From NCBI GenBank assembly GCA_034231615.1, contig CM067312.1:317501-381500 (forward strand): a stretch of 64,000 nt of DNA. The letters are read 5' to 3'. Positions 1 through 64,000 of this stretch are shown piece by piece (positions within the stretch are counted from its first letter, which is position 1; each line of letters begins with the position of its first letter). This stretch comes from Meghimatium bilineatum (Eukaryota; Mollusca; Gastropoda; Stylommatophora; Philomycidae). The position numbers and the translations under genes were made by a program. The notes beneath the pieces are model-generated. The model was not told where the DNA came from and ran no database searches. It saw only the letters and a program-made list of their open reading frames with translations.

Positions 1-91
1 CAGAAGCCAAATAGTGAGAAAGGCTTTGGTTTCTTCTTATCAGGTGGAGCTGACAAGGACAGAAGTTTATATGTTAGCAAAGTCTTATTAG
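1..91 (+). CDS. Exon A (window-truncated at 5'): first half of a PDZ domain
   Basis: Thirty codons plus one base, read from base 1, with the window edge possibly cutting the exon. It contains the PDZ carboxylate-binding loop as GFGF at codons 8-11, followed by a strand ending in YVSKVLL. The donor is TTAG|GTGAGT at 91/92 (phase 1). The last 34 bases of this exon, with the donor, are the founder of the tandem array that fills the start of the intron. Splicing to 15360 restores the conserved Gly-Ser step between PDZ strands B and C, which supports the pairing of exons that lie 15 kb apart. Confidence 0.75.
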   Translation, partial: RSQIVRKALVSSYQVELTRTEVYMLAKSY

Positions 92-388
92 GTGAGTAAA
101 TCAATTTTAGGATAGAAGTTTATATGTTAGCAAAGTCTTATTAGGTAAATCAATTTTAGGACAGAAGTTTATATGTTAGCAAAGTCTTATTAGGTAAATC
201 AATTTTAGGATAGAAGTTTATATGTTAGCAAAGTCTTATTAGGTAAATCAATTTTAGGACAGAAGTTTATATGTTAGCAAAGTCTTATTAGGTAAATCAA
301 TTTTAGGATAGAAGTTTGTATGTTAGCAAAGTCTTATTAGGTGAATAAATCAATTTTAGGACAGAAGTTTGTATGTTAGCAAAGTCTT
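92..388. repeat. Exon-derived minisatellite at the start of intron 1, unit 49 bp (first 53 bp)
   Basis: Each unit repeats the final 34 bases of exon A (from GACAGAAG to TTATTAG) followed by a short spacer GT(GAGT)AAATCAATTTTAG. About six further copies follow the true exon, alternating GACAGAAG and GATAGAAG. Every copy here keeps a donor-like TTAG|GTAAAT or TTAG|GTGAAT and an acceptor-like AATTTTAG just before the exon copy. The array resumes at 2193 after a LINE insertion. Confidence 0.9.
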
Positions 389-2192
389 GATGTTCGTCTG
401 TCATAATCAACGATGACCAAAACGCCACACACAAAAAAAAATAATAATAAAAGATAAGAAAGTTAATAGTGTGTTTTTAAAAAGTTCTTCCACATAATTG
501 ACATCTGTAGAGGGTGTCTGTGGGATGTTAAGATTTTTTGTCTTTTCTACTTGCCGGCTTCTGTCTTGCAGTTTCTTGCCTGATCTCTTCCGCCGCTAGT
601 GCTCCAGTTCTGAGACTGTAGTGCCATACTGATCTATCCTCAGCGAGACTCTCCCAAGAGCCTACATCAATTTCAAGATGTTTCAGTGAGGACTTGAGTG
701 TGTCTTTGAAACATTTTTTCTGTCCATAGCTTTTTGAAGTCCTGTCTTGAGTACTCCATAATATATTTGTTTTGGTAGACGCGAGTACTCCATTGTACAA
801 GAGGACCTGCTCAGCTTGCTTGTGCTGTCATAAGTAATGTGTAGATGCTTGTTGAGGCTGATATTTCCAAGACCTCGTAGTCTGGTACTTTGTCCCACCA
901 ATGGATGTTTAGTAATTTATGTAGGCAGCAAAGATGGAAGTGATTTAGTTTTCTTGCATGCCTGTCACACTGTCCACGTTTCTCAAGCATATAGTAGGGT
1001 TGATACAACAACCACTTGATCTACATGAATTTTGGTAGTTGTTTTTATACCTCTTCGGTCCCATACATTACTGTGTAATCTGTGTAATCATTCATCATAT
1101 TTTGATGTTTTGTTTGTGTCTTGATAAAGAGCTTTTGGTTGAAACGTTGAATGTGATTTGTGTATTGTAATTTTTATGATTTCTTGTGTGCTCATCATTG
1201 CCCATCATTACCCACTAGTTTTAGATATAGTTATGTCGTGTCCCATTGAAATGAAATATAAGCCTGTGTTTTACCTAAGTCTAATTGTGTAATCTACCTA
1301 ATACAGCACTAGCTTTTACCAGTCTATTGTTAATTTCCACATCGATGTTCACATCCAGAGAGAGAGAGAGTGCTTCCAAAGTATGTAAAAGTGTCAACTG
1401 CCTGATTTTTGTTCCTGACAGTTTTTACTGATTGAAGATAATAGAAGTAGCAGTATGTTGGCTATTTGGTGTTAAATGGTGCATGATGTCTGTTTTTTTG
1501 GTGTTAATAGTAAGACCATAGTTGCTGCAGGTCTGTGAGAAATGGTCTATGGCACTTTGCATGTTTATGACAGAGTCAGCATACAATGAACAGTCATCAG
1601 CGTAAACTATTTCCCTAATAGTGTCGGATTTAGTTTTAATTTTTGCTTCTAAATGATGTAGATTGAAAAGACCACCATCTGTTCTATAATTGATAATTAT
1701 ACCAGTTGTTTCGTTACTACAGTATGCATCCATTAGCATGGCTGTAAATAACAAGCTAAATAGAGTAGGGGCCAGCACACATCCCTACTTTACACCATTT
1801 GTGACAGGGAACTCAGGAAATACCCCTCCGTCGCATACAACACTAACCATCATACCGTCATGAAATTCTCGTATCACAGGGACAAGTTTTGGGGGGCACT
1901 CAAACTTTGTAAGCACCTTCCACAGAACTTCTCTGTTAGCAGTATTGAATGCATTGGTTAAATCTACAAATTTTGTTAAGAGTTCACTATGTTGCTCTTG
2001 AAATCTTTCCTTAATTTGTCGTGCAGCGAATATCATATCAACTGTACTGCGACCTACATGAAAACCGCACTGACTCTTTAATAGTGAGTGATTTAATCTA
2101 TTGAGTATAACACGAGCAAAAATTAAACCAGCTATAGACATAAGTGATATACCACTGTGATTATTGCAAGACTGTTTGGTAACTTTGCCTTT
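389..2192 (-). mobile_element. Non-LTR retrotransposon, finger-type family A, 5'-truncated
   Basis: Reverse strand, 3' end near 389. RT fragments lie at 1785-2141 (palm start, SMSIAGLIFARVILNRL at its head) and 1425-1778 (palm, catalytic box present as YADD within IVYADDCSLYAD). The C-terminal domain is at 528-1011, with the KCFKDTLKSSLKHL signature of this family. A stop separates the two palm ORFs at about 1780, and the frame is broken by the insert at 1020-1285. Element sequence stops abruptly at 2192, where the minisatellite resumes. A short AGTCTT occurs at both edges, too short to call a firm target duplication inside a repeat. Same family as 29009-30259. Confidence 0.75.
1020..1285 (+). 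mobile_element. Penelope-like 3'-terminal fragment inside the family A LINE
   Basis: About 265 bases interrupt the LINE between its thumb (ending near 1286) and its C-terminal domain (resuming near 1018). The inserted stretch has the same tail layout as the Penelope-like copies at 10.2, 12.1 and 63.2 kb: a TTGATAAAG segment, a short potential hairpin and then TTGAAACGTT. Ends are approximate and no clear target duplication was found. Confidence 0.45.
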
Positions 2193-2745
2193 ATATTAGT
2201 CTTATTAGGTGATTGATTCACTTATAGGCCAGAAGTTTGTATGTTAGTAAAGTCTTATTAGGTGATTGATTCACTTATAGGACAGAAGTTTGTATGTTAG
2301 CAAAGTCTTATTAGTTGAGTGAATCACATATAAGACAGAAGTTTGTATGTTAGCAGTCTTATTAGGTTAATAGCTTGTAGGACAAAAGTTTGTGTGTTAG
2401 CAAAGTCTTATTAGATGAGTGATTCACTTATAGGACAGAAGTTTGTATATTAGCAAAGTCTTATTAGGTGAACAAATCACTTATAAGACAGAAGTTTGTA
2501 TATTAGCAAAGTCTTATTAGGTGGGCGAATCACTTATAGGACAGAAGTTTGTGTGTTAGCAAAGTCTTATTATATGAGTGATTCACTTATAGGACAGAAG
2601 TTTGTATGTTAGCAAAGTCTTATTAGCTGTGTGAATCACTTATAAGACAGAAGTTTGTACGTTAGCAGTCTTAATAGGTGAATCACTTATAGGACAGAAG
2701 TTTGTATGGTGGCAAAGTCTTACTAGATGAGTGAATCACTTATAT
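2193..2745. repeat. Distal part of the exon-A-derived minisatellite
   Basis: About eleven further copies of the exon-A tail, with GTTTGTATGTTAGC replacing the exon's GTTTATATGTTAGC and spacer GTGAGTGAATCACTTATAG. Roughly half of these copies have lost the donor GT (for example TTAGATGAG, TTATATGAG, TTAGCTGTG), unlike the copies nearest the exon. Confidence 0.88.
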
Positions 2746-3140
2746 TGCATACAAATTTAATGATGATTAAATGGCAGACCTTGATATCTGTCTTCAGCGA
2801 ATAGGATTGGTTCCTTTCGACAGCAGCATGAATGCATAGTATCAATGAGTATCTAGAATTCAGATATATGAAAAAGGCCAGTGTACAGTATGGGCTGTGA
2901 TGTTACGATGTGGCTAACTTATTAAAAAGGTTGTGGTGTGGCTAGCTTATTAATGTTATGGCTACAGGGCATCCATTGCTCAAATATAATCAGATAGCAT
3001 ATACTTGACAGGTTGTAGGTCATCCTAACGTTTCATAACTGCTGCCAATTGTGAGCTAATCTTCCTGTTTCTGAGAGTGTGATATTCATGTAGTCTTTGA
3101 TATCCTGTGCCAATCTCATTTCTGGTCTTGTTGGTGATGA
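2746..3140. other. Intron 1 spacer, no gene recognised
   Basis: Single-copy AT-rich intron sequence apart from a two-copy GTGGCTA-CTTATTAA motif near 2905-2960. No coding frame or element ends recognised. Confidence 0.5.
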
Positions 3141-3213
3141 TTTTGTTTCATGTAAATCTGAGAACTCTTGTGTAATATTTTGTTTCATGTAATTCTGAGA
3201 ACTCTTATGTAAC
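3141..3213. repeat. Short minisatellite, unit about 36 bp (continues at 4009)
   Basis: Two to three copies of a unit with TTTGTTTCATGTAATTC and TGAGAACTCTTRTGTAA. One further degenerate copy continues at 4009-4040 on the far side of the LINE insertion, and a stray copy sits at 7232-7268. This array is the target of the next element. Confidence 0.7.
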
Positions 3214-4008
3214 TTCTTCTTTTGTTCACTTGAAACATGTCTATATCTGTAATTCTGTCTCCTTAATAAAACTCACTGTCTTTTGTAGTTCATACAGTGT
3301 CCCATAGAGCTTTGATTCCAGTGTTGTTTCCTCTGGCCAATATGTCTGCCTCAGTGTTTCATGCTCAGAACACTCTTGAAGTATATGTTTGGCACTCTGT
3401 GCTGCCTGTCCACATGTACACATGGCCGTGTTGACAATCTTGAACTTTGTATACATGTGACTGCGGAGTTGGTTGTGTCCTGTTCTGAGACGTAGAATTA
3501 TAACTTGTTCTGATCTATTCATAATGTGATAGTCATCTTGTGTTGGTGTTTGTGGCTTTCTTATTGACTTGATCATCTGTTTTTTCTGATGGTAGGTGAT
3601 TGGTATATCTGGTTGGTCTTCAGCAGCACATTCCTTAGCCAGTTGGTCTGCTTTTTCATTTCCTGGTATTCCACAGTGAGAGGGTATCCACTGCATGGTT
3701 ACCCTATACTGGTACGACAATTCACTAAGTAGTTTTTTCAAGTCTGTTAGTTTTCCAGACTGGAGAGCTTGAAGCACTGACCTTGCATCTGTCAGGAATA
3801 CCACAGGCTGTAGGCCAGAGTTGGAGTTCAGCAGTTTTTTAGCTGCCACACTAATTGCCTGGATTTCTGCATCATAATTATTGCAGAATTTTCCTATCGA
3901 TGTTCTGATTGTATCTCTAGGCTTGTGTGGATATTCTATATATACACCTGCACCTCCATTCCTCACAGCATTCTGTGCTGACCCATCTGTGTATACTCTG
4001 ACCCATAT
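3214..4008 (-). mobile_element. RNase H-bearing LINE, 5'-truncated, with 11-bp target duplication
   Basis: The reverse strand encodes an RNase H domain in good condition: VYTDGSAQN, DAEIQAISVA, LTDARSVLQAL and PSHCGIPGNEKADQLA supply the usual acidic residues. It is followed by the Cys/His tail CTCGQAAQSAKHILQEC seen at the end of I-group LINE ORF2. The 3' end lies at the left with an AAG-type tail. TCTTATGTAAC is present at 3203-3213 and 4009-4019, so the insertion is 795 bp. The open frame reads 3241-4074, but its first ~22 codons (4009-4074) are flanking minisatellite, not element. Confidence 0.85.
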
Positions 4009-4045
4009 TCTTATGTAACATTTTGGTTCATGTAATTCAATACCT

Positions 4046-4565
4046 GCCAACCAGTTGAGATTAAATTTCTGCACAGGAACTTAACAAATAAAACCATACA
4101 GAATCAAGAAAAAGGTTACACTCTCACAAGGGGAGAGGGTTTATTATATTTTTTTAAAAAGTCTTAGAATGGAAATATCGGTGGGGGTGGCGGGTGTGTG
4201 CGGGTGTGTTTTTGACAACCTCTGTCTAAATCATTTAATACAATTAATAGTAAGCTACTCAAATACATGTTCTGCTTTGTTAAAGGGGAGTGGGGGTGTT
4301 GGTTGACGTCCCTCTCCTATTTGCAGAATTGTCGGGACATGCCATTGGGCGTAGACAGACAGTTTATTATTTTAACACAAAAACATTTTTACATTTTTGT
4401 CAGGTACTTCCATCTTGTCTTTGGAAGATTTATGGCTTTTTTTATCACCCCTTGTTTGTCGCTCAGGGTAAATGTCATGATTTACATTGGAACCCCCTCA
4501 CCATTTACAAAAACTTGGAGTTTGTTTTTGCTGTCTTGTATTCTATGTAATCTACTTGGTTTTTG
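4046..4565. other. Spacer, no gene recognised
   Basis: Open frames on the forward strand here (4267-4705) are pyrimidine-rich and match nothing I recognise. They lie opposite the tail of the endonuclease fragment that follows and are probably chance frames. Confidence 0.4.
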
Positions 4566-5165
4566 CTTTTGACCCATTTCTTATATTTTTGTTTCTATTC
4601 TTTTGTGACTTTTTTTTAGTTCTTCATTCCACCATGCTGTTATTTTTGGTTTCTTTACACTATTGTTCTTGTATCCGCATGCTTCTCCTGCTGCTTGTGT
4701 TATAGCGTCTTTGAATAGTTTCCATTCTTCTTCTGCTGTTGTAGTATCTACTGGTAATTTTTTGAATTTTTCAGTGATTTTTTTGTGCGTATTGCTCACG
4801 TACCGTGTTGTCCTTTAGCTTGTGTATTTTAATTGTTGTTGGTTTGTTATCTTTGTTGTCTTTCTTCTTTCTCTTTCTGTTTGTTTTTACAGATACTATT
4901 ACTGTTTTATGGTCGGTGTCTACACAAATGTTTGGTATGGCTCTTGCGTCTGTTATTTTCCTTCTGTTGGTTCTTCTTGTTAATATAAAGTCTATCTGGC
5001 TTTTGCAGTCTAAATTGTTCCACTTGTACCAGTTCTGAACTTGGGATTCTCTGTGCTTGAAAAATTTGTTAGTTATAAATAAGTTGTTCTGAATGCACAT
5101 TTCAATTAATCTGTAGCCGTTGTCATTTATCTTGTTTATTTTATCTCTGAACAGTCCAATGTACT
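4566..5165 (-). mobile_element. Endonuclease domain fragment of a non-LTR element
   Basis: The reverse strand carries the end of an exonuclease-endonuclease-phosphatase domain: SQIDFILTRRTNRRK, then VDTDHKTVIVSV (the catalytic SDH replaced by TDH), then the post-endonuclease WWNEELKKSHK. The upstream FGDFNSHLG motif falls inside the foldback at 5166-5215. At its left end the frame dissolves near 4566. Its continuation appears on the opposite strand at 5994. Confidence 0.65.
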
Positions 5166-5993
5166 CTTCTATTTAATATCTCTCTGGTCCCAAGTGGGAG
5201 TTAAAGTCTCCAAATACGAATAAGTATGGAGAGCTGTGCGAAAGTAAACGTTCAAGTGGAGGGCAGAAAAAGTGCTTCAAGGATCACCTAAAAAGCTCTC
5301 TCAAGCACTGCAGCATCGATCCTAGCTCCTGGGAGACTACATCACTTGATCGCTCAGCCTGGCGCACCCAGATCACTGCTGGCATCAAGAAATTTGAAAA
5401 AGAAAGAACACTGCAGGCTCTCCACAAGCGCAAGAAGTGGAAGGACAAATCAGAAAATTCTCCTACCCCAAACCTTCAGCACTCCTGCATGAACTGTAAT
5501 AGAACTTTCTGTTCACGAATCGGACTCATCGCAAGTGAAGATGAGCATGTCATGAAAAACATTAAATGCGATGGGGGAAAAAAATAAAATTGGTAATTAA
5601 CTAATTTGGTTTGTGAGTTCGTAGATGCCCGATGAGTCTGATTCATGCACAAAAAGTTCTATTACAGTTCATGCAAGAGTGCTGAAGATTTGGGGTAGGA
5701 GAATTTTCGGATTTGTACTTCCACTTCTTGCGCTTGTTGATTGCCTGCAGTGTTCTTTCTTTTTCAAATTTCTTGATGCCAGCAGTGATCTGGGTGTGCC
5801 AGGCTGAGCCATCAAGTGATGTAGTCTCCCAGGAGCTAGGATCGATGCTGCAGTGCTTGAGAGAGCTTTTTAGGTGATCCTTGAAGCACTTTTTCTGCCC
5901 TCCACTTGAACGTTTACCTTCGCACAGCTCTCCATACTTATTTATATTTGGAGACTTTAACTCCCACTTGGGACTAGAGAGATATTAAATAGA
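5166..5993. repeat. Large inverted repeat (foldback) with about 370-bp arms
   Basis: The left arm (about 5166-5535) and the right arm (about 5625-5993) are reverse complements with only scattered differences, around a loop of about 90 bases. Each arm runs from an endonuclease FGDFNSHLG segment (LINE family with endonuclease at 4566) into the C-terminal domain of a finger-type LINE (KCFKDHLKSSLKHC, then a C-x2-C zinc finger half near the loop). The same chimeric junction is therefore present in both arms. Confidence 0.85.
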
Positions 5994-6300
5994 AAAGAGG
6001 TTCTACATAAAAATCAAGAACATGAGAAACAAAGAAGATATATATGAACCAACAGAAATAATAAATGATGGAAACGGTAATGCAGTAAAAGAACCGAAGC
6101 AAATAATGCAAAGATGGCAACAATATTTCAAGGAACTACTAAATCTAAAAGAAGGAGATAAAGACACAACAATAAACACTACAGCAGTAAACCTAGAACC
6201 AAATATACTATTATCAGAAATAGAAAATGCAATAAACAAAGCACCAATAAACAAGGCAGCAGGCTCTGATAACATACAAACAGAGCTCCGGCAGCAGGTT
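5994..6300 (+). mobile_element. Endonuclease-to-RT linker fragment of a non-LTR element
   Basis: Forward open frame (6022-6330) of the linker type found between endonuclease and RT: QIMQRWQQYFKELLN, then KAAGSDNIQTEL, the start of the RT fingers. It stops abruptly after about 6287. With 4566-5165 it looks like two halves of one element now in opposite orientation around the foldback. Confidence 0.6.
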
Positions 6301-6890
6301 TTCTGTGTCTCTATCAACTCTATGCCATGAATAATTTTAAACTAGGTATATGGATTATTAAAGTTGTAAGCCTAAAGATCAGATTTAGGCTACACATATT
6401 TTATTATCTAACTTTAGGCCTACACTACCTGCAAGGCAAACAAAACTTACAATATAAATGATGTATACATGCAGAGGTATGTGTTGTTCGGCTGTCAATG
6501 CACATGGACAAAAATAATTCCCAAGTGCGGTATAATAAAGACAACAATCACAGGGAATAATGAAAGTTCAGGTAATGCGATTAAAAGCAATGTTGCCACT
6601 AAAATAAATGTTAAAACCCACATAAAACAATGTGAAAAAAATTGAATAAATCCTCACAAATCACTATTGCTACTAAAATAATATAAATACTTTAAAAATT
6701 AATGTTGCACTAAAAATAAACAAAAACAGCAGAACATATGTGTCACTACTAAATTGAGTAAAAAACCCTAACATGTACAGAACTGCAGAAATTCACATAA
6801 AAAATGTAAAATGTATTAAACAGGTTACAGAGTCAAACCTTGCAAAAAACCATAAAAAAATTAAGCTGATTACAGATATTTGACATATAC
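6301..6890. other. AT-rich intron spacer, no gene recognised
   Basis: Very A-rich sequence without repeats longer than a few units and without a coding frame that I recognise. Confidence 0.4.
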
Positions 6891-6892
6891 AT

Positions 6893-7236
6893 ACGAGGGG
6901 GAGTCAATAAGTAAGTCACAAATGGCTCTTTAGAAAAAAACTGAAGACGATAAAAACCTGAAAACTGTTTATTTTTACACATACATTATCCCTTTACTTC
7001 TCAACATAATTTCCACCAACATTGATGCATTTATCCCATCGTTTTATGAGTCCTCCCAAACCTGCTGCGTAGAACTGCGTGCTCTGCTTTTTAAGCCACA
7101 TTTTCACTTCACATTCAACTTCTGCGTCAGTCGCGAAATGCTTCCCGCCAAGGTGGGTTTTTAGTGGACCAAAAAGGTGAAAATCACTAGGGGCTAAATC
7201 GGGGCTGTAAGGAGGATGTTCCAGAATTTTCCACGT
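6893..7236 (-). mobile_element. Mariner-like DNA transposon, 3' part only
   Basis: The reverse strand reads the end of a mariner transposase: PPYSPDLAPSDFHLFGPLK (third catalytic Asp region), then WLKKQSTQFYAAGL, RWDKCINVGGNYVEK and a stop. The outer end is CGAGGGGGAGTCAATAAG next to a TA, as expected for a mariner terminal repeat. The other end is missing: the frame stops at 7236 against the 36-bp repeat unit seen at 3.1 kb. Confidence 0.75.
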
Positions 7237-7424
7237 AATTCTGAGAACTCTTCTGTAACATTCTGTTTCAAAGCTGATGATCTCATTCTATTTCTTTGCT
7301 ATTGACAAATATGGAGAATTTGTTAGTGGTTTTGTTGTTGGGTTGGTCCACTGCTCAGTGAAATTCATAAAACACTAAACATATTAAATGTCAATTTGAT
7401 TCTATGTCAGGTCATTGGAGCAAT
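7237..7424. other. Junction sequence, no gene
   Basis: Starts with one degenerate copy of the 3141-3213 repeat unit, then ordinary intron sequence up to the next array. Confidence 0.4.
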
Positions 7425-7785
7425 ATGCAATACATCAATATAGCATATCTACATTCTCTGTGCTACATACTACTGGAAATCTAGTAATAATATATCAATA
7501 TAGCATATCTACATACTACTGGAAATCTAGTAATAATATATCAATATAGCATATCTACATTCTCTGTGCTACATACTACTGGAAATCTAGTAATAATATA
7601 TCAATATAGCATATCTACATTCTCTGTGCTACATACTACTGGAAATCTAGTAATAATATATCAATATAGCATATCTACATACTACTGGAAATCTAGTAAT
7701 AATATATCAATATAGCATATCTACATTCTCTGTGCTACATACTACTGGAAATCTATTAATAATATATCAATATAGCTATATTATA
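7425..7785. repeat. Minisatellite, units about 43 and 60 bp
   Basis: About seven copies built on ATATCAATATAGCATATCT and ACATACTACTGGAAATC. Long units carry an extra 17-bp block (ATTCTCTGTGCTACAT) that short units lack, so two unit lengths are mixed. Confidence 0.85.
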
Positions 7786-8104
7786 CAGAGCTACAGAGAT
7801 GTGGTTTCTGAGAAGAGTGATGAAAATACCATGGACAGCTAAGAAAACCAATGCAGAGGTCTTCTTTGATGTTGGCGTAAATAAATCATTCATATCAAAC
7901 ATTAGGGGCAGAGAGTCAAGATTTCTAGGGTATATACTGAGAAGAACACAGCTTGAACACTTAATAACCACTGGAAAGATTAAGGGGAGAAGAGATAGGG
8001 GATGACAAAGAGAAAAGTTGCTAGAAAGACTAGTATTGTGACATGGTAGAAGTTCATCAGCCGAGCTTATTGAGAACAAAAGGCAGAGTGTCATGAAGAA
8101 ACAT
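7786..8104 (+). mobile_element. RTE/BovB-like LINE, C-terminal fragment
   Basis: The forward strand shows the RTE-type C-terminus: EMWFLRRVMKIPWTAKKTNA, FLGYILRRTQLEHLITTGKI and GRRDRG, with an in-frame stop soon after. It sits exactly between two different minisatellites. Same family as the copy at 40623-41338. Confidence 0.65.
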
Positions 8105-9668
8105 GAGAGATGTCTACTACAAGAGAGATCCAGTGGGAGAACTGGAAATCTAATATGGTCATTGTCCTACTACAAGAGAGATCCAGTGGGAGAATTGGAA
8201 ATCTAATATGCTCATTGTCCTACTACAAGAGAGATCCAGTGGGAGATTTAGAAATTGAATATGCTCATTGTCCTACTACAAGAAATATCCAGTGGGAGAA
8301 TTGGAAATCTAGTATGACAAATGTCCTGCTACAAGAAATATCCAGTGGGAGAATTGTAAATCTAGTATGACAAATGTCCTGCTACAAGAGAGATTCAGTG
8401 TGACAATTGGAAATCGAATATGCTCATTGTCCTACTACAAGAGAGATCCAGTGAGAGATTTAGAAATGGAATATGCTCATTGTCCTACTACAAGAGAGAT
8501 CCAGTGGGAGAATTGGAAATCTAATATGCTCATTGTCCTACTACAAGAAATATCCAGTGGGAGAATTGGAAATCTAGGATGACAAATGTCCTGCTACAAG
8601 AAATATCCAGTGGGAGAATTGGAAATCTAGTATGACAAATGTCCTGCTACAAGAGAGATTCAGTGTGACAATTGGAAATCTAATATGTTCATTGTCCTGC
8701 TACAAGAGAGATTCAGTGGGAGAATTGGAAATCTAATATTTTCATTGTCCTACTACAAGAGAGATCCAGTGGGAGATTTAGAAATCTAATGTGCTCATTC
8801 CCCTACTACAAGAGAGATTCATTGAAAGATTTAGAAATCTAGTATGACAAATGTCCTACTGCAAGAGAGATTCAGTTGGGGATATATAAATCTAGTATAA
8901 CAATTGTCCTGCTACAAGTATGTTCCAGTGTCAGAATTGAAAATCTAGTATGACAAATATCCTTCTACAAGAGAGATCCATTGGGAGTATTGGAAATCTA
9001 GTATGACAAATGTCCTGCTACAAGAGAGATTCAGTGTGACAATTGGAAATCTAATATGTTCATTGTCCTGCTACAAGAGAGATTCAGTGGGAGAATTGGA
9101 AATCTAATATTTTCATTGTCCTACTACAAGAGAGATCCAGTGGGAGATTTAGAAATCTAATGTGCTCATTCTCCTACTACAAGAGAGATTCATTGAAAGA
9201 TTTAGAAATCTAGTATGACAAATGTCCTACTACAAGAGAGATTCAGTTGGGGATATATAAATCTAGTATAACAATTGTCCTGCTACAAGAACGTTCCAGT
9301 GTCAGAATTGAAAATCTAGTATGACAAATATCCTTCTACAAGAGAGATCCATTGGGAGAATTGGAAATCTAGTATGACAAATGTCCTGCTACAAGAGAGA
9401 TTCAGTGGAAGAATTGGAAATCTAGTATGACAAATGTCCTGCTACAAGAGAGATTCAGTGGGAGAATTGGAAATCTAGTATGACAAATGTCCTGCTACAA
9501 GAGAGATTCAGTGGGAGAATCGGAAATCTAGTATGACAAATGTCCTGCTACAAGAGAGATCCAGTGAGAGATTTAGAAATCTAATATGCTCATTGTCCGA
9601 TAGCTACAAGAGAGATCCAGTGGAAAATTTAGAAATCTAGTATGCCCATTGACCTTCTAATTGAGAGA
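8105..9668. repeat. Minisatellite, about 28 copies of a ~55-bp unit
   Basis: Units contain GTCCTACTACAAGAGAGAT, CCAGTGGGAGAATTGGAAAT and CTARTATGMYMAWTG. Two blocks (about 8615-8975 and 8985-9345) share the same order of variant units, which suggests a larger segmental duplication of about 360 bp within the array. Confidence 0.88.
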
Positions 9669-9689
9669 TCCAGTGGAATTTCACGACTC

Positions 9690-9960
9690 ACATATGGTGA
9701 TATGACATTGCGCCAGAGTATTGATCCTTACTGGTAAAGCAGTAACTCGTGAAGTACAATGCAATTACCATGGACTAGCCTCCATATTCTCCCAACCTTG
9801 CATCAGCTGATTTCTTTAGTAATGCAGATGATATTATCACCAACGTGACAAGACAGCTGAGAGAGGTATTAAAGAATGGGTTCAACGAATGTTTCCAGCA
9901 GCTGTGCGCATGTTGACAATAGTGTGTAAATTGTCGAAGGGAACTACTCTGAAGAAAATA
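9690..9960 (+). mobile_element. Decayed mariner-like transposase C-terminus
   Basis: Forward strand, in shifting frames: PNLASADFF (the PDLAPADFF box), then TRQLREVLKNGFNECFQQL, then a terminal KGTTLKK-like end. Residues expected between these blocks are missing, so it is internally deleted. It is a different lineage from the copy at 6893 (SADFF rather than SDFHLF). Confidence 0.55.
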
Positions 9961-10051
9961 TAGTTTAGATAATTCTATTGTTACTTATTTCAATATAATA
10001 AACTAATTCTATTTTTACTTATTACTATATAATCTACTAATTCTATTGTTA
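9961..10051. repeat. 34-bp minisatellite, left part
   Basis: Copies of TTCTATTGTTACTTATTTC plus TATATAATCTACTAA. It is split by the Penelope pair and continues at 12281. Confidence 0.8.
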
Positions 10052-11578
10052 ATAATACTCATGTGGAAGACAGGTAATGAAGTCCTACTGGATGACGACT
10101 AACACACTATCACTAGCGGATGTTTACATGAATAAATATGGTACATACAACAAAACAAAACACAGAATATAATCATACAAATGACAATACACAGGACAAA
10201 GTCGACGTTTCGGACCAATAGGCCTTTTTCAAGATACACACATAACATACACACATAAAAATACCACAAGTATAAATGATGCGTGTCCGAGTGAAATATG
10301 GTAGTGAAATATGATGCCGGAAGGATACGACCAGGAAGTACACAAAGACGATAATACAGGTAGAACGAGAGGAACAAAACGATGACGTAAATGGCGGCAC
10401 AAAATGAATAAAAACAACAAAGACCAATCCGACCAAGAACTAAGTGAAAGAGTGGTCGGAATTGAGTCCAAATGGCTTTATGGTACCCAACTCGAAAATG
10501 AGACAATTTTCTAGTACGTACCTAGATCTATCATCGGTGGTGCAGGATCTGATGGCAGTGACTTGAATGTCAAGGGCACCACGGTGGCTGTTGCCGTTGA
10601 AGTGATTGGCCACAGGAGTGGGTGTTCTGTGTTTGATAGCATGCAGGTGGTTACAGAAGCGGTCGTTCAGTCTAAGGCCAGTCTCACCAATATATTGCTT
10701 ACCACAGCGTTTACATATGATCACGTAAATAACATTACGGGATTCACATGTAAAGGCCTCATTGATGGAGAAACTGACCTTGGGAAATGAGATGGAGCGC
10801 ATCTGAACCACATAAGGACATTTGTAGCAATGATAGCATGTGCAACAAACAGTACCAAAATGGTCAGGTGCAGAGGACCTGAGGTGGCTGTGGACCAAGA
10901 TGTCCTTCAGATTTTTGTCGCGCCTATAGGCCACCAGAGGTAAGTTGTAGAAAGCGCCATGGGTGTCAGAATCAGACTGGAGAAGGGAATAATGTTTGAG
11001 CAGAATGCGATGGACAGTCGAGTTATGGGGATGGAAGGTAAGAACCAGTTTAACCCTATTAGAGGAGGAGGAAGAACCCTGGGAATAATTATTCAAGGTA
11101 TCAAGGTGAGATAGCTGGCTTACACGGAGCCAAGCCAATGAAAGAATGCTGTCAGGGAAGGAGCGTCTATGGAAGAACTCAATCATCTCAGAGGATTTGT
11201 TGAGAAAATCGTCATCATCGCTACATAAGCGACGAAGGCAAAGAAGCTGTGAGTAAGGTAGAGAGATGCGACAGGTGAGAGGATGAGAAGAAGTGTAGAG
11301 CAGAAAGCCATGTGCATCAGTAGGTTTGTAGTAGACTGATGTGCTGAGGTAAGGGGGATAAATAGTGACAATGATGTCCAGGAAATGGACAGAGGTGGTG
11401 GAAATGGTAAATGTGAATTTAATAGCGGGGTTGAAATTGTTGATGAAGTTGATGAAGCGAGACAGTTCTGCTTCTGTCATGTCAGTAATACCTATCCCAT
11501 CATCAATGTATCTGTGGAAAAGAGATGGGAATGGGCCATCGTAGGTAGACCAAACTAGATGTTCAAGATGTCCCATGA
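10052..11578 (-). mobile_element. Penelope-like element: RT C-terminal half, Cys linker and GIY-YIG endonuclease
   Basis: One open reverse-strand frame (10440-11576, 378 codons) contains FHRYIDDGIGI (RT motif C with YIDD, residues about 21-31), FLDI (about 68), YYKPTDAHGFLLYTSSHP (about 83-100), a Cys-rich linker with CCTCYHCYKC (about 243-252), and a GIY-YIG nuclease with VIYVIICKRCGKQYIGETG, followed by RLNDRF and H. RT motifs upstream of YIDD are missing (5' truncation at 11578). Downstream is a 3' untranslated region with a small hairpin just before GAAACGTCGAC (10205-10240). It forms the left half of a head-to-head pair. Confidence 0.88.
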
Positions 11579-12237
11579 AAACGCTGTGGTAAGCAATATA
11601 TTGGTGAGACTAGCCTTAGACTGAGCGACCGCTTCTGTAACCATCTGCATGCTATCAAACACAGAACACCCACTCCTGTGGCCAATCACTTCAACGGCAA
11701 TGGCCACCGTGGTGCCCTTGACATTCAAGTCACTGCCAATAGATCCTGCACCACCGATGATAGATTTAGGTACGCCCTAGAAAATTGTCTCATTTTCGAG
11801 TTGGGTACCATCTAGCCATTTGGACTCAAATCCGACCACTCTTTCGCTTAGTTCTCGGTCGGATTGGTCTTTGTTGTTTTTATTCATTTTGTGCCGCCAT
11901 TTACGTCATCGTTTTGTTCCTCTCGTTCTACCTGTATTATCGTCTTTGTGTACTTCCTGGTCGTATCCTTCCGGCATCATATTTCACTACCATATTTCAC
12001 TCGGACATGCATTCATTTCTACTTGTGGTATTTTTATGTGTGTATATTATGTGTTTATCTTGAAAAAGGCCTATTGGTCGGAAACGTCGACTTTGTCCTG
12101 TGTATTGTCATTTGTATATATATATATTCTGTGTTTTGTTTTGTTGTATGTACCATATTTATTCATGTAAACATCCGTCAGTGATAGTGTGTTAGTCGTC
12201 ATCTAGTAGAACTTCATTACCTGTCTTCCACGTGAGT
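11579..12237 (+). mobile_element. Inverted second Penelope copy, 3'-terminal ~660 bp
   Basis: It reads from within the GIY-YIG region (YIGETSLRLSDRFCNHL) to the same 3' terminus as the minus-strand copy, ending in CATTACCTGTCTTCC. The two copies differ at few positions over about 650 bp, and their truncated 5' ends meet at 11578/11579 where both share AAACG. TTCTATTGTT lies at both outer flanks, but this is also part of the surrounding repeat unit, so it is only weak evidence for a target duplication. Confidence 0.88.
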
Positions 12238-12280
12238 ATTATTTTCAATTATGTTCTACTAGCAGTACCACCTTCTATTG

Positions 12281-12890
12281 ATTATACTTCTATTGTTACT
12301 TATTTCTATATAATCTACTAATTCTATTGTTACTTATTTCTATATAATTTACTAATTCTATTGTTACTGATTTCTATATAATCTACTAATTCTATTTTTA
12401 CTTATTTCTATATAATCTACTAATTCTATTGTTACTCATTTCAATATAATCTACTAATCCTATTGTTGCCCGTGTGTTGCCGGGCCAAAAAGGGGAGCAA
12501 AGAATAGCAACTCTGTTTACCTTCACGCATGTCGTAAAAGGCGACTAAGGAGGTTATGGGATGGAGTTGGCTGTCCCATCCCATATAGGGTCAGTGACCC
12601 AAAGCCATGCTGAAGTCGGATGTGTCAGGCCAAAAGGTGCAGATATTGCAGCAATGCTGTAAACCATGACACAACGCATTCCGTTCTCCAGAAAACATCC
12701 TGCTAATTTGCAGGAGTTTGAGAACGAACGCAGAAGAAGATCCTATTGTTACTTTTTTCTATATTATAAACAAATTCTATTTTTACTTATTTCTATATAA
12801 TCTACTAATTATATTGTTACCTATTTCTATATATTATACAAATTCTATTCTTACTTATTTCTATATAATCTACTAATTCCAGGAACTTAA
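12281..12890. repeat. 34-bp minisatellite, right part
   Basis: Same unit as 9961-10051, interrupted by the short element at 12468-12739. Copies resume at 12740 and end near 12880. Confidence 0.8.
12468..12739 (+). mobile_element. Short non-autonomous LINE-derived element with 11-bp target duplication
   Basis: 272 bp of GC-richer sequence with no frame, ending in CAGAAGAAG. ATCCTATTGTT occurs at 12457-12467 and 12740-12750. The AAG-type tail matches the RNase H LINEs at 3.2 and 42.6 kb, and its body resembles LINE leader sequence. Inference: it is mobilised by that LINE family. Confidence 0.7.
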
Positions 12891-12894
12891 AAGA

Positions 12895-14971
12895 AGCTGC
12901 CTTGTATATTTTACATTCAGTCATCACACAGTGCTTGTATATCTTACATTCAGTCATAACACAGTGGTTGTATATCTTACATTCAGTCATAACACAGTGG
13001 TTGTATATCTTACATTCAGTCATAACACAGTGGTTGTATATCTTACATTCAGTCATCACACAGTGCTTGTATATCTTACATTCAGTCATAACACAGTGGT
13101 TGTATATCTTACATTCAGTCATAACACAGTGGTTGTATATCTTACATTCAGTCATAACACAGTGGTTGTATATCTTACATTCAGTCATAACACAGTGGTT
13201 GTATATCTTACATTCAGTCATAACACAGTGGTTGTATATCTTACATTCAGTCATAACACCGTGATCATATATCTTACATTCAGTTATCACACAGTGATCA
13301 TATATCTTACATTCAGTTATCACACCCCCATCGAGGCCAGAACCTTGAAGTGGTGATGGGGCTTAGTTCAGCCATCAGAGGCTGGAAACTAAGACTGGTT
13401 GGGCACTCCCACTCGAGCAGGACCATAGTCCGGCCCAAGTAAGCAGAGTGCTGAAGACGGAGGCAACCAGCCAAAAGGCGCACAGATAATCAGGTTGCCA
13501 TGCATAAAACACAAATATTGGCCAGAGGAAACAACACTGGAATCAAACTTCTATGGGACACTGTATGAACTACAAAAGACAGTGAGTTTTATTAAGGAGA
13601 CAGAATTGCAGATATAGACATGTTTCAAGTGAATGAAAGAAGAAGAAGAAGTTATCACACAGTACACAGTGGTTGTATATCTTACATTCAGTCATAACGC
13701 AGTGAGTCATAATGCAGTGGTTGTATATCTTAATTTCAGTCAGAACACAGTGGTTGTATATCTTACATCATCACACATCGCTTGTATATCTTACATTCAG
13801 TCATTACACATTTGTCGTATATCCTACATTCAGTCATCACACAGTGGTTGTATATCTTACATTCAATCATCACAAGTGGTTGTATATCTTATATTCAGTC
13901 ATTACACAGTGGTTGTATATCTTATATCTTCACACTGTATATCTTACATCATCACACAGGGTTATATTATTTTATTTAGTCATTGCACAGTAGTTGTATA
14001 TTTTATATCATCACACAGTATGTGCTTATATTGCATCATCACACAGTGATTGTATATCTTACATCATCACACAGTGATTGTATATCTTACATCATCACAC
14101 AGTGATTGTATATCTTACATCATCACACAGTGATTGTATATCTTACAACATCACACAGTGATTGTATATCTTACATCATCACACAGAAGTTGTATATCTT
14201 ACAACATCACACAGTGATTGTATATCTTACATCATCACACAGTGATTGTATATCTTACAACATCACACAGTGATTGTATATCTTACATCATCACACAGAA
14301 GTTGTATATCTTACAACATCACACAGAAGTTGTATATCTTACATCATCACACAGAAGTTGTATATCTTACATCATCACACAGAAGTTGTATATCTTACAA
14401 CATCACACAGTGAGTGTATATCTTACATCATCACACAGAAGTTGTATATCTTACATCATCACACAGTGATTGTATATCTTACATCATCACACAGAAGTTG
14501 TATATCTTACATCATCACACAGTGATTGTATATCTTACATCATCACACAGTGATTGTATATCTTACAACATCACACAGTGATTGTATATCTTACAACATC
14601 ACACAGTGATTGTATATCTTACAACATCACACAGTGATTGTATATCTTACATCATCACACAGTGATTGTATATCTTACATCATCACACAGAAGTTGTATA
14701 TCTTGCATTCAGTTACTACTCAGTGATTGCATATCTTACATTCAGTCATCACACAGTAATTGTATATCTTACATTCAGTCATCACACTGTGACTGTATAT
14801 TGTATATTAAGTAATCACGTATTGGTTGTATATCTTACATCATCACGCAGTGGTTGTATGTCATACATTCAGTCCACATGTACTTTTGTATATCTTACTT
14901 TCAGTCTACATGTACTGTTATATATCATACATTAAGCCAACTGTACTGTGATATATCATAGATGCAGTCTA
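12895..14971. repeat. 33-bp minisatellite whose unit contains an acceptor-like site
   Basis: A unit with TTGTATATCTTACATTCAG and TCATAACACAGTGG (33 bp) is perfect for many copies at 12931-13260. A shorter derivative with TTACATCATCACACAG fills 14040-14700. It is interrupted at 13326-13649. Because 33 is a multiple of three, long open frames occur on both strands; these are artefacts. TATATCTTACATTCAG|T resembles the true acceptor of the next exon (TATATCCTACAATTAG|G at 15359). Confidence 0.9.
13326..13649 (+). mobile_element. LINE deletion derivative (leader joined to ORF2 end) with 11-bp target duplication
   Basis: 324 bp flanked by AGTTATCACAC (13315-13325 and 13650-13660). The first ~180 bp resemble the LINE leader at 42.6-43.2 kb. 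The rest is the end of the RNase H-LINE ORF2 (ending TVSFIKETELQI, as at 3241) plus the AAG-type tail. Everything between is missing, as in a non-autonomous element that keeps the 5' leader and the 3' end. Confidence 0.8.
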
Positions 14972-15155
14972 AAAAAAAGGTTTTAAAAGCTGTAGAAGAA
15001 TAACTTCACTGTACTTGGTTTCCCATATGTACTCCGTCCCTCTCAGTGAAGTGGCCTGCAGAGAGTACCACTCATAGCACATAACTCTGTAGCTTCAAGT
15101 GATAATCCACAGGAATCTGAAAAAAATTCACCTTATAAACAAGACGACATGAGCC

Positions 15156-15166
15156 GGATTCTAACC
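15156..15166 (-). promoter_or_regulatory. RNA polymerase III B box of the SINE
   Basis: GGTTAGAATCC on the reverse strand, compared with the consensus GGTTCGANTCC. It lies about 34 bp downstream of the A box, the normal spacing for a tRNA-type promoter. Confidence 0.7.
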
Positions 15167-15199
15167 CATGAATTCTTGAACACAAGGCGAACAGCTTAA

Positions 15200-15210
15200 C
15201 CACTACACCA
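15200..15210 (-). promoter_or_regulatory. RNA polymerase III A box of the SINE
   Basis: TGGTGTAGTGG on the reverse strand fits the A-box consensus TRGYNNARNNG, about 12 bp into the element. Confidence 0.7.
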
Positions 15211-15233
15211 GGGAGATCCCCAGATGCAGTCTA

Positions 15234-15359
15234 CATTTAGTTACTGTCTACATGTACTGTTACATATCTTAAATTCTGTCTATATGTACTATGATATATC
15301 ATACATATATATCATACATTCTGTTATACAACATGTACTGTTATATATCCTACAATTAG
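15234..15359. repeat. Last units of the acceptor-like minisatellite, merging into the exon B acceptor
   Basis: Units of ACATGTACTGTTATATATCWTA-type sequence continue right up to the splice acceptor. The final unit supplies TATATCCTACAATTAG|G, the actual 3' splice site. Confidence 0.75.
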
Positions 15360-15521
15360 GCAGTGCTGCTGATGTATGTGACCTCAGATTTCAAGATATA
15401 GTACTTTCAGTGAACCAGACCGATGTGTCTGCCATGTCTGCTACTCAAGTTGGTGAAATTATTACTCAAGCAGTTTGTGCAGGTTATTTAGAAATTCAAG
15501 TCTGGCGGCAATGTGGAGAAG
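15360..15521 (+). CDS. Exon B: second half of the PDZ domain
   Basis: Phase 1 in, phase 1 out. It completes a Gly codon and continues SAADVCDLRFQDIVLSVNQ, the PDZ beta C to beta D region (small residue, Asp-Ile-Val-Leu, Asn), then an alpha-2 helix (ATQVGEIITQAV) and the last strand YLEIQVWR. The pattern Gly-Ser-x-Ala ... Asp-x-Ile ... Asn ... Gly-x-Leu ... Val-x-Arg is close to LMO7-type PDZ domains as I recall them. The donor is GAAG|GTAAAC at 15521/15522. Confidence 0.8.
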
Positions 15522-15528
15522 GTAAACT

Positions 15529-15835
15529 CATCTGTGTGTGTATGTGAATATATATTGTGTGAATGTGAGTCTTTATCTATGTACCTGTATGGATGTGAAT
15601 CTCTCTGTGTACATGTGTGTATGTGAATCTGTCTGTGTGCATGTGTGTCTGGTCTGTGTGCAAATCTCTCTGTGTATATGTGTGTCTGTGTATGTGAATC
15701 TCTCTGTGTGTCTGTTAATCTATCTGTGTACATGTTTGTGTGTATATGAATCTCTATCTGTGTACATGTGTGTCTGAATCTCTCTCTGTGTACATGTATG
15801 TATGTGAATCTCTATGTACATGTGTGTCTGGGTTA
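15529..15835. repeat. TGTG-rich minisatellite starting seven bases after a splice donor
   Basis: Irregular copies of GTGTATGTGAATCTCTCTG with a TGTACATG segment, starting at donor position +8. No exon bases are included. Confidence 0.8.
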
Positions 15836-16150
15836 ATGCATGCATATTCATGCAATATTTTAAAAATGTGTGCGTTTGAATGTCTGTGTGTATGTGTGCA
15901 CATGTTTGATTCTGACTAAAAATGATCTGATGTTTTCTGATATGTTGCTAGTATTATCAAATTTGTGTGTGTGTGTGAATGTGATCAAACTTTCTCTGAT
16001 CTATCATAATTTACAGTCTCTTAACAATTTCTGTGTGCAGAGTGATCAGAATTTGGGCAGATGCAGAACTTCATGTTGAAATAATTTTCTTGAAGATCTT
16101 TATAGATCCACATTCACGAGTTGCATATTATGTCACCATCCAGTACAAGA
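15836..16150. other. Intron 2 spacer, no gene recognised
   Basis: T-rich sequence. An open frame at 16033-16254 has an acceptor-like TGTGTGCAG ahead of it but runs into the next array and shows no family resemblance. Confidence 0.4.
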
Positions 16151-16525
16151 CCTTGGTCACTGATACAGTTTCTATAGTCTTGCTGCTTGTAGTCACTGAT
16201 ACAGTTTCTATAGTCTTGTTGCTTGTAGTCACTGATACAGTGTCTATAGTCTAGCTGCTTGTAGTCACTGATACAGTGTCTATAGTCTAGCTGCTTGTAG
16301 TCACTGATACAGTTTCTATAGTCTTGCTGCTTGTAGTCACTGATACAGTTTCTATAGTCTAGCTGCTTGTAGTCACTGATACAGTTTCTATAGTCTTGCT
16401 GCTTGTAGTCACTGATACAGTGTCTATAGTCTTGCTGCTTGTAGTCACTGATACAGTGTCTATAGTCTAGCTGCTTGTAGTCACTGATACAGTGTCTATA
16501 GTCTTGCTGCTTGTAGTCACAACAA
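16151..16525. repeat. 36-bp minisatellite, about 10 copies
   Basis: Unit with AGTCACTGATACAGTTTCTA and TAGTCTTGCTGCTTGT, with T/G and T/A variants mixed. The multiple-of-three length creates a spurious reverse frame at 16114-16590. Confidence 0.9.
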
Positions 16526-16579
16526 AAGCTGCATTCTCCTCTAGAATTGTTCTGCATACACAGTGTGTTGTTAACTTGC

Positions 16580-17695
16580 AAGTACCACATATATGTCTAA
16601 CAACAGATTTGTAGTGTATATAATCATGTCACCACATATATGTCTAACAATAGATCCATAGTGTATATAATCATGTCACCACATATATATATATGTCTAA
16701 CAACAGATCCATAGTGTATATAATCATGTCACCACATATATGTCTAACAACAGATCCATAGTGTATATAATCATGTCACCACATATATGTCTAACAACAG
16801 ATCCATAGTGTATATAATCATTTCACCACATATATGTCTAACAACAGATCCATAGTGTATATAATCATGTCACCACATATATGTCTAACAACAGATCCAT
16901 AGTGTATATAATCATGTCACCACATATATGTCTAACAATAGATCCCTAGTGTATATAATCATGTCACCACATATATGTCTAACAACAGATCCATAGTGTA
17001 TATAATCATGTCACCACATATATATATATGTCTAACAACAGATCCATAGTGTATATAATCATGTCACCACATATATGTCTAACAACAGATCCATAGTGTA
17101 TATAATCATGTCACCACATATATGTCTAACAACAGATCCATAGTGTATATAATCATGTCACCACATATATGTCTAACAACAGATCCATAGTGTATATAAT
17201 CATGTCACCACATATATGTCTAACAACAGATCCATAGTGTATATAATCATGTCACCACATATATGTTTAACAACAGATCCATAGTGTATATAATCATGTC
17301 ACCACATATATGTCTAACAATAGATCCATAGTGTATATAATCATGTCACCACATATATATATGTCTAACAATAGATCCATAGTGTACATAATCATGTCAC
17401 CACATATATGTCTAACAACAGATCCATAGTGTATATAATCATGTCACCACATATATATATATATGTCTAACAACAGATCTGTAGTGTATATAATCATGTC
17501 ACCACATATATGTCTAACAACAGATCTGTAGTGTATATAATCATGTCACCACATATATGTCTAACAATAGATCCATAGTGTATATAATCATGTCACCACA
17601 TATATGTCTAACAACAGATCTGTAGTGTATATAATCATGTCACCACATATATATATATGTCTAACAACAGATCCATAGTGTATATAATCATGTCA
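16580..17695. repeat. ~46-bp minisatellite, about 23 copies
   Basis: Unit with CACCACATATATGTCTAACA, ACAGATCCATAGTGTATATA and ATCATGT. Some units carry an expanded ATATATAT tract inside, so a dinucleotide slip is nested in the minisatellite. Confidence 0.92.
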
Positions 17696-18340
17696 TCTTC
17701 CCTGGAATTCCCACTTACTAATGACTGCACCTCAGAATCAGCAGCAATAGAATGATGATGATGATATCCCTTTAGCTGTGAAAAGGTAGTTCTTTATAGT
17801 CAATAGAATTTAAACAAAGCATAGATCATCCTCGTTTGAATAACTGAAGGACACTTAAACGCATGTTTGTGTTGGGGGGCATGTTATGTATGTATATTCA
17901 GTCCCAAAAGGAAAGTTATCCAGTGTGGCAGTATCCAAAGATCATCACATACTGCGATAAACATAGCATATATAGATCTGGGTCAACCAGTTCATCATTC
18001 TTCTGTCAGATCAGTTGGCCCATCTGCAGTGATGGCACACCTAGCATTTCCCGCTGCCCAGGAATCTACAGAAAAAGAAGAAATATGCCATTTGCTGACC
18101 AAGATTCAGTAAAATACTCATAATTAGGTGACCATTGAGCCAAAACTCATTATTTTTGTTTGTTCTGTGCACAGATGGTGTGGCTTTTCATAAATTAAAC
18201 CAACCTTGGTGATAAATTAAATAATATAGTATTTTTCCTTCTTTGTGTTTGAAAATTTTGTATTTTTGTAGTTGTTTTTGTTAAAGGAGCACAATAATTA
18301 AGTTATTAACCTACAACATATCTTCCAATTATAAAACTGC
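17696..18340. other. Spacer with one unrecognised open frame
   Basis: A GATGATGATGATG tract at 17755 looks like an RTE-type tail, but no RTE coding sequence adjoins it. Two overlapping frames at 17863-18123 (up to 86 codons) have somewhat protein-like composition. I recognise no family, and they lack splice sites in phase with the host gene. Confidence 0.35.
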
Positions 18341-18525
18341 ACATAAACATAGCTTCATATAAACAAGACTTCACATAAACATAGCTTTATGTAAACAAGA
18401 CTTCACATAAACATAGCTTTATGTAAACAAGACTTCACATAAACATAGCTTCATATAAACATAGCTTTATATAAACAAGATTTCACATAAACATAACTTC
18501 ATATAAACAAGACTTCACGTAAACA
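18341..18525. repeat. Short minisatellite, unit about 30 bp
   Basis: About six copies of ACAAGACTTCACATAAACAT with an AGCTTTATATAA segment. Confidence 0.8.
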
Positions 18526-18679
18526 ATAACATCAATGTTGAGACAATGCTTCCAAACTTAAGTATAATGCACATGTCATGTAAGTGTTAAGAGTTAAGCT
18601 TACATGTTTGGTAGTTTGTTAAACTCCCATGTTAACTGGTAAACACTACTGATTATTTTTGTTGTATTTTAATTTTTAG

Positions 18680-18771
18680 AAGATTTTGATGATCTGACCT
18701 CCAGCAGTGATGAGGAAGTGAACACTGTCAGCTCATCAAGAGATCAAAAATATCTGATACAGGAAGTCAAG
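18680..18771 (+). CDS. Exon C: acidic/serine linker after the PDZ
   Basis: Acceptor TTTTTAG|AA, phase 1 in, phase 0 out. Thirty-one residues rich in Asp, Glu and Ser (EDFDDLTSSSDEEVN at its start), ending in IQEVK. It looks like a disordered linker, possibly phosphorylated given the Ser-Ser-Ser-Asp-Glu-Glu stretch (CK2-type context; inference). Donor CAAG|GTTAGC. Confidence 0.7.
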
Positions 18772-18817
18772 GTTAGCAGGAACATGTCTGTTCAATTCAC
18801 ACAAAATTAGGAACTGT

Positions 18818-19040
18818 CATAAAATATCAAATTGACATATGCTATATAGTTTTTTCATAAAATAACAAAATGACATCTGCTATATAGTTTTTTTCACATA
18901 AAAACTTGGTTTTATTCTCTACCACCTATAACTCTTTATCTCTGACAAGCCACTAAAACAGCAGATCCCTTCTGCTGGCAAGCCACCAAAACAGCAAGTT
19001 GAGCAGATCCCCTCTGATGGCAAGCTACTAAAACCACTTT
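18818..19040. repeat. Two low-copy direct repeats near the exon C donor
   Basis: Two copies of a ~40-bp unit (CATAAAATATCAAATTGACA and the TGCTATATAGTTTTTT segment), followed by three copies of a CAGCAGATCCCTTCTG-type unit. Confidence 0.65.
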
Positions 19041-19149
19041 TAAAGTTAATTCTAAATATATTACAGAAGAGCAGGAAACCCATACAATGATTAAGAGTTA
19101 AAAATTAAATTGTACATACATCCTAATTTACATATATGATTGAAAGGTG

Positions 19150-19882
19150 ATGATGATGATGTCTCTCCTTTGCAAGCGAAGATGAGCATGGCATAAGAAA
19201 AAAACAATGTGGTGAAGAAGTAGAAATAACAAAACATTTGTGAATGTCTAATTTGGTTTGGGTTTGTGGGTTCATAGATGCCCGTTAAGTCTTTCTTGTG
19301 CCAGGAAAGTTCTACTGCAGTGCATGCAGGAGTGCAGAGTGTCCATAGTAAGAGAGTTTTCCGCTTCCGTCACTTGTAAATTGCCTACAGTGTTCTCTCT
19401 TTTTCAAATTTAGTGATGCCAGCAGTGATGTGGGTGTACCAAGCTGAGTGATCAAGGGCTGTAGTCTCCCAGAAGCTAGGATTGATGCTGCAGTGCTTTA
19501 GAGTGTTCTTTATGTGATCAATAAAGCACTTTTACTACCCTCCGCTTGAACGTTTACCATCGACCAACTCCCCATTCAAGGGCTGTAGTCTCTCAGGAGC
19601 TAGGATCGATGTTGCAGTGCTTAAGAGAGTTCTTTAGGTGATCCTTGTAGCGCTTTTTCTACCCTCCGCCTGAACATTTACCATTGCACAGCTCCTCATA
19701 GAACAATCTCTTTGGAAGGCATTTATCTGATATGCGGACAATGTGACCATTCCAGTGGTGTTGGGACCTAGTCAACAGGGCATGGATGCTTTGCACATGG
19801 GACTTTTGAAGGATTTCCATATCTGGTACTCGATCGTGCCAACGTACTCCCATGAGGTTTCTTAGGCACCTAGGTGGAAAGA
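19150..19882 (-). mobile_element. Finger-type LINE family C, 3' part, interrupted by an RTE element
   Basis: The reverse strand reads the C-terminal domain of a finger-type LINE (SSGG-basic-FxDHxKxxLKHCSIxPSxWETT) with a GATGATGATGATG tail at 19150-19163. A stretch of about 125 bp of this domain is duplicated in tandem (19440-19570 and 19571-19700). The element continues beyond the inserted RTE at 21696-21755, so both pieces are one copy. Confidence 0.7.
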
Positions 19883-19892
19883 GTTGAGCTGT

Positions 19893-21685
19893 CATCATCA
19901 TCAAGTGCCGTCTCCGCAATGAAGGTTGGCTGCAACGTATCTCCAACATCTCCTGTCTCTTGTCTTGGTGGTGCACTCTGCTAGACTGTAACCTGTCCAT
20001 CGTGTAATGTTACTCTCCCACTTGTATCTCTGCCTACCTCTTGCTCGCTTCCCTTTGACTTTACCCTCAAGTAAGGTCTTCAATAGAGTGTCATGTCTTT
20101 TAATGTGTCCAAAGTATTTTATTTGCCTGATCTTTATTTCTTTTAGTAGTTCTTTCTTCATATTAAGTGTCTTTAGCACCTCTTTATTTGTTTTCTTCTC
20201 TTTCCATGATGTTCTCCCTATTCTTCTATATACCCACATCTCAAAGGCATCAATTTTGTCTTCTAATTGTTTAGTGTCCATGTTTCTGAGCCATACATTA
20301 ATATGGAATAGATGTAGCATTTTATAATTCTCATTTTTAAAGTGTTTGTAATTTCATTTGTGACTATGTGTCCAAGATATTGATACTGTTTTACTTGTTG
20401 TAGTTTCTCTCCCTGTATGTTTATGTTTATCTCCTGTTCTTCTGTGTCTTTTCTGATTATCATGGTTTTTGTTTTTTGAATGTTTATATCCAGTCCATAT
20501 TCATTACTTGATTTATTGACTTGATCTATTAGTCTTTGTAGTTCATGTTCACTTTCTGCTAAAAGAACAGTGTCATCTGCATATCTAATGTTGTTTATTA
20601 TTTTCCCATTGATCTTGAGTCCTGGTGTTTCTTCTATATTTTTAAAGATATTCTCTGTGTAGATATTAAATAGGCTTGGTGATAAAATGCATCCTTGTCT
20701 TACCCCTCTTCTTATTTCTATGTATGGAGAGTAGCTGTTTTCACACCTTATTGATGCAGTTTGTTCCCAATATATATTTCTAATCAGCCTGATGTCTTTT
20801 CCATCTATGCCTATTTCTTGAAGACATTTGATTAATTTTTCATGTTGGACTCTGTCAAAGGCCTTGCTGTAGTCTATGAAGCAAATATAGATACTTTTTT
20901 GGACTTCTATTTATTTATCCATCACTAGCCGGATACTCAGTATAGCATCTCTAGTTCCTTTGTTTTTCCTAAAACCGAATTGTTCTTCACCGACCTCCAT
21001 GTCTATCTTGTTCTTAATTCTTTCATGTATTATCGTGAGAAGTATTTTAGTTAGATGGCTCATTAGACTTATTGTTCTATATTCTGTACAGTCCACAGCC
21101 CTGGGCTTCTTAGGTAGTGGTATGAATATTGATGATGTTAGGTCTTTAGGTATATGGCCCGTTTCGTATATGTCATTGCAAATTTCTGTGATAGTATCTA
21201 CACCAAATTCATTTAGAGTTTTTATTATGTCTGCTGTTATGTTGTCAGAGCCTGCAGCTTTTCCACATTTTATTGAATTTATTTTATGTTCTACTTCTGA
21301 TTTCAGTATTGCTGGTCCATCATTGTTGTGTATTGTTGGTTTTTTGTTCCGTTGGTCGTCAAACAGTTCTGTTACATAATCTGCCCATCTTGTGAGTGCT
21401 TCTGTTTTATCAAATATTATTTTACCATTTTTATCTTTAATGCAGCCACCCCCATTTATAGGATTTTTCTTATTTGTGATCAGCCTTATCTCCTTATGCA
21501 TTAATTTTGTCTTCTGTTGTATGGACATCTCCTCTATTTCACTGCATTTTGTTTCTAGCCATTTTTTTCGCTGTTCTGCACATGTTACGTATCTCCTTGT
21601 CTATACTTGAGTATTTTGGCGTATTTTTAGCTTTCTTTCTTTCTGTCGTTTTCTCTAATATTTCATCTGTCATCCATATTTGTTT
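19893..21685 (-). mobile_element. RTE/BovB-like LINE inserted in a finger-type LINE, 10-bp target duplication
   Basis: Reverse strand, in two or three frames: endonuclease-RT linker and RT fingers at 20911-21528 (KCGKAAGSDNITADIIKTL, GEEQFGFRKNKGTRDAI), the RT palm with RYADDTVLLAESEHELQRL near 20550-20600, and the C-terminus at 19901-20320 (RARGRQRYKWESNITRW). A CATCATCATC tail lies at 19893. GTTGAGCTGT occurs at 19883-19892 and 21686-21695, and the finger-type LINE sequence is continuous across the empty site. Stops and frame changes show it is dead, but YADD is intact. Confidence 0.85.
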
Positions 21686-21755
21686 GTTGAGCTGTAGACA
21701 GTCGCATAAACAGTCCAGAATGACACAACACAAAAGCAGAGTTAAAGGCTGAAAA

Positions 21756-22260
21756 GTAGAGAGAGAATGTAGATGCAATAGCTTGAAAGTCTTTAGATGT
21801 CATATATCTCTATATGACTGAAAGGCTGAGAGAATGTACATACAATAGCTTGAAAGTCTTTAGATGTCATATATCTCTATATGACTGAAAGGCTGAGGAA
21901 ATTGAATGTACATACAATAGCTTGAAAATCTTTAGATGTCATATATCTCTATATGACTGAAAGGCTGAGAGAATGTACATACAATAGCTTGAAAGTCTTT
22001 AGATGTCATATATCTTTATATGACTGAAAGGCTGAGAGAATGTACAATCAGTTTGAAAGTCTTCAGTTGACATCTGGCTCTATATGACTGAAAGGCTGAG
22101 AGAATGTACATACAATGAGTTTGAATATCTTCAGTTGACATCTGGCTCTATATGACTGAAAGGTTGAGAGAATCTACAATCAGTTTGAAAGTCTTCAGTT
22201 GACATCTGGCTCTATATGACTGAAAGGTTGAGAGAATTGAGAGAATGTACATGCTTTGAC
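21756..22260. repeat. ~60-bp minisatellite
   Basis: Copies of TATATGACTGAAAGGCTGAG, AGAATGTACATACAATAG and CTTGAAAGTCTTTAGATGTC. A related CATATATGATTGAAAGG lies on the far (left) side of the LINE at 19130-19148, so the LINE appears to sit inside this array. Confidence 0.85.
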
Positions 22261-22439
22261 GTCTGGCTCTACATGGCTGAAATGAAGAGATCTTTTTTAA
22301 TATTACATTAAGTTCAATTTTAGTCACAGATTGTTGAATGCCCAGACTTTTCAGAAAGCAATGGCAATCTGCTAAATATAAATATTTCCTAACAAACAAC
22401 TACATCCAAATATAAATACTCGTAGTAACCAAAATATTG
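22261..22439. other. Intron spacer, no gene
   Basis: Ordinary AT-rich intron between two arrays; nothing recognised. Confidence 0.4.
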
Positions 22440-22805
22440 GAGGATTTCCAACAAGGTGGGTGGTGCTGCAGTAACAAATCTATCAGAGGATATCTGACAA
22501 GGCGAACAGTGCTGCAGTAACAAAACTATCAGAGGATATCTGACAAGGTGAACAGTGCTGCAGTAACAAAACTATCAGAGGATATCTGACAAGGTGAACA
22601 GTGCTGCAGTAACAAAACTATCAGAGGATATCTGACAAGGTGAACAGTGCTGCAGTAACAAAACTATCAGAGGATCTCTGACAAGGTGAACAGTGCTGCA
22701 GTAACAAAACTATCAGAGGATATCTGACAAGGTGAACAGTGCTGCAGTAACAAAACTACCAGAGGGTAGACAAGGTGGACAGTGCTGCTGTAACAAAACT
22801 ATCAG
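22440..22805. repeat. 46-bp minisatellite, about 8 copies
   Basis: Unit with AACAGTGCTGCAGTAACAAA, ACTATCAGAGGATATCTGAC and AAGGTG. It ends mid-unit at ACTATCAGAG where the next LINE starts. Each unit holds a donor-like CAAG|GTGAAC. Confidence 0.9.
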
Positions 22806-25280
22806 AGATCTTCCGGTCAAAATGGCGGATGACAACACAAGTGTTTTCTGCGTCGCCTACACTTTCACTTGAACAATGGATATATTCGTTGTTTTCAATT
22901 AGGAGATTGTGTGGTGATGTGCTGTCATTCTCTGACTGGGAGGTCTTTGCTAATGGATAATGGAGCGTGCATCTGTGCTGAAGTTTTTGTGAGTGTAATC
23001 GCCGTTACACAGTTTGAAAAATGGTGACCAATATCAAGCGGCCTAAACGAGGTGGCTCAAAAGAAAAAGTCACAGGGCAGGTGCTAGACGAATGAGATCG
23101 AAAACCGCTAGGAATTAAAAACGTATGTGTTCTGTTTCGGAATGTGGCCAGTGTACACAAGTGTAGACCAGAGTTAGAAAAGATGTCTAATTGTACTGAA
23201 ATAGTTGCATTGCAAGAAACACAGGTGAAAGTGGTAACATCAGGATTGCCAGTTTTCAGTATTTCTACAACAGGTGACACCTTGGACAGGCAATCTTAGT
23301 ACACGAGGGTTTTAGTGTATACGAGGTTGATATGTCCAAGTGGGATAGCGACAATATCCAATTACAGGCAGTGAGGGTCCAGCACCCATTTGTGATTGTA
23401 AATGTGTATGCCTGCAACACGAGCATTGATCTTCAGGGTTGGAAAATCCTAGGGGAGATAATGGAACAAGAAAAGCAGATCCTCTTCTGCAGTGACTTCA
23501 ATGCGAAAGGTACATCATGGGGCAATAATGCTTCAAGCAAACAGGGAAGAGAACTTGAGGAGGCCCTGACAGACTTGTACCTGGTGTGAATTAACAATGG
23601 CTGTATAACAAGAATGACAAGCAGGGATGATGATGATGATAGCGCTATCGACCTGGCATTGGTGTCATCGGCTTCTATGGCTATTTGCAAATGGGATGTG
23701 CTGGGGCATCCCCATGTGTTTTTCTCTTGAAAAATGACAAAAGTAAGCAGGTCAGGCCAAAGGTCATGTCCTTTAAACATGATCGCAGAGGAGTGGATTT
23801 TGTGAGCAGAATTCGACAAGACAAACGTAAGGCTCAAGAAGTGGGAAATCAGGTGTGGAATAAGCTCCCCCTGGTGGAACGAAGAGGTGCAAAGGGCATG
23901 GAGCGAGAAACGGAAAGCAGTAGCACTATGGCAGAGGGCAAGGAAACGTGTTGTGGCTCTGCCCATGGCAGTCCCACAATGGAAAAGGAAGAAAGATATC
24001 TTGATCCAAACATTCAAAGAGATTGCAAAGTCAGCACAGGCGTCAAAATGGGATGAATTTTGCCAGATCACACGCAAAAAGTCACTAAAATTGTTCTGTC
24101 GTTAACACAAATCCATGAATGGTCTAACAAGACGCGTGATTATTGCCGATTTCCAGAGCGACTATACCGTCTGGCAGAAGACGGACGAGACAAAAGGTGC
24201 GGCATTGCTGGCACACTACACCACACAAATTTGTCAGAGAAATGTGGAGGCATATCAAGAAATCAGGAAAACGATTACAGACATGTGTAAGAACTTGAGC
24301 ATGGAAAACCATATGATAATCACAGTTGAAGAAATCAGGAAGGCGCTGAAAAGTACAAAAAAACACAGCACCAGGGCCAGATGGCATTAAGATGTGATGA
24401 CATTAGTCAGAGAATGGATGAGGAGTTGGGAGAGTTGGTGGACATGTTAAATAATAGCCTTCTAAAGGGCACAGTAAAAGAAGACTGGTTTCACAGCTAT
24501 TTAATTACACTACCCCCTAAACCTGGGAAGGACCACACCAGGATACAAGGCTACAGAATAATAATGATGCAGAATACGATAGGCAAGCTTTTGGAAAAAA
24601 TTGTGGCCTGGAAGGTATTGTGTTATCTTTAAAGAAATAAGTGTTTACCAACATTGTTAAGAGAGTATCTTTCAGGAACGAAGTCATGGCAGAATGCAGC
24701 CATATTTGCGCAGGATTATTTGAGGGGTTCAATTCGCGCATGGAGACATGTGCGGTCGCATTAGATCTTGAGCATGCGTACAAAAGGGTGTCTTTGGATA
24801 TCTTGATAGACCAGCTGTTAAATCTTACAGAAAATCCTTTTATCATGCGTTTGGTTTGTGCTGCCCTGATGCACAGGATAGTAGTTCTTAAGTGTGGTAA
24901 CTGGATATCTGCACCAACGGTTATTAGCCCAGGTCTGTCACAGGGATCGCCTCTATCTCCGTACTTTACAATGTATACACAGTACATATCACTGGCAATC
25001 AAATCACAGGTGTTGGCAGAATGAGAAGAAATCAAGAAGAGTGCATCGTGGTATTACAGAAGGAGCTGGACAGACTGACAAATTGGTATCGAGATATGGG
25101 AGCAGTGGTTAATTCTTCTAAGGCATTCATAGGTTATGACATTTTACTACATTCAAAAATTACTAGGTTGATCACTACATCTGGTAAATGATATGTTTTC
25201 ATTAATCTATCATTTTTTAATAGGGAACAAATTATGTATGATTGCTGAGAAGTCATCTAATAATATTATTGTTAGATTAA
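22806..25280 (+). mobile_element. I/Jockey-type LINE: leader, endonuclease and RT, decayed
   Basis: Forward strand. The leader starts abruptly at the minisatellite. The endonuclease spans about 23100-23700 in broken frames (EIVALQETQVKV, CSDFNAKGTSWG, then AIDLALVS). The post-endonuclease domain is at 23870-24060 (SPWWNEEVQRAW). The RT covers about 24310-25030 (ALDLEHAYKRVSLDIL; GLSQGSPLSPYFTMY). The region where YADD should lie is out of frame and not preserved. The 3' end is an AATAATAATAAT tract at 25275-25292, a TAA-type tail as in I elements. RNase H is not seen, so the 3' part is probably deleted. Confidence 0.7.
22810..22824 (+). promoter_or_regulatory. YY1-like motif at the LINE 5' end
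   Basis: CAAAATGGCGGA lies within about 10 bp of the start of the LINE and fits the YY1 core AARATGGCGGC except at the last base. A YY1 site just inside the 5' end is known to position transcription start in mammalian L1; its role here is inference. Confidence 0.4.
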
Positions 25281-25292
25281 TAATAATAATAA

Positions 25293-25850
25293 TGTGTGAT
25301 GTCAGCAATGTTATAGAAGAGGCAGGTGTCATTTACTGAACAATGAGCAATGTTATAGAAGAAGCAGGTGTCATTTACTGAAGAATGAGCAATGTTATAG
25401 AAGAAGCAGGTGTCATTTACTGAAGAATGAGCAATGTTATAGAAGAAGCAGGTGTCATTTACTGAAGAATGAGCAATGTTATAGAAGAGGTCATTCACTG
25501 AAGAACAAGAAATATTATAGATGAGGTAGGTGTCATTCACTGAAACAATGAGGTATGTTATAGAAGAGGCAGGTGTCATTCACTGAATAATGAGCAATGC
25601 TATAGAAGAGGCAGGTGTCATTCACTGAAAAACAAGAGATATTATAGATGAGGTAGGTGTCATTCACTGAAACAATGAGGTATGTTATAGGAGAGTCAGT
25701 TGTCATTCACTGAATAATGAGCAATGCTATAGAAGAGGCAGGTGTCATTCACTGAAAAACAAGAGATATTATAGATTAGGTAGGTGTCATTCACTGAAAC
25801 AATGATTTATGTTATAGGAGAGGCAGGTGTCATTCACTGAAAATCGATCA
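25293..25850. repeat. 42-bp minisatellite, about 13 copies
   Basis: Unit with GCAATGTTATAGAAGAAGCA and GGTGTCATTTACTGAAGAATGA. Later units alternate two types (AACAAGAGATATTATAGATG and ACAATGAGGTATGTTATAG) in a fixed order, an incipient higher-order repeat. Confidence 0.88.
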
Positions 25851-26012
25851 ATGCTCAACACTTCCTATTAATATTATCTTACTAATATCACACAGGGTGA
25901 TGTTATTCAGAGATACAAATAAAACACCGTGAAGAATTCTTTGTGTGACATAAATAGCTAGAATAAAAACTGAGGCAGGTGCAATAACAGTTGCAATGAT
26001 ATTAGGAGGTGA

Positions 26013-27480
26013 TGATGATGATCTTCCTCCTTCGCAGTTGAAGATGAGCATGGCATGAAAAACAATAAGGTGATGAACAAGTAGAAAAACAACAAAACAT
26101 TTGTGATTGTCTAATTTGGTTTGTGAGTTCCTAGATGCCTGATGAGTCCGATTCATGCCAGGAAAGTTCTATTGCAGTGCATGCAGGAGTTTAGAGGGTT
26201 TGGAGTAGGAGAGTTTTCAGATTTGTCCTTCCACATTGGTGGAATGTGTAAATTCCACTTGTAAATTGCCAGCAGTGGTCTTTCTTTTTTTAAATTTAGT
26301 GATGCCAGCAGTGATCTGGGTGTGTCAAGCTAAGCGATCAAGCTCTGTAGTCTCCCAGGAGCTAGGATCACTGCTGCAGTGCTTGAGAGAGTTTTTTAGG
26401 TGATCCTTGAAGTGCTTTTTCTGCCCGCCACTTGAACGTTTACCTTCGCACAGCTCCCCATAGAATAATCTCTTTGGAAGACTCTTGTCTGGCATACGGA
26501 CGATGTGGCCAGTCTAGCGGAGTTGCGACCTAATGAACAGGACATTGATGCTTTGCATATGGGACTTTTGAAGGATTTCCTTGTCTGGTACACGATCCTG
26601 CCAACATACTCCCATGAGGTTTCTTAGGCACCAAAGATGAACAGAGTTCAGCTGTCGAGCGTGTTTCGCATAGACAGTCCAGGATAACGCAGCATAATGC
26701 AGTGTTGGTAGAACCACTCCGCGGTACACATCCAACTTATTTGTCAAACTGAGACCATGCCTGATCCGGACGTTGGCATGAAGACTCTCAAATGCTGCAC
26801 TGATGCGTGCAATGCGCAGGGCAACATCCTTGTCAATTATAGCAGTTTGCGATAGGGTGCTGCAGAGATGTACAAACCTATTGGCAGTATTTAGTTTTTG
26901 TCCCTTTATTGTGATCACTGGATCTGTGTAGGTGACACTTGATGCTGGTTTATACATTACTAATGTCTTCGCTGTGCTGATGGTGAAACCGAATGCATCA
27001 CAGGCCAATGAAAAGATGTCCATGCTGTCTTGCATGTCTTTCAGACTGGTAGCGTGTAGGACACAATAGTTGACGAACAAGAGGTCACGAACAATGTCCA
27101 TCTTAGTTTTGGTCTTGACCCTCAATCTACTAAGATTAAAGAGCCCTCCAAGAGCTTGATAGTGAAAGCAAATTGCTGCACTGTTATTCCTGAAGGCATC
27201 ATTTAACATGGCAGAGAAGACCATGCTGAAAAGAGTTGGAACCAGGAAGCATTTTTGTTTGACACCGTTAGTTACTGGAAACAGGTTTGAGTGTGCACCG
27301 TCATCTTGCACACAGGCTGTCATACCATCATGGAACTGTTGAACTGTATTGGTGAATTTTTCACATCAAAATTTGGCTATGATCTTCCATAGTCCTTCAT
27401 GATTTACAGTGTCGAATGCCTTAGTTAGGTTGACAAATGTGGTGTAGAGACCAATGTTCTGTTCGCAACACTTTTTCTGT
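26013..27480 (-). mobile_element. Finger-type LINE family C, 5'-truncated
   Basis: Reverse strand. An RT palm and thumb frame covers 26514-27323: the PVTNGVKQ box, LFSMVFSAMLNDAF, then VRDLLFVNYCVLHAT, where the expected FADDC is FVNYC, so both catalytic aspartates are lost. It continues through thumb and connector (HYAALSWTVYAKHARQLNSV, CWQDRVPDKEIL) into the C-terminal domain at 26150-26500. A GATGATGATGAT tail lies at 26013-26025. Same family as 19150-19882. Confidence 0.8.
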
Positions 27481-27639
27481 AGTTGCATATCAGGATGAAG
27501 GTAAAATAGCAGGATTGAAGTGGTAATTGTATTACAGATAATAGAGATAAGAAATTTGATGAAGAAGTCTGCAAGTTACACATTATTCTTAGATTTTGCC
27601 ATTTATTCAGTAATATCTTAATGGTGAATATTTGTTCAG

Positions 27640-27700
27640 GTACATGATGCTGCTGAAGATGCTAGATCCACAGATGACAGCCAATGGATGACTCATGCAG
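27640..27700 (+). CDS. Exon D: 20-codon linker exon
   Basis: Acceptor TTTGTTCAG|GTA, phase 0 in, phase 1 out, donor GCAG|GTGTGT. It encodes VHDAAEDARSTDDSQWMTHA, acidic with one Trp. It is short and not family-diagnostic; support comes from exact phase match with exons C and E and from proper splice sites. Confidence 0.6.
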
Positions 27701-27761
27701 GTGTGTATGTATATAGAAGCATGTATGTGCAACTTTTAATATAAAGTTTAAATACTTAACC

Positions 27762-28612
27762 TGGCACTGAGAGGCAGTGAGTGCATGTGACATTATCCAT
27801 GTATTTGGTCCAGTTTTAGTTGCAGGCACTGAGTGGTAGTGAGTGCATCTGACATTATTCAGGTATCTGATCCAGTTTTAGTCTGGCACTAAGAGGTAGT
27901 GAGTGCATCTGACATTACCCACGTATCTGGTCCAGTTTTAGTTGCAGGCACAGAGAGGTAGTGAGTGCATCTGACATTATCCAGGTATCTGGTCCAGTTT
28001 TAGTCTGACACTAAGAGGTAGTGAGTGCATCTGACATTATTCAGGTATCTGGTCCAGTTTTAGTCTGGCACTAAGAGGTAGTGAGTGCATCTGACATTAT
28101 TCAGGTATCTGGTCCAGTTTTAGTCTGGCACTGATAGGTAGTGAGTGCATCTTACATTATTCAGGTATCTGGTCCAGTTTTAGTCTGACACTAATAGGTA
28201 GTGAGTGAATCTGACATTATTCAAGTATCTGGTCCAGTTTTAGTCTGGCACTGAGAGGTAGTGAGTGATCCCAACATTATCTAGGTATCTGGTCCAGTTT
28301 TAGTTGCAGACATAGAGAGATAGTGAGTGTTTCTGACATTATCCAGGTATCTGGTCCAGTTTTAGTTGTAGGAAAAGAGAGATAGTTAGTGCATCTGACA
28401 TTATCCAGTTTTATGGTGCAGTTGTAGTTGCAGGCACTGAGAGGTAGTGGGTGCATCTGACATTATCAAGATATTTGGTCAAGATTTAGTTGCAGGCACT
28501 GAGAGGTAGTGAGTGAATCTGACATTACCCAGGTATCTGGTCCAGTTTTAGTTAAAGGCACAGAGATTTGGTGATTGCATCTAACATAATGCAGGTATCA
28601 GGTTCAGTTTTA
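27762..28612. repeat. 59-bp minisatellite, about 14 copies
   Basis: Unit with GGCACTGAGAGGTAGTGAGT, GCATCTGACATTATCCAGGT and ATCTGGTCCAGTTTTAGT. It begins about 60 bp after the exon D donor. Each unit contains CCAG|GTATCT, a donor-like string. Confidence 0.9.
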
Positions 28613-28679
28613 GTTGCACAAATTAAACATCTTACATTTAGAAATTACAACTTAGTAAATTTAGCTATTACTTGGAAAA

Positions 28680-28870
28680 TGCTTACATGAAGACTAACAT
28701 GTAATAAAATACCCTGTGTGACTGTGGAAGACTAACATTTAATGCAATATCCTTTGTCATTGTGAAATGTTAACATTTAATGCTGAGCCCTGAGTTACTG
28801 TGGAAGACTATAATTTAATGTGGAGCCATGTGTGACTGTGAAAGACTAACATTTAATTTAGTTTCTAATA
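28680..28870. repeat. Low-copy ~50-bp repeat
   Basis: Four degenerate copies of GTGACTGTGGAAGACTAACA with a TTTAATGYRATAYCC segment. Confidence 0.7.
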
Positions 28871-29008
28871 ACATTTAAGGTAGTTTATGTTCTGAAGTAG
28901 GACAAATAGCTATTATGAATATTTTAACCTTGGTAGTTTATGTTCTGAAGTAGGTCAAATAGTTATTATTTATACATGTATTGACCTTGGTAGTTTATCT
29001 TCTGAAGT
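28871..29008. repeat. 52-bp minisatellite, left part (continues 30260-30405)
   Basis: Unit with GTTCTGAAGTAGGACAAATA, GCTATTATGAATATTTTAAC and CTTGGTAGTTTAT. It is cut at TTCTGAAGT by the next element and resumes at 30260 with the same unit. Confidence 0.85.
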
Positions 29009-30259
29009 CACAATGTTTTTGTCTCACTGTTTATGTGATTCAAATTTCGTGGATTGTGCTAGTTGTGTTGTTTAATTGTGTACTCAAGTGATAAATGGAT
29101 ATGTTTCCGCACTTTAATGTTGCTATTTGCAAGATTCGAGCGCTGACAAAGGAGAAACTTGGTTTTTTCGTTATTGTCAATCGGATACAAACATCTCATT
29201 TGGTGACCTATTCTCGCCGCTGGCGTGGGTTCACTGACCGTGTCAAAATGGTCTGCCCTATTTTTACATGGTGTCAACCTGTTACAGCGATGTGATATTG
29301 GGCGACACACTGTAGCTATTATGGACACTCACAGTGCTAAGAAATAAGCCAACCTAGCATTGTTAACAAAGGCTTTGTCTACCTAGGCTTAAAAAGTCTG
29401 TTTGCGGCGAAATACTCGGAAGAAGTTGGCAGGTAACTCAACGGGTACATAGGCGCTAACAGTAGAGCTGTGTGGACAGCATAGGGCACAGTTAGACACA
29501 TAGTACGCTCTGGCCATCCACTGCACCTGATTTTCTCCCAGTTGTCTCGTTTTTGTCTTGCCACTGGACCAAGATAAAACTCAGGAGAGAGAGTGTGGTT
29601 GACGATTAGCGCAACTCTTCCACACTATAAACCAACTTCAGCGCTAGTCATTTCTCAACCCAATCATTTACTTATCTTTACTAATGAAAATTACTAAACA
29701 TTCATTGGTGGGACAAAGTACCAGACTACGAGGTCTTGGAAAAATCAACCTCAATAAGCATCCACACAATACTTATGAAGGCACAGGCACGCTGGGCAGG
29801 CCATCTTGTGTGTATGGAGAACTCGCGTTTGCCAAAACAAATATATTATGGAGAACTCAAGGCAGGATTTCGAAAAGCTGGTGGACAGAAAAAAACGTTT
29901 CAAAGACACGCTCAAGTCATCCTTGAAACATCTTAACATTGACGTAGGCGCTTGGGATAGCCTCGCTCAGGATAGAACAGCATGGCGTTACAGCATTAGA
30001 ATGGGAGCACTAGTGGCGGAAGAATTCAGACAAGAAACTGCAAGACAGAAGCGGACACGTAGAAAAGAAAAAACATCTCAACCTCACACAGATACCTTCT
30101 ATTGTTGTCAATTCTGTAAAAGAATATTTTGTGCTATGCATTGGACTTGCTAGTCATTTAAAAACGCACTATTAACTTTATTATTTTATTATTTATTGTT
30201 ATTATTATTATGGTTGAATTTTTGGTCATCATCGATCACGACGGACGAACATCATCATG
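29009..30259 (+). mobile_element. Deletion derivative of finger-type LINE family A (leader joined to ORF2 end), 9-bp target duplication
   Basis: 1,251 bp. The first ~680 bp are a non-coding LINE leader (GC-richer, starting in CACAATG). From about 29700 it continues directly with the connector and C-terminal domain of family A (KRFKDTLKSSLKHLNIDVGAW, then TDTFYCCQFCKRIFCAMH, a degraded zinc finger), and ends in GACGGACGAACATCATCAT. TTCTGAAGT is at 29000-29008 and 30260-30268 within the interrupted 52-bp repeat. No endonuclease or RT is present, so it needed a helper copy. Confidence 0.8.
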
Positions 30260-30405
30260 TTCTGAAGTAGGACAAATAGCTATTATGAATATTTTAACCT
30301 TGGTAGTTTATGTTCCGAAATAGGTCAAATAGTTATTACCGGGTATTTATGTATATTTGAACATTGGTAGTTTGTGTTCTGATGTGGGTCAAATAGTTAT
30401 TATAG
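30260..30405. repeat. 52-bp minisatellite, right part
   Basis: Resumption of the 28871-29008 array after the LINE derivative, about two and a half units. Confidence 0.8.
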
Positions 30406-30519
30406 TTATTAGAAAAATACTGTTTGTCAATTGTTGTTTTGTGGTGATGCAGATTGATAGGTGTTTGAGTATTGGCTATAGCTGGTAAGTCACAAAAATA
30501 CATACAAGCATTGGTTTTC

Positions 30520-30662
30520 TGACATCTTGTCTCGATCTCTCTATCAAGTTTGCCATTCTCTGTACAGACACTTCCTAAATATTTGGAAAACCTGCTTTAG
30601 CTCTGTACCATTGACATATACATTTAACTGACCTGGTGCTCTGCCTACCTTCATAGTCTCTT
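30520..30662 (-). mobile_element. Small LINE thumb-region fragment
   Basis: The reverse strand reads a short stretch of the type VNGTELKQVFQIF found after the YADD box in finger-type and RTE LINEs. No ends or tail are recognisable. Confidence 0.4.
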
Positions 30663-30824
30663 ACAGTGGTCAAATAGTATTATTTAATGCTTACATGGAT
30701 CGTGGTAGTAATGTCTGAGAGCATCAATATGTAAGTAATTAAGAAAACACATAAAAAAGTAAATGAAGAAAGTTGTAGTAAATTAATACACAAATTGAAA
30801 TAATTGACTGTACTTGAACACTAG

Positions 30825-31016
30825 GTGGCAGCACTTCAGATTCACCTGAAATATTAATCAGCCATAAGAAGGAATTTATAAAATCAAGTTTTGAACCACC
30901 AGCTGTCTTACGTAAGTGGCAACAACATCATAAGGAGGAAAACACATATGAGAGCAGTGGAAAGATATATCTCAATAATGTCATGTTTCCACAGTTAGAT
31001 TTGGACAAGAGAGAAG
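30825..31016 (+). CDS. Exon E: 64-residue segment after the linker
   Basis: Acceptor AACACTAG|GTG, phase 1 in and out, donor GAAG|GTAAGA (a strong site). It has a Ser/Thr/Pro-rich start, then FEPPAVLRKWQQHHKEE and a hydrophobic end (IYLNNVMFPQLDL). No domain recognised. The last ~22 bases plus the donor seed the following array. Confidence 0.7.
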
Positions 31017-31350
31017 GTAAGATACATCACTGTAATATATGTATTCCTAACTAGACTTACAAGAGAGAAGGTAAGATACATCACTGTAATATATGTATTC
31101 CTAACTAGACTTACAAGAGAGAAGGTAAGATACATCTATGTAATGTTTGTGCCTCTAACTAGACTTACAAGAGAGAAGGTAAGATACATCACTGTAATAT
31201 ATGTATTCCTAACTAGACTTACAAGAGAGAAGGTAAGATACATCTATGTAATGTGTGTATTCCTAACTAGACTTGGACAGGGAAGAAGGTAAGATACATC
31301 TATGTAATGTGTGTATTCCTAACTAGACTTGGACAGGGAAGAAGGTAAGA
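31017..31350. repeat. Exon-derived 54-bp minisatellite at the start of intron 5
   Basis: Six copies follow the exon. Each repeats the exon tail (TAGACTTACAAGAGAGAAG or TAGACTTGGACAGGGAAGAAG) and then GTAAGATACATC. Copy donors fall at 31071, 31125, 31179, 31233, 31289 and 31345, at 54-54-54-54-56-56 bp spacing from the true donor at 31017. All six keep AAG|GTAAGA, so six strong donor copies lie in a row. Confidence 0.92.
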
Positions 31351-31479
31351 AACAGCTCTTGTGGTAACAATAAGGATAATGTTAATGTTACCATATTGTC
31401 AAGTTCTACTTACAGTAGCGCCTTAACTTTTGTTTATGTGCGATTTGTATGTGTGAACTGTGAAATGACCCAGTTTGTT

Positions 31480-31812
31480 AGTTTGACACAATAGTTCGAA
31501 ATATGGTGACCAGTGATGGTTTTCATTGTGTTTTCTGGATAGATGGAGTTCGTTAATTGCGGGACGACAATCCATCTAAGAGAAGGCCACTCTAAAACAA
31601 ACCACTGCTGCCTTGTATTTAGTCAAAGGCTAGTGGAGAACGGCTTCATAAATAAACCGGTAGAAAGCCAGGGGAAACTACTACTGTAAATATCCCTAGA
31701 TTATGTTATGTTTCATCAAAGTTACTAAATGGACTTGTATTGTGGCACGGAGTTATGGAGAAACATGATCGCCTACGCCATTCAGTATGGCACTTGATTG
31801 ATTGATTGAATG
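31480..31812 (+). mobile_element. Probable non-coding retroelement with TTGA-repeat tail
   Basis: GC-richer, frame-less sequence that ends in ACTTGATTGATTGATTGAA (31790-31809), a tetranucleotide tail like those of RTE-mobilised elements. The left boundary is uncertain. I cannot assign a family. Confidence 0.4.
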
Positions 31813-32384
31813 TTATTACTATTACTAGGCAAATTAATAATTACAAATATTCAATGTAAAATATTGTAAATAATAAATAGAAAACAACATTTAAAAAAAT
31901 TAATAAGGACTTACTCTATGGTGCTGTCAAATATGAAACATTGTCAAAAAATTAATAAAAAAAGCAAAGAGACAATGAATAGACTGGCCAAGCATCCAGA
32001 ATATTTGACAAGAATCAGTGAATTTTTTTATATCCAGGTGACTACCATTGTGCTCCTCTGATGACCAAACTCGATGTGTAATTGGGAATCAGAATATTCA
32101 CCAATTTAGGACATTATAGCACTTTCGGATTAACATCCTTCATTAATATAGATAGATATCCTGTTATGTTCTGTCATTTTTTGGTGACTTATGAGACTTC
32201 AATAATGAGCAGGGTGGAAGAGCAAAGATGGAGGCATAGGGAGCAACAATCAAGCAACGTGACATTCCCATGCATCTACTGTGACAGAGCATAGTGCTCA
32301 TGGATTGGTAAATTTAATCATGAGAAGTCCTGCCCTGCTCATTCCACCTTTGGATTTCGCTTATGCTGAACTATCACATTACAT
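31813..32384. other. Intron 5 spacer, no gene
   Basis: AT-rich. A 70-codon frame at 32082-32294 has no recognisable features. Confidence 0.4.
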
Positions 32385-32880
32385 TTTGACATCTTATGAA
32401 TGAGGTGAGGAGTTATACCAATCTATTATATTACATTCTGAGATCTTGTGAATGAGGTGAGGGGTTATGCCGATCTATTACATTACATTCTTAGATCTTG
32501 TGAACGAGGTGAGGGGTTATACCGATCTATTATATTACATTCTGAGATCTTGTGAACGAGGTGAGGGGTTATACCGATCTATTATATTACATTCTGAGAT
32601 CTTGTGAATGAGGTGAGGAGTTATACCGATCTATTACATTACATTCTGAGATCATGTGAATGAGGTGAGGGGTTCTGCCGATCTATTACATTACATTCTG
32701 AGATCTTGTGAACGAGGTGAGGGGTTATACCGATCTATTATATTACATTCTGAGATCTTGTGAATGAGGTGAGGAGTTATACCGATCTATTACATTACAT
32801 TCTGAGATCATGTGAACGAGGTGAGGGGTTCTGCCGATCTATTACATTACATTCTGAGATCTTGTGAATGAGGTCAGGAT
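32385..32880. repeat. ~62-bp minisatellite, about 8 copies
   Basis: Unit with TACATTCTGAGATCTTGTGA, AYGAGGTGAGGGGTTATACC and GATCTATTAYAT. Two variants (ATGAGG and ACGAGG) alternate in blocks, and the block order is itself repeated. Each unit has a strong donor-like string GAG|GTGAGG. Confidence 0.9.
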
Positions 32881-33044
32881 AAGCTTTAGTAGAGTAAATT
32901 CCACTTTGAGGATTTAGCCATTGCAGAGTATCTGTGAAATTTGTGCCAAAACTGCTATCCATCGAACAAAAGAATCTATGCTTGGAAGTCTCACAAGACA
33001 TTCTTGACTTTTAAATTGAAACTCAGATATTCTGAAATAATTCA

Positions 33045-33960
33045 TTAACCTTTAGCACTCTCTAAACAAACAAAAAACAAATTTTCCCCCTGCCACTGGA
33101 TTATTTTTTCAAAATTTGTGTTATTGTTGGCGCTCTTTTCTGAAAACGTGATAACTTTTTTGTTGTTGTAAATATTTAAATAAAATTTGCACATATAAAT
33201 AAAGAATTGAATTCTGCATATATTGGTTTAATTTATGTATGTGTGATACCAGAAGTGTGAGAAATGGGTAAAGATGTTTTTCACAAAAATACATACAAAT
33301 TATAACAAAGTGAAAATAATTATAAAAAAAATAACTTACCTTTATTTTGGAATTGTTTGACAACTCTGTACACTGTAAACCACACATAATTTCTGTAGCA
33401 TTTTTGTTCTTTCATTGCTAAATTATCAAATAATGCTGGGGAACTGTATAAAATATGTAGATTTGCAGTAAAATCGTTCTTGAGTGAAAGCTAGACCTAG
33501 TCATATTTGATGGCACTTCAACAGATTCGATATAAAAGTCTCTGCAAGTCCCAAATCAACATGCCATTCTCCTATATTCTAATGTGAAAGCTAAAGAACT
33601 CTCCATAATTTATCATTTGAACCACAATCCATTATTATTTTATTCAAAATAGGATGAAGCATATTTCTATAAACATGTTTCATCTTCATGTCATCATACC
33701 AGTGTGCAGATGTGGTCAGATTAATTAGATTACTACGAATAATTACTACGTGCTACAAATCACTGTTCAAGATGGACAAGGACAGATGTAGAAATGTGCC
33801 CGCTTCAATTGCGCATGTCTGCGATTGTGTGCATTAACCAATCAGGTTTTGCCACATATTAAAATGTCCCTATGATGTTTGTCAGAAAATTCGGACTCCA
33901 GTATTCGGGATATGCTAATTTTTTGTCAGAAATTTCGGACTATAGCGTGTTAAACATTAA
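33045..33960. mobile_element. piggyBac-like non-autonomous element (TTAA ends)
   Basis: TTAA at 33045-33048 and 33957-33960 bound about 908 bp with degenerate terminal inverted repeats (CCTTTAGCACTCT at the left against TGTTTAACACGCT at the right, read inward). No transposase is seen. Its interior shares ACTTTTTTGTTGTT and ATATAAATAAAGAATT with the element at 37543, so both belong to one family. Confidence 0.7.
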
Positions 33961-34214
33961 CAGTGATTTGTTGGTATTTACATAAACTGAACATTAAAAT
34001 GCAATAGATATGATATGATTTGTGGGTGTTCAGATATGAACATAAAACTCATCACATTGTGAACAATCATTGTTTCCAAGACTAAAAAAACAAGACAGGT
34101 GAAATAGCATGGTCAATGTCATGTTAACCATAGTTCTTTGACAATCATGGTGCATCACAAGATCAAAGCATTGTGAAGGAATACTTCCTGAAACTCAATA
34201 ATAATTATGTGCAG
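33961..34214. other. Intron 5 spacer, no gene
   Basis: AT-rich single-copy sequence between the piggyBac-like element and the LINE; nothing recognised. Confidence 0.4.
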
Positions 34215-34372
34215 GAAAAATGACTGGATACTTTGGTAACCAAGCACTAGTAGCATCATCATCAGAAGAACTACAAAGACAGATAGATTACATCAAACAC
34301 ACCATACCTTTAACATGAAGATAAATGTAGAAAAGACCAAAGTAATGAAGATAGGAAGAACAGAAAGAAACA

Positions 34373-34485
<113 letters not shown>

Positions 34486-34974
34486 AAAACAACAGACTTA
34501 ACCAAGTGACAGAATTCACATACCTAGGAAGTAATATAACAACAGACTGCAAGAGCAGCAAAAAAATACACAATAGATGTAGTAAAGCATACCAAGCCCT
34601 AGGACAAATGACATCAATCTTCACAAACAAAAACATAGATTTAAACACCAAAATAACACTATTCAAAACAATTATTATGCCAACTCTGTGCTACCAAAGC
34701 CAAACATGGACAATGACAGCACAAGACAAACATAAACTTGTGACAGCTGAAATGGCATGCTTATGCAGAATCCTAGGAATATCGCTAAGAGACAGGATGA
34801 GGAAGGAAGACATTCGACAAAAAACCGGCACCACCCCAATCTTAGAATACATCAAGAGACAACAGATCAATTGGTTTGCACACAGCAGCAGACTACCATC
34901 AGACAGCATACCACAGCAAGCTATGCAACATAGATACAGTGAAGGCAGACTGAGAGGCTGACCACGAAAATGAT

Positions 34975-35340
34975 CAATCTATCTATCTATATGCTGTGGT
35001 CCTTGTTTGCCTTGCGGCATCAGGAGTGGAAGAGTTCTCTGGAGATGGCCTTCTTGTGCGCTGTTTGTAAGCTTGTTCCTGTGGCTTCTTTGATTTCTGT
35101 GATCCATCTTTTACATGGTCTGCCTCTGGCTTTATAACCGTTATGTCTATGTATCATGGCCATTTGTGGCATGCTATCTGTCGGTAGTCTGGAAGCATGT
35201 GAAAACTACTTGATCTGTTGTCTTTTGATGTGTATCAATACTGGTATTGTTTTGGTTATCTGTCTGATGTTATCATTTCTAATTCTATCTCTTAATGACA
35301 CTCCGAGTATTCTTCGTAGACATGAAACACACTGCTCATA
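34975..35340 (-). mobile_element. LINE family B copy nested in LINE family B, 9-bp target duplication
   Basis: The reverse strand carries the same C-terminal region as the surrounding copy (RRILGVSLRDRIRN; ARGRPCKRWITEIKEATG) with an ATAGATAGATAG tail at its left end. GAAAATGAT is at 34966-34974 and 35341-35349. 366 bp, strongly 5'-truncated. Confidence 0.85.
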
Positions 35341-35475
35341 GAAAATGATAGATCACTGAAATAAAAGAGTCAACAAATTCCACAATATACGCAGCACACA
35401 AGAGGGCTGTCTCCAGAAAACTCTTCTACCTCTGACGCCAAAAGGCAACAAAGGGTTTCAGCGAATAGATAGACT

Positions 35476-35699
35476 TCGGGAACAGAAATTTGACTGCTTC
35501 ATCATAAAAATGCACCTGCAAATTATTCGCACAAGAGTCACACAACATTGTCTATGTTTATCTGGCTACATATTCTTCAATCATGTCTACTTATGAATTT
35601 GGGCAGTTTTAAAAGTGGAAAGGTAATGATGGAAATGACCTGATTTGAGTACAAGGGTACAGTATGCAAAACCCAACAGTCCAAATGTACTCTATTCAA
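35476..35699. other. Spacer, no gene
   Basis: Nothing recognised between the LINE tail and the next low-copy repeat. Confidence 0.4.
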
Positions 35700-35825
35700 T
35701 GGATAGAATGCTGGAATTATGTGCTCTGTCCTGAGGTGATTGAAGAAATGCTGGAAGTATGTGCTGTGTCCCAAGGTGATTGAAGAAATGCTGGAAGTAT
35801 GAGCTCTGCCCCAAGGTGAATACTT
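35700..35825. repeat. ~43-bp repeat, three copies
   Basis: GATTGAAGAAATGCTGGAAG with TATGTGCTCTGTCCCAAGGT, three near-identical units. Confidence 0.75.
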
Positions 35826-36019
35826 TGAAGGGGATTTGAGTTTAAGACCTACAGTTGAGCAACATAATTGTTTAGATACCAGGATCATATAAGTTTTTGC
35901 TAGTTTCATATATTAGTACAAATATTCACATGTCAGATGTTAATAAAAATCAAATTTATACACTTGTTATATATAGCAGTTATAATATTATCTTTTGATG
36001 AAACATGATCAAATACTTG

Positions 36020-36530
36020 TTCATGGTACAGTCTACTGTTCAATTGTTCCTAGTACAGTCTACCATTCAAATGTTAATGGTACAGTCTACCAGTCAGATA
36101 TTGCTGGTACAATCTACCAGTCAGATATTCCTGGTACAGTCTACCATTCAGTTGTTCCTGGTACGGTCTACCAATCAGTTGTTATTGGTAGTCTATTATT
36201 AAATTGGTATAGGTACAGTCTACCCTTCAACTGTTATTGATAGTGTACCATTCAGTTATCATTGCTACAGTCAACCATTCAACTGTTATTGCTACGATCT
36301 ACCATTCAATTGTTATTGCTAGTCTACCATTCAATTGTTATTGGTACAATCTACAATTCAATTGTTATTGTTACAATATACAATTAAATTATTATTGGTG
36401 CAGTCTACCATTCAAGTGTTTGTTCAGTCTACCATTCAATTGTTATTGATACAACCTACCGTTCATTTGTTATTGGTACAAGCTACCATTAAATTGTTAT
36501 TGGTACGGTCTACCATTAAATTGTATAGCT
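36020..36530. repeat. ~26-bp minisatellite before exon F, about 19 copies
   Basis: Unit with CTACCATTCAATTGTTATTG and GTACAGT, with many point variants. It ends about 135 bp before the exon F acceptor. Confidence 0.88.
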
Positions 36531-36666
36531 GATACTAGCTATGATTGCCTCTGAGTTATAATAGCATGTGTTTTTATTTAAGAAAACTGACAATAGATAG
36601 ATAACTTGCTAATGACAGGCAGTTCATGTATTTCTGAATTTATTTCCCATGTCATGTTTCTTTCAG

Positions 36667-36764
36667 ATTTACCAATAACACGAGAGTCATTCATCAATAT
36701 GCCAACTGATGGTGTAGACAGTCATGTGCTGGGATTTGACATTCATGTGGCACATGAAAAGCAG
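36667..36764 (+). CDS. Exon F: 33-residue segment
   Basis: Acceptor TTTCTTTCAG|AT, phase 1 in, phase 0 out, donor GCAG|GTAATG. It encodes DLPITRESFINMPTD followed by a Val/His-rich half (VLGFDIHVAHEKQ). No domain assigned. Phase and clean splice sites support it, and it continues into the Arg/Glu-rich exon G. Confidence 0.68.
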
Positions 36765-37542
36765 GTAATGAGAGTAATACAAATATATGGCATAGTGGCA
36801 GAATAGATATATTGCATTAATTAGAGAGTATATAAATATGGTATAGTGATAGAATAGATATGTTATGTATTAATTAGAGAGTAGATATATAGTATAATGA
36901 TAGAATAGATATGATATGTCAATGTGCTAATTAGAGAGTAGATATGACATAGTGACATAATAGATATGATATGTATTAATTAGAGAGTAGATATATAGTA
37001 TAATGATAGAATAGAAATGATATGTCAATGTGCTAATTAGAGAGTAGATATGACATAGTGACATAATAGATATGATATGTATTAATTAGAGAGTAGATAT
37101 ATGGTATAGTGACAGAATAAACATGTATTAATTAGAGAGTAGATATATGGTATAGTGACAGAATAAACATGTATTAATTAGAGAGTAGATATATGGTATA
37201 GTGACAGAATATATATGTATTAATTAGAGAGTAGATATATGGTATAGTGACAGAATATATATGTATTAATTAGAGAGTAGATATATGGTATAGTGACAGA
37301 ATATATATGTATTAATTAGAGAGTAGATATATGGTATAGTGACATAATGGATATAATTTAATTAGAGACTTATGGTTATAGTGACAGAATAGATTTGATA
37401 TGTGTTAATGAGAGAGTAGATATATGGTATAGTGACAGCATAGATATGATTTCATTATAGAGTAGGTATATGGTATAGTAAAAGAATAGATATAATTTAA
37501 TTAGAGAGTAAATATATGGTATAGTGACAGAATTGATGTGAT
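36765..37542. repeat. ~52-bp minisatellite that starts with the splice donor of exon F
   Basis: Intron 6 opens GTAATGAGAGTAATAC...ATATGGCATAGTG, and the array unit is TTAATTAGAGAGTAGATATA with TGGTATAGTGACAGAATA, so the first unit contains the donor. About 15 copies lie here, continuing at 38276-38402 beyond the piggyBac-like element. Confidence 0.85.
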
Positions 37543-38275
37543 TTAACCTTTAGCGCGTTAGTTTACAATTACGTAATATTCTCCGCTGACTGCCACGGCT
37601 AGGTTTTCGCAATCGTTGGTGGCTGTTTTGAAATCACGGTAACTTTTTTGTTGTTACAGATATTTAAATAATTTTTGCACATATAAATAAAGAATTAAAT
37701 TCTGCATATATTGGTGTAAGTTTTGTTTGTGTGTGTGTGATATGAGACATGTGAGAAAGTGATAAAGTCAAATTTAGACCTATCTCGATCTAGACCTACC
37801 ATATTTTTGATTGCTCGTAAGCTGTGAAATCTGTTGAATATTATATATTTAACATAATGGAAACACTGGAATACTTTAATAATCACAAATGAAGAAATTA
37901 CCTTTGATAATTTGCTAATTTCCAGCTGTTTAAACATTAATTTCACTGGATATACTATTAGCAAATAGTATAATAAACACAATTCATTGTCTTGTTGCTT
38001 CAACACAATGCAGAAAACCACAAATTCCTCGAATTTCCATGACAAAATCACTTCATATTGGCTTTAGTGCCATTTTAAACAAAATGGCCATAAAATTTCT
38101 ACCCAAGTTACCATCTGATTCTGTCAAAAAGTTACAAAATTTTAGGAATTGGTTTTTTTCGTTCGCCATCGGGTTTTCCGAATCGGGCGGTAGATTTCGA
38201 CTTCAGCGACCAATATATGGCAAATTCCAGTGAAATTCTTCGCCCAAATTGTATACATAGCATGCTAAAGGTTAA
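37543..38275. mobile_element. piggyBac-like non-autonomous element inserted at a TTAA of the minisatellite
   Basis: TTAA at 37543-37546 and 38272-38275. Terminal inverted repeats are CCTTTAGC plus GCG at the left and CCTTTAGC plus ATG at the right, read inward. 725 bp with no transposase. The left end also has CTGACTGCCACGG, typical of piggyBac-like termini. Neighbouring repeat units read TGATTTAATTAGAG, so the uninterrupted target is visible in the same array. Confidence 0.85.
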
Positions 38276-38402
38276 TTAGAGTGTAGATATATGTCATAGT
38301 GACATAACAGATGTGATTTAATTAGAGAGTAGATATATGCATAATAACAGAATAGATATGATATGTATTAATAAGAGAGTAGATATATGATATAGTGAAA
38401 GA
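38276..38402. repeat. ~52-bp minisatellite, right part
   Basis: About two and a half further units of the array of 36765-37542. Confidence 0.8.
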
Positions 38403-38588
38403 ATCATCATTATTATGCTGTCTTCGCAATGAAGGTTGGCAGCAACAGGCCTCCAACATTCCTGTCTCTTGTCTTTGTGTTGCACTCTGCTAAACTGTAA
38501 CCTGTCCATCTCACAATGTTACTCTCTCACTTTTACCTCTGCTTCCCTCTTGATCGTCCCACCTCAACGTCACCCTCAAGTAATGTGC
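38403..38588 (-). mobile_element. RTE-like LINE, 3'-terminal scrap
   Basis: Reverse strand of the last ~180 bp of the RTE family seen at 19893-20080 (same non-coding match and CAT-type tail at 38404-38415). It abuts another LINE at 38589. Confidence 0.6.
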
Positions 38589-40060
38589 TGTCTATTGCCG
38601 CATTGCCCGCCAATAAATCAGCTCTCTCGTTTTCTCTGACCCCAGCATGACCAGGGCATTATATCCATGTAATGCTCTGGACAACTAAGTTGTTCAATAA
38701 GTCCCACCATTATTTTCTTAGCATGAACTTTTCTATCTTGTGCAACATGCTTCGAGAGTCTGTGAGTATTACCGAGTGTGTTGATGTATCAGTTATCAAC
38801 CAATTAAGTGCTGCTGAAACTCCCTCTATCTCCATCCTCATGCTCAATTAGACAGAATATGCTGAAGATTTCTCAACCAACTTCACGCCATTTCTATAGG
38901 CAATAAAACCCCAATCACTTTTATTTGTTTCTGTTAACAGAGCTATATGTGTATATAATTATGTCTTGTGGTTTCGAGTGTAGTTGGGCGAGTTCGTGCA
39001 CTGTGTCCTGAACCCTAACATCCGTGCATTTTCGACACACTTTATCTAGTTGTATTATTACTTTAGTCAGTGATTTCTTCTCAGTGTCTACCTCCACCCA
39101 TTCACTACAATTTTCAATTTCTTCCAATTCACATGCTCTTCGCAGTGTGTCTTCGGCCTCTGCCATCCATGATCTGCCACGCTTAATTTATTTTCCCTTT
39201 GACTCATCTAGATGTTGGTGTAATGGGCAGTGGTTGTATTCTGTCACTTTAGTGTATGACCTAACTTGTGCTACCTGATGTCGCACTCTAATGCTGGGGA
39301 GATCAAGCAGAAATCTCATAGCAGAGATGAGTATCACAGTACCGCTCTCATTGCCTCATTTTGGACTTTTTCCAAAATATTGACTTGTGTCTGTAACAAT
39401 GTTAGTAGAACAAGGCCATAATCTATGACAGATTGCAGAAGCATCACTTGCAGAAGCATAAAAAGTACACATTGCTGCATGTCGAAGGTCGCTATAACCT
39501 TAATAACACTGATCCCTCTTTTAACCTTCTGAATCATATTTGTGATGTGTTTGTTGAATTAGAGACTTCTATCAAAGATTATCCCAAGATATTTAAGGTC
39601 CTGTTCTCTTTCTATGAATGAGCCCATGCAACTAACAGCTGGCAGTGTGTCATTGACCAGATTATTATTTAAGGAGTACCAGACAACCTTTGCTTTTGAG
39701 GGATTGATCACAGCGTTGTATGTTATGCACCATATTAACAATTGATCTAGTCCATTCTGTACACTGTCAGCAATATCTGTTCTCTTCCTGCCCATGTTGT
39801 ATAGTAGGATATCATCAGTGTATGTTAGAACTCTACAATTGCTGAAGGTTTGCAATTGAGCAATTCTCAATGTATATACATTAAACAGTACTGGGGACAG
39901 AAGAGATCCTTGTGGCAGACCAGGTGCTATTGTTCTGAACACATACGTCCAGGTTCCACACCTCAGAGCGACTTTTCTACAGATTGGAACATTTGCTCTC
40001 CAGAGTATGATCCAGGAGTGGATATCTTGTTCTCTCTGACAGCATAACAGCAAACAAAAT
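38589..40060 (-). mobile_element. RNase H-type LINE, RT to RNase H, decayed
   Basis: Reverse strand: RT at 39559-40053 (GLPQGSLLSPVLFNVYT, then LTYTDDILLYNMG with YTDD in place of YADD; INPSKAKVVW; DLKYLGIIF) and RNase H at 38700-39170 (IIIYTYSSVNRNK, where the first catalytic Asp of TDSS is Tyr). Frames are broken by several stops. Same family as the twin-primed copy at 52312 and the tail at 44171. Confidence 0.75.
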
Positions 40061-40078
40061 AAAACCTCAAAATAAATT

Positions 40079-42190
40079 TGTTGTGGAAACTATCACGGAT
40101 ATTTGCAATAATATATATGAAACAGGTCACATACTTTGAGACTTGACATCATCAATATTTATACCACTACCTAAGAAGTCCAGGGCTGTAGACTGTACAG
40201 AATATAGAACAATAAGTTTAATGAGCCATCTAACTAAAATACTACTCAAGATAATGCATGAAAGAATTAAGAACAAGATAGACATTGAGGTCGGTGAAGA
40301 GAAATTCAGTTTTAGGAAAAACAAAGGAACCAGAAAAGCTATACTTAGTATTCAACTGTTGATAGAGAAATATATATAAGTAAAAAAAGTATCTATATTT
40401 GCTTCATAGACTACAGCAAGGCTTAGAGTCTAACATGAAAAATTTATCAAATGTCTTCAAGAAATAGGCATAGATGGAATAGACATCAGACATATTAGAA
40501 ATATATATTGGGAACAGACTACATAAATAAGGTGTGAAAACAGCTACTCACCATACATAGAAATAAGAAGAGGGGTAAGACAAGGATGTATTTTATCACT
40601 CAGCTGATTTAATATCTACACATCATCATCATCATCAGGTGCCATGCCGGGTGGCGTAGGCGGTCATGGCTCTCCACAGCTCTCTGTCCACAGTATTATG
40701 TATCAAAGTCGTTGTTGTTTCTTTGCCGTGCCAGGTTGTCAAACTGTCTAATATTTTCTCACGTTGTCGCCCTCTGTCTCTGGTGCCTTCAATCTTGCCT
40801 GTTGTGATTATGTTCTCTAAACCTGCCTGTCTCATGAAGTGGCCAAAAAAAGAAGATTGCCTTTTTCTTATATTGTTGATTAAGGTCCGTTTCGCATTTA
40901 ACTCTTTTAACACCTCTACATTAGTTTTTCTGGCAGTCCATGGTATTCTCAGCATTCTTCTATAGTACCACATCTCTGTTGCCTCCAATCTCCCACTTTC
41001 CAGTTTGTTTATTGTCCAAGACTCGCACCCATATGTTAGTATAGGGGTTATATAACACTGCAGAACTCTCTTTCTCACCACTAATGACAAGGTCATATTA
41101 CACAGTATATTTTTCATTTTTCTGAATGTTGTTTTTGCCTGTCCTATTCTGCATCTTATTTCTGTTGAACTTCTTCCATCTGCTGTTATAATTGTACCTA
41201 GATATTTGAATTGGTGGACCTGTTTTAATACTATATCATTCACTATGATCTTGCAAGGTATGTTATTTTCTTTCTTAGAAATAACCATTACTTCTGTTTT
41301 CTTGATATTTAGGAAGAGGCCTTTCTCTTTGCTTTCTGTAATATCTACACAGAGAATATATTTAAACATATAGAAGGAATGCCAGGACTCAAGATCAGTG
41401 GGAAAATAATAAACAACCTGAGATATGTCAATGACACTGTTCTTTTAGCAGAAAGTGAACACGAACTACAAAGAATAATAGATCAAGTCATTAAATCGTG
41501 TAAAGAATATGGGCTGGATATAAATATTAAAAAAAACAACCAAAAACAATGATAATCAGCAAAGTCACAGAAGAGCAGGTGCTAAGCATAAACATACATG
41601 AAAATTACAACAAGTAAAACATTATCAATATATTGGACACATAGTCACAAATCATGGCAAATGTGAAACAGAAGTTAAAACGAGCATAGGAATAGCTAAA
41701 AGTACTTTCAATGACATTAGGAAAATATTAACATCTAAACAAATTACAGTATTAAAAATTAGAATTATAAAATGTTACATCTATTCTATATCAATGTATG
41801 GCTCAGATATATGGTCACTAAACAAACAATTAGAAGACAGAATTGATGCCTTTGAGATGTGGATATATAGAAAAATAGGGAGAACCTCATGGAAAGAGAA
41901 GAAATAAAAAAAAGAGGTGCTAACAGCACTAAATATGAAGAAAGAATTAATTAAAGGAAATAAAGTTCAGGCAAATAAAATATTTTGGATACATTAAAAA
42001 ACATGACACCTTATTGAAGACCTTACTTGAGGGTAAAGTCAAAGGGAAGTGAGCAAGAGGCAGGCAGATATACAAGTGGGAGAGTAACATCATAAGATGA
42101 ACTGGTTACAGTCTAGTAGATTGCACCACCAAAACAAGTCATGGGATATTGGAGATCTGTTGCAGCCAACCTTCATAATGGAGACTGTAC
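40079..42190 (+). mobile_element. RTE/BovB-like LINE, RT to 3' end, split by another RTE
   Basis: Forward strand: RT fingers at 40143-40379 (SIFIPLPKKSRAVDCTEYRT; the expected QFGFRKNKGT is present as KFSFRKNKGT), then an interrupted palm, resuming at 41352 (LKISGKIINNLRYVNDTVLL, where the catalytic YADD reads YVND), then thumb and C-terminus to GATGATGATTA near 42185. Numerous frameshifts. Same family as 19893-21685. Confidence 0.78.
40623..41338 (-). mobile_element. Different RTE subfamily nested in the RTE copy, 13-bp target duplication
   Basis: A single open reverse frame (40635-41369) covers the RT thumb and C-terminal domain: LFLNIKKTEVMVIS, FKYLGTIITADGRSSTEI, YRRMLRIPWTARKTNVEVL, KIEGTRDRGRQR and ELWRAMTAYATRHGT. 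The CATCATCATCATCATCA tail is at the left. TAATATCTACACA lies at 40610-40622 and 41339-41351. It is intact over its 716 bp, so it is younger than its host element. Confidence 0.9.
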
Positions 42191-42194
42191 TTGA

Positions 42195-42547
42195 TGATGA
42201 TTAATGATATGATAGATATATAGTAATGATATGGAAGATTTATAGTAATTGTATAGTAGATGTGTGGTAATGATATAGTAGATGTGTGGTAATGATATAG
42301 TAGATGTGTGGAAATGATATTGTAGATGTCTGGTAATGATATAGTTGATGTGTAGTAATGATATAGTAGATGTGTAGTAATGATATAGTAGATGTGTAGT
42401 AATGATATAGTAGATGTGTGGTAATGATATAGTTGATGTGTGGTAATGATATAGTTGATGTCTGGTAATGATATAGTAGATGCATGGTAATGATATAGTA
42501 GATGCATGGTATGATTTATGGTAATGATATATACAGATGGTTATAAT
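42195..42547. repeat. ~23-bp minisatellite, left part
   Basis: About 15 copies of TGATATAGTAGATGTGTGGTAA and variants. It is interrupted by the 4.5-kb LINE and continues in related form after 47086. Confidence 0.85.
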
Positions 42548-42556
42548 ATGATAGAT

Positions 42557-45500
42557 CCTGTTGGGGCTACCGACCCCTACCAGGCATGTCCACAGGTGGC
42601 AGATAGTGGAATGGCATCCATATTTGGAGTGTCAACTGCAATCATGCAGGCATGGACCAAATCAGTGCTGCTGCCTACCAGGACAGGGCGGGATATCATG
42701 CGGCGCTGATATCCCCAATGAAATACCCCATGTGTCCAGTGATGGGCAGCTTCAAGGAACTATGAGCCTCTATAAGATCATGCTGCTGGCATGGGGTTAT
42801 TAACTCCATGTCAGGAATGTGTTATGGGAAGGGTTTTCTCTTCAAAAATTGCTGCCTTGCAATCACCATTGGGAGATGGAAAGGGTACGGGAGACAACCC
42901 TGACAGAAAACAGGAGAAGGCCATTCCGCAAACCTCCGATGTCTTGCGGGAAGTGCTGGGATACTCAAGAACATGACTAGGAAGACTCCATAACTTCCCT
43001 AACCGAAGATGGAACATGCTTGAACAGGCGTGGGTACCCAGCAATGGAAATGGGACATGTATGCATTTACAGTTAATGACTATGTTCAGATTCATTACAC
43101 AAATTAGACTGGGCCTGTGGTTCATCGCCAGGCAGGAGGAGCTCCAGACCCCCAGCCTTGAATGGGTCCACCAAAAGCTACTGATGATGACTCTGTGTAT
43201 CGGGGACCCAGTATCAAACAGAGTAGAGCAACCGGCCAAACCAATCATGTAAACAAAAACACAAAATCATGCAGTGGAACAGTGTTGGTGTAGCTAAGAA
43301 GAAATTAGAACTATAGAACTTTCTTCAAAGGCAAAAGATTGATGACTTGTGCATTCAGGAGACACATCTTAATGACAGCAACAGATTCTCCATCAGAAGC
43401 TTTCAATGTTTCAGACAAGATAGATTAGGCCACAAAGGAGGAATCATCACTATGGTACGGAATAACATACCCGCTACAGAAGTCGCACGTGTCCCAGAGG
43501 ACTCAGAACATCTCACCATCAAATTACACACAACCCCAGAACCACTGATTGTCACAAATGTCTACTGACCAAACAACAAGAAATTACACCTCAGGACAAT
43601 ACCCCTCTCAACATCAAACCATATTATAGTTGGAGATTTCAACAGTCACTCCCCTAGCTGGGGATCCCCAACTATGGACTTTAGAGGAGAAGAAATAGAA
43701 GACTGGATGATAGAAAATAGGCTAATCCTTATAAATGAATATCTATCAGAGAGAACCTTTTACTCCAGATGATGAAAATCTCAGAGCACTCCAGATCTCG
43801 TCATTGCAGCAGAGATCATCCAACGTGTGACAAAAAGAGTAGTGGCACAACAACTTGGTGGGAGTGACCACAAGCCCATAATATTAACAATAAAAGGGAA
43901 CCACAAGACAAAAAACAACAACACAAAATCGTTAGTTGGAACTACAAAAAGGAAAATTGGGATACTTACTGACGCCTTACAGAGGAAAAACTACAAACAC
44001 ACCTCACAACCTGAAATATATGAAAAGATGCAAAACTAATAACAGGAATAATCCTGGAAACTGCCAACAAGAGTATACCTAGAGGCAGAAGACAAAACTA
44101 CAAACCGTTCTGGAACAAAGACCTCCAGGCAATGCATGATGAGGCACCTGCTGCAAGATTTAAGATGGAATCACACAATCCATGTTCAAGATCACACAAT
44201 CAACACCTGACAGAGACTCTGAGTCTACATACACTGGGAAGGCTGCTGGAGCAGAGGGTGGAGCACTTATGGGAATGTCCCACATGCTGTGAAGCCAGTT
44301 TCTAATCAAGAATCCAAGATGGAAACTAGACCAACAGAAACAAATATCATTGAACACAATAGACTGCAAGCTATTTTCAGGAGAGAAAACCTAAAAAGCA
44401 TTAGATTCAGCTGGAAAGAAAAAACAGAAACACACAACATGGAAAAATACTCTACAAAAATGTGTATAAACTTATCAAGTGTCTCAATGAAGAGAACAAC
44501 CCCAAAAGCAGTATCATCATAGAAGACAAGGGAAAATCCTACACTGTCACACAAGCTGCAAATGTTCTAGCAGACTCCTATGCTGAAGAAAGCAAAACTA
44601 AGATAACAAGAACAAGAACTGCCGAAGTAAGACGAGACAAAAAAACCTTGTAAATAAACAGAAACCATGCCCAGTCACAATGACCTCACCCTTTCACAAA
44701 TCAGAATTTAACATAGCAATTCAAAATCTCAAAAAGAAGATAGCCCCTGGACCCGATGGAATCTCAAATGAAATGATCCAACAACTAGGTCTTGTGGGTA
44801 GAAACAGAGTCTTAGACCTATTTAATGAATCATGGGCACAAGGGATCTTTCCAGAAGAATGGAAAGCAGCAGAAATAATCCCAATTGCCAAGAAAGGAAA
44901 ACCAACAAAACAAGCTAGCATCCTATCAGTCTACTAAGTTGCCTAGGAAAAATCATGGAAACAATTGTGAATAACAGACTCTTCAACTACCTGGAGGAAA
45001 ACAATCTTCTAGACGACTGCCAATCAGGCTTCAGAAAACACAGAAGTAATGAAGACCAAACAACGTACCTTGCCCAGGATATAGAAGATGCTTTCCAGAA
45101 AAAGTCAAAACTCATAGCCACCTTCTTTGACATCACAAAGGCCTTTGACAAAGTCTGGAAAGAGGGGCTATTGCTAAAACTCGCCCAGAATGGAATCAGA
45201 GGCAAAATATTACAGTGGATAGAAAGCTTCCTACATGGCAGACATGCAAGAGTCAAACTCCAGGGAATGAAAAGTAAAATGGTCAACATAACAGAAGGCG
45301 TCCCACAAGGAAGAGTTCTATCCTCCATACTCTTCATAATTTTTATAGATGACCTGCCAAAACTATTCACACCATATGTATATAGAACTCCCCATGCATA
45401 CGATATTGCTATCTGGACCCAATCAGAATACATTGGCATCGCAAAAGTTAAAATGCAGGAGGCAATAAAGTTGAAGAGTGGGCGAAAACCTGGGGTGTTC

Positions 45501-47085
45501 AAATAAACAAAAACAAGACCGTCACCACACTCTTCATCCTCTCCACAAAACCTAAAAATTATACTCTCACACTAGACAATACCACACTCTCAAAAGAAAA
45601 CAACCCAGTGTACTTGGAACTAAAATTTGACAAGAGACTTTCATGGGGATTACACATTGGAGAGACAGAAAAAAGCCACATGCAGACTACAAATAATGAA
45701 AAAACTATCTGGGACAGATTGTGGAGCTGACATAAAAACCATAAAACAAGTCTATGTAGTCATCCAACTCTGAAATATGGATTGAGCACATATGCAACAG
45801 CAGTAAATACCAATCTTCAGAAGCAGACAAAATTCAAAATGCAGGTCTCCGAATTATAACAGGAGGACTAAGGAGCACACCCATAATGTCAATGGAAGTA
45901 ATAGCAGGATTACAAAATCTAACAAACCCAGGGATGAGAAAATCACAATAATGACATAAATATTTAGACGTCTGAAACATAACCCTATGCATGAGAAAAC
46001 AAATGAACTAACAAAAAACTGACTGAAAAGATCAAGCTTCAATCACTAATCAAAAAAACTTATGAAAGCCAATGAAGAAGTAACCAGCAACAATCCAGAT
46101 GAATGTGAACAGCTAGAATCATATTACAACATCGCAAATACCTCACCCATATATACTGCAAAACTTACAATCCCAGGCATTGAGAGCAAAACTATGGAAA
46201 CCCCTACTGCCCTCATGGCAAAAACACTTGATTACCTAGACACCCAATACCCCACCTCACAGTGGATTGACATCTTCACAGATGAATCATCAGAGGATGC
46301 AGTAAAGAAAGGAGGATCTGGGATACTAATACCCATACCAAACATCCCAAAAACTAGAACTCTCAATCACTACTGGTAAATTATCAAAAAATTACAGGGC
46401 AGAGCTACAAGCAATCAAAGTCTCTAGAGGAACAGACTCAAAGGAGCTAATATAGTCTTCTTGTGTGACTGCATGTCAGTACTCCAGACCATCCAAAATG
46501 AACCTAAAGATCTCCTAACAAAAACAACTATAAAACATTTAAATAAACTGTCTGCTAACAATAAAGTTGTGCTGCAGTGGATCCCTGCACACTGGAATTG
46601 CAGGAAATGAAGCAGCTGACAGACTAGCAAAAGCAGGTGCAAAAAAGGAACAATTCCAGCACAGCATATCACTGACTGAAGCAAAAACTCTCATAAAAAG
46701 AAAATACAAACATACATGGAGTCATAGAACAGGCAGTAACTTTCCACAGGACTTGATTCTAAAGATAAGCATGTCACAACAAACCACAATTTTTAGACTC
46801 TGCACAGGACATTGCAGACTATAATCACATCTCCACAAAATGAAGGCTGTCAAAACTGACCAATGCCCATGTCAAAAGGGTCCTCAGACTCCAGAACACA
46901 TTCTGCAGACATGCCCACTCTTTGATGATGTGAGAACTAAAATATGGCCCCAAGAAACAGATCTGAAGGTAAAGCTGTGGGGCAACCGTGGGGACCTCCT
47001 GCTGACAAATGAATTCATGGAGGCGGCCCACCTTCCTGTATAGACTTATGAGCATAGGAAACTGATTGCAGAAGAAGAAGAAGAA
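42557..47085 (+). mobile_element. Near full-length RNase H-type LINE (I-group-like), 4.5 kb, 9-bp target duplication
   Basis: ATGATAGAT at 42548-42556 and 47086-47094. Order: leader 42557-43260; endonuclease 43265-43880 (CIQETHLNDSNRFS, VGDFNSHSPSWG, GGSDHKPIILTI, stops at 43566 and 43772); post-endonuclease linker to 44650; RT 44680-45510 (KKKIAPGPDGISNEMI, DITKAFDKVWKEGLLL, GVPQGRVLSSILFIIFIDDL, but HAYDIAIW where YADD belongs); RNase H 46200-46650 (DIFTDESSEDAVKKGGSGI; GNEAADRLAKAG); Cys/His tail CPCQKGPQTPEHILQTC at 46858-46910; tail of GAAGAAG repeats. Dead through several frameshifts and stops and the missing RT aspartates, but structurally almost complete. Confidence 0.88.
44171..44315 (+). 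mobile_element. 145-bp LINE 3' tail nested in the 4.5-kb LINE, 9-bp target duplication
   Basis: AAGATGGAA at 44162-44170 and 44316-44324. The inserted sequence closely matches the last ~100 bp of the LINE at 52312-53610 (AATCTACATACACTGGGATG-type, ending CTAATCAAGAATC). With one target copy removed, the host linker reads on in frame. Confidence 0.85.
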
Positions 47086-47100
47086 ATGATAGATGTATGA

Positions 47101-47140
<40 letters not shown>

Positions 47141-47795
47141 TGGGAAAATAGATGTATGGTAATGAGAGATATAAAGTAATGGGTGAATAGACATATGGTA
47201 ATGATATGGTACATGTAGGGTAATGAGAGAATAGATGTGTGGTAATGATATGGTAGATGTTTAGGTACAGGTATGGTAATGAGAGAATAGATATGTGGCA
47301 ATGATATGGTAGATGTATGGTAATGAGAGAATAGATCTGTGTTAATGATATGGTAGATGTATGGTAATGAGAGAATAGATGTGTGGTAATGATATGGTAG
47401 ATGTATGGTAATGAGAGAATAGATCTGTGGTAATGAGTATAGAAGTGTGGCAATGAGAGATATATGCTAATGGGTGAATAGACATATGGTAATGATATGG
47501 TACATGTAGGGTAATGAGAGAATAGATGTGTGGTAATGATATGGTAGATGTTTGGGTACAGGTATGGTAATGAGAGAATAGATATGTGACAATGATATGG
47601 TAGATGTATGGTAATGAGAGAATAGATGTGTGGTAATGATATGGTACATGTATGGTAATGAGAGAATAGATCTGTGTTAATGATATGGTAGATGTATGGT
47701 AATGAAAGAATAGATCTGTGGTAATGAGTATAGATGTGTGGCAATGAGAGATATATGCTAATGGGTGAATAGATATATAGTAATGAGATAGTAGT
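47086..47795. repeat. Minisatellite, right part, with ~260-bp higher-order period
   Basis: Units of TGGTAATGAGAGAATAGATG with TGTGGTAATGATATGGTAGA. Two long stretches (about 47160-47460 and 47461-47760) repeat the same succession of variant units, including a GTTTRGGTACAGG insertion in each. A TA microsatellite lies at 47105-47135. Confidence 0.85.
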
Positions 47796-47799
47796 AGTA

Positions 47800-48340
47800 G
47801 GCACCTTTCCGTATGATAGTATTAGTGTCGTTCTGTAAGAAATATAATGTACTATCCATGTCAATGATGGATGCGTCTCAGACTAACTTGAGTCACAAAG
47901 AGTCTTCACAGTATGTACAAGGAATCACAGACTCACTTGTACCATTGTGTGTTGCTGTGTGTCTTCTTAGATTTGCAGCCCCTGAATTAACAGCTATCAC
48001 TACTTTCTTCTTTGTCGTTATACCATTCCGAATTTTTTTTCTCTCTATGCGAAATGATCATGGAATCCTGTTCCCATGATTTCGTATCAATGTCTGTATC
48101 ATGCAAATAGTATTGGTATATATCTTTGTACCAAAGAAGAGGCCGACCCTGAGATGTTTTCCCAGGCCGCAATTCTCCATAAAGTAGATCTTTCAGTATT
48201 CTGCCATATTACATCCTCCTAGTGTGTCCCAGCCATCTGAGTTTGCACAGACTGAGAATAGATGATACTGGGCTATTTTCTGTTCTTTCCAATAGATGAG
48301 CATTAATGACTTTGTCCTGCCACCTATCTCCAAGAATTCT
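47800..48340 (-). mobile_element. Finger-type LINE C-terminal fragment
   Basis: The reverse strand reads connector and C-terminal domain (DRWQDKVINAHLLERT; CKLRWLGHTRRM; ELRPGKTSQGRP; WYKDIYQYY). It diverges from families A and C. The 3' end is near 47800 beside TAGTAGTAGTAGG. Adjoins an array at its 5' side. Confidence 0.6.
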
Positions 48341-48800
48341 ATGTATGAAGTGTTCTCTCTGGATGACTTTTTTGACTTTAGGATAGAAGTGAGATATGAA
48401 GTGTTTTCTCTGGATCACTTCAGAATACAGTGTGTTATGATAATAAATGTTTCTCTGGATGATTTCAGGATAGAAGTGAGATATGATCATGAATTGTTCT
48501 CTCTGGGTGACTTTTGACTTCAGGATAGAAATGAGATATGAACTTGAAGTGTTCTCTGGATGACTTTTGATTTCAGGATAAAAGTGATATATTAACTTGA
48601 AGTGTTCTCTTTTAATAACTTCAGGATAGAAGTGAGATATGATCATAAACTGTTCTCTCTGGGTGACTTTTGACTTCAGGATAGAAGTGAGATATGATCA
48701 CAAAGTGTTCTCTCTGGGTGACTTTTGACTTCAGGATAGAAGTGAGATATGATCACAAAGTGTTCTCTCTGGATGACTTTTGACTTTAGGATAGAAGTGA
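48341..48800. repeat. ~55-bp minisatellite
   Basis: About nine copies of GTTCTCTCTGGATGACTTTT, GACTTCAGGATAGAAGTGAG and ATATGATCACAAA. Confidence 0.88.
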
Positions 48801-48835
48801 AAATTAATAATGCATTTTAAAATTTCCAAATATCA

Positions 48836-49040
48836 AACATCATCATCATCATCAAGTGCCATCTACACATCAAAGTTTATCTTCACCAATCCACCAATAT
48901 TCTTTCCCTTTACTTGGTGGTGCACTCAGCTAGTAAACATCACCCATCTTATAAGGTTTACTACTTATCTGCCTACATTTCTTCACCTCAACTCGAAGTT
49001 CAAATTTGGTCAAATGTTAGACAAGGAATACCTAAGCAAT
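48836..49040 (-). mobile_element. RTE-like LINE, 3'-terminal scrap
   Basis: A CATCATCATCATCATCA tail at 48838-48856 on the left, followed by ~190 bp matching the RTE family end on the reverse strand (as at 19893 and 38403). Strongly 5'-truncated. Confidence 0.6.
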
Positions 49041-49089
49041 ATATTTATACTGTACAATTATATTTATATCAGTGGACATCTCTGATATT

Positions 49090-49445
49090 TATATATAACA
49101 GAGACTATGGAAATCCATGATTGTGAAAATCCCAGACTGTTGAAATCTCAGACTATGGAAATTTCAGACTGGACATTCCAAACTGGAGATCCCAGACTGG
49201 TGGAAATCCCAGAATGTGGAAATCACAGATTATAGAAATCCCAGATTGTGGAAATACCAGACTCAGAAAATCCAAGATTGTGGACATTCCAAATTAGATA
49301 TCCCAAACTACGGATGTTTGCAGACTTTGGATATGTTCAGAATGTGGATATTTTTGACTATAGATATGGCAAACTGGGCATATCTATTATCATGCTGGAA
49401 ATTACCGACTGAATATTCTAGTTTGTAGATATCACAGACCATGGG
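49090..49445. repeat. Degenerate ~17-bp repeat
   Basis: Many imperfect copies of GAAATCCCAGACTGTG, with 'ATG/GTG/ATA' variants. Confidence 0.75.
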
Positions 49446-49642
49446 TATCCATAGAGGATGTTTCAAGCTGTTAATTTTTCAGACAAGATATATTACTGTC
49501 ATTTGTTATTTGTCATTTGCTCGTTGGATTATGAGTCTATCTAAGATGAGAATATACTGGTGCATGTTCCCATAATCATGCCACAGTGTCAGTGACACCA
49601 ACAGCTATTAAACTCTAGTATATAACAATTTCTTGTATGCAG

Positions 49643-49917
49643 GATGAAGAGATAGTCAAAGACAAGACAAGACAGTTAGAGGAGCGTCGCGCTGAAAGAA
49701 GGGCAAGAATTCTACAGTCAACATCTATGAAGTCATTACTACCTACTCATGATTTGATACCAAAGGCAGTACAGCAAGAATGTGCTACAGCCTTGTCAAC
49801 ACCTACTACTACCATCAGTAGCAGCTTCAACATTACCAATAACAGATATCAGCCAGTTACAGTCGCAGCTTTTCAAGAAACACGCTTTCTCATTGATCCC
49901 AGAAACAAAGTATCCAG
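49643..49917 (+). CDS. Exon G: Arg/Glu-rich then Ser/Thr-rich segment
   Basis: Acceptor TTGTATGCAG|GAT, phase 0 in, phase 2 out, donor CCAG|GTGAGC. Ninety-one complete codons: a charged helix (KDKTRQLEERRAERRARIL, heptad-like), SMKSLLPTHDLIP, then Ser/Thr-rich low complexity and VTVAAFQETRFLIDPRNKVS. It is the longest internal exon in the window. Its last ~23 bases plus the donor found the next array. Confidence 0.78.
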
Positions 49918-51330
49918 GTGAGCTTGTGTGTCTTGTATGTCCCAGGAACAAAGTATCCACCAGATGAGCTTGTGTGTCTTGTATGTCCCAGGAACAAAGT
50001 ATCCACTAGATGAGCTTTTGTGTCTTGTATGTCCCAGGAACACTGTATCCACTAGATGAGCATGTGTGTCTTATATGTCCCAGGAACAAAGTATCCACTA
50101 GATGAGCTTGTGTGTCTTATATGTCCCAGGAACAAAGTATCCACTAGATGAGCTTGTGTGTCTTATATGTCCCAGGAACAAAGTATCCACCAGATGAGTT
50201 TGTGTGTCTTGTATGTCCCAGGAACAAAGTAACCAGGTGGGCTTGTGTATCTTGTATGTCTCAGGAACAAAGTATCCAGGTGAGCTTGTTTGTTTTGTAT
50301 GTCCCAGGAACAAAGTATCCACTAGATGAGCTTGTGTGTCTTGTATGTCCCAGGAACAAAGTATCCAGGTGAGCTTGTTTGTTTTGTATGACCCAGGAAC
50401 AAAGTATCCAGGTGAGCTTGTTTGTTTTGTATGTCCCAGGAACAAAGTATCCAGGTGAGCTTGTGTTGTATGTCCCAGGAACAAAGTATCCAGGTGAGCT
50501 TGTGTATCTTGTATGTCCCAGGAACAAATTATCCAGATGAGCGTTTGTGTCTTGTATGACCCAGGAACAAAGTATCCACCAGATGAGCTTGTGTGTCTTG
50601 TATGTCCCAGGAACAAAGTATCCAGGTGAGCTTGTGTGTCATGTATATCCCAGGAACAAAGTATCCAGGTGAGCTTGTTTGTTTGTATGTCCCAGGAACA
50701 CAGTTTCCCAAGATGAGCTTTTGAGTCTTGTATGTCCCAAGAACAAAGTATCCAGGTGAGCTTGTGTGTCTTGTATGTCCCAGGAACAAAGTATCCACTA
50801 GATGAGCTTGTGTGTCTTGTATGTCCCAGGAACAATGTATCCACTAAATGAGCTTGCGTGTCTTGTATGTCTCAGGAACAAAGTATCCACTAGATGAGCT
50901 TGTGTGTATTGTATTGTCCCAGGAACAAAGTATCCAGGTGAGCTTGTTTGTTTTGTATGTCCCAGGAACAAAGTATCCACCAGATGAGCGTTTGTGTCTT
51001 GTATGTCCCAGGAATAAATGATCTAGATGAGCTTATGTGTCTTGTATATACCAGGAATAAATTATCCAGGTGAGCTTGTGTGTCTTGTATATACCAGGAA
51101 TAAATTATCCAGATGAGCTTGTGTGTCTTGTATATACCAGGAATAAATTATCCAGGTGAGCTTGTGTGTCTTGTATATACCAGGAATAAATTATCCAGGT
51201 GAGCTTGTGTGTCTTGTATATACCAGGAATAAATTATCCAGGTGAGCTTGTGTGTCTTGTATATACCAGGAATAAATTATCCAGGTGAGCTTGTATGTCC
51301 CAGGATTAAAGTATCCAGGTGAGCGTGTGT
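49918..51330. repeat. Exon-derived minisatellite at the start of intron 7, ~43-49-bp units
   Basis: Units repeat the end of exon G (CCCAGGAACAAAGTATCCAG) and its donor with the first intron bases (GTGAGCTTGTGTGTCTTGTA), about 30 copies. Two kinds are intermingled: those with an intact CCAG|GTGAGC, and those reading CCACYAGATGAGC, where a small insertion has removed the donor. The distal third (from 51010) has CCAGGAATAAATTATCCAG and keeps the donor. A 248-codon reverse frame at 50098-50844 is an artefact of unit length. Confidence 0.93.
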
Positions 51331-51759
51331 GTCTTGGCAAAAATGATATACACATGATATACACATAAAACTGCACATGAAATAGTATGTGTCTTGTCAT
51401 GTCCTAGCCAAAAATGCTGTGAAGCATTGTGGGAAGCCTAAATTGTCTTTCTAATGCCAAATGTGTTGCATTTGTTATTGTAATACCATGTTGTTATTGT
51501 AATACCATGTTGTTATAGTAATACCATGTTGTTATAGTATGTCTCTGATGTTATCAACCCATCTCTCCCTGTAGATCTTCCTCTTGCTCTCTACCCAGAT
51601 ACTCTTCTAATGAAATATGTATCAGTTTTTATATTTTGTGTCCTTTGATTTTTAACAATTTCATATGTTATGTTTATGAAAGGACATATTTTTCTATTTT
51701 TATCTGTGACCTATGCTTGTTTGTGTGTGCATGCTTGCCTGCTTGCTTGCTTGTGTGCA
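51331..51759. other. Intron 7 spacer
   Basis: Contains four copies of GTTGTTATAGTAATACCAT (51475-51540) and otherwise ordinary T-rich intron. Confidence 0.5.
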
Positions 51760-52300
51760 CACACATGCATGTGTGTATGTGTGTGACTATGTTTGTGTGT
51801 GTGTGTAAATCTATGCTTGTGTATATGATCAAAAGGTATCAACAGTCATAGAGGATTGACTTCATTGTACTCAGTTTCCTCATATGTACTCCGTCACTCT
51901 AAACAGAACGGCACACCACCTGCCAAAAGTACCACTCATAGCACGTAACTCTGTAGCTTCAAGTGATAATCCACAGGATGTGAATGTATGCATGTGTGTG
52001 AGACACTAACTATACTTTTGTGTGTGCGTGTGTGTGTGTGTGTGAATGTATGTTTGTGTTGTGTAAATGTATGCTTGTGTGTGTGACTATGATTGCGTGT
52101 GTGGGACTGTATGCTTATGTGTGTGTGTGTGACTATGCTTGTGTGTGTATGTGACTATATGCTTGTGTGTGTGACTATGCTTGTGTGTGTATGTGACTAT
52201 ATGCTTGCATTTGTGACTATGCTTGTGTGTGTGACTGTATGCTTGTGTGTGTATGTGTGTGACTGTATGATTGTGTGTGACTCTTATGTTTGTGTGTGAT
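51760..52300. repeat. TG-rich minisatellite interrupted by a SINE
   Basis: GTGTGTGACTATGCTTGTGT units before 51840 and again from 51979 to 52300. Confidence 0.8.
51848..51978 (-). mobile_element. SINE, 5'-truncated
   Basis: Reverse strand of the central domain and 3' end of the SINE family at 14972 (TTATCACTTGAAGCTACAG and GTGGTACTTTTGGCAGGTGG segments). The tRNA-like head is missing. Confidence 0.75.
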
Positions 52301-52311
52301 AGATTTATGAT

Positions 52312-53610
52312 GTCTGACTTGCTCTACCTGATGTTGCTCTCTGATACTGGGCAGATCAAACAAGTCATTGCTTGCATGGGTGTATCTCATTGCAGAATTG
52401 GGTGTATCCCTAGTGCACCACAGTACTGCTCTAATTGTCTCATTTTGGACATTTCCCAATTTATCGACTTGTATCTGTGAAAGTGTTAGTAGGCCAAGGC
52501 CATAATCCATGTCAGACATGACCATCACTTGTAGAAGCAGGAACATTAACTATTGCTGCATGTGAAAGGTCGTCATAACCTTGATAACACTGATCCCTCT
52601 TTTAGCGTTCTGAATCATATTTGTGGTGTGGTTGTTGAATGGGATAATTCTATCTTAAAGTACCTTAAAGTAACAATACAATCACCACCAATTACACCAA
52701 TGTCTAGATGAGTCAAAGGGAGAACAAATCAAGCGCAGCAGATCATGGATGGCAGAGGATGAAGACACACTGAGAAGAGTATGTGAATTTGAAGAAATAG
52801 AAAAGGGCAGTGAATGGGTGGAGGTAGACACTGAGAAAAAAATCATTTACCAATGTAATAATATGACTAGATAAAGCGTGTCAAAAATGGACAGGTGTCG
52901 GGGACCTGGTTACAGTGCATAAACTCGCCAAGCTACACTAGAAACCACAAGACATAATTATATACACAGATAGCTCAGTTAACAGAAATACAAATAAAAG
53001 CGGCTGCAGAAACGACGTGACATTGGTTGAGAAATCATCTGCATAATCCACTGTCTCTTCGAACATGAGGATGGAGATAAAGGGAGTTACAGCAGCACTT
53101 AATTGCTTAATTGGTTGATAACTGATACATCAACACACTCCATAATACTCACAGCCTCTCAAAGCATGCTGCACAAGATAGAAAAATACACTGAAAGGAA
53201 TGGGTTGCGTTATTGAACAACCTCAGTTGTCCAGAGCATTATATTTACATGGATGTACTGCCCTGGTCATGCTGGAGTCAGAGGAAAGGAGAGAGCCGAC
53301 TTATTGGCTGGCATTGGCCAATATATGGCACAATGCTGAAAAGAGATAAAACAGACTTGATTAAGGTAGTAATGAATTCATTTCAAGATGAAGATGATGT
53401 CAATGAGGCTGAGAACATACACATATTGAGAATGTCAGAAAGGGAGTGTCTAGAGGTGAGGGAAGGAAAAGTAGTCTTTTGGAAAGACCAGAAGATCGCT
53501 TAATCAACACCAGGATCTTGAATCTACATACACTGGGATGGCAGCTGGAACAGAGAGCGGACACATCTGGGAGTGTCCAACGTGATGCTAGCTTCTAATC
53601 AAGAATCAAG
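52312..53610 (+). mobile_element. RNase H-type LINE with twin-priming structure, 11-bp target duplication
   Basis: AGATTTATGAT at 52301-52311 and 53611-53621. The 5' segment (52312 to about 52665) is inverted: read on the reverse strand it is the RT-to-RNase H region also present at 39240-39560. The 3' segment (about 52666-53610) is forward: RNase H (IIIYTDSSVNRN near 52955, acidic TDSS kept) and the remaining C-terminal part. The two pieces are adjacent in element order, with the inverted part upstream, which is the L1 twin-priming pattern. Confidence 0.85.
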
Positions 53611-53642
53611 AGATTTATGATATGCCTGATAATTTGTTTCAG

Positions 53643-53695
53643 TGAGATGTCAACTGCAGAGTTTCCAGTCAGAAATAATGACCAGACAAGTAACA
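53643..53695 (+). CDS. Exon H: 18-codon microexon
   Basis: Acceptor TTGTTTCAG|T, donor AACA|GTAAGT. Phase 2 in and phase 1 out is exactly what is needed to link exon G (phase 2 out) with exon I (phase 1 in), which do not fit each other directly. It encodes SEMSTAEFPVRNNDQTSN, polar and probably disordered. The acceptor lies only 21 bases after the target duplication of the twin-primed LINE, so that insertion replaced most of the sequence just upstream of this splice site. Confidence 0.72.
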
Positions 53696-54284
53696 GTAAG
53701 TTTATACAACCCTCTCATTTTGATAAAGTTTCTGTTCTGACTCTTACATTCTGTTGTTGGGCTTGAGAATGACATTAGGTTAGCGTTATTGTTATCATTA
53801 TAGTTATAGAAATATGGCAGAGTTGCAATATTTGAATCTTTAGACCCAGCACATCAAATTTTGGCATGTTTTTGAATTTGGTAGATTTTCTGAACCTGTG
53901 ACAGCCTTCCATTCTGTTGACAGAGGCTTTGAGAGTATCTATGCTAAAAGAGTTTATCTATCAATCTCTTTGCTCTTGGGACACATATTTTTCAGAGTTT
54001 AGTCTCATGGTGGAAGAAGGTTGTCAATCAAACGACACTTCAGTAAATTAAAAAAACACTTGAATGGAATCAGTCACTGTTGTTTACTAGTTTCACATTT
54101 AAAGGCAGAGCCTCAACATATTGTATCAATTTTTATGCCATGATGGTCCATGATGGTTTGCTGTGCTTGATACTTGTTCTGATACAGGAAATGCTCAACA
54201 AAAAGAAATGTTTCTGGATTGTTTTTCTTCTTGAAGGAATTACAGTTCACTATTTCTTTAAACAGCTTCTCCAAGTGTGAGTTT
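53696..54284. other. Start of intron 8, no array and no gene
   Basis: Unlike introns 1, 5, 6, 7 and 9, this intron does not begin with a tandem array. AT-rich single-copy sequence. Confidence 0.5.
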
Positions 54285-54397
54285 CAACAGTCTCCAAATA
54301 TTTTTTTTTTCATTTTTGGAACATTTTGAAGAGTAAGACTGGTAACATTTTGAACAATTGAAAAGGAGTCTTACTAATAACATTTTGTTCATCCATC
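54285..54397. repeat. Minisatellite, left part (continues 55055-55160)
   Basis: AACATTTTGAACAATTGAA with an AGTCTTACTAATAAC segment. It is interrupted by a LINE and resumes as GTTGAACAATTGAAGTAGAC with CTTACTAATAAC. Confidence 0.75.
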
Positions 54398-55050
54398 ACC
54401 TGATGATGATGACTATTTGTTACATCCACGTTTGAAATTCAGTTTGAATTATGTCCTTGACCTATGTGTTTGTAGATGGCTAATAAGCCCTATTTGGGTC
54501 AGACATGTCCTTGGGCAGTTCAGGCATGGAATGATGGTTTTTGGTCTACCTGTGACTTTCTAGCAACTCTCCGCTGTTGAGCTGCAGCACTTCCCCCGTT
54601 TTCACAAGATACTATGCCTATTTTGACTGTAGATAGTCATGTGACTGTGTTTTTGTAAGTTCTTCCCGTATATGTATTTTAATCTATTTCAAAACCTTTC
54701 AGTGAGGTATTTAATGCGTCCTTGTGATGCTTCTTTGACCACCTTGAGATTGTTTGCCCTTCTGCTACTCACCATAGTGAAGTATCTATGGCAGGCGATT
54801 ATCCTGCATACGTACTAGATGACCGCTCGGGGAATCTGTGTCGGCATGAAAATAGTGTCAATGCTAGGGATACCAGTTCTGTCAAGGACAGTGGTATCTG
54901 GAATCTTGGCTTGCCATCTGATGTTCATAACTTTTCTGAGACAAGTTGTGTGAAAGTAATTGAGTTTCCTCACATGACGTCTATACACACGCCATCTTTC
55001 ACCAGCATATGACAGCACTGGAAGTACCACTGCTCTATACATATTCTACA
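54398..55050 (-). mobile_element. Finger-type LINE, 3' part with recognisable zinc finger
   Basis: The reverse strand reads thumb/connector (MYRAVVLPVLSYAGERWRVY; IRWQAKIPDTTVLDRTG), the C-terminal domain in broken frames, and near 54450-54510 a clear C-x2-C ... H-x3-H finger (CLNCPRTC ... GLISHLQTH). The GATGATGATG tail lies at 54400. Inserted into the 54285 minisatellite. Confidence 0.75.
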
Positions 55051-55237
55051 TAGTCTGTAGATAACAAATAACATATGGAACAATTGAAGTAGACTTAGTA
55101 ATAAAATGTTGAACAATTGAAGTAGACTTACTAATAACAAGTTGAACTACTGAAAGTGTTCATCCATATATTTGTATACTCCAACATCTATACATGTATT
55201 CTGTTTCCACCACTGAAAGTGTTCATCAAAATTTTTT

Positions 55238-55590
55238 AATACTCCCACTACAATGTCCTCCTGGCAGAGTGGTTACACTACTCACTTTGTGCTCTAGAGG
55301 TCCCATTCAAACTCGCTCACTTTATCTTCTTTATAAAGTGGATTTTTGTGCAAATCACTAAGGATTTAAGCTGTGGAGCTAAGCATTCTATGAATAGTAC
55401 TCTCAACAGATAATCTGCTGCTGAATTGAGAGGGAGTACATTATGGGGTAACCAAGTACAATCAAGTTAGAGGGATGAAGTGAATTATGGAGTAACCAAG
55501 TACAATCAAGTCAGAGGGATGGAGTGAATTATGGAGTAACCAAATACAATCAAGTCAGAGGGATGGAGTAAACAAGTAGAATCATTTCAT
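55238..55590 (+). mobile_element. SINE with a 3' end amplified in tandem
   Basis: Forward copy of the SINE family at 14972: A-box-like TGGCAGAGTGG (55263-55273), degraded B box CATTCAAACTC, and a central domain (GATTTAAGCTGTGGAGCTAA). The last ~55 bp (GTAACCAAGTACAATCAAGT with AGAGGGATGGAGTGAATTAT) are repeated about three and a half times. Confidence 0.75.
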
Positions 55591-55739
55591 TCCTCTACCC
55601 CCTTTTGAGCCTTATTCATGTATTCTATTTTAACTAATAAAATGTTCATTCAAGTATTTGTACATATCCATGTACTCTTATTTCCACTACCTAAAATGTT
55701 CATTCATGATTGTACATGACTAGGATCATCTACAGACAT

Positions 55740-57425
55740 GATTCCAGACATGAGACTATACAGTAGAAATAGTAGTTAATGTTGTCTATTTCCACTATCT
55801 AATATGTTCATCCATGTTGTCTATTTCCACTACCAAAAATGTTCATCCATGTTGTCTATTTCCACTACCAAAAATGTTCATCCATGTTGTCTATTTCCAC
55901 TATCTAATATGTTCATCCATATAGTCTATTTCCACTATCTAATATGTTCATCCATATAGTCTATTTCCACTATCTAATATGTTCATCCATGTTGTCTATT
56001 TCCATTACCTAAAATATTCATCCATGTAGTATATTCCCACTACCTAAAATATTCATCCATGTAGTATATTCCCACTACCTAAAATATTCATCCATGTAGT
56101 ATATTTCAACTTCCTAAAATATTCATCCATGTAGTATATTCCCACTATCTAATATGTTCATCCATATAATCTATTTCCACTATCTAATATGTTCATCCAT
56201 ATAGTCTATTTCCACTATCTAAAATATTCATCCATGTAGTATATTCCCACTACCTAAAATATTCATCCATGTAGTATATTTCAACTACCTAAAATATTCA
56301 TCCATGTAGTATATTTCAACTTCCTAAAATATTCATCCATGTAGTATATTCCCACTATCTAATATGTTCATAAATGTAGTATATTCCCACTACCTAAAAT
56401 ATTCATCCATGTAGTATATTCCCACTACCTAAAATATTCATCCATGTAGTATATTCCCACTACCTAAAATATTCATCCATGTAGTATATTTCAACTACCT
56501 AAAATATTCATCCATGTAGTATATTCCCACTATCTAATATGTTCATAAATGTAGTATATTCCCACTACCTAAAATATTCATCCATGTAGTATATTCCCAC
56601 TACCTAAAATATTCATCCATGTAGTATATTCCCACTACCTAAAATATTCATCCATGTAGTATATTTCAACTTCCTAAAATATTCATCCATGTAGTATATT
56701 CCCACTATCTAATATGTTCATAAATGTAGTATATTCCCACTACCTAAAATATTCATCCATGTAGTATATTCCCACTACCTAAAATATTCATCCATGTAGT
56801 ATATTCCCACTACCTAAAATATTCATCCATGTAGTATATTTCAACTTCCTAAAATATTCATCCATGTAGTATATTCCCACTACCTAAAATATTCATCCAT
56901 GTAGTATATTCCCACTACCTAAAATATTCATCCATGTAGTATATTTCAACTACCTAAAATATTCATCCATGTAGTATATTTCAACTACCTAAAATATTCA
57001 TCCATGTAGTATATTTCAACTACCTAAAATATTCATCCATGTAGTATATTTCAACTACCTAAAATATTCATCCATGTAGTATATTTCAACTTCCTAAAAT
57101 ATTCATCCATATAGTCTATTTCCACTACCTAAAATGTTCATCCATGTTGTCTATTTCCATTACCTAAAATGTTCATAAATGTAGTATATTTCCACTACCT
57201 AAAATGTTCATCCATGTTGTCTATTTCCATTACCTAAAATATTCATCCATGTAGTATATTCCCACTACCTAAAATATTCATCCATGTAGTATATTTCAAC
57301 TTCCTAAAATATTCATCCATGTAGTATATTTCAACTTCCTAAAATATTCATCCATGTAGTATATTTCAACTTCCTAAAATATTCATCCATGTAGTATATT
57401 TCAACTTCCTAAAATGTTCATCCAT
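55740..57425. repeat. 35-bp minisatellite, about 47 copies, with a 175-bp higher-order repeat
   Basis: Unit with CCCACTACCTAAAATATTCA and TCCATGTAGTATATT. The marker variant CCCACTATCTAATATG with TTCATAAATG occurs at 56351, 56526 and 56701, exactly 175 bp (five units) apart, each followed by three standard units and one TCAACT variant. An earlier marker-like unit at 56141 is six units before 56351. Confidence 0.95.
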
Positions 57426-57435
57426 GTATTTTACA

Positions 57436-57450
57436 CCCCCCCCCCCCCCC
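57436..57450. repeat. Homopolymer of 15 C
   Basis: Fifteen consecutive C just after the end of the 35-bp array, in an otherwise AT-rich region. Length may be unreliable in assembly. Confidence 0.9.
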
Positions 57451-57555
57451 GCTATAGTGTTGATTTATTTTTTTCTCTAGCTGCAAGATTCACACCATTC
57501 TCTATATTTTCTACCAAAAATATTCAATATATTTTATTTTTCCAACCTAAAATAC

Positions 57556-57990
57556 ATTTCATTCATTCATTTTTCTTAGGCGCTGAAGTTAGCGCATAGT
57601 TGAGATGTCAGATCTCTCCAATTCTGTCTTTTCAAAGTTATTCTGTGCAGTTCTTGAATAGTATGTATATTGCTTGTTTTACTTTCTCTAAGTATTGTTC
57701 TTCTGAGTGTTTCTTTTGGTCTACCTCTATCTCTTTTGCCTGTAGGTATCCATTCAAGAGATTGGTGGTGTATTCTGTTGTGTGCGCGTAGGACATGCCC
57801 AATGTAGGACCAACAGCATTTTCTGATAACATCTGTGATGAAGTGTTGATGTGTTTCTTCTCTGATTTTATCATTCGATTTGAATTCACTCCAATGGGTG
57901 TTAGTTATCCTATGAAGACATTTGTTCTCGAAACTGTTATCCTATGAAGACATTTGTTCTCGCAACTCAGTAGTTTCTTTTCTATAAATA
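57556..57990 (-). mobile_element. RTE-like LINE, C-terminal fragment
   Basis: The reverse strand reads an RTE-like C-terminus (GKRDRGRPKETLRRTILRE, then NWRDLTSQLCAN) with an AATGAATGAATG tail at 57557-57568. A 32-bp piece (TTATCCTATGAAGACATTTG with TTCTCG) is duplicated in tandem at 57905-57965. Confidence 0.65.
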
Positions 57991-58095
57991 CACAAAATAC
58001 ATATTAACATATAATTTTTCTACCTGAAATGTCAATTTTTGTATGTGGTATTGTCAAAATTTGATCAAGAAATGGTAATATTATTTCCTGTTTAG

Positions 58096-58262
58096 GCTTG
58101 GAACTTGCTAGTTTAATTGAAGAAGAGAGAAATCGTATCCGATTAGAAGAATTCAACAAGCTCAAAGAGGAAAGAAAGAAGATAGAGGAGGAATTAATGA
58201 ATAGAGAAAAAGAAGATAAGTTGAGGTACCAAAGAGAAGAGGAAAAGCTTAAAAAAGAACGG
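58096..58262 (+). CDS. Exon I: charged coiled-coil segment
   Basis: Acceptor TCCTGTTTAG|GC, phase 1 in, phase 0 out, donor ACGG|GTATAC. After one completed codon it encodes 55 residues, more than half Glu, Lys or Arg, with no Pro or Gly and Leu/Ile at heptad-like spacing (IEEERNRIRLEEFNKLKEER at its core). A long single alpha helix or coiled coil is expected. It continues into exon J without a break. Comparable Glu/Lys/Arg helices follow the PDZ in LMO7-type proteins. Confidence 0.82.
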
Positions 58263-58680
58263 GTATACAATATTTGTATGTACAGTAGAATAGTTTATAC
58301 AATATTTGTATGTACAGTAGAATAGTTTATACGATATTTGTATGTACAGTATAATAGTTTATACAATATTTGTATTACAGTAGAATAGTTTATATGATAT
58401 TTGTATTACAGTAGAATAGTTTATATGATATTTGTATTACAGTAGAATAGTTTTTACGATATTTGTATTACAGTAGAATAGTTTATACGATATTTGTATT
58501 ACAGTAGAATAGTTTATACGATATTTGTATGTACAGTAGAATAGTTTATACGATATTTGTATGTACAGTAGAATAGTTTTTACGGTATGTGTATGGACAG
58601 TAGAATAATTTATATGGTATTTGTATGTACAATAGAATAGTGTATATGATATTTATATGTACCATAGAATAGTTTATAAA
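58263..58680. repeat. 32-bp minisatellite that starts at the splice donor of exon I
   Basis: Intron 9 opens GTATACAATATTTGTATGTA, and the array unit is TTTATACGATATTTGTATGT with ACAGTAGAATAG, so the first unit begins at the donor. About 13 copies; some lack GT in TTGTATGTACAG, giving 30-bp units. Confidence 0.9.
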
Positions 58681-59089
58681 CACTGATGGATGTGCTGTTT
58701 GCGGATTTTCTATTTGTTTAGATGACCTTTATTATTCTCTTTGAAGCCCTGATGGATGTAGTTTTTACTGGAGCCTGCCCATTATTTATTCAGTTACAAG
58801 ACATGTACACAATAAACTATCATTAACTATATACATGACAGTCACACAGCACCATAATTTGATATTGTGGCTATGCTTCTGCTTTGCCTGTGTCCCAATC
58901 AGGATCTGGACTTCTAGTTCAAGGTGCAAAGAATAGGACCACTGTCTTCTTTCCAGGCATGTCATAGCATGGAACTAAGGAAAGTTTAGGATAAGCTGAT
59001 AATCTGTCACCCGTGAAAAAATCATTGCTACTGCTTGTCTTTTGTAAATTGTTTTACTTTTGTCTTTTCTGCCAAATGATTCTTATAGA
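58681..59089. other. Intron 9 spacer, no gene
   Basis: Nothing recognised. Confidence 0.4.
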
Positions 59090-59995
59090 TGATGAAGAGT
59101 TGCAGGCCAGTGGACATTGTACCTTTGTCTTTTCATGGCGTAGGAGGCAGGGAATGCAAGATGAACCATTATTGTCCCTTTGTCTTTTCCTGGCCTAGGA
59201 GGCAGGGAATGCAAGATGAACCATTATTGTCCCTTTGTCTTTTCCTGGCCTAGGAGGCAGGGAATGCAAGATGAACCATTATTGCACCTTTGTCTTTTCA
59301 TGGCCTAGGAGGCAGGGAATGCAAGATGAACCATTATTGTCCCTTTGTCTTTTCATGGCCTAGGAGGCAGGGAATGCAAGATGAACCATTATTGCACCTT
59401 TGTCTTTTCATGGTAGACTACTAGGAGGCAGGGAATACACCATGTACCATTATTGCAACTTTGTCTTTTCATGGCAGACTACTAGGAGGCAAGAAATGCA
59501 AGATATACCATTATTGCACCTTTGTCTTTTCCTTGTAGACTACTAGAAGGCAGGGAATACAACATGTACCTTTATTGCATCTTTGTCTTTTCATGGCCTA
59601 GGAGGCAGGGAATGCAAGATGTACCATTATTGCACCTTTGTCTTTTCATGGCCTAGTAGGAAGGGAATGCAAGATGAACCATTATTGCACCTTTGTTGTT
59701 TCCTGGTAGACTACTAGGATGCAGGGAATGCAAGATGAACCATTATTGCACCTTTGTCTTTTCCTGGCAGACTACTAGGAGGCAAGAAATGCAAGATGAA
59801 CCATTATTGCACCTTTGTCTTTTCATGACAGACTACTAGGAGGCAGGGAATGCAAGATGAACCATTATTGCACCTTTGTCTTTTCCTGGCAGACTACTAG
59901 GAGACAGGGAATACAACATGTACCATTATTGCACCTTGGTCATTTCATGGCAGACTACTAGGAGACAAGAATGCAAGATATACCATTATTGCAAA
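59090..59995. repeat. ~57-bp minisatellite, about 16 copies
   Basis: Unit with ACCATTATTGCACCTTTGTC, TTTTCATGGCCTAGGAGGCA and GGGAATGCAAGATGA. Two forms, CATGGCCTAGGAGG and CATGGCAGACTACTAGGAGG, are intermixed. Confidence 0.9.
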
Positions 59996-60355
59996 TGTGT
60001 CAAGAAATCTCACAAAAGAATGACAAACTAGTTGGCCCAGAAGTATATTCTACACTCTTGGTGTGATGTGAGAATACTGGAAACTGCTACACTGGAATGC
60101 GTCTCTTCAGGGACTGAGCATGCATCTATAAATCCCACCTAACACAACAATGTCATTGAGATGACAAACCTTATAAGAACTTGTGTGTTACCTCAGTTAC
60201 TCTACTGAGGAGGACATATGCTTTTGTCAGAAAGACTATGAGCTATCATTAGACCTACTTGCCCACAGTTAAAGGGATTTATTTCATATTCATCATGGTT
60301 CTACTTTATTAAAATCAGTTTCAAGATTGAAGTAGCTCATCAACAAAAAACCCAT
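59996..60355. other. Intron 9 spacer, no gene
   Basis: Nothing recognised. Confidence 0.4.
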
Positions 60356-61207
60356 GTGTAAAATGTTTTTGTCCAGCTCTGTGGCAGTGTCCAGCTCTGT
60401 AGTAGAGAGCTACATATTGTATATGATGTGCATAATATTTGTTGTCCAGCTCTGTGGTAGAGAGCTACATATTGCATCTGATGTTTTGTTGTCCAGCTCT
60501 GTGGTAGAGAGCTACATATTGCATCTGATGTTTTGTTGTCCAGCTCTGTGGTAGAGAGCTACATATTGCATCTGATGTTTTGTTGTCCAGCTCTGTGGTA
60601 GAGAGCTACATATTGCATCTGATGTTATCTTGTCCAGCTCTGTGGTAGAGAGCAAAATATGGTATCTAATGTTTTATTGTCCAGCTCTGTGATAGAGAAC
60701 TACATATTGCATCTGATGTTTTGTTGTCCAGCTCTGTGGTAGAGAGCTACATATTGCATCTGATGTTTTGTTGTCCAGCTTTGTGGTAGAGAGCTACATA
60801 TTGCATTTGATGTTTTGTTGTTCAGCTCTGTGGTAGAGAGCTACATATTGCATTTGATGTTTTGTTGTCCAGCTCTGTGGTAGAGAGCTACATATTGCAT
60901 CTAATGTTTTATTGTCCAGCTCTGTGGTAGAGAGCTACATATTGCATCTGATGTTTTGTTGTCCAGCTTTGTGGTAGAGAGCTACATATTGCATTTGATG
61001 TTTTGTTGTCCAGCTCTGTGGTAGAGAGCTACATATTGCATCTAATGTTTTTTTGTCCAGCTCTGTGGTAGAGAGCTACATATTGCATCTGATGTGCATA
61101 GTATTTATAGTCCAGCTCTGTGGTAGAGAGCTACATATTGCATCTAATGTTTTGTTGTCCAGCTTTGTGGTAGAGAGCTACATATTGCATCTAATGTTTT
61201 GTTTGTT
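60356..61207. repeat. 47-bp minisatellite, about 18 copies (remnant at 63296-63380)
   Basis: Unit with TTGTCCAGCTCTGTGGTAGA, GAGCTACATATTGCATCTGA and TGTTTTG. Degenerate units reappear at 63296-63380 after the Penelope-like element, so the element and its flanks lie within or beside this array. Confidence 0.9.
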
Positions 61208-61379
61208 AGCTGGTGGATTTGTTTAGGTAATCCAAGACATGTCATTTTCAACTTTGATAATATGTTCTTACTGTAGTAAAACTGAAACTGAACAGGTAAA
61301 TCCTATAATAGTATTTAAATAATCCATAAAAATAATGGTTTGAAGACACTATCCAGGAAATCAGAAATGTTTTCAGTAG

Positions 61380-63240
61380 GGCAGAAACAATGGGTCTTCC
61401 CGGCTGAAAGGCTTGTGGATTTTTGGCAGCATATAGAATGCAGGCCTACCCACTGCTTACCTTGAGGCAAAGAGCGGCAGCTGAAGTGGGCAAGAGATCA
61501 ATTCCTGGATAAGTGTCTTCCAACCATTAGTGGAGCAACTCCCTACATTCCTGAAAGATACTAACCATGCCCTGTTCATCTTTGCCTCTATTTAACTGTC
61601 CCCTGCTCACACCTATCATCTCTATCTGCTGGGTGTCTGCTCTCTTTACACCTCCATACTGCACTCAGAGGGTCTCGAGGCCATGAAGTTCTTCCTCGAC
61701 CAGTACCCTCATCCCTCTGAGTCTACCTCTACCCTCAACCGCCTTGCCGAAATCGTGCTCACTCTCAATTCCTTCAAGTTTGATGGTCACTCCTTTGACA
61801 AAATCAGTGGGGTTGCCATGGGCACAAAGATGGTGCCTAGCTATGCCTTCTTTAATGGGCCATCTTAAACACCAGGTATGGGAATCCCATGGAGGGCCCT
61901 TCCCATCGATATTCCATAGGTATATCAATGATGGGATCGGCATCATTGACATGTCTGAGGCTGAACTGGCATGCTTCATACAATTCATTGACAATTTTTA
62001 CCTGGTCATCAAGTTCACATCAGAGAGCTCCGCCTCCCATGTGAACTCCCTGGACATATCCATCAATATCTAACCCTTCTGTCTCAGCACATGGGTACAC
62101 TACCAACTGACTGATGCCAATATCTTTCTTTTATACACCTCTTCTCATCCTTCTGCCTGTCAGGATTCCCTTCCATTCTCTCAACTTCTTTGTCTCTGGC
62201 GCTTGTGTAGTTGCGAGGGCAACTTCCTAGAGAAATCCTAAGTGATGACAGATTTCTTCTGCTGTTGCCTATACTCTGAGAGAGTTCTCAGAACCGCCCT
62301 TCCTCAAGTGTGCAGTCTTTCCTGTCAGGATACCCTCTTGAACACTCAGAAGTCTTCCTGTTCTGACATTGTCAAGCTTGTTCTTACTTTTCACACCCAT
62401 AGCTCTGCCGTTCGTCATGTCCTGCTTCGTCACCTTCCTCTTCTCCAGTCTGATCCTGAGACGTGGGAAGTGTTCTGTGAACCCCCTCTTGTTGCTTACA
62501 GATCTGACAAGAACCTCAGGGATTTACTTGTCTGGAATTACCTGCAGCCGGAAGTTTCTAATCATTTTGGCATCATGAGCTGCATATGCTACACCTGAGA
62601 TTATGTCACCTAGACCCTGTCTGCCACATTCCCCAAAGCCACCTTCACCATTGAGTAGAGCTTCACATGTGTGTCCTCCAATGTCATCTATGCCATCATA
62701 GACGCATAGAGGCATTGTGCCATGGCATATATGGGTGAAACTGGAAGAGGCTCGCAGACAGATTCTGTGAACATCTGTATAGCATCAAAAACAATTTGGG
62801 TTATCCTGTTGATGTCCACTTCAATTTCATGGGCCATCAGAGGCGCCCAGGACATTCAGGTTATGGTCTTTAAGTCATGCTTTTCTGATGACCGGACCCG
62901 ACTTGCGCTTGAGAACCACTATATCTAACAATGGGGCACTCTCAAACACCTGTCTCATGTATGATTCTAAGTGTTCCATAGTTTCTGTTTGTTTCGTGTC
63001 AAATGTATGTAGTCATTTTATTTATATTCCTTGTCTGATGTCGTTTCTCCTCTTCCAGTAAATTTATATTGCACATGCCAATGTGAAGGTCCATATCTTT
63101 ACTGTCCATTTACTGTTGCATATATTTAATTTTGTTGTAGTTTTTCTTGATGAAAGCCTTTTTGTCGAAACGTCAATTTGTGTGTGTTATTATGTATGTC
63201 TTCAGTGATTAGCAAAACTTCATTACCATATTCCTGGATT
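61380..63240 (+). mobile_element. Penelope-like element, longer but decayed copy (RT and GIY-YIG)
   Basis: Forward strand in several frames: RT with SGVAMGTKMVPSYAF (fingers/palm), FHRYINDGIGIIDMSEAEL (motif C is YIND rather than YIDD, so one catalytic Asp is lost), LLYTSSHP (thumb), a linker, then a broken GIY-YIG (NVIYAII, then AYMGETGRGSQTDS). The 3' end has CTTGATGAAAGCC and GTCGAAACGTC at 63147-63175. It reaches further upstream than the 10.4-kb copy but is older. Confidence 0.8.
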
Positions 63241-63512
63241 TACCTCTTCAACTTTAGATGTTACTCCCATTGATCCTTTGCATTTCATGTACAAATTGTT
63301 TATTGTCCAGTTTTGAGGCAGTGTTCTGCTCTGTGGCAGTGTCCAGCTCAGTGGCAGATAGCTACATAGTGCACCTCATGTGCAAATGAAACTAATGCTG
63401 GTGATAAGAGGCATGGCAGATTTATTTATTTCATGGCTTAGTTATTTATATATATTTGGCTTGGACTGAATTTCTTGGCTATTAATTTGTCTTTTTTTCA
63501 ATTTTGTATTAG

Positions 63513-64000
63513 GAACTTCTTCAACTTGAAAAGGAGATTTTTATTCAGGAGAAAGAAGAATTCAACAGATTTAAAGAACAGCAACTTCTGCAGCAGTTTC
63601 AACAAGATAAAATAACACTAAAACAACCACACAGTCAAGTTGCTCAAACAAGAGCATATGATTCTCCAGCTCAACAAGTTCACATGAAAAACTCTAGATC
63701 AGATGAAAACAGTCTTCAATCAATCACTTACTCAAGCAGCAACCACACACAGCATGATCCAAGCCAGACTACTGACTCAAACAGCAGCCACACACAACAT
63801 GTATCTGTAGAACCAACTAAGAAAAACAGCTTCCAACCCATTTCAGTACAAGATTCTACTAAAGCAAAGGAAGAGCACAGTCACAAGACAGATACCATTT
63901 CTAAGACATTTCTCGAACAACCCCATGACAGACCTAGAACTTCTTCATCCAATTTTCCTAGTAGACAACCGATTGCCAGTAATGATCAAATAGTCACACA
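63513..64000 (+). CDS. Exon J (window-truncated): coiled-coil end and Gln/Ser/Thr-rich tail
   Basis: Acceptor TTTTGTATTAG|GAA, phase 0 in, open for 162 codons to the window end. It starts as a direct helical continuation of exon I (ELLQLEKEIFIQEKEEFNRF, KEQQLLQQFQQDK), then changes to disordered, Gln/Ser/His/Thr-rich sequence with a loosely repeated SSNHTQH / SSHTQHV motif around codons 75-95. Both halves fit an actin or junction scaffold. A LIM domain, if present, would lie to the right. Confidence 0.8.

Follow-up and report, generated by a model that had tools for sequence, protein, structure and literature searches.

Tandem arrays beside the splice donors of a PDZ gene in Meghimatium bilineatum are of a known exon-edge minisatellite kind

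The window analyzed here is a stretch of 64,000 nucleotides from Meghimatium bilineatum (assembly GCA_034231615.1, contig CM067312.1, positions 317,501 to 381,500 of the forward strand). It holds 10 exons of a PDZ gene on the + strand, with a LIM exon just outside it, and these 10 exons join by splicing into a single open frame. The PDZ piece matches mainly disks-large and MAGI PDZ chains, and the LIM exon outside the window gives general LIM matches (5 sequences). When 7,995 candidates were scored, none proved homologous to the stitched protein at E ≤ 0.001. The gene may be LMO7/LIMCH1. The exons and repeats of the window are as follows:

1..91, + strand: exon a, first half of the PDZ domain (open frame and PDZ match; donor at 92); its putative 5′ end, from the upstream sequence, lies ~30 bases upstream of the window start
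56..388, + strand: intron 1 array, 49-bp unit × 6.6, containing the last 36 bases of exon a and the donor
389..2197: inserted element splitting the intron 1 array, with a reverse transcriptase fragment on the - strand (RVT_1 match)
2198..2744, + strand: second, more diverged block of the intron 1 array, 53-bp unit × 10.5
13745..14969, + strand: array upstream of exon b with the acceptor-like TTACATTCAG in its units (TRF)
15360..15521, + strand: exon b, second half of the PDZ domain
15556..15827, + strand: intron 2 array, TG-rich and irregular, starting 34 bp into the intron
18680..18771, + strand: exon c
18817..18893, + strand: intron 3 repeat, two 38-bp copies, from +45
27640..27700, + strand: exon d
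27761..28618, + strand: intron 4 array, 62/120-bp unit, from +60
30825..31016, + strand: exon e
30996..31354, + strand: intron 5 array, 54-bp unit, containing the end of exon e and the donor
36667..36764, + strand: exon f
36783..37537, + strand: intron 6 array, starting 18 bp into the intron
49643..49917, + strand: exon g
49897..51333, + strand: intron 7 array, 43-bp unit × 31.8, containing the last 21 bases of exon g and the donor
53643..53695, + strand: exon h (donor at 53696 without an array)
55779..57428, + strand: intron 8 array, 35-bp unit × 47 (1,650 bp), 2.1 kb inside the intron and away from splice sites
58096..58262, + strand: exon i
58264..58678, + strand: intron 9 array, first base at +1 of the intron
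63513..64000, + strand: exon j, running on to ~64869 beyond the window (best donor candidate 64870)

The initial annotation had described arrays built from the exon end plus the donor in introns 1, 5 and 7, and both ungapped self-comparison and TRF bear this out. In ungapped alignment, the duplicated segments extend from -36 to +47 at the intron 1 donor, from -12 to +59 at intron 5 (where TRF starts at -21) and from -21 to +59 at intron 7. The exon parts of the units (36, 12-21 ungapped/gapped and 21 bases, respectively) are continuous across the donor. Units of these junction arrays measure 43, 49, 53 and 54 bp and differ between introns, and each array adjoins its source exon. A DNA search of the genome with the intron 5 array, in which very common words were skipped, returned only the array itself. 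The element within the intron 1 array is flanked at both ends by AGTCTT, which looks like a 6-bp target-site duplication.

A donor GT is present in 6/6 readable copies of the intron 5 array, 16/32 of the intron 7 array and 6/11 of the second intron 1 block. The exon-proximal donors of the window give one open frame. The arrays could themselves be functional, for example as decoy donors steering donor choice or splicing kinetics, as the intact GTs in introns 5 and 7 might suggest. We consider such a role very improbable, given that GT has been lost in half of the intron 7 copies and in 5/11 of the second intron 1 block, and that units are unlike from intron to intron. Still less credible is an assembly or sequencing artefact in which read collapse or stutter raises copy numbers beside exons: array copies carry private as well as shared differences, the intron 1 array is interrupted by an element that seems to have made a target-site duplication, and the pattern recurs on other chromosomes. 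Because copies differ and the element was inserted within the intron 1 array, the pattern is not recent assembly stutter.

Arrays at or within a few bases of the donor had also been proposed for introns 2, 6 and 9. This holds for intron 9; the intron 6 duplication starts at +16 (ungapped) or +18 (TRF), and that of intron 2 at +7 (ungapped; weak, in TG-rich low complexity) or +34 (TRF). The arrays in introns 3 and 4 begin 45 and 60 bp inside, as described. Intron 8 is indeed the only one in the window with no array at its donor, by TRF and by ungapped comparison. Intron 10, outside the window, likewise has no TRF array scoring ≥ 100 within 700 bp of the candidate exon j donor. The suggestion that the array before exon b merges into the real acceptor finds weaker backing. 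Degenerate copies can be followed by eye between the array and the acceptor at 15359, acceptor bases -29 to +2 recur 423 bp upstream (ungapped score 44), with part of the segment again 81 bp upstream (score 34); the array called by TRF, however, stops ~390 bp short.

Within the window, an array begins in [-40,+70) at 8/9 donors, where circular shifts give 0.77 on average (p printed as 0.0000, 20,000 shifts); this range was derived from the gene rather than set in advance. For [-40,+20), the count is 5/9 against 0.43 expected (p = 0.0004). At acceptors, array ends fall in (-20,+40] at 0/9 and in (-70,+40] at 2/9, against 0.79 expected for the latter (p = 0.19). Segments spanning the donor are duplicated (score ≥ 40 within 360 bp) at 4/9 donors, compared with 25% of 209 positions spaced evenly along the window. 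As an alternative statistic, the plain score of any duplication ≤ 60 bases from the donor was rejected, since a value of 40 is reached at 35% of 300 random positions in the window. Tandem repeats make up 32% of the window introns, compared with 9-13% in the interiors of sampled myosin introns and 20% in 50 kb of flanking sequence. Such repeat richness would accord with minisatellites placed at random with respect to exons, in a gene noticed by chance; the edge-free uniform model behind that explanation nevertheless gives only the 0.77 donors above where 8 are observed.

For other genes of the 1.61-Gb genome, we sampled myosin and kinesin exons outside the window, giving 101 donors and 63 acceptors. 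For myosin, 63/67 matches were taken. For kinesin, ~60 of 123 matches were listed (stop-free, ending before the domain end, one per near-identical pair), roughly by score; the first 40 were taken, and L104 (no exon end) and L094 (unresolved) were dropped. Donor weights were typical metazoan values. The donors of L101, L090, L086 and L095 were shifted by eye, and that of L025, which is uncertain, was placed in two different ways. Interior positions (n = 476) come from myosin loci only, some of which overlap, so these positions are not all independent. The uniform rate, 0.50 starts per kb, was taken from +100 to +1450 of myosin introns. An earlier rate, based on the 20 starts that fall between +100 and +400 in 30.3 kb, would give ~7.3 rather than 5.6 expected starts and was replaced because kinesin loci end near +430.

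The initial annotation had called for array density to be measured against donor distance elsewhere, and array starts are indeed enriched there: 20/101 donors have one in [-40,+70), compared with 5.6 expected from intron interiors (Poisson p about 2e-6, or 1e-3 with the window's own density). With the +100 to +400 reference and a TRF score of 50, the ratio is 2.4 (p = 0.005) for [-40,+100) and 2.3 (p = 0.04) for [-40,+20); at a score of 120, the same two ranges give 1.9-2.2 (p = 0.06-0.08). The size of the donor enrichment thus depends on the yardstick, being ~2-fold and partly non-significant under stricter scoring. Acceptors show no excess of array ends (5/63, against a uniform expectation of 4.0). 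The difference between donors and acceptors (one-sided Fisher p = 0.03) is modest and rests on only 63 acceptors. Random placement draws some support from these acceptors, from a junction-spanning rate that is not raised and from the score-120 result, but its edge-free form again falls well short of the 20 donors observed, and we regard it as quite improbable.

For most of the donor-proximal arrays (15 of 20), TRF places the start between +7 and +68, so they are without exon sequence. Donor-spanning duplications with a score ≥ 40 occur at 4/101 donors (L027, L067 and L068 in myosin, L080 in kinesin), rising to 6/101 at a score of 30, and acceptor-spanning ones (≥ 40) at 2/63 acceptors. The L080 array repeats a 47-bp unit 8 times and takes in 46 exon bases together with GTAAG; its TRF start of -46 places it outside the 20 counted. 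Junction arrays in these other genes have units of 43, 47, 85 and 87 bp, and cases lie on C1, C15, C16, C21 and C23. The units are tandem and lie next to the sequence they copy, and a real exon end and donor are spanned in a few percent of introns.

An excess at donors, with acceptors near the uniform expectation and none of the 9 window acceptors marked in the narrower range, is what would be expected if a donor-side process made breaks whose repair founds tandem duplications mainly at 5′ splice sites, so that introns grow from their donors. Possible triggers include R-loops formed during transcription, nascent RNA marked by U1, and conflicts between replication and transcription close to where exons end. 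Several observations argue against such a process, which we judge unlikely. Segments spanning interior points of myosin introns are duplicated in 42/476 cases downstream and 52/476 upstream, compared with the 4/101 donors and 2/63 acceptors; since junction-spanning duplication is rarer at donors than in the interior, junctions are not struck more often, and the arrays instead abut exons. Three-quarters of the donor-proximal arrays contain no exon, the score-120 excess does not reach significance at 0.05, and the contrast with acceptors is the modest one given above. The donor count also fits a model without any targeting.

This barrier model combines uniform array formation with an exon that arrays cannot overrun, approximated by two numbers, start rate × mean array length. 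It predicts 14.9 donor-edge starts in the sample, against the 20 observed (Poisson p = 0.12 for ≥ 20). No dedicated splice-site-directed mechanism, such as the initial annotation had proposed, is required to account for the donor arrays. The broader proposition that introns of this lineage grow preferentially from 5′ splice sites through donor-side, probably transcription-coupled founding, with about one-fifth of donors directly followed by an array and acceptors spared, appears to us a shade more doubtful than the donor-side process itself.

The reading we favor, and hold to be probable, is that the donor arrays are local minisatellites of the kind described below as mirages or stuttering, whose regularity comes from uniform duplication together with the exon barrier. 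Tandem duplications would form roughly uniformly along introns, with replication slippage or unequal exchange then expanding and homogenising them. Those that span the donor would be tolerated, since the copy next to the exon keeps both the frame and the genuine donor and further copies of the unit would all fall within the intron. An array overrunning the exon would break the protein, so its exon-side end settles at or just inside the donor, and this halt yields the apparent regularity without a junction-aimed process. Arrays and retroelement insertions together would lengthen introns. The earlier view that local tandem duplication, at times with exon end and donor, lengthens introns here is upheld.

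Some observations sit less easily with the barrier account. At the window gene's own repeat density, the model expects ~0.4 per donor, giving P(≥ 8/9) = 0.004, or 0.012 for 8/10 when intron 10 is counted, values uncorrected for the gene having been picked out. The claim that the pattern is too regular for random placement stands against circular-shift chance, and against the barrier model only at these uncorrected values. The share of window donors spanned by a duplication also exceeds that of window positions. At the 63 sampled acceptors, the model predicts 12.1-13.6 array ends, above the 5/63 observed in (-70,+40] (p = 0.02) and the 8/63 in (-110,+40] (p = 0.08), and donors exceed acceptors.

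Contrary to the initial annotation, which knew of no standard name, such repeats have been named twice. In amphioxus, the term "mirages" covers minisatellites that cross exon-intron boundaries of Adh3, globin, PGBD5 and further genes, with units of 10-72 bp in Adh3 and about 150-160 in globins; they are described at 5′ or 3′ ends, with AG/GT kept in many copies, and as a proposed route to new introns (PMC3087553, PMC3902484). Here too, tandem units span real boundaries, their 43-87 bp fall within that range of tens of bases to ~160, and the splice signal is kept in many copies. Unlike the mirage reports, our analysis counts over donors and acceptors of other genes, in one assembly of an AT-rich genome.

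In birds, "exon stuttering" or "sequence stuttering" denotes local tandem expansion in introns of dot chromosomes, a subset of which copies the exon edge with its donor or acceptor. The exon part is 20-187 bases (median 36), with the source ≤ 1 base from the exon border in >90%, and the phenomenon is described as concentrated on GC-rich dot microchromosomes and linked to length polymorphism (PMC12954441). The window arrays share exon parts of tens of bases continuous across the donor, and a local origin, lying next to their source exon. The setting differs: GC is ~37%, the chromosome measures 55 Mb, and several chromosomes have such cases, in contrast to the GC-rich dot microchromosomes.

Introns are also said to be gained or changed by tandem genomic duplication of AGGT-containing sequence. 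There, as here, the tandem duplication takes in a splice signal, but a new intron is made, whereas existing introns are lengthened in our case. A model of intron gain through tandem duplication with a splice signal is attributed to Rogers in PMC3087553.

The arrays are thus of a known repeat kind, now in an AT-rich genome, and they join two literatures, on amphioxus mirages and avian stuttering, that use different names. Uniform arrays stopped by exons provide a simple null model for claims of splice-site targeting, for which donor and acceptor sides need separate counts. Together, these findings suggest that minisatellites at exon edges may generally arise wherever rates of tandem duplication are high, AT-rich genomes included.

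The window (C15:317501-381500 in a genome of 1.61 Gb and 32 contigs) carries on its plus strand one open frame assembled from ten spliced exons (a to j), the last of which extends beyond the window to ~64869. The predicted protein contains a PDZ domain (Pfam E = 7.6e-10) and long charged stretches, and a later exon near 71735, outside the window, encodes a LIM-type motif; we take this combination to be reminiscent of LMO7/LIMCH1. A homologue search with the stitched ten-exon protein returned none at E <= 0.001.

Intron sequence in the window totals 62.3 kb, and tandem arrays called by TRF (score of at least 50, period of at least 10) occupy 32% of it. The initial annotation had most introns starting with such arrays at or near their donors, and this description is borne out. 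The repeat units of introns 1, 5 and 7 take in the donor and, respectively, 36, 12-21 (depending on whether gaps are allowed) and 21 exon bases. The remaining donor arrays start inside the intron, at these offsets from the donor:

Intron 9: array starting at +1
Intron 6: array starting at +16 to +18
Intron 2: array of low complexity starting at +7 to +34
Intron 3: array of only two copies starting at +45
Intron 4: array starting at +60

The intron 8 donor, already singled out as the exception, is without an array by both TRF and ungapped comparison of the window. This intron, the only one in the window without a donor array, holds a 47-copy, 35-bp array 2.1 kb inside (55779-57428). Intron 10, just outside the window, has no array of score at least 100 within 700 bp, bringing the donor tally to 8/10.

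Arrays start within [-40,+70) of 8 of the 9 window donors, compared with 0.77 when exon coordinates are shifted round the window. At acceptors, array ends fall within (-20,+40] at 0/9 and within (-70,+40] at 2/9, compared with 0.79 from shifts for the latter interval. An array had also been proposed to merge into the acceptor of exon b; this acceptor region does have copies 423 bp and 81 bp farther upstream, but the array itself ends ~390 bp short of the acceptor, which weakens the proposed merger.

The array units adjoin their source exon in tandem, and the copies have diverged from each other. The intron-1 array is also split by an element with AGTCTT on both its sides; together with the diverged copies, this indicates that the arrays are genuine, that at least some of them are not recent, and that the intron-1 array is older than the insertion. 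A genome search with the intron-5 array matched only itself. This element, three other retroelement-like fragments and one open frame lie in the introns as follows:

389-2197, 1.8-kb element within the intron-1 array, with a minus-strand reverse transcriptase fragment
3241-4080, minus strand, fragment with an RNase H match
10440-11609, minus strand, 389-aa open frame whose GIY-YIG match is weak and falls under the family cut-off, hinting at a Penelope-like element
20911-21600, minus strand, fragment with a reverse transcriptase match just under the family cut-off
26514-27365, minus strand, fragment recognized by eye only (no Pfam match)

Among readable copies, the GT of predicted decoy donors is kept in 6/6 for intron 5, 16/32 for intron 7 and 6/11 for the second block of intron 1; in its first block, one copy only is readable at the donor in the alignment. 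Splicing would use the first donor, so that downstream copies would be harmless and the intron would lengthen. Unequal exchange or slippage may have expanded the arrays.

To survey donors elsewhere, exons were sampled from Pfam matches in the genome, comprising 63 fetched and used of 67 for the myosin head, and 38 used of 40 fetched from 123 for kinesin. Splice sites were placed with a weight matrix, its donor weights set to typical metazoan values, and each placement was compared by eye with the translation. Arrays start within [-40,+70) of 20/101 sampled donors (13/63 myosin, 7/38 kinesin), compared with 5.6 expected from the 0.50 array starts per kb in interior myosin introns downstream of exons. 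The excess is smaller when +100 to +400 serves as the reference: for [-40,+100), the ratio is 2.4 (p = 0.005), 2.3 (p = 0.01) and 1.9 (p = 0.06) at array scores of 50, 80 and 120, and for [-40,+20) it is 2.3 (p = 0.04), 2.1 (p = 0.09) and 2.2 (p = 0.08), respectively. The enrichment at donors predicted by the initial annotation is thus found, but is weaker by these other yardsticks. At sampled acceptors, array ends within (-70,+40] number 5/63 versus 4.0 expected, and the ratio for (-100,+40] is 1.0.

Donor-spanning duplication is strong (score of at least 40) at 4/101 sampled donors (loci L027, L067, L068 and L080), or 6/101 at a score of at least 30. L080 is the clearest case, with eight copies of a 47-bp unit in which 46 bases of exon end precede GTAAG. 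The myosin donor array of L027 (around 1668) has two unit types with ~20 versus 38 exon bases, a mixture that would fit two nested duplications. In another myosin locus (L020, 2258-2320), an array of 24-bp units in the intron preceding a myosin exon copies the coding end (AIDLIEK) of this exon, ~518 bp away; it is possibly the remnant of a duplicated exon.

These arrays had been attributed to a mechanism that targets exon-intron edges. Donor-spanning segments are duplicated nearby at 4/101 and acceptor-spanning segments at 2/63 sampled sites, whereas segments spanning arbitrary interior points of myosin introns are duplicated at 42/476 (downstream) and 52/476 (upstream), so a junction lies in an array less often than ordinary intron does. 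In the window gene alone, duplications span 4/9 donors versus 25% of 209 window positions. If arrays form uniformly and any that would run into an exon are trimmed to its boundary, 14.9 rather than 5.6 donor-edge starts are expected, and the 20 seen are compatible with this barrier model (p = 0.12). The sampled duplication rates and the fit of the barrier model both speak against edge targeting. At the local density of the window gene, the model gives ~0.4 per donor and P = 0.004 (8/9) or 0.012 (8/10), values uncorrected for this gene having been picked because of its pattern. The same model predicts an acceptor pile-up of 12.1 to 13.6, compared with 5 to 8 seen (p = 0.02 and 0.08), and sampled donors and acceptors differ (one-sided Fisher p = 0.03). 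This missing pile-up and the donor-acceptor difference speak for a donor bias, though both may partly reflect selection acting on the branch region and pyrimidine tract.

The initial annotation knew of no standard name for the pattern; names do exist. In amphioxus, tandem repeats across exon-intron boundaries are called mirages, RT-PCR suggests normal splicing, and a role in intron gain is proposed (PMC3087553, PMC3902484). In birds, a 2026 report presents 'exon stuttering' on dot chromosomes as novel; there the exon-derived portions lie at the exon border and measure 20-187 bases, with a median of 36 (PMC12954441). Among titles found in the open-licence literature, none announced a donor-versus-acceptor test of such arrays. 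Because the phenomenon is already named in amphioxus and birds, the window arrays are classed with mirages and exon stuttering, here in an AT-rich genome rather than on the dot chromosomes of the avian account, and not as a new mechanism.
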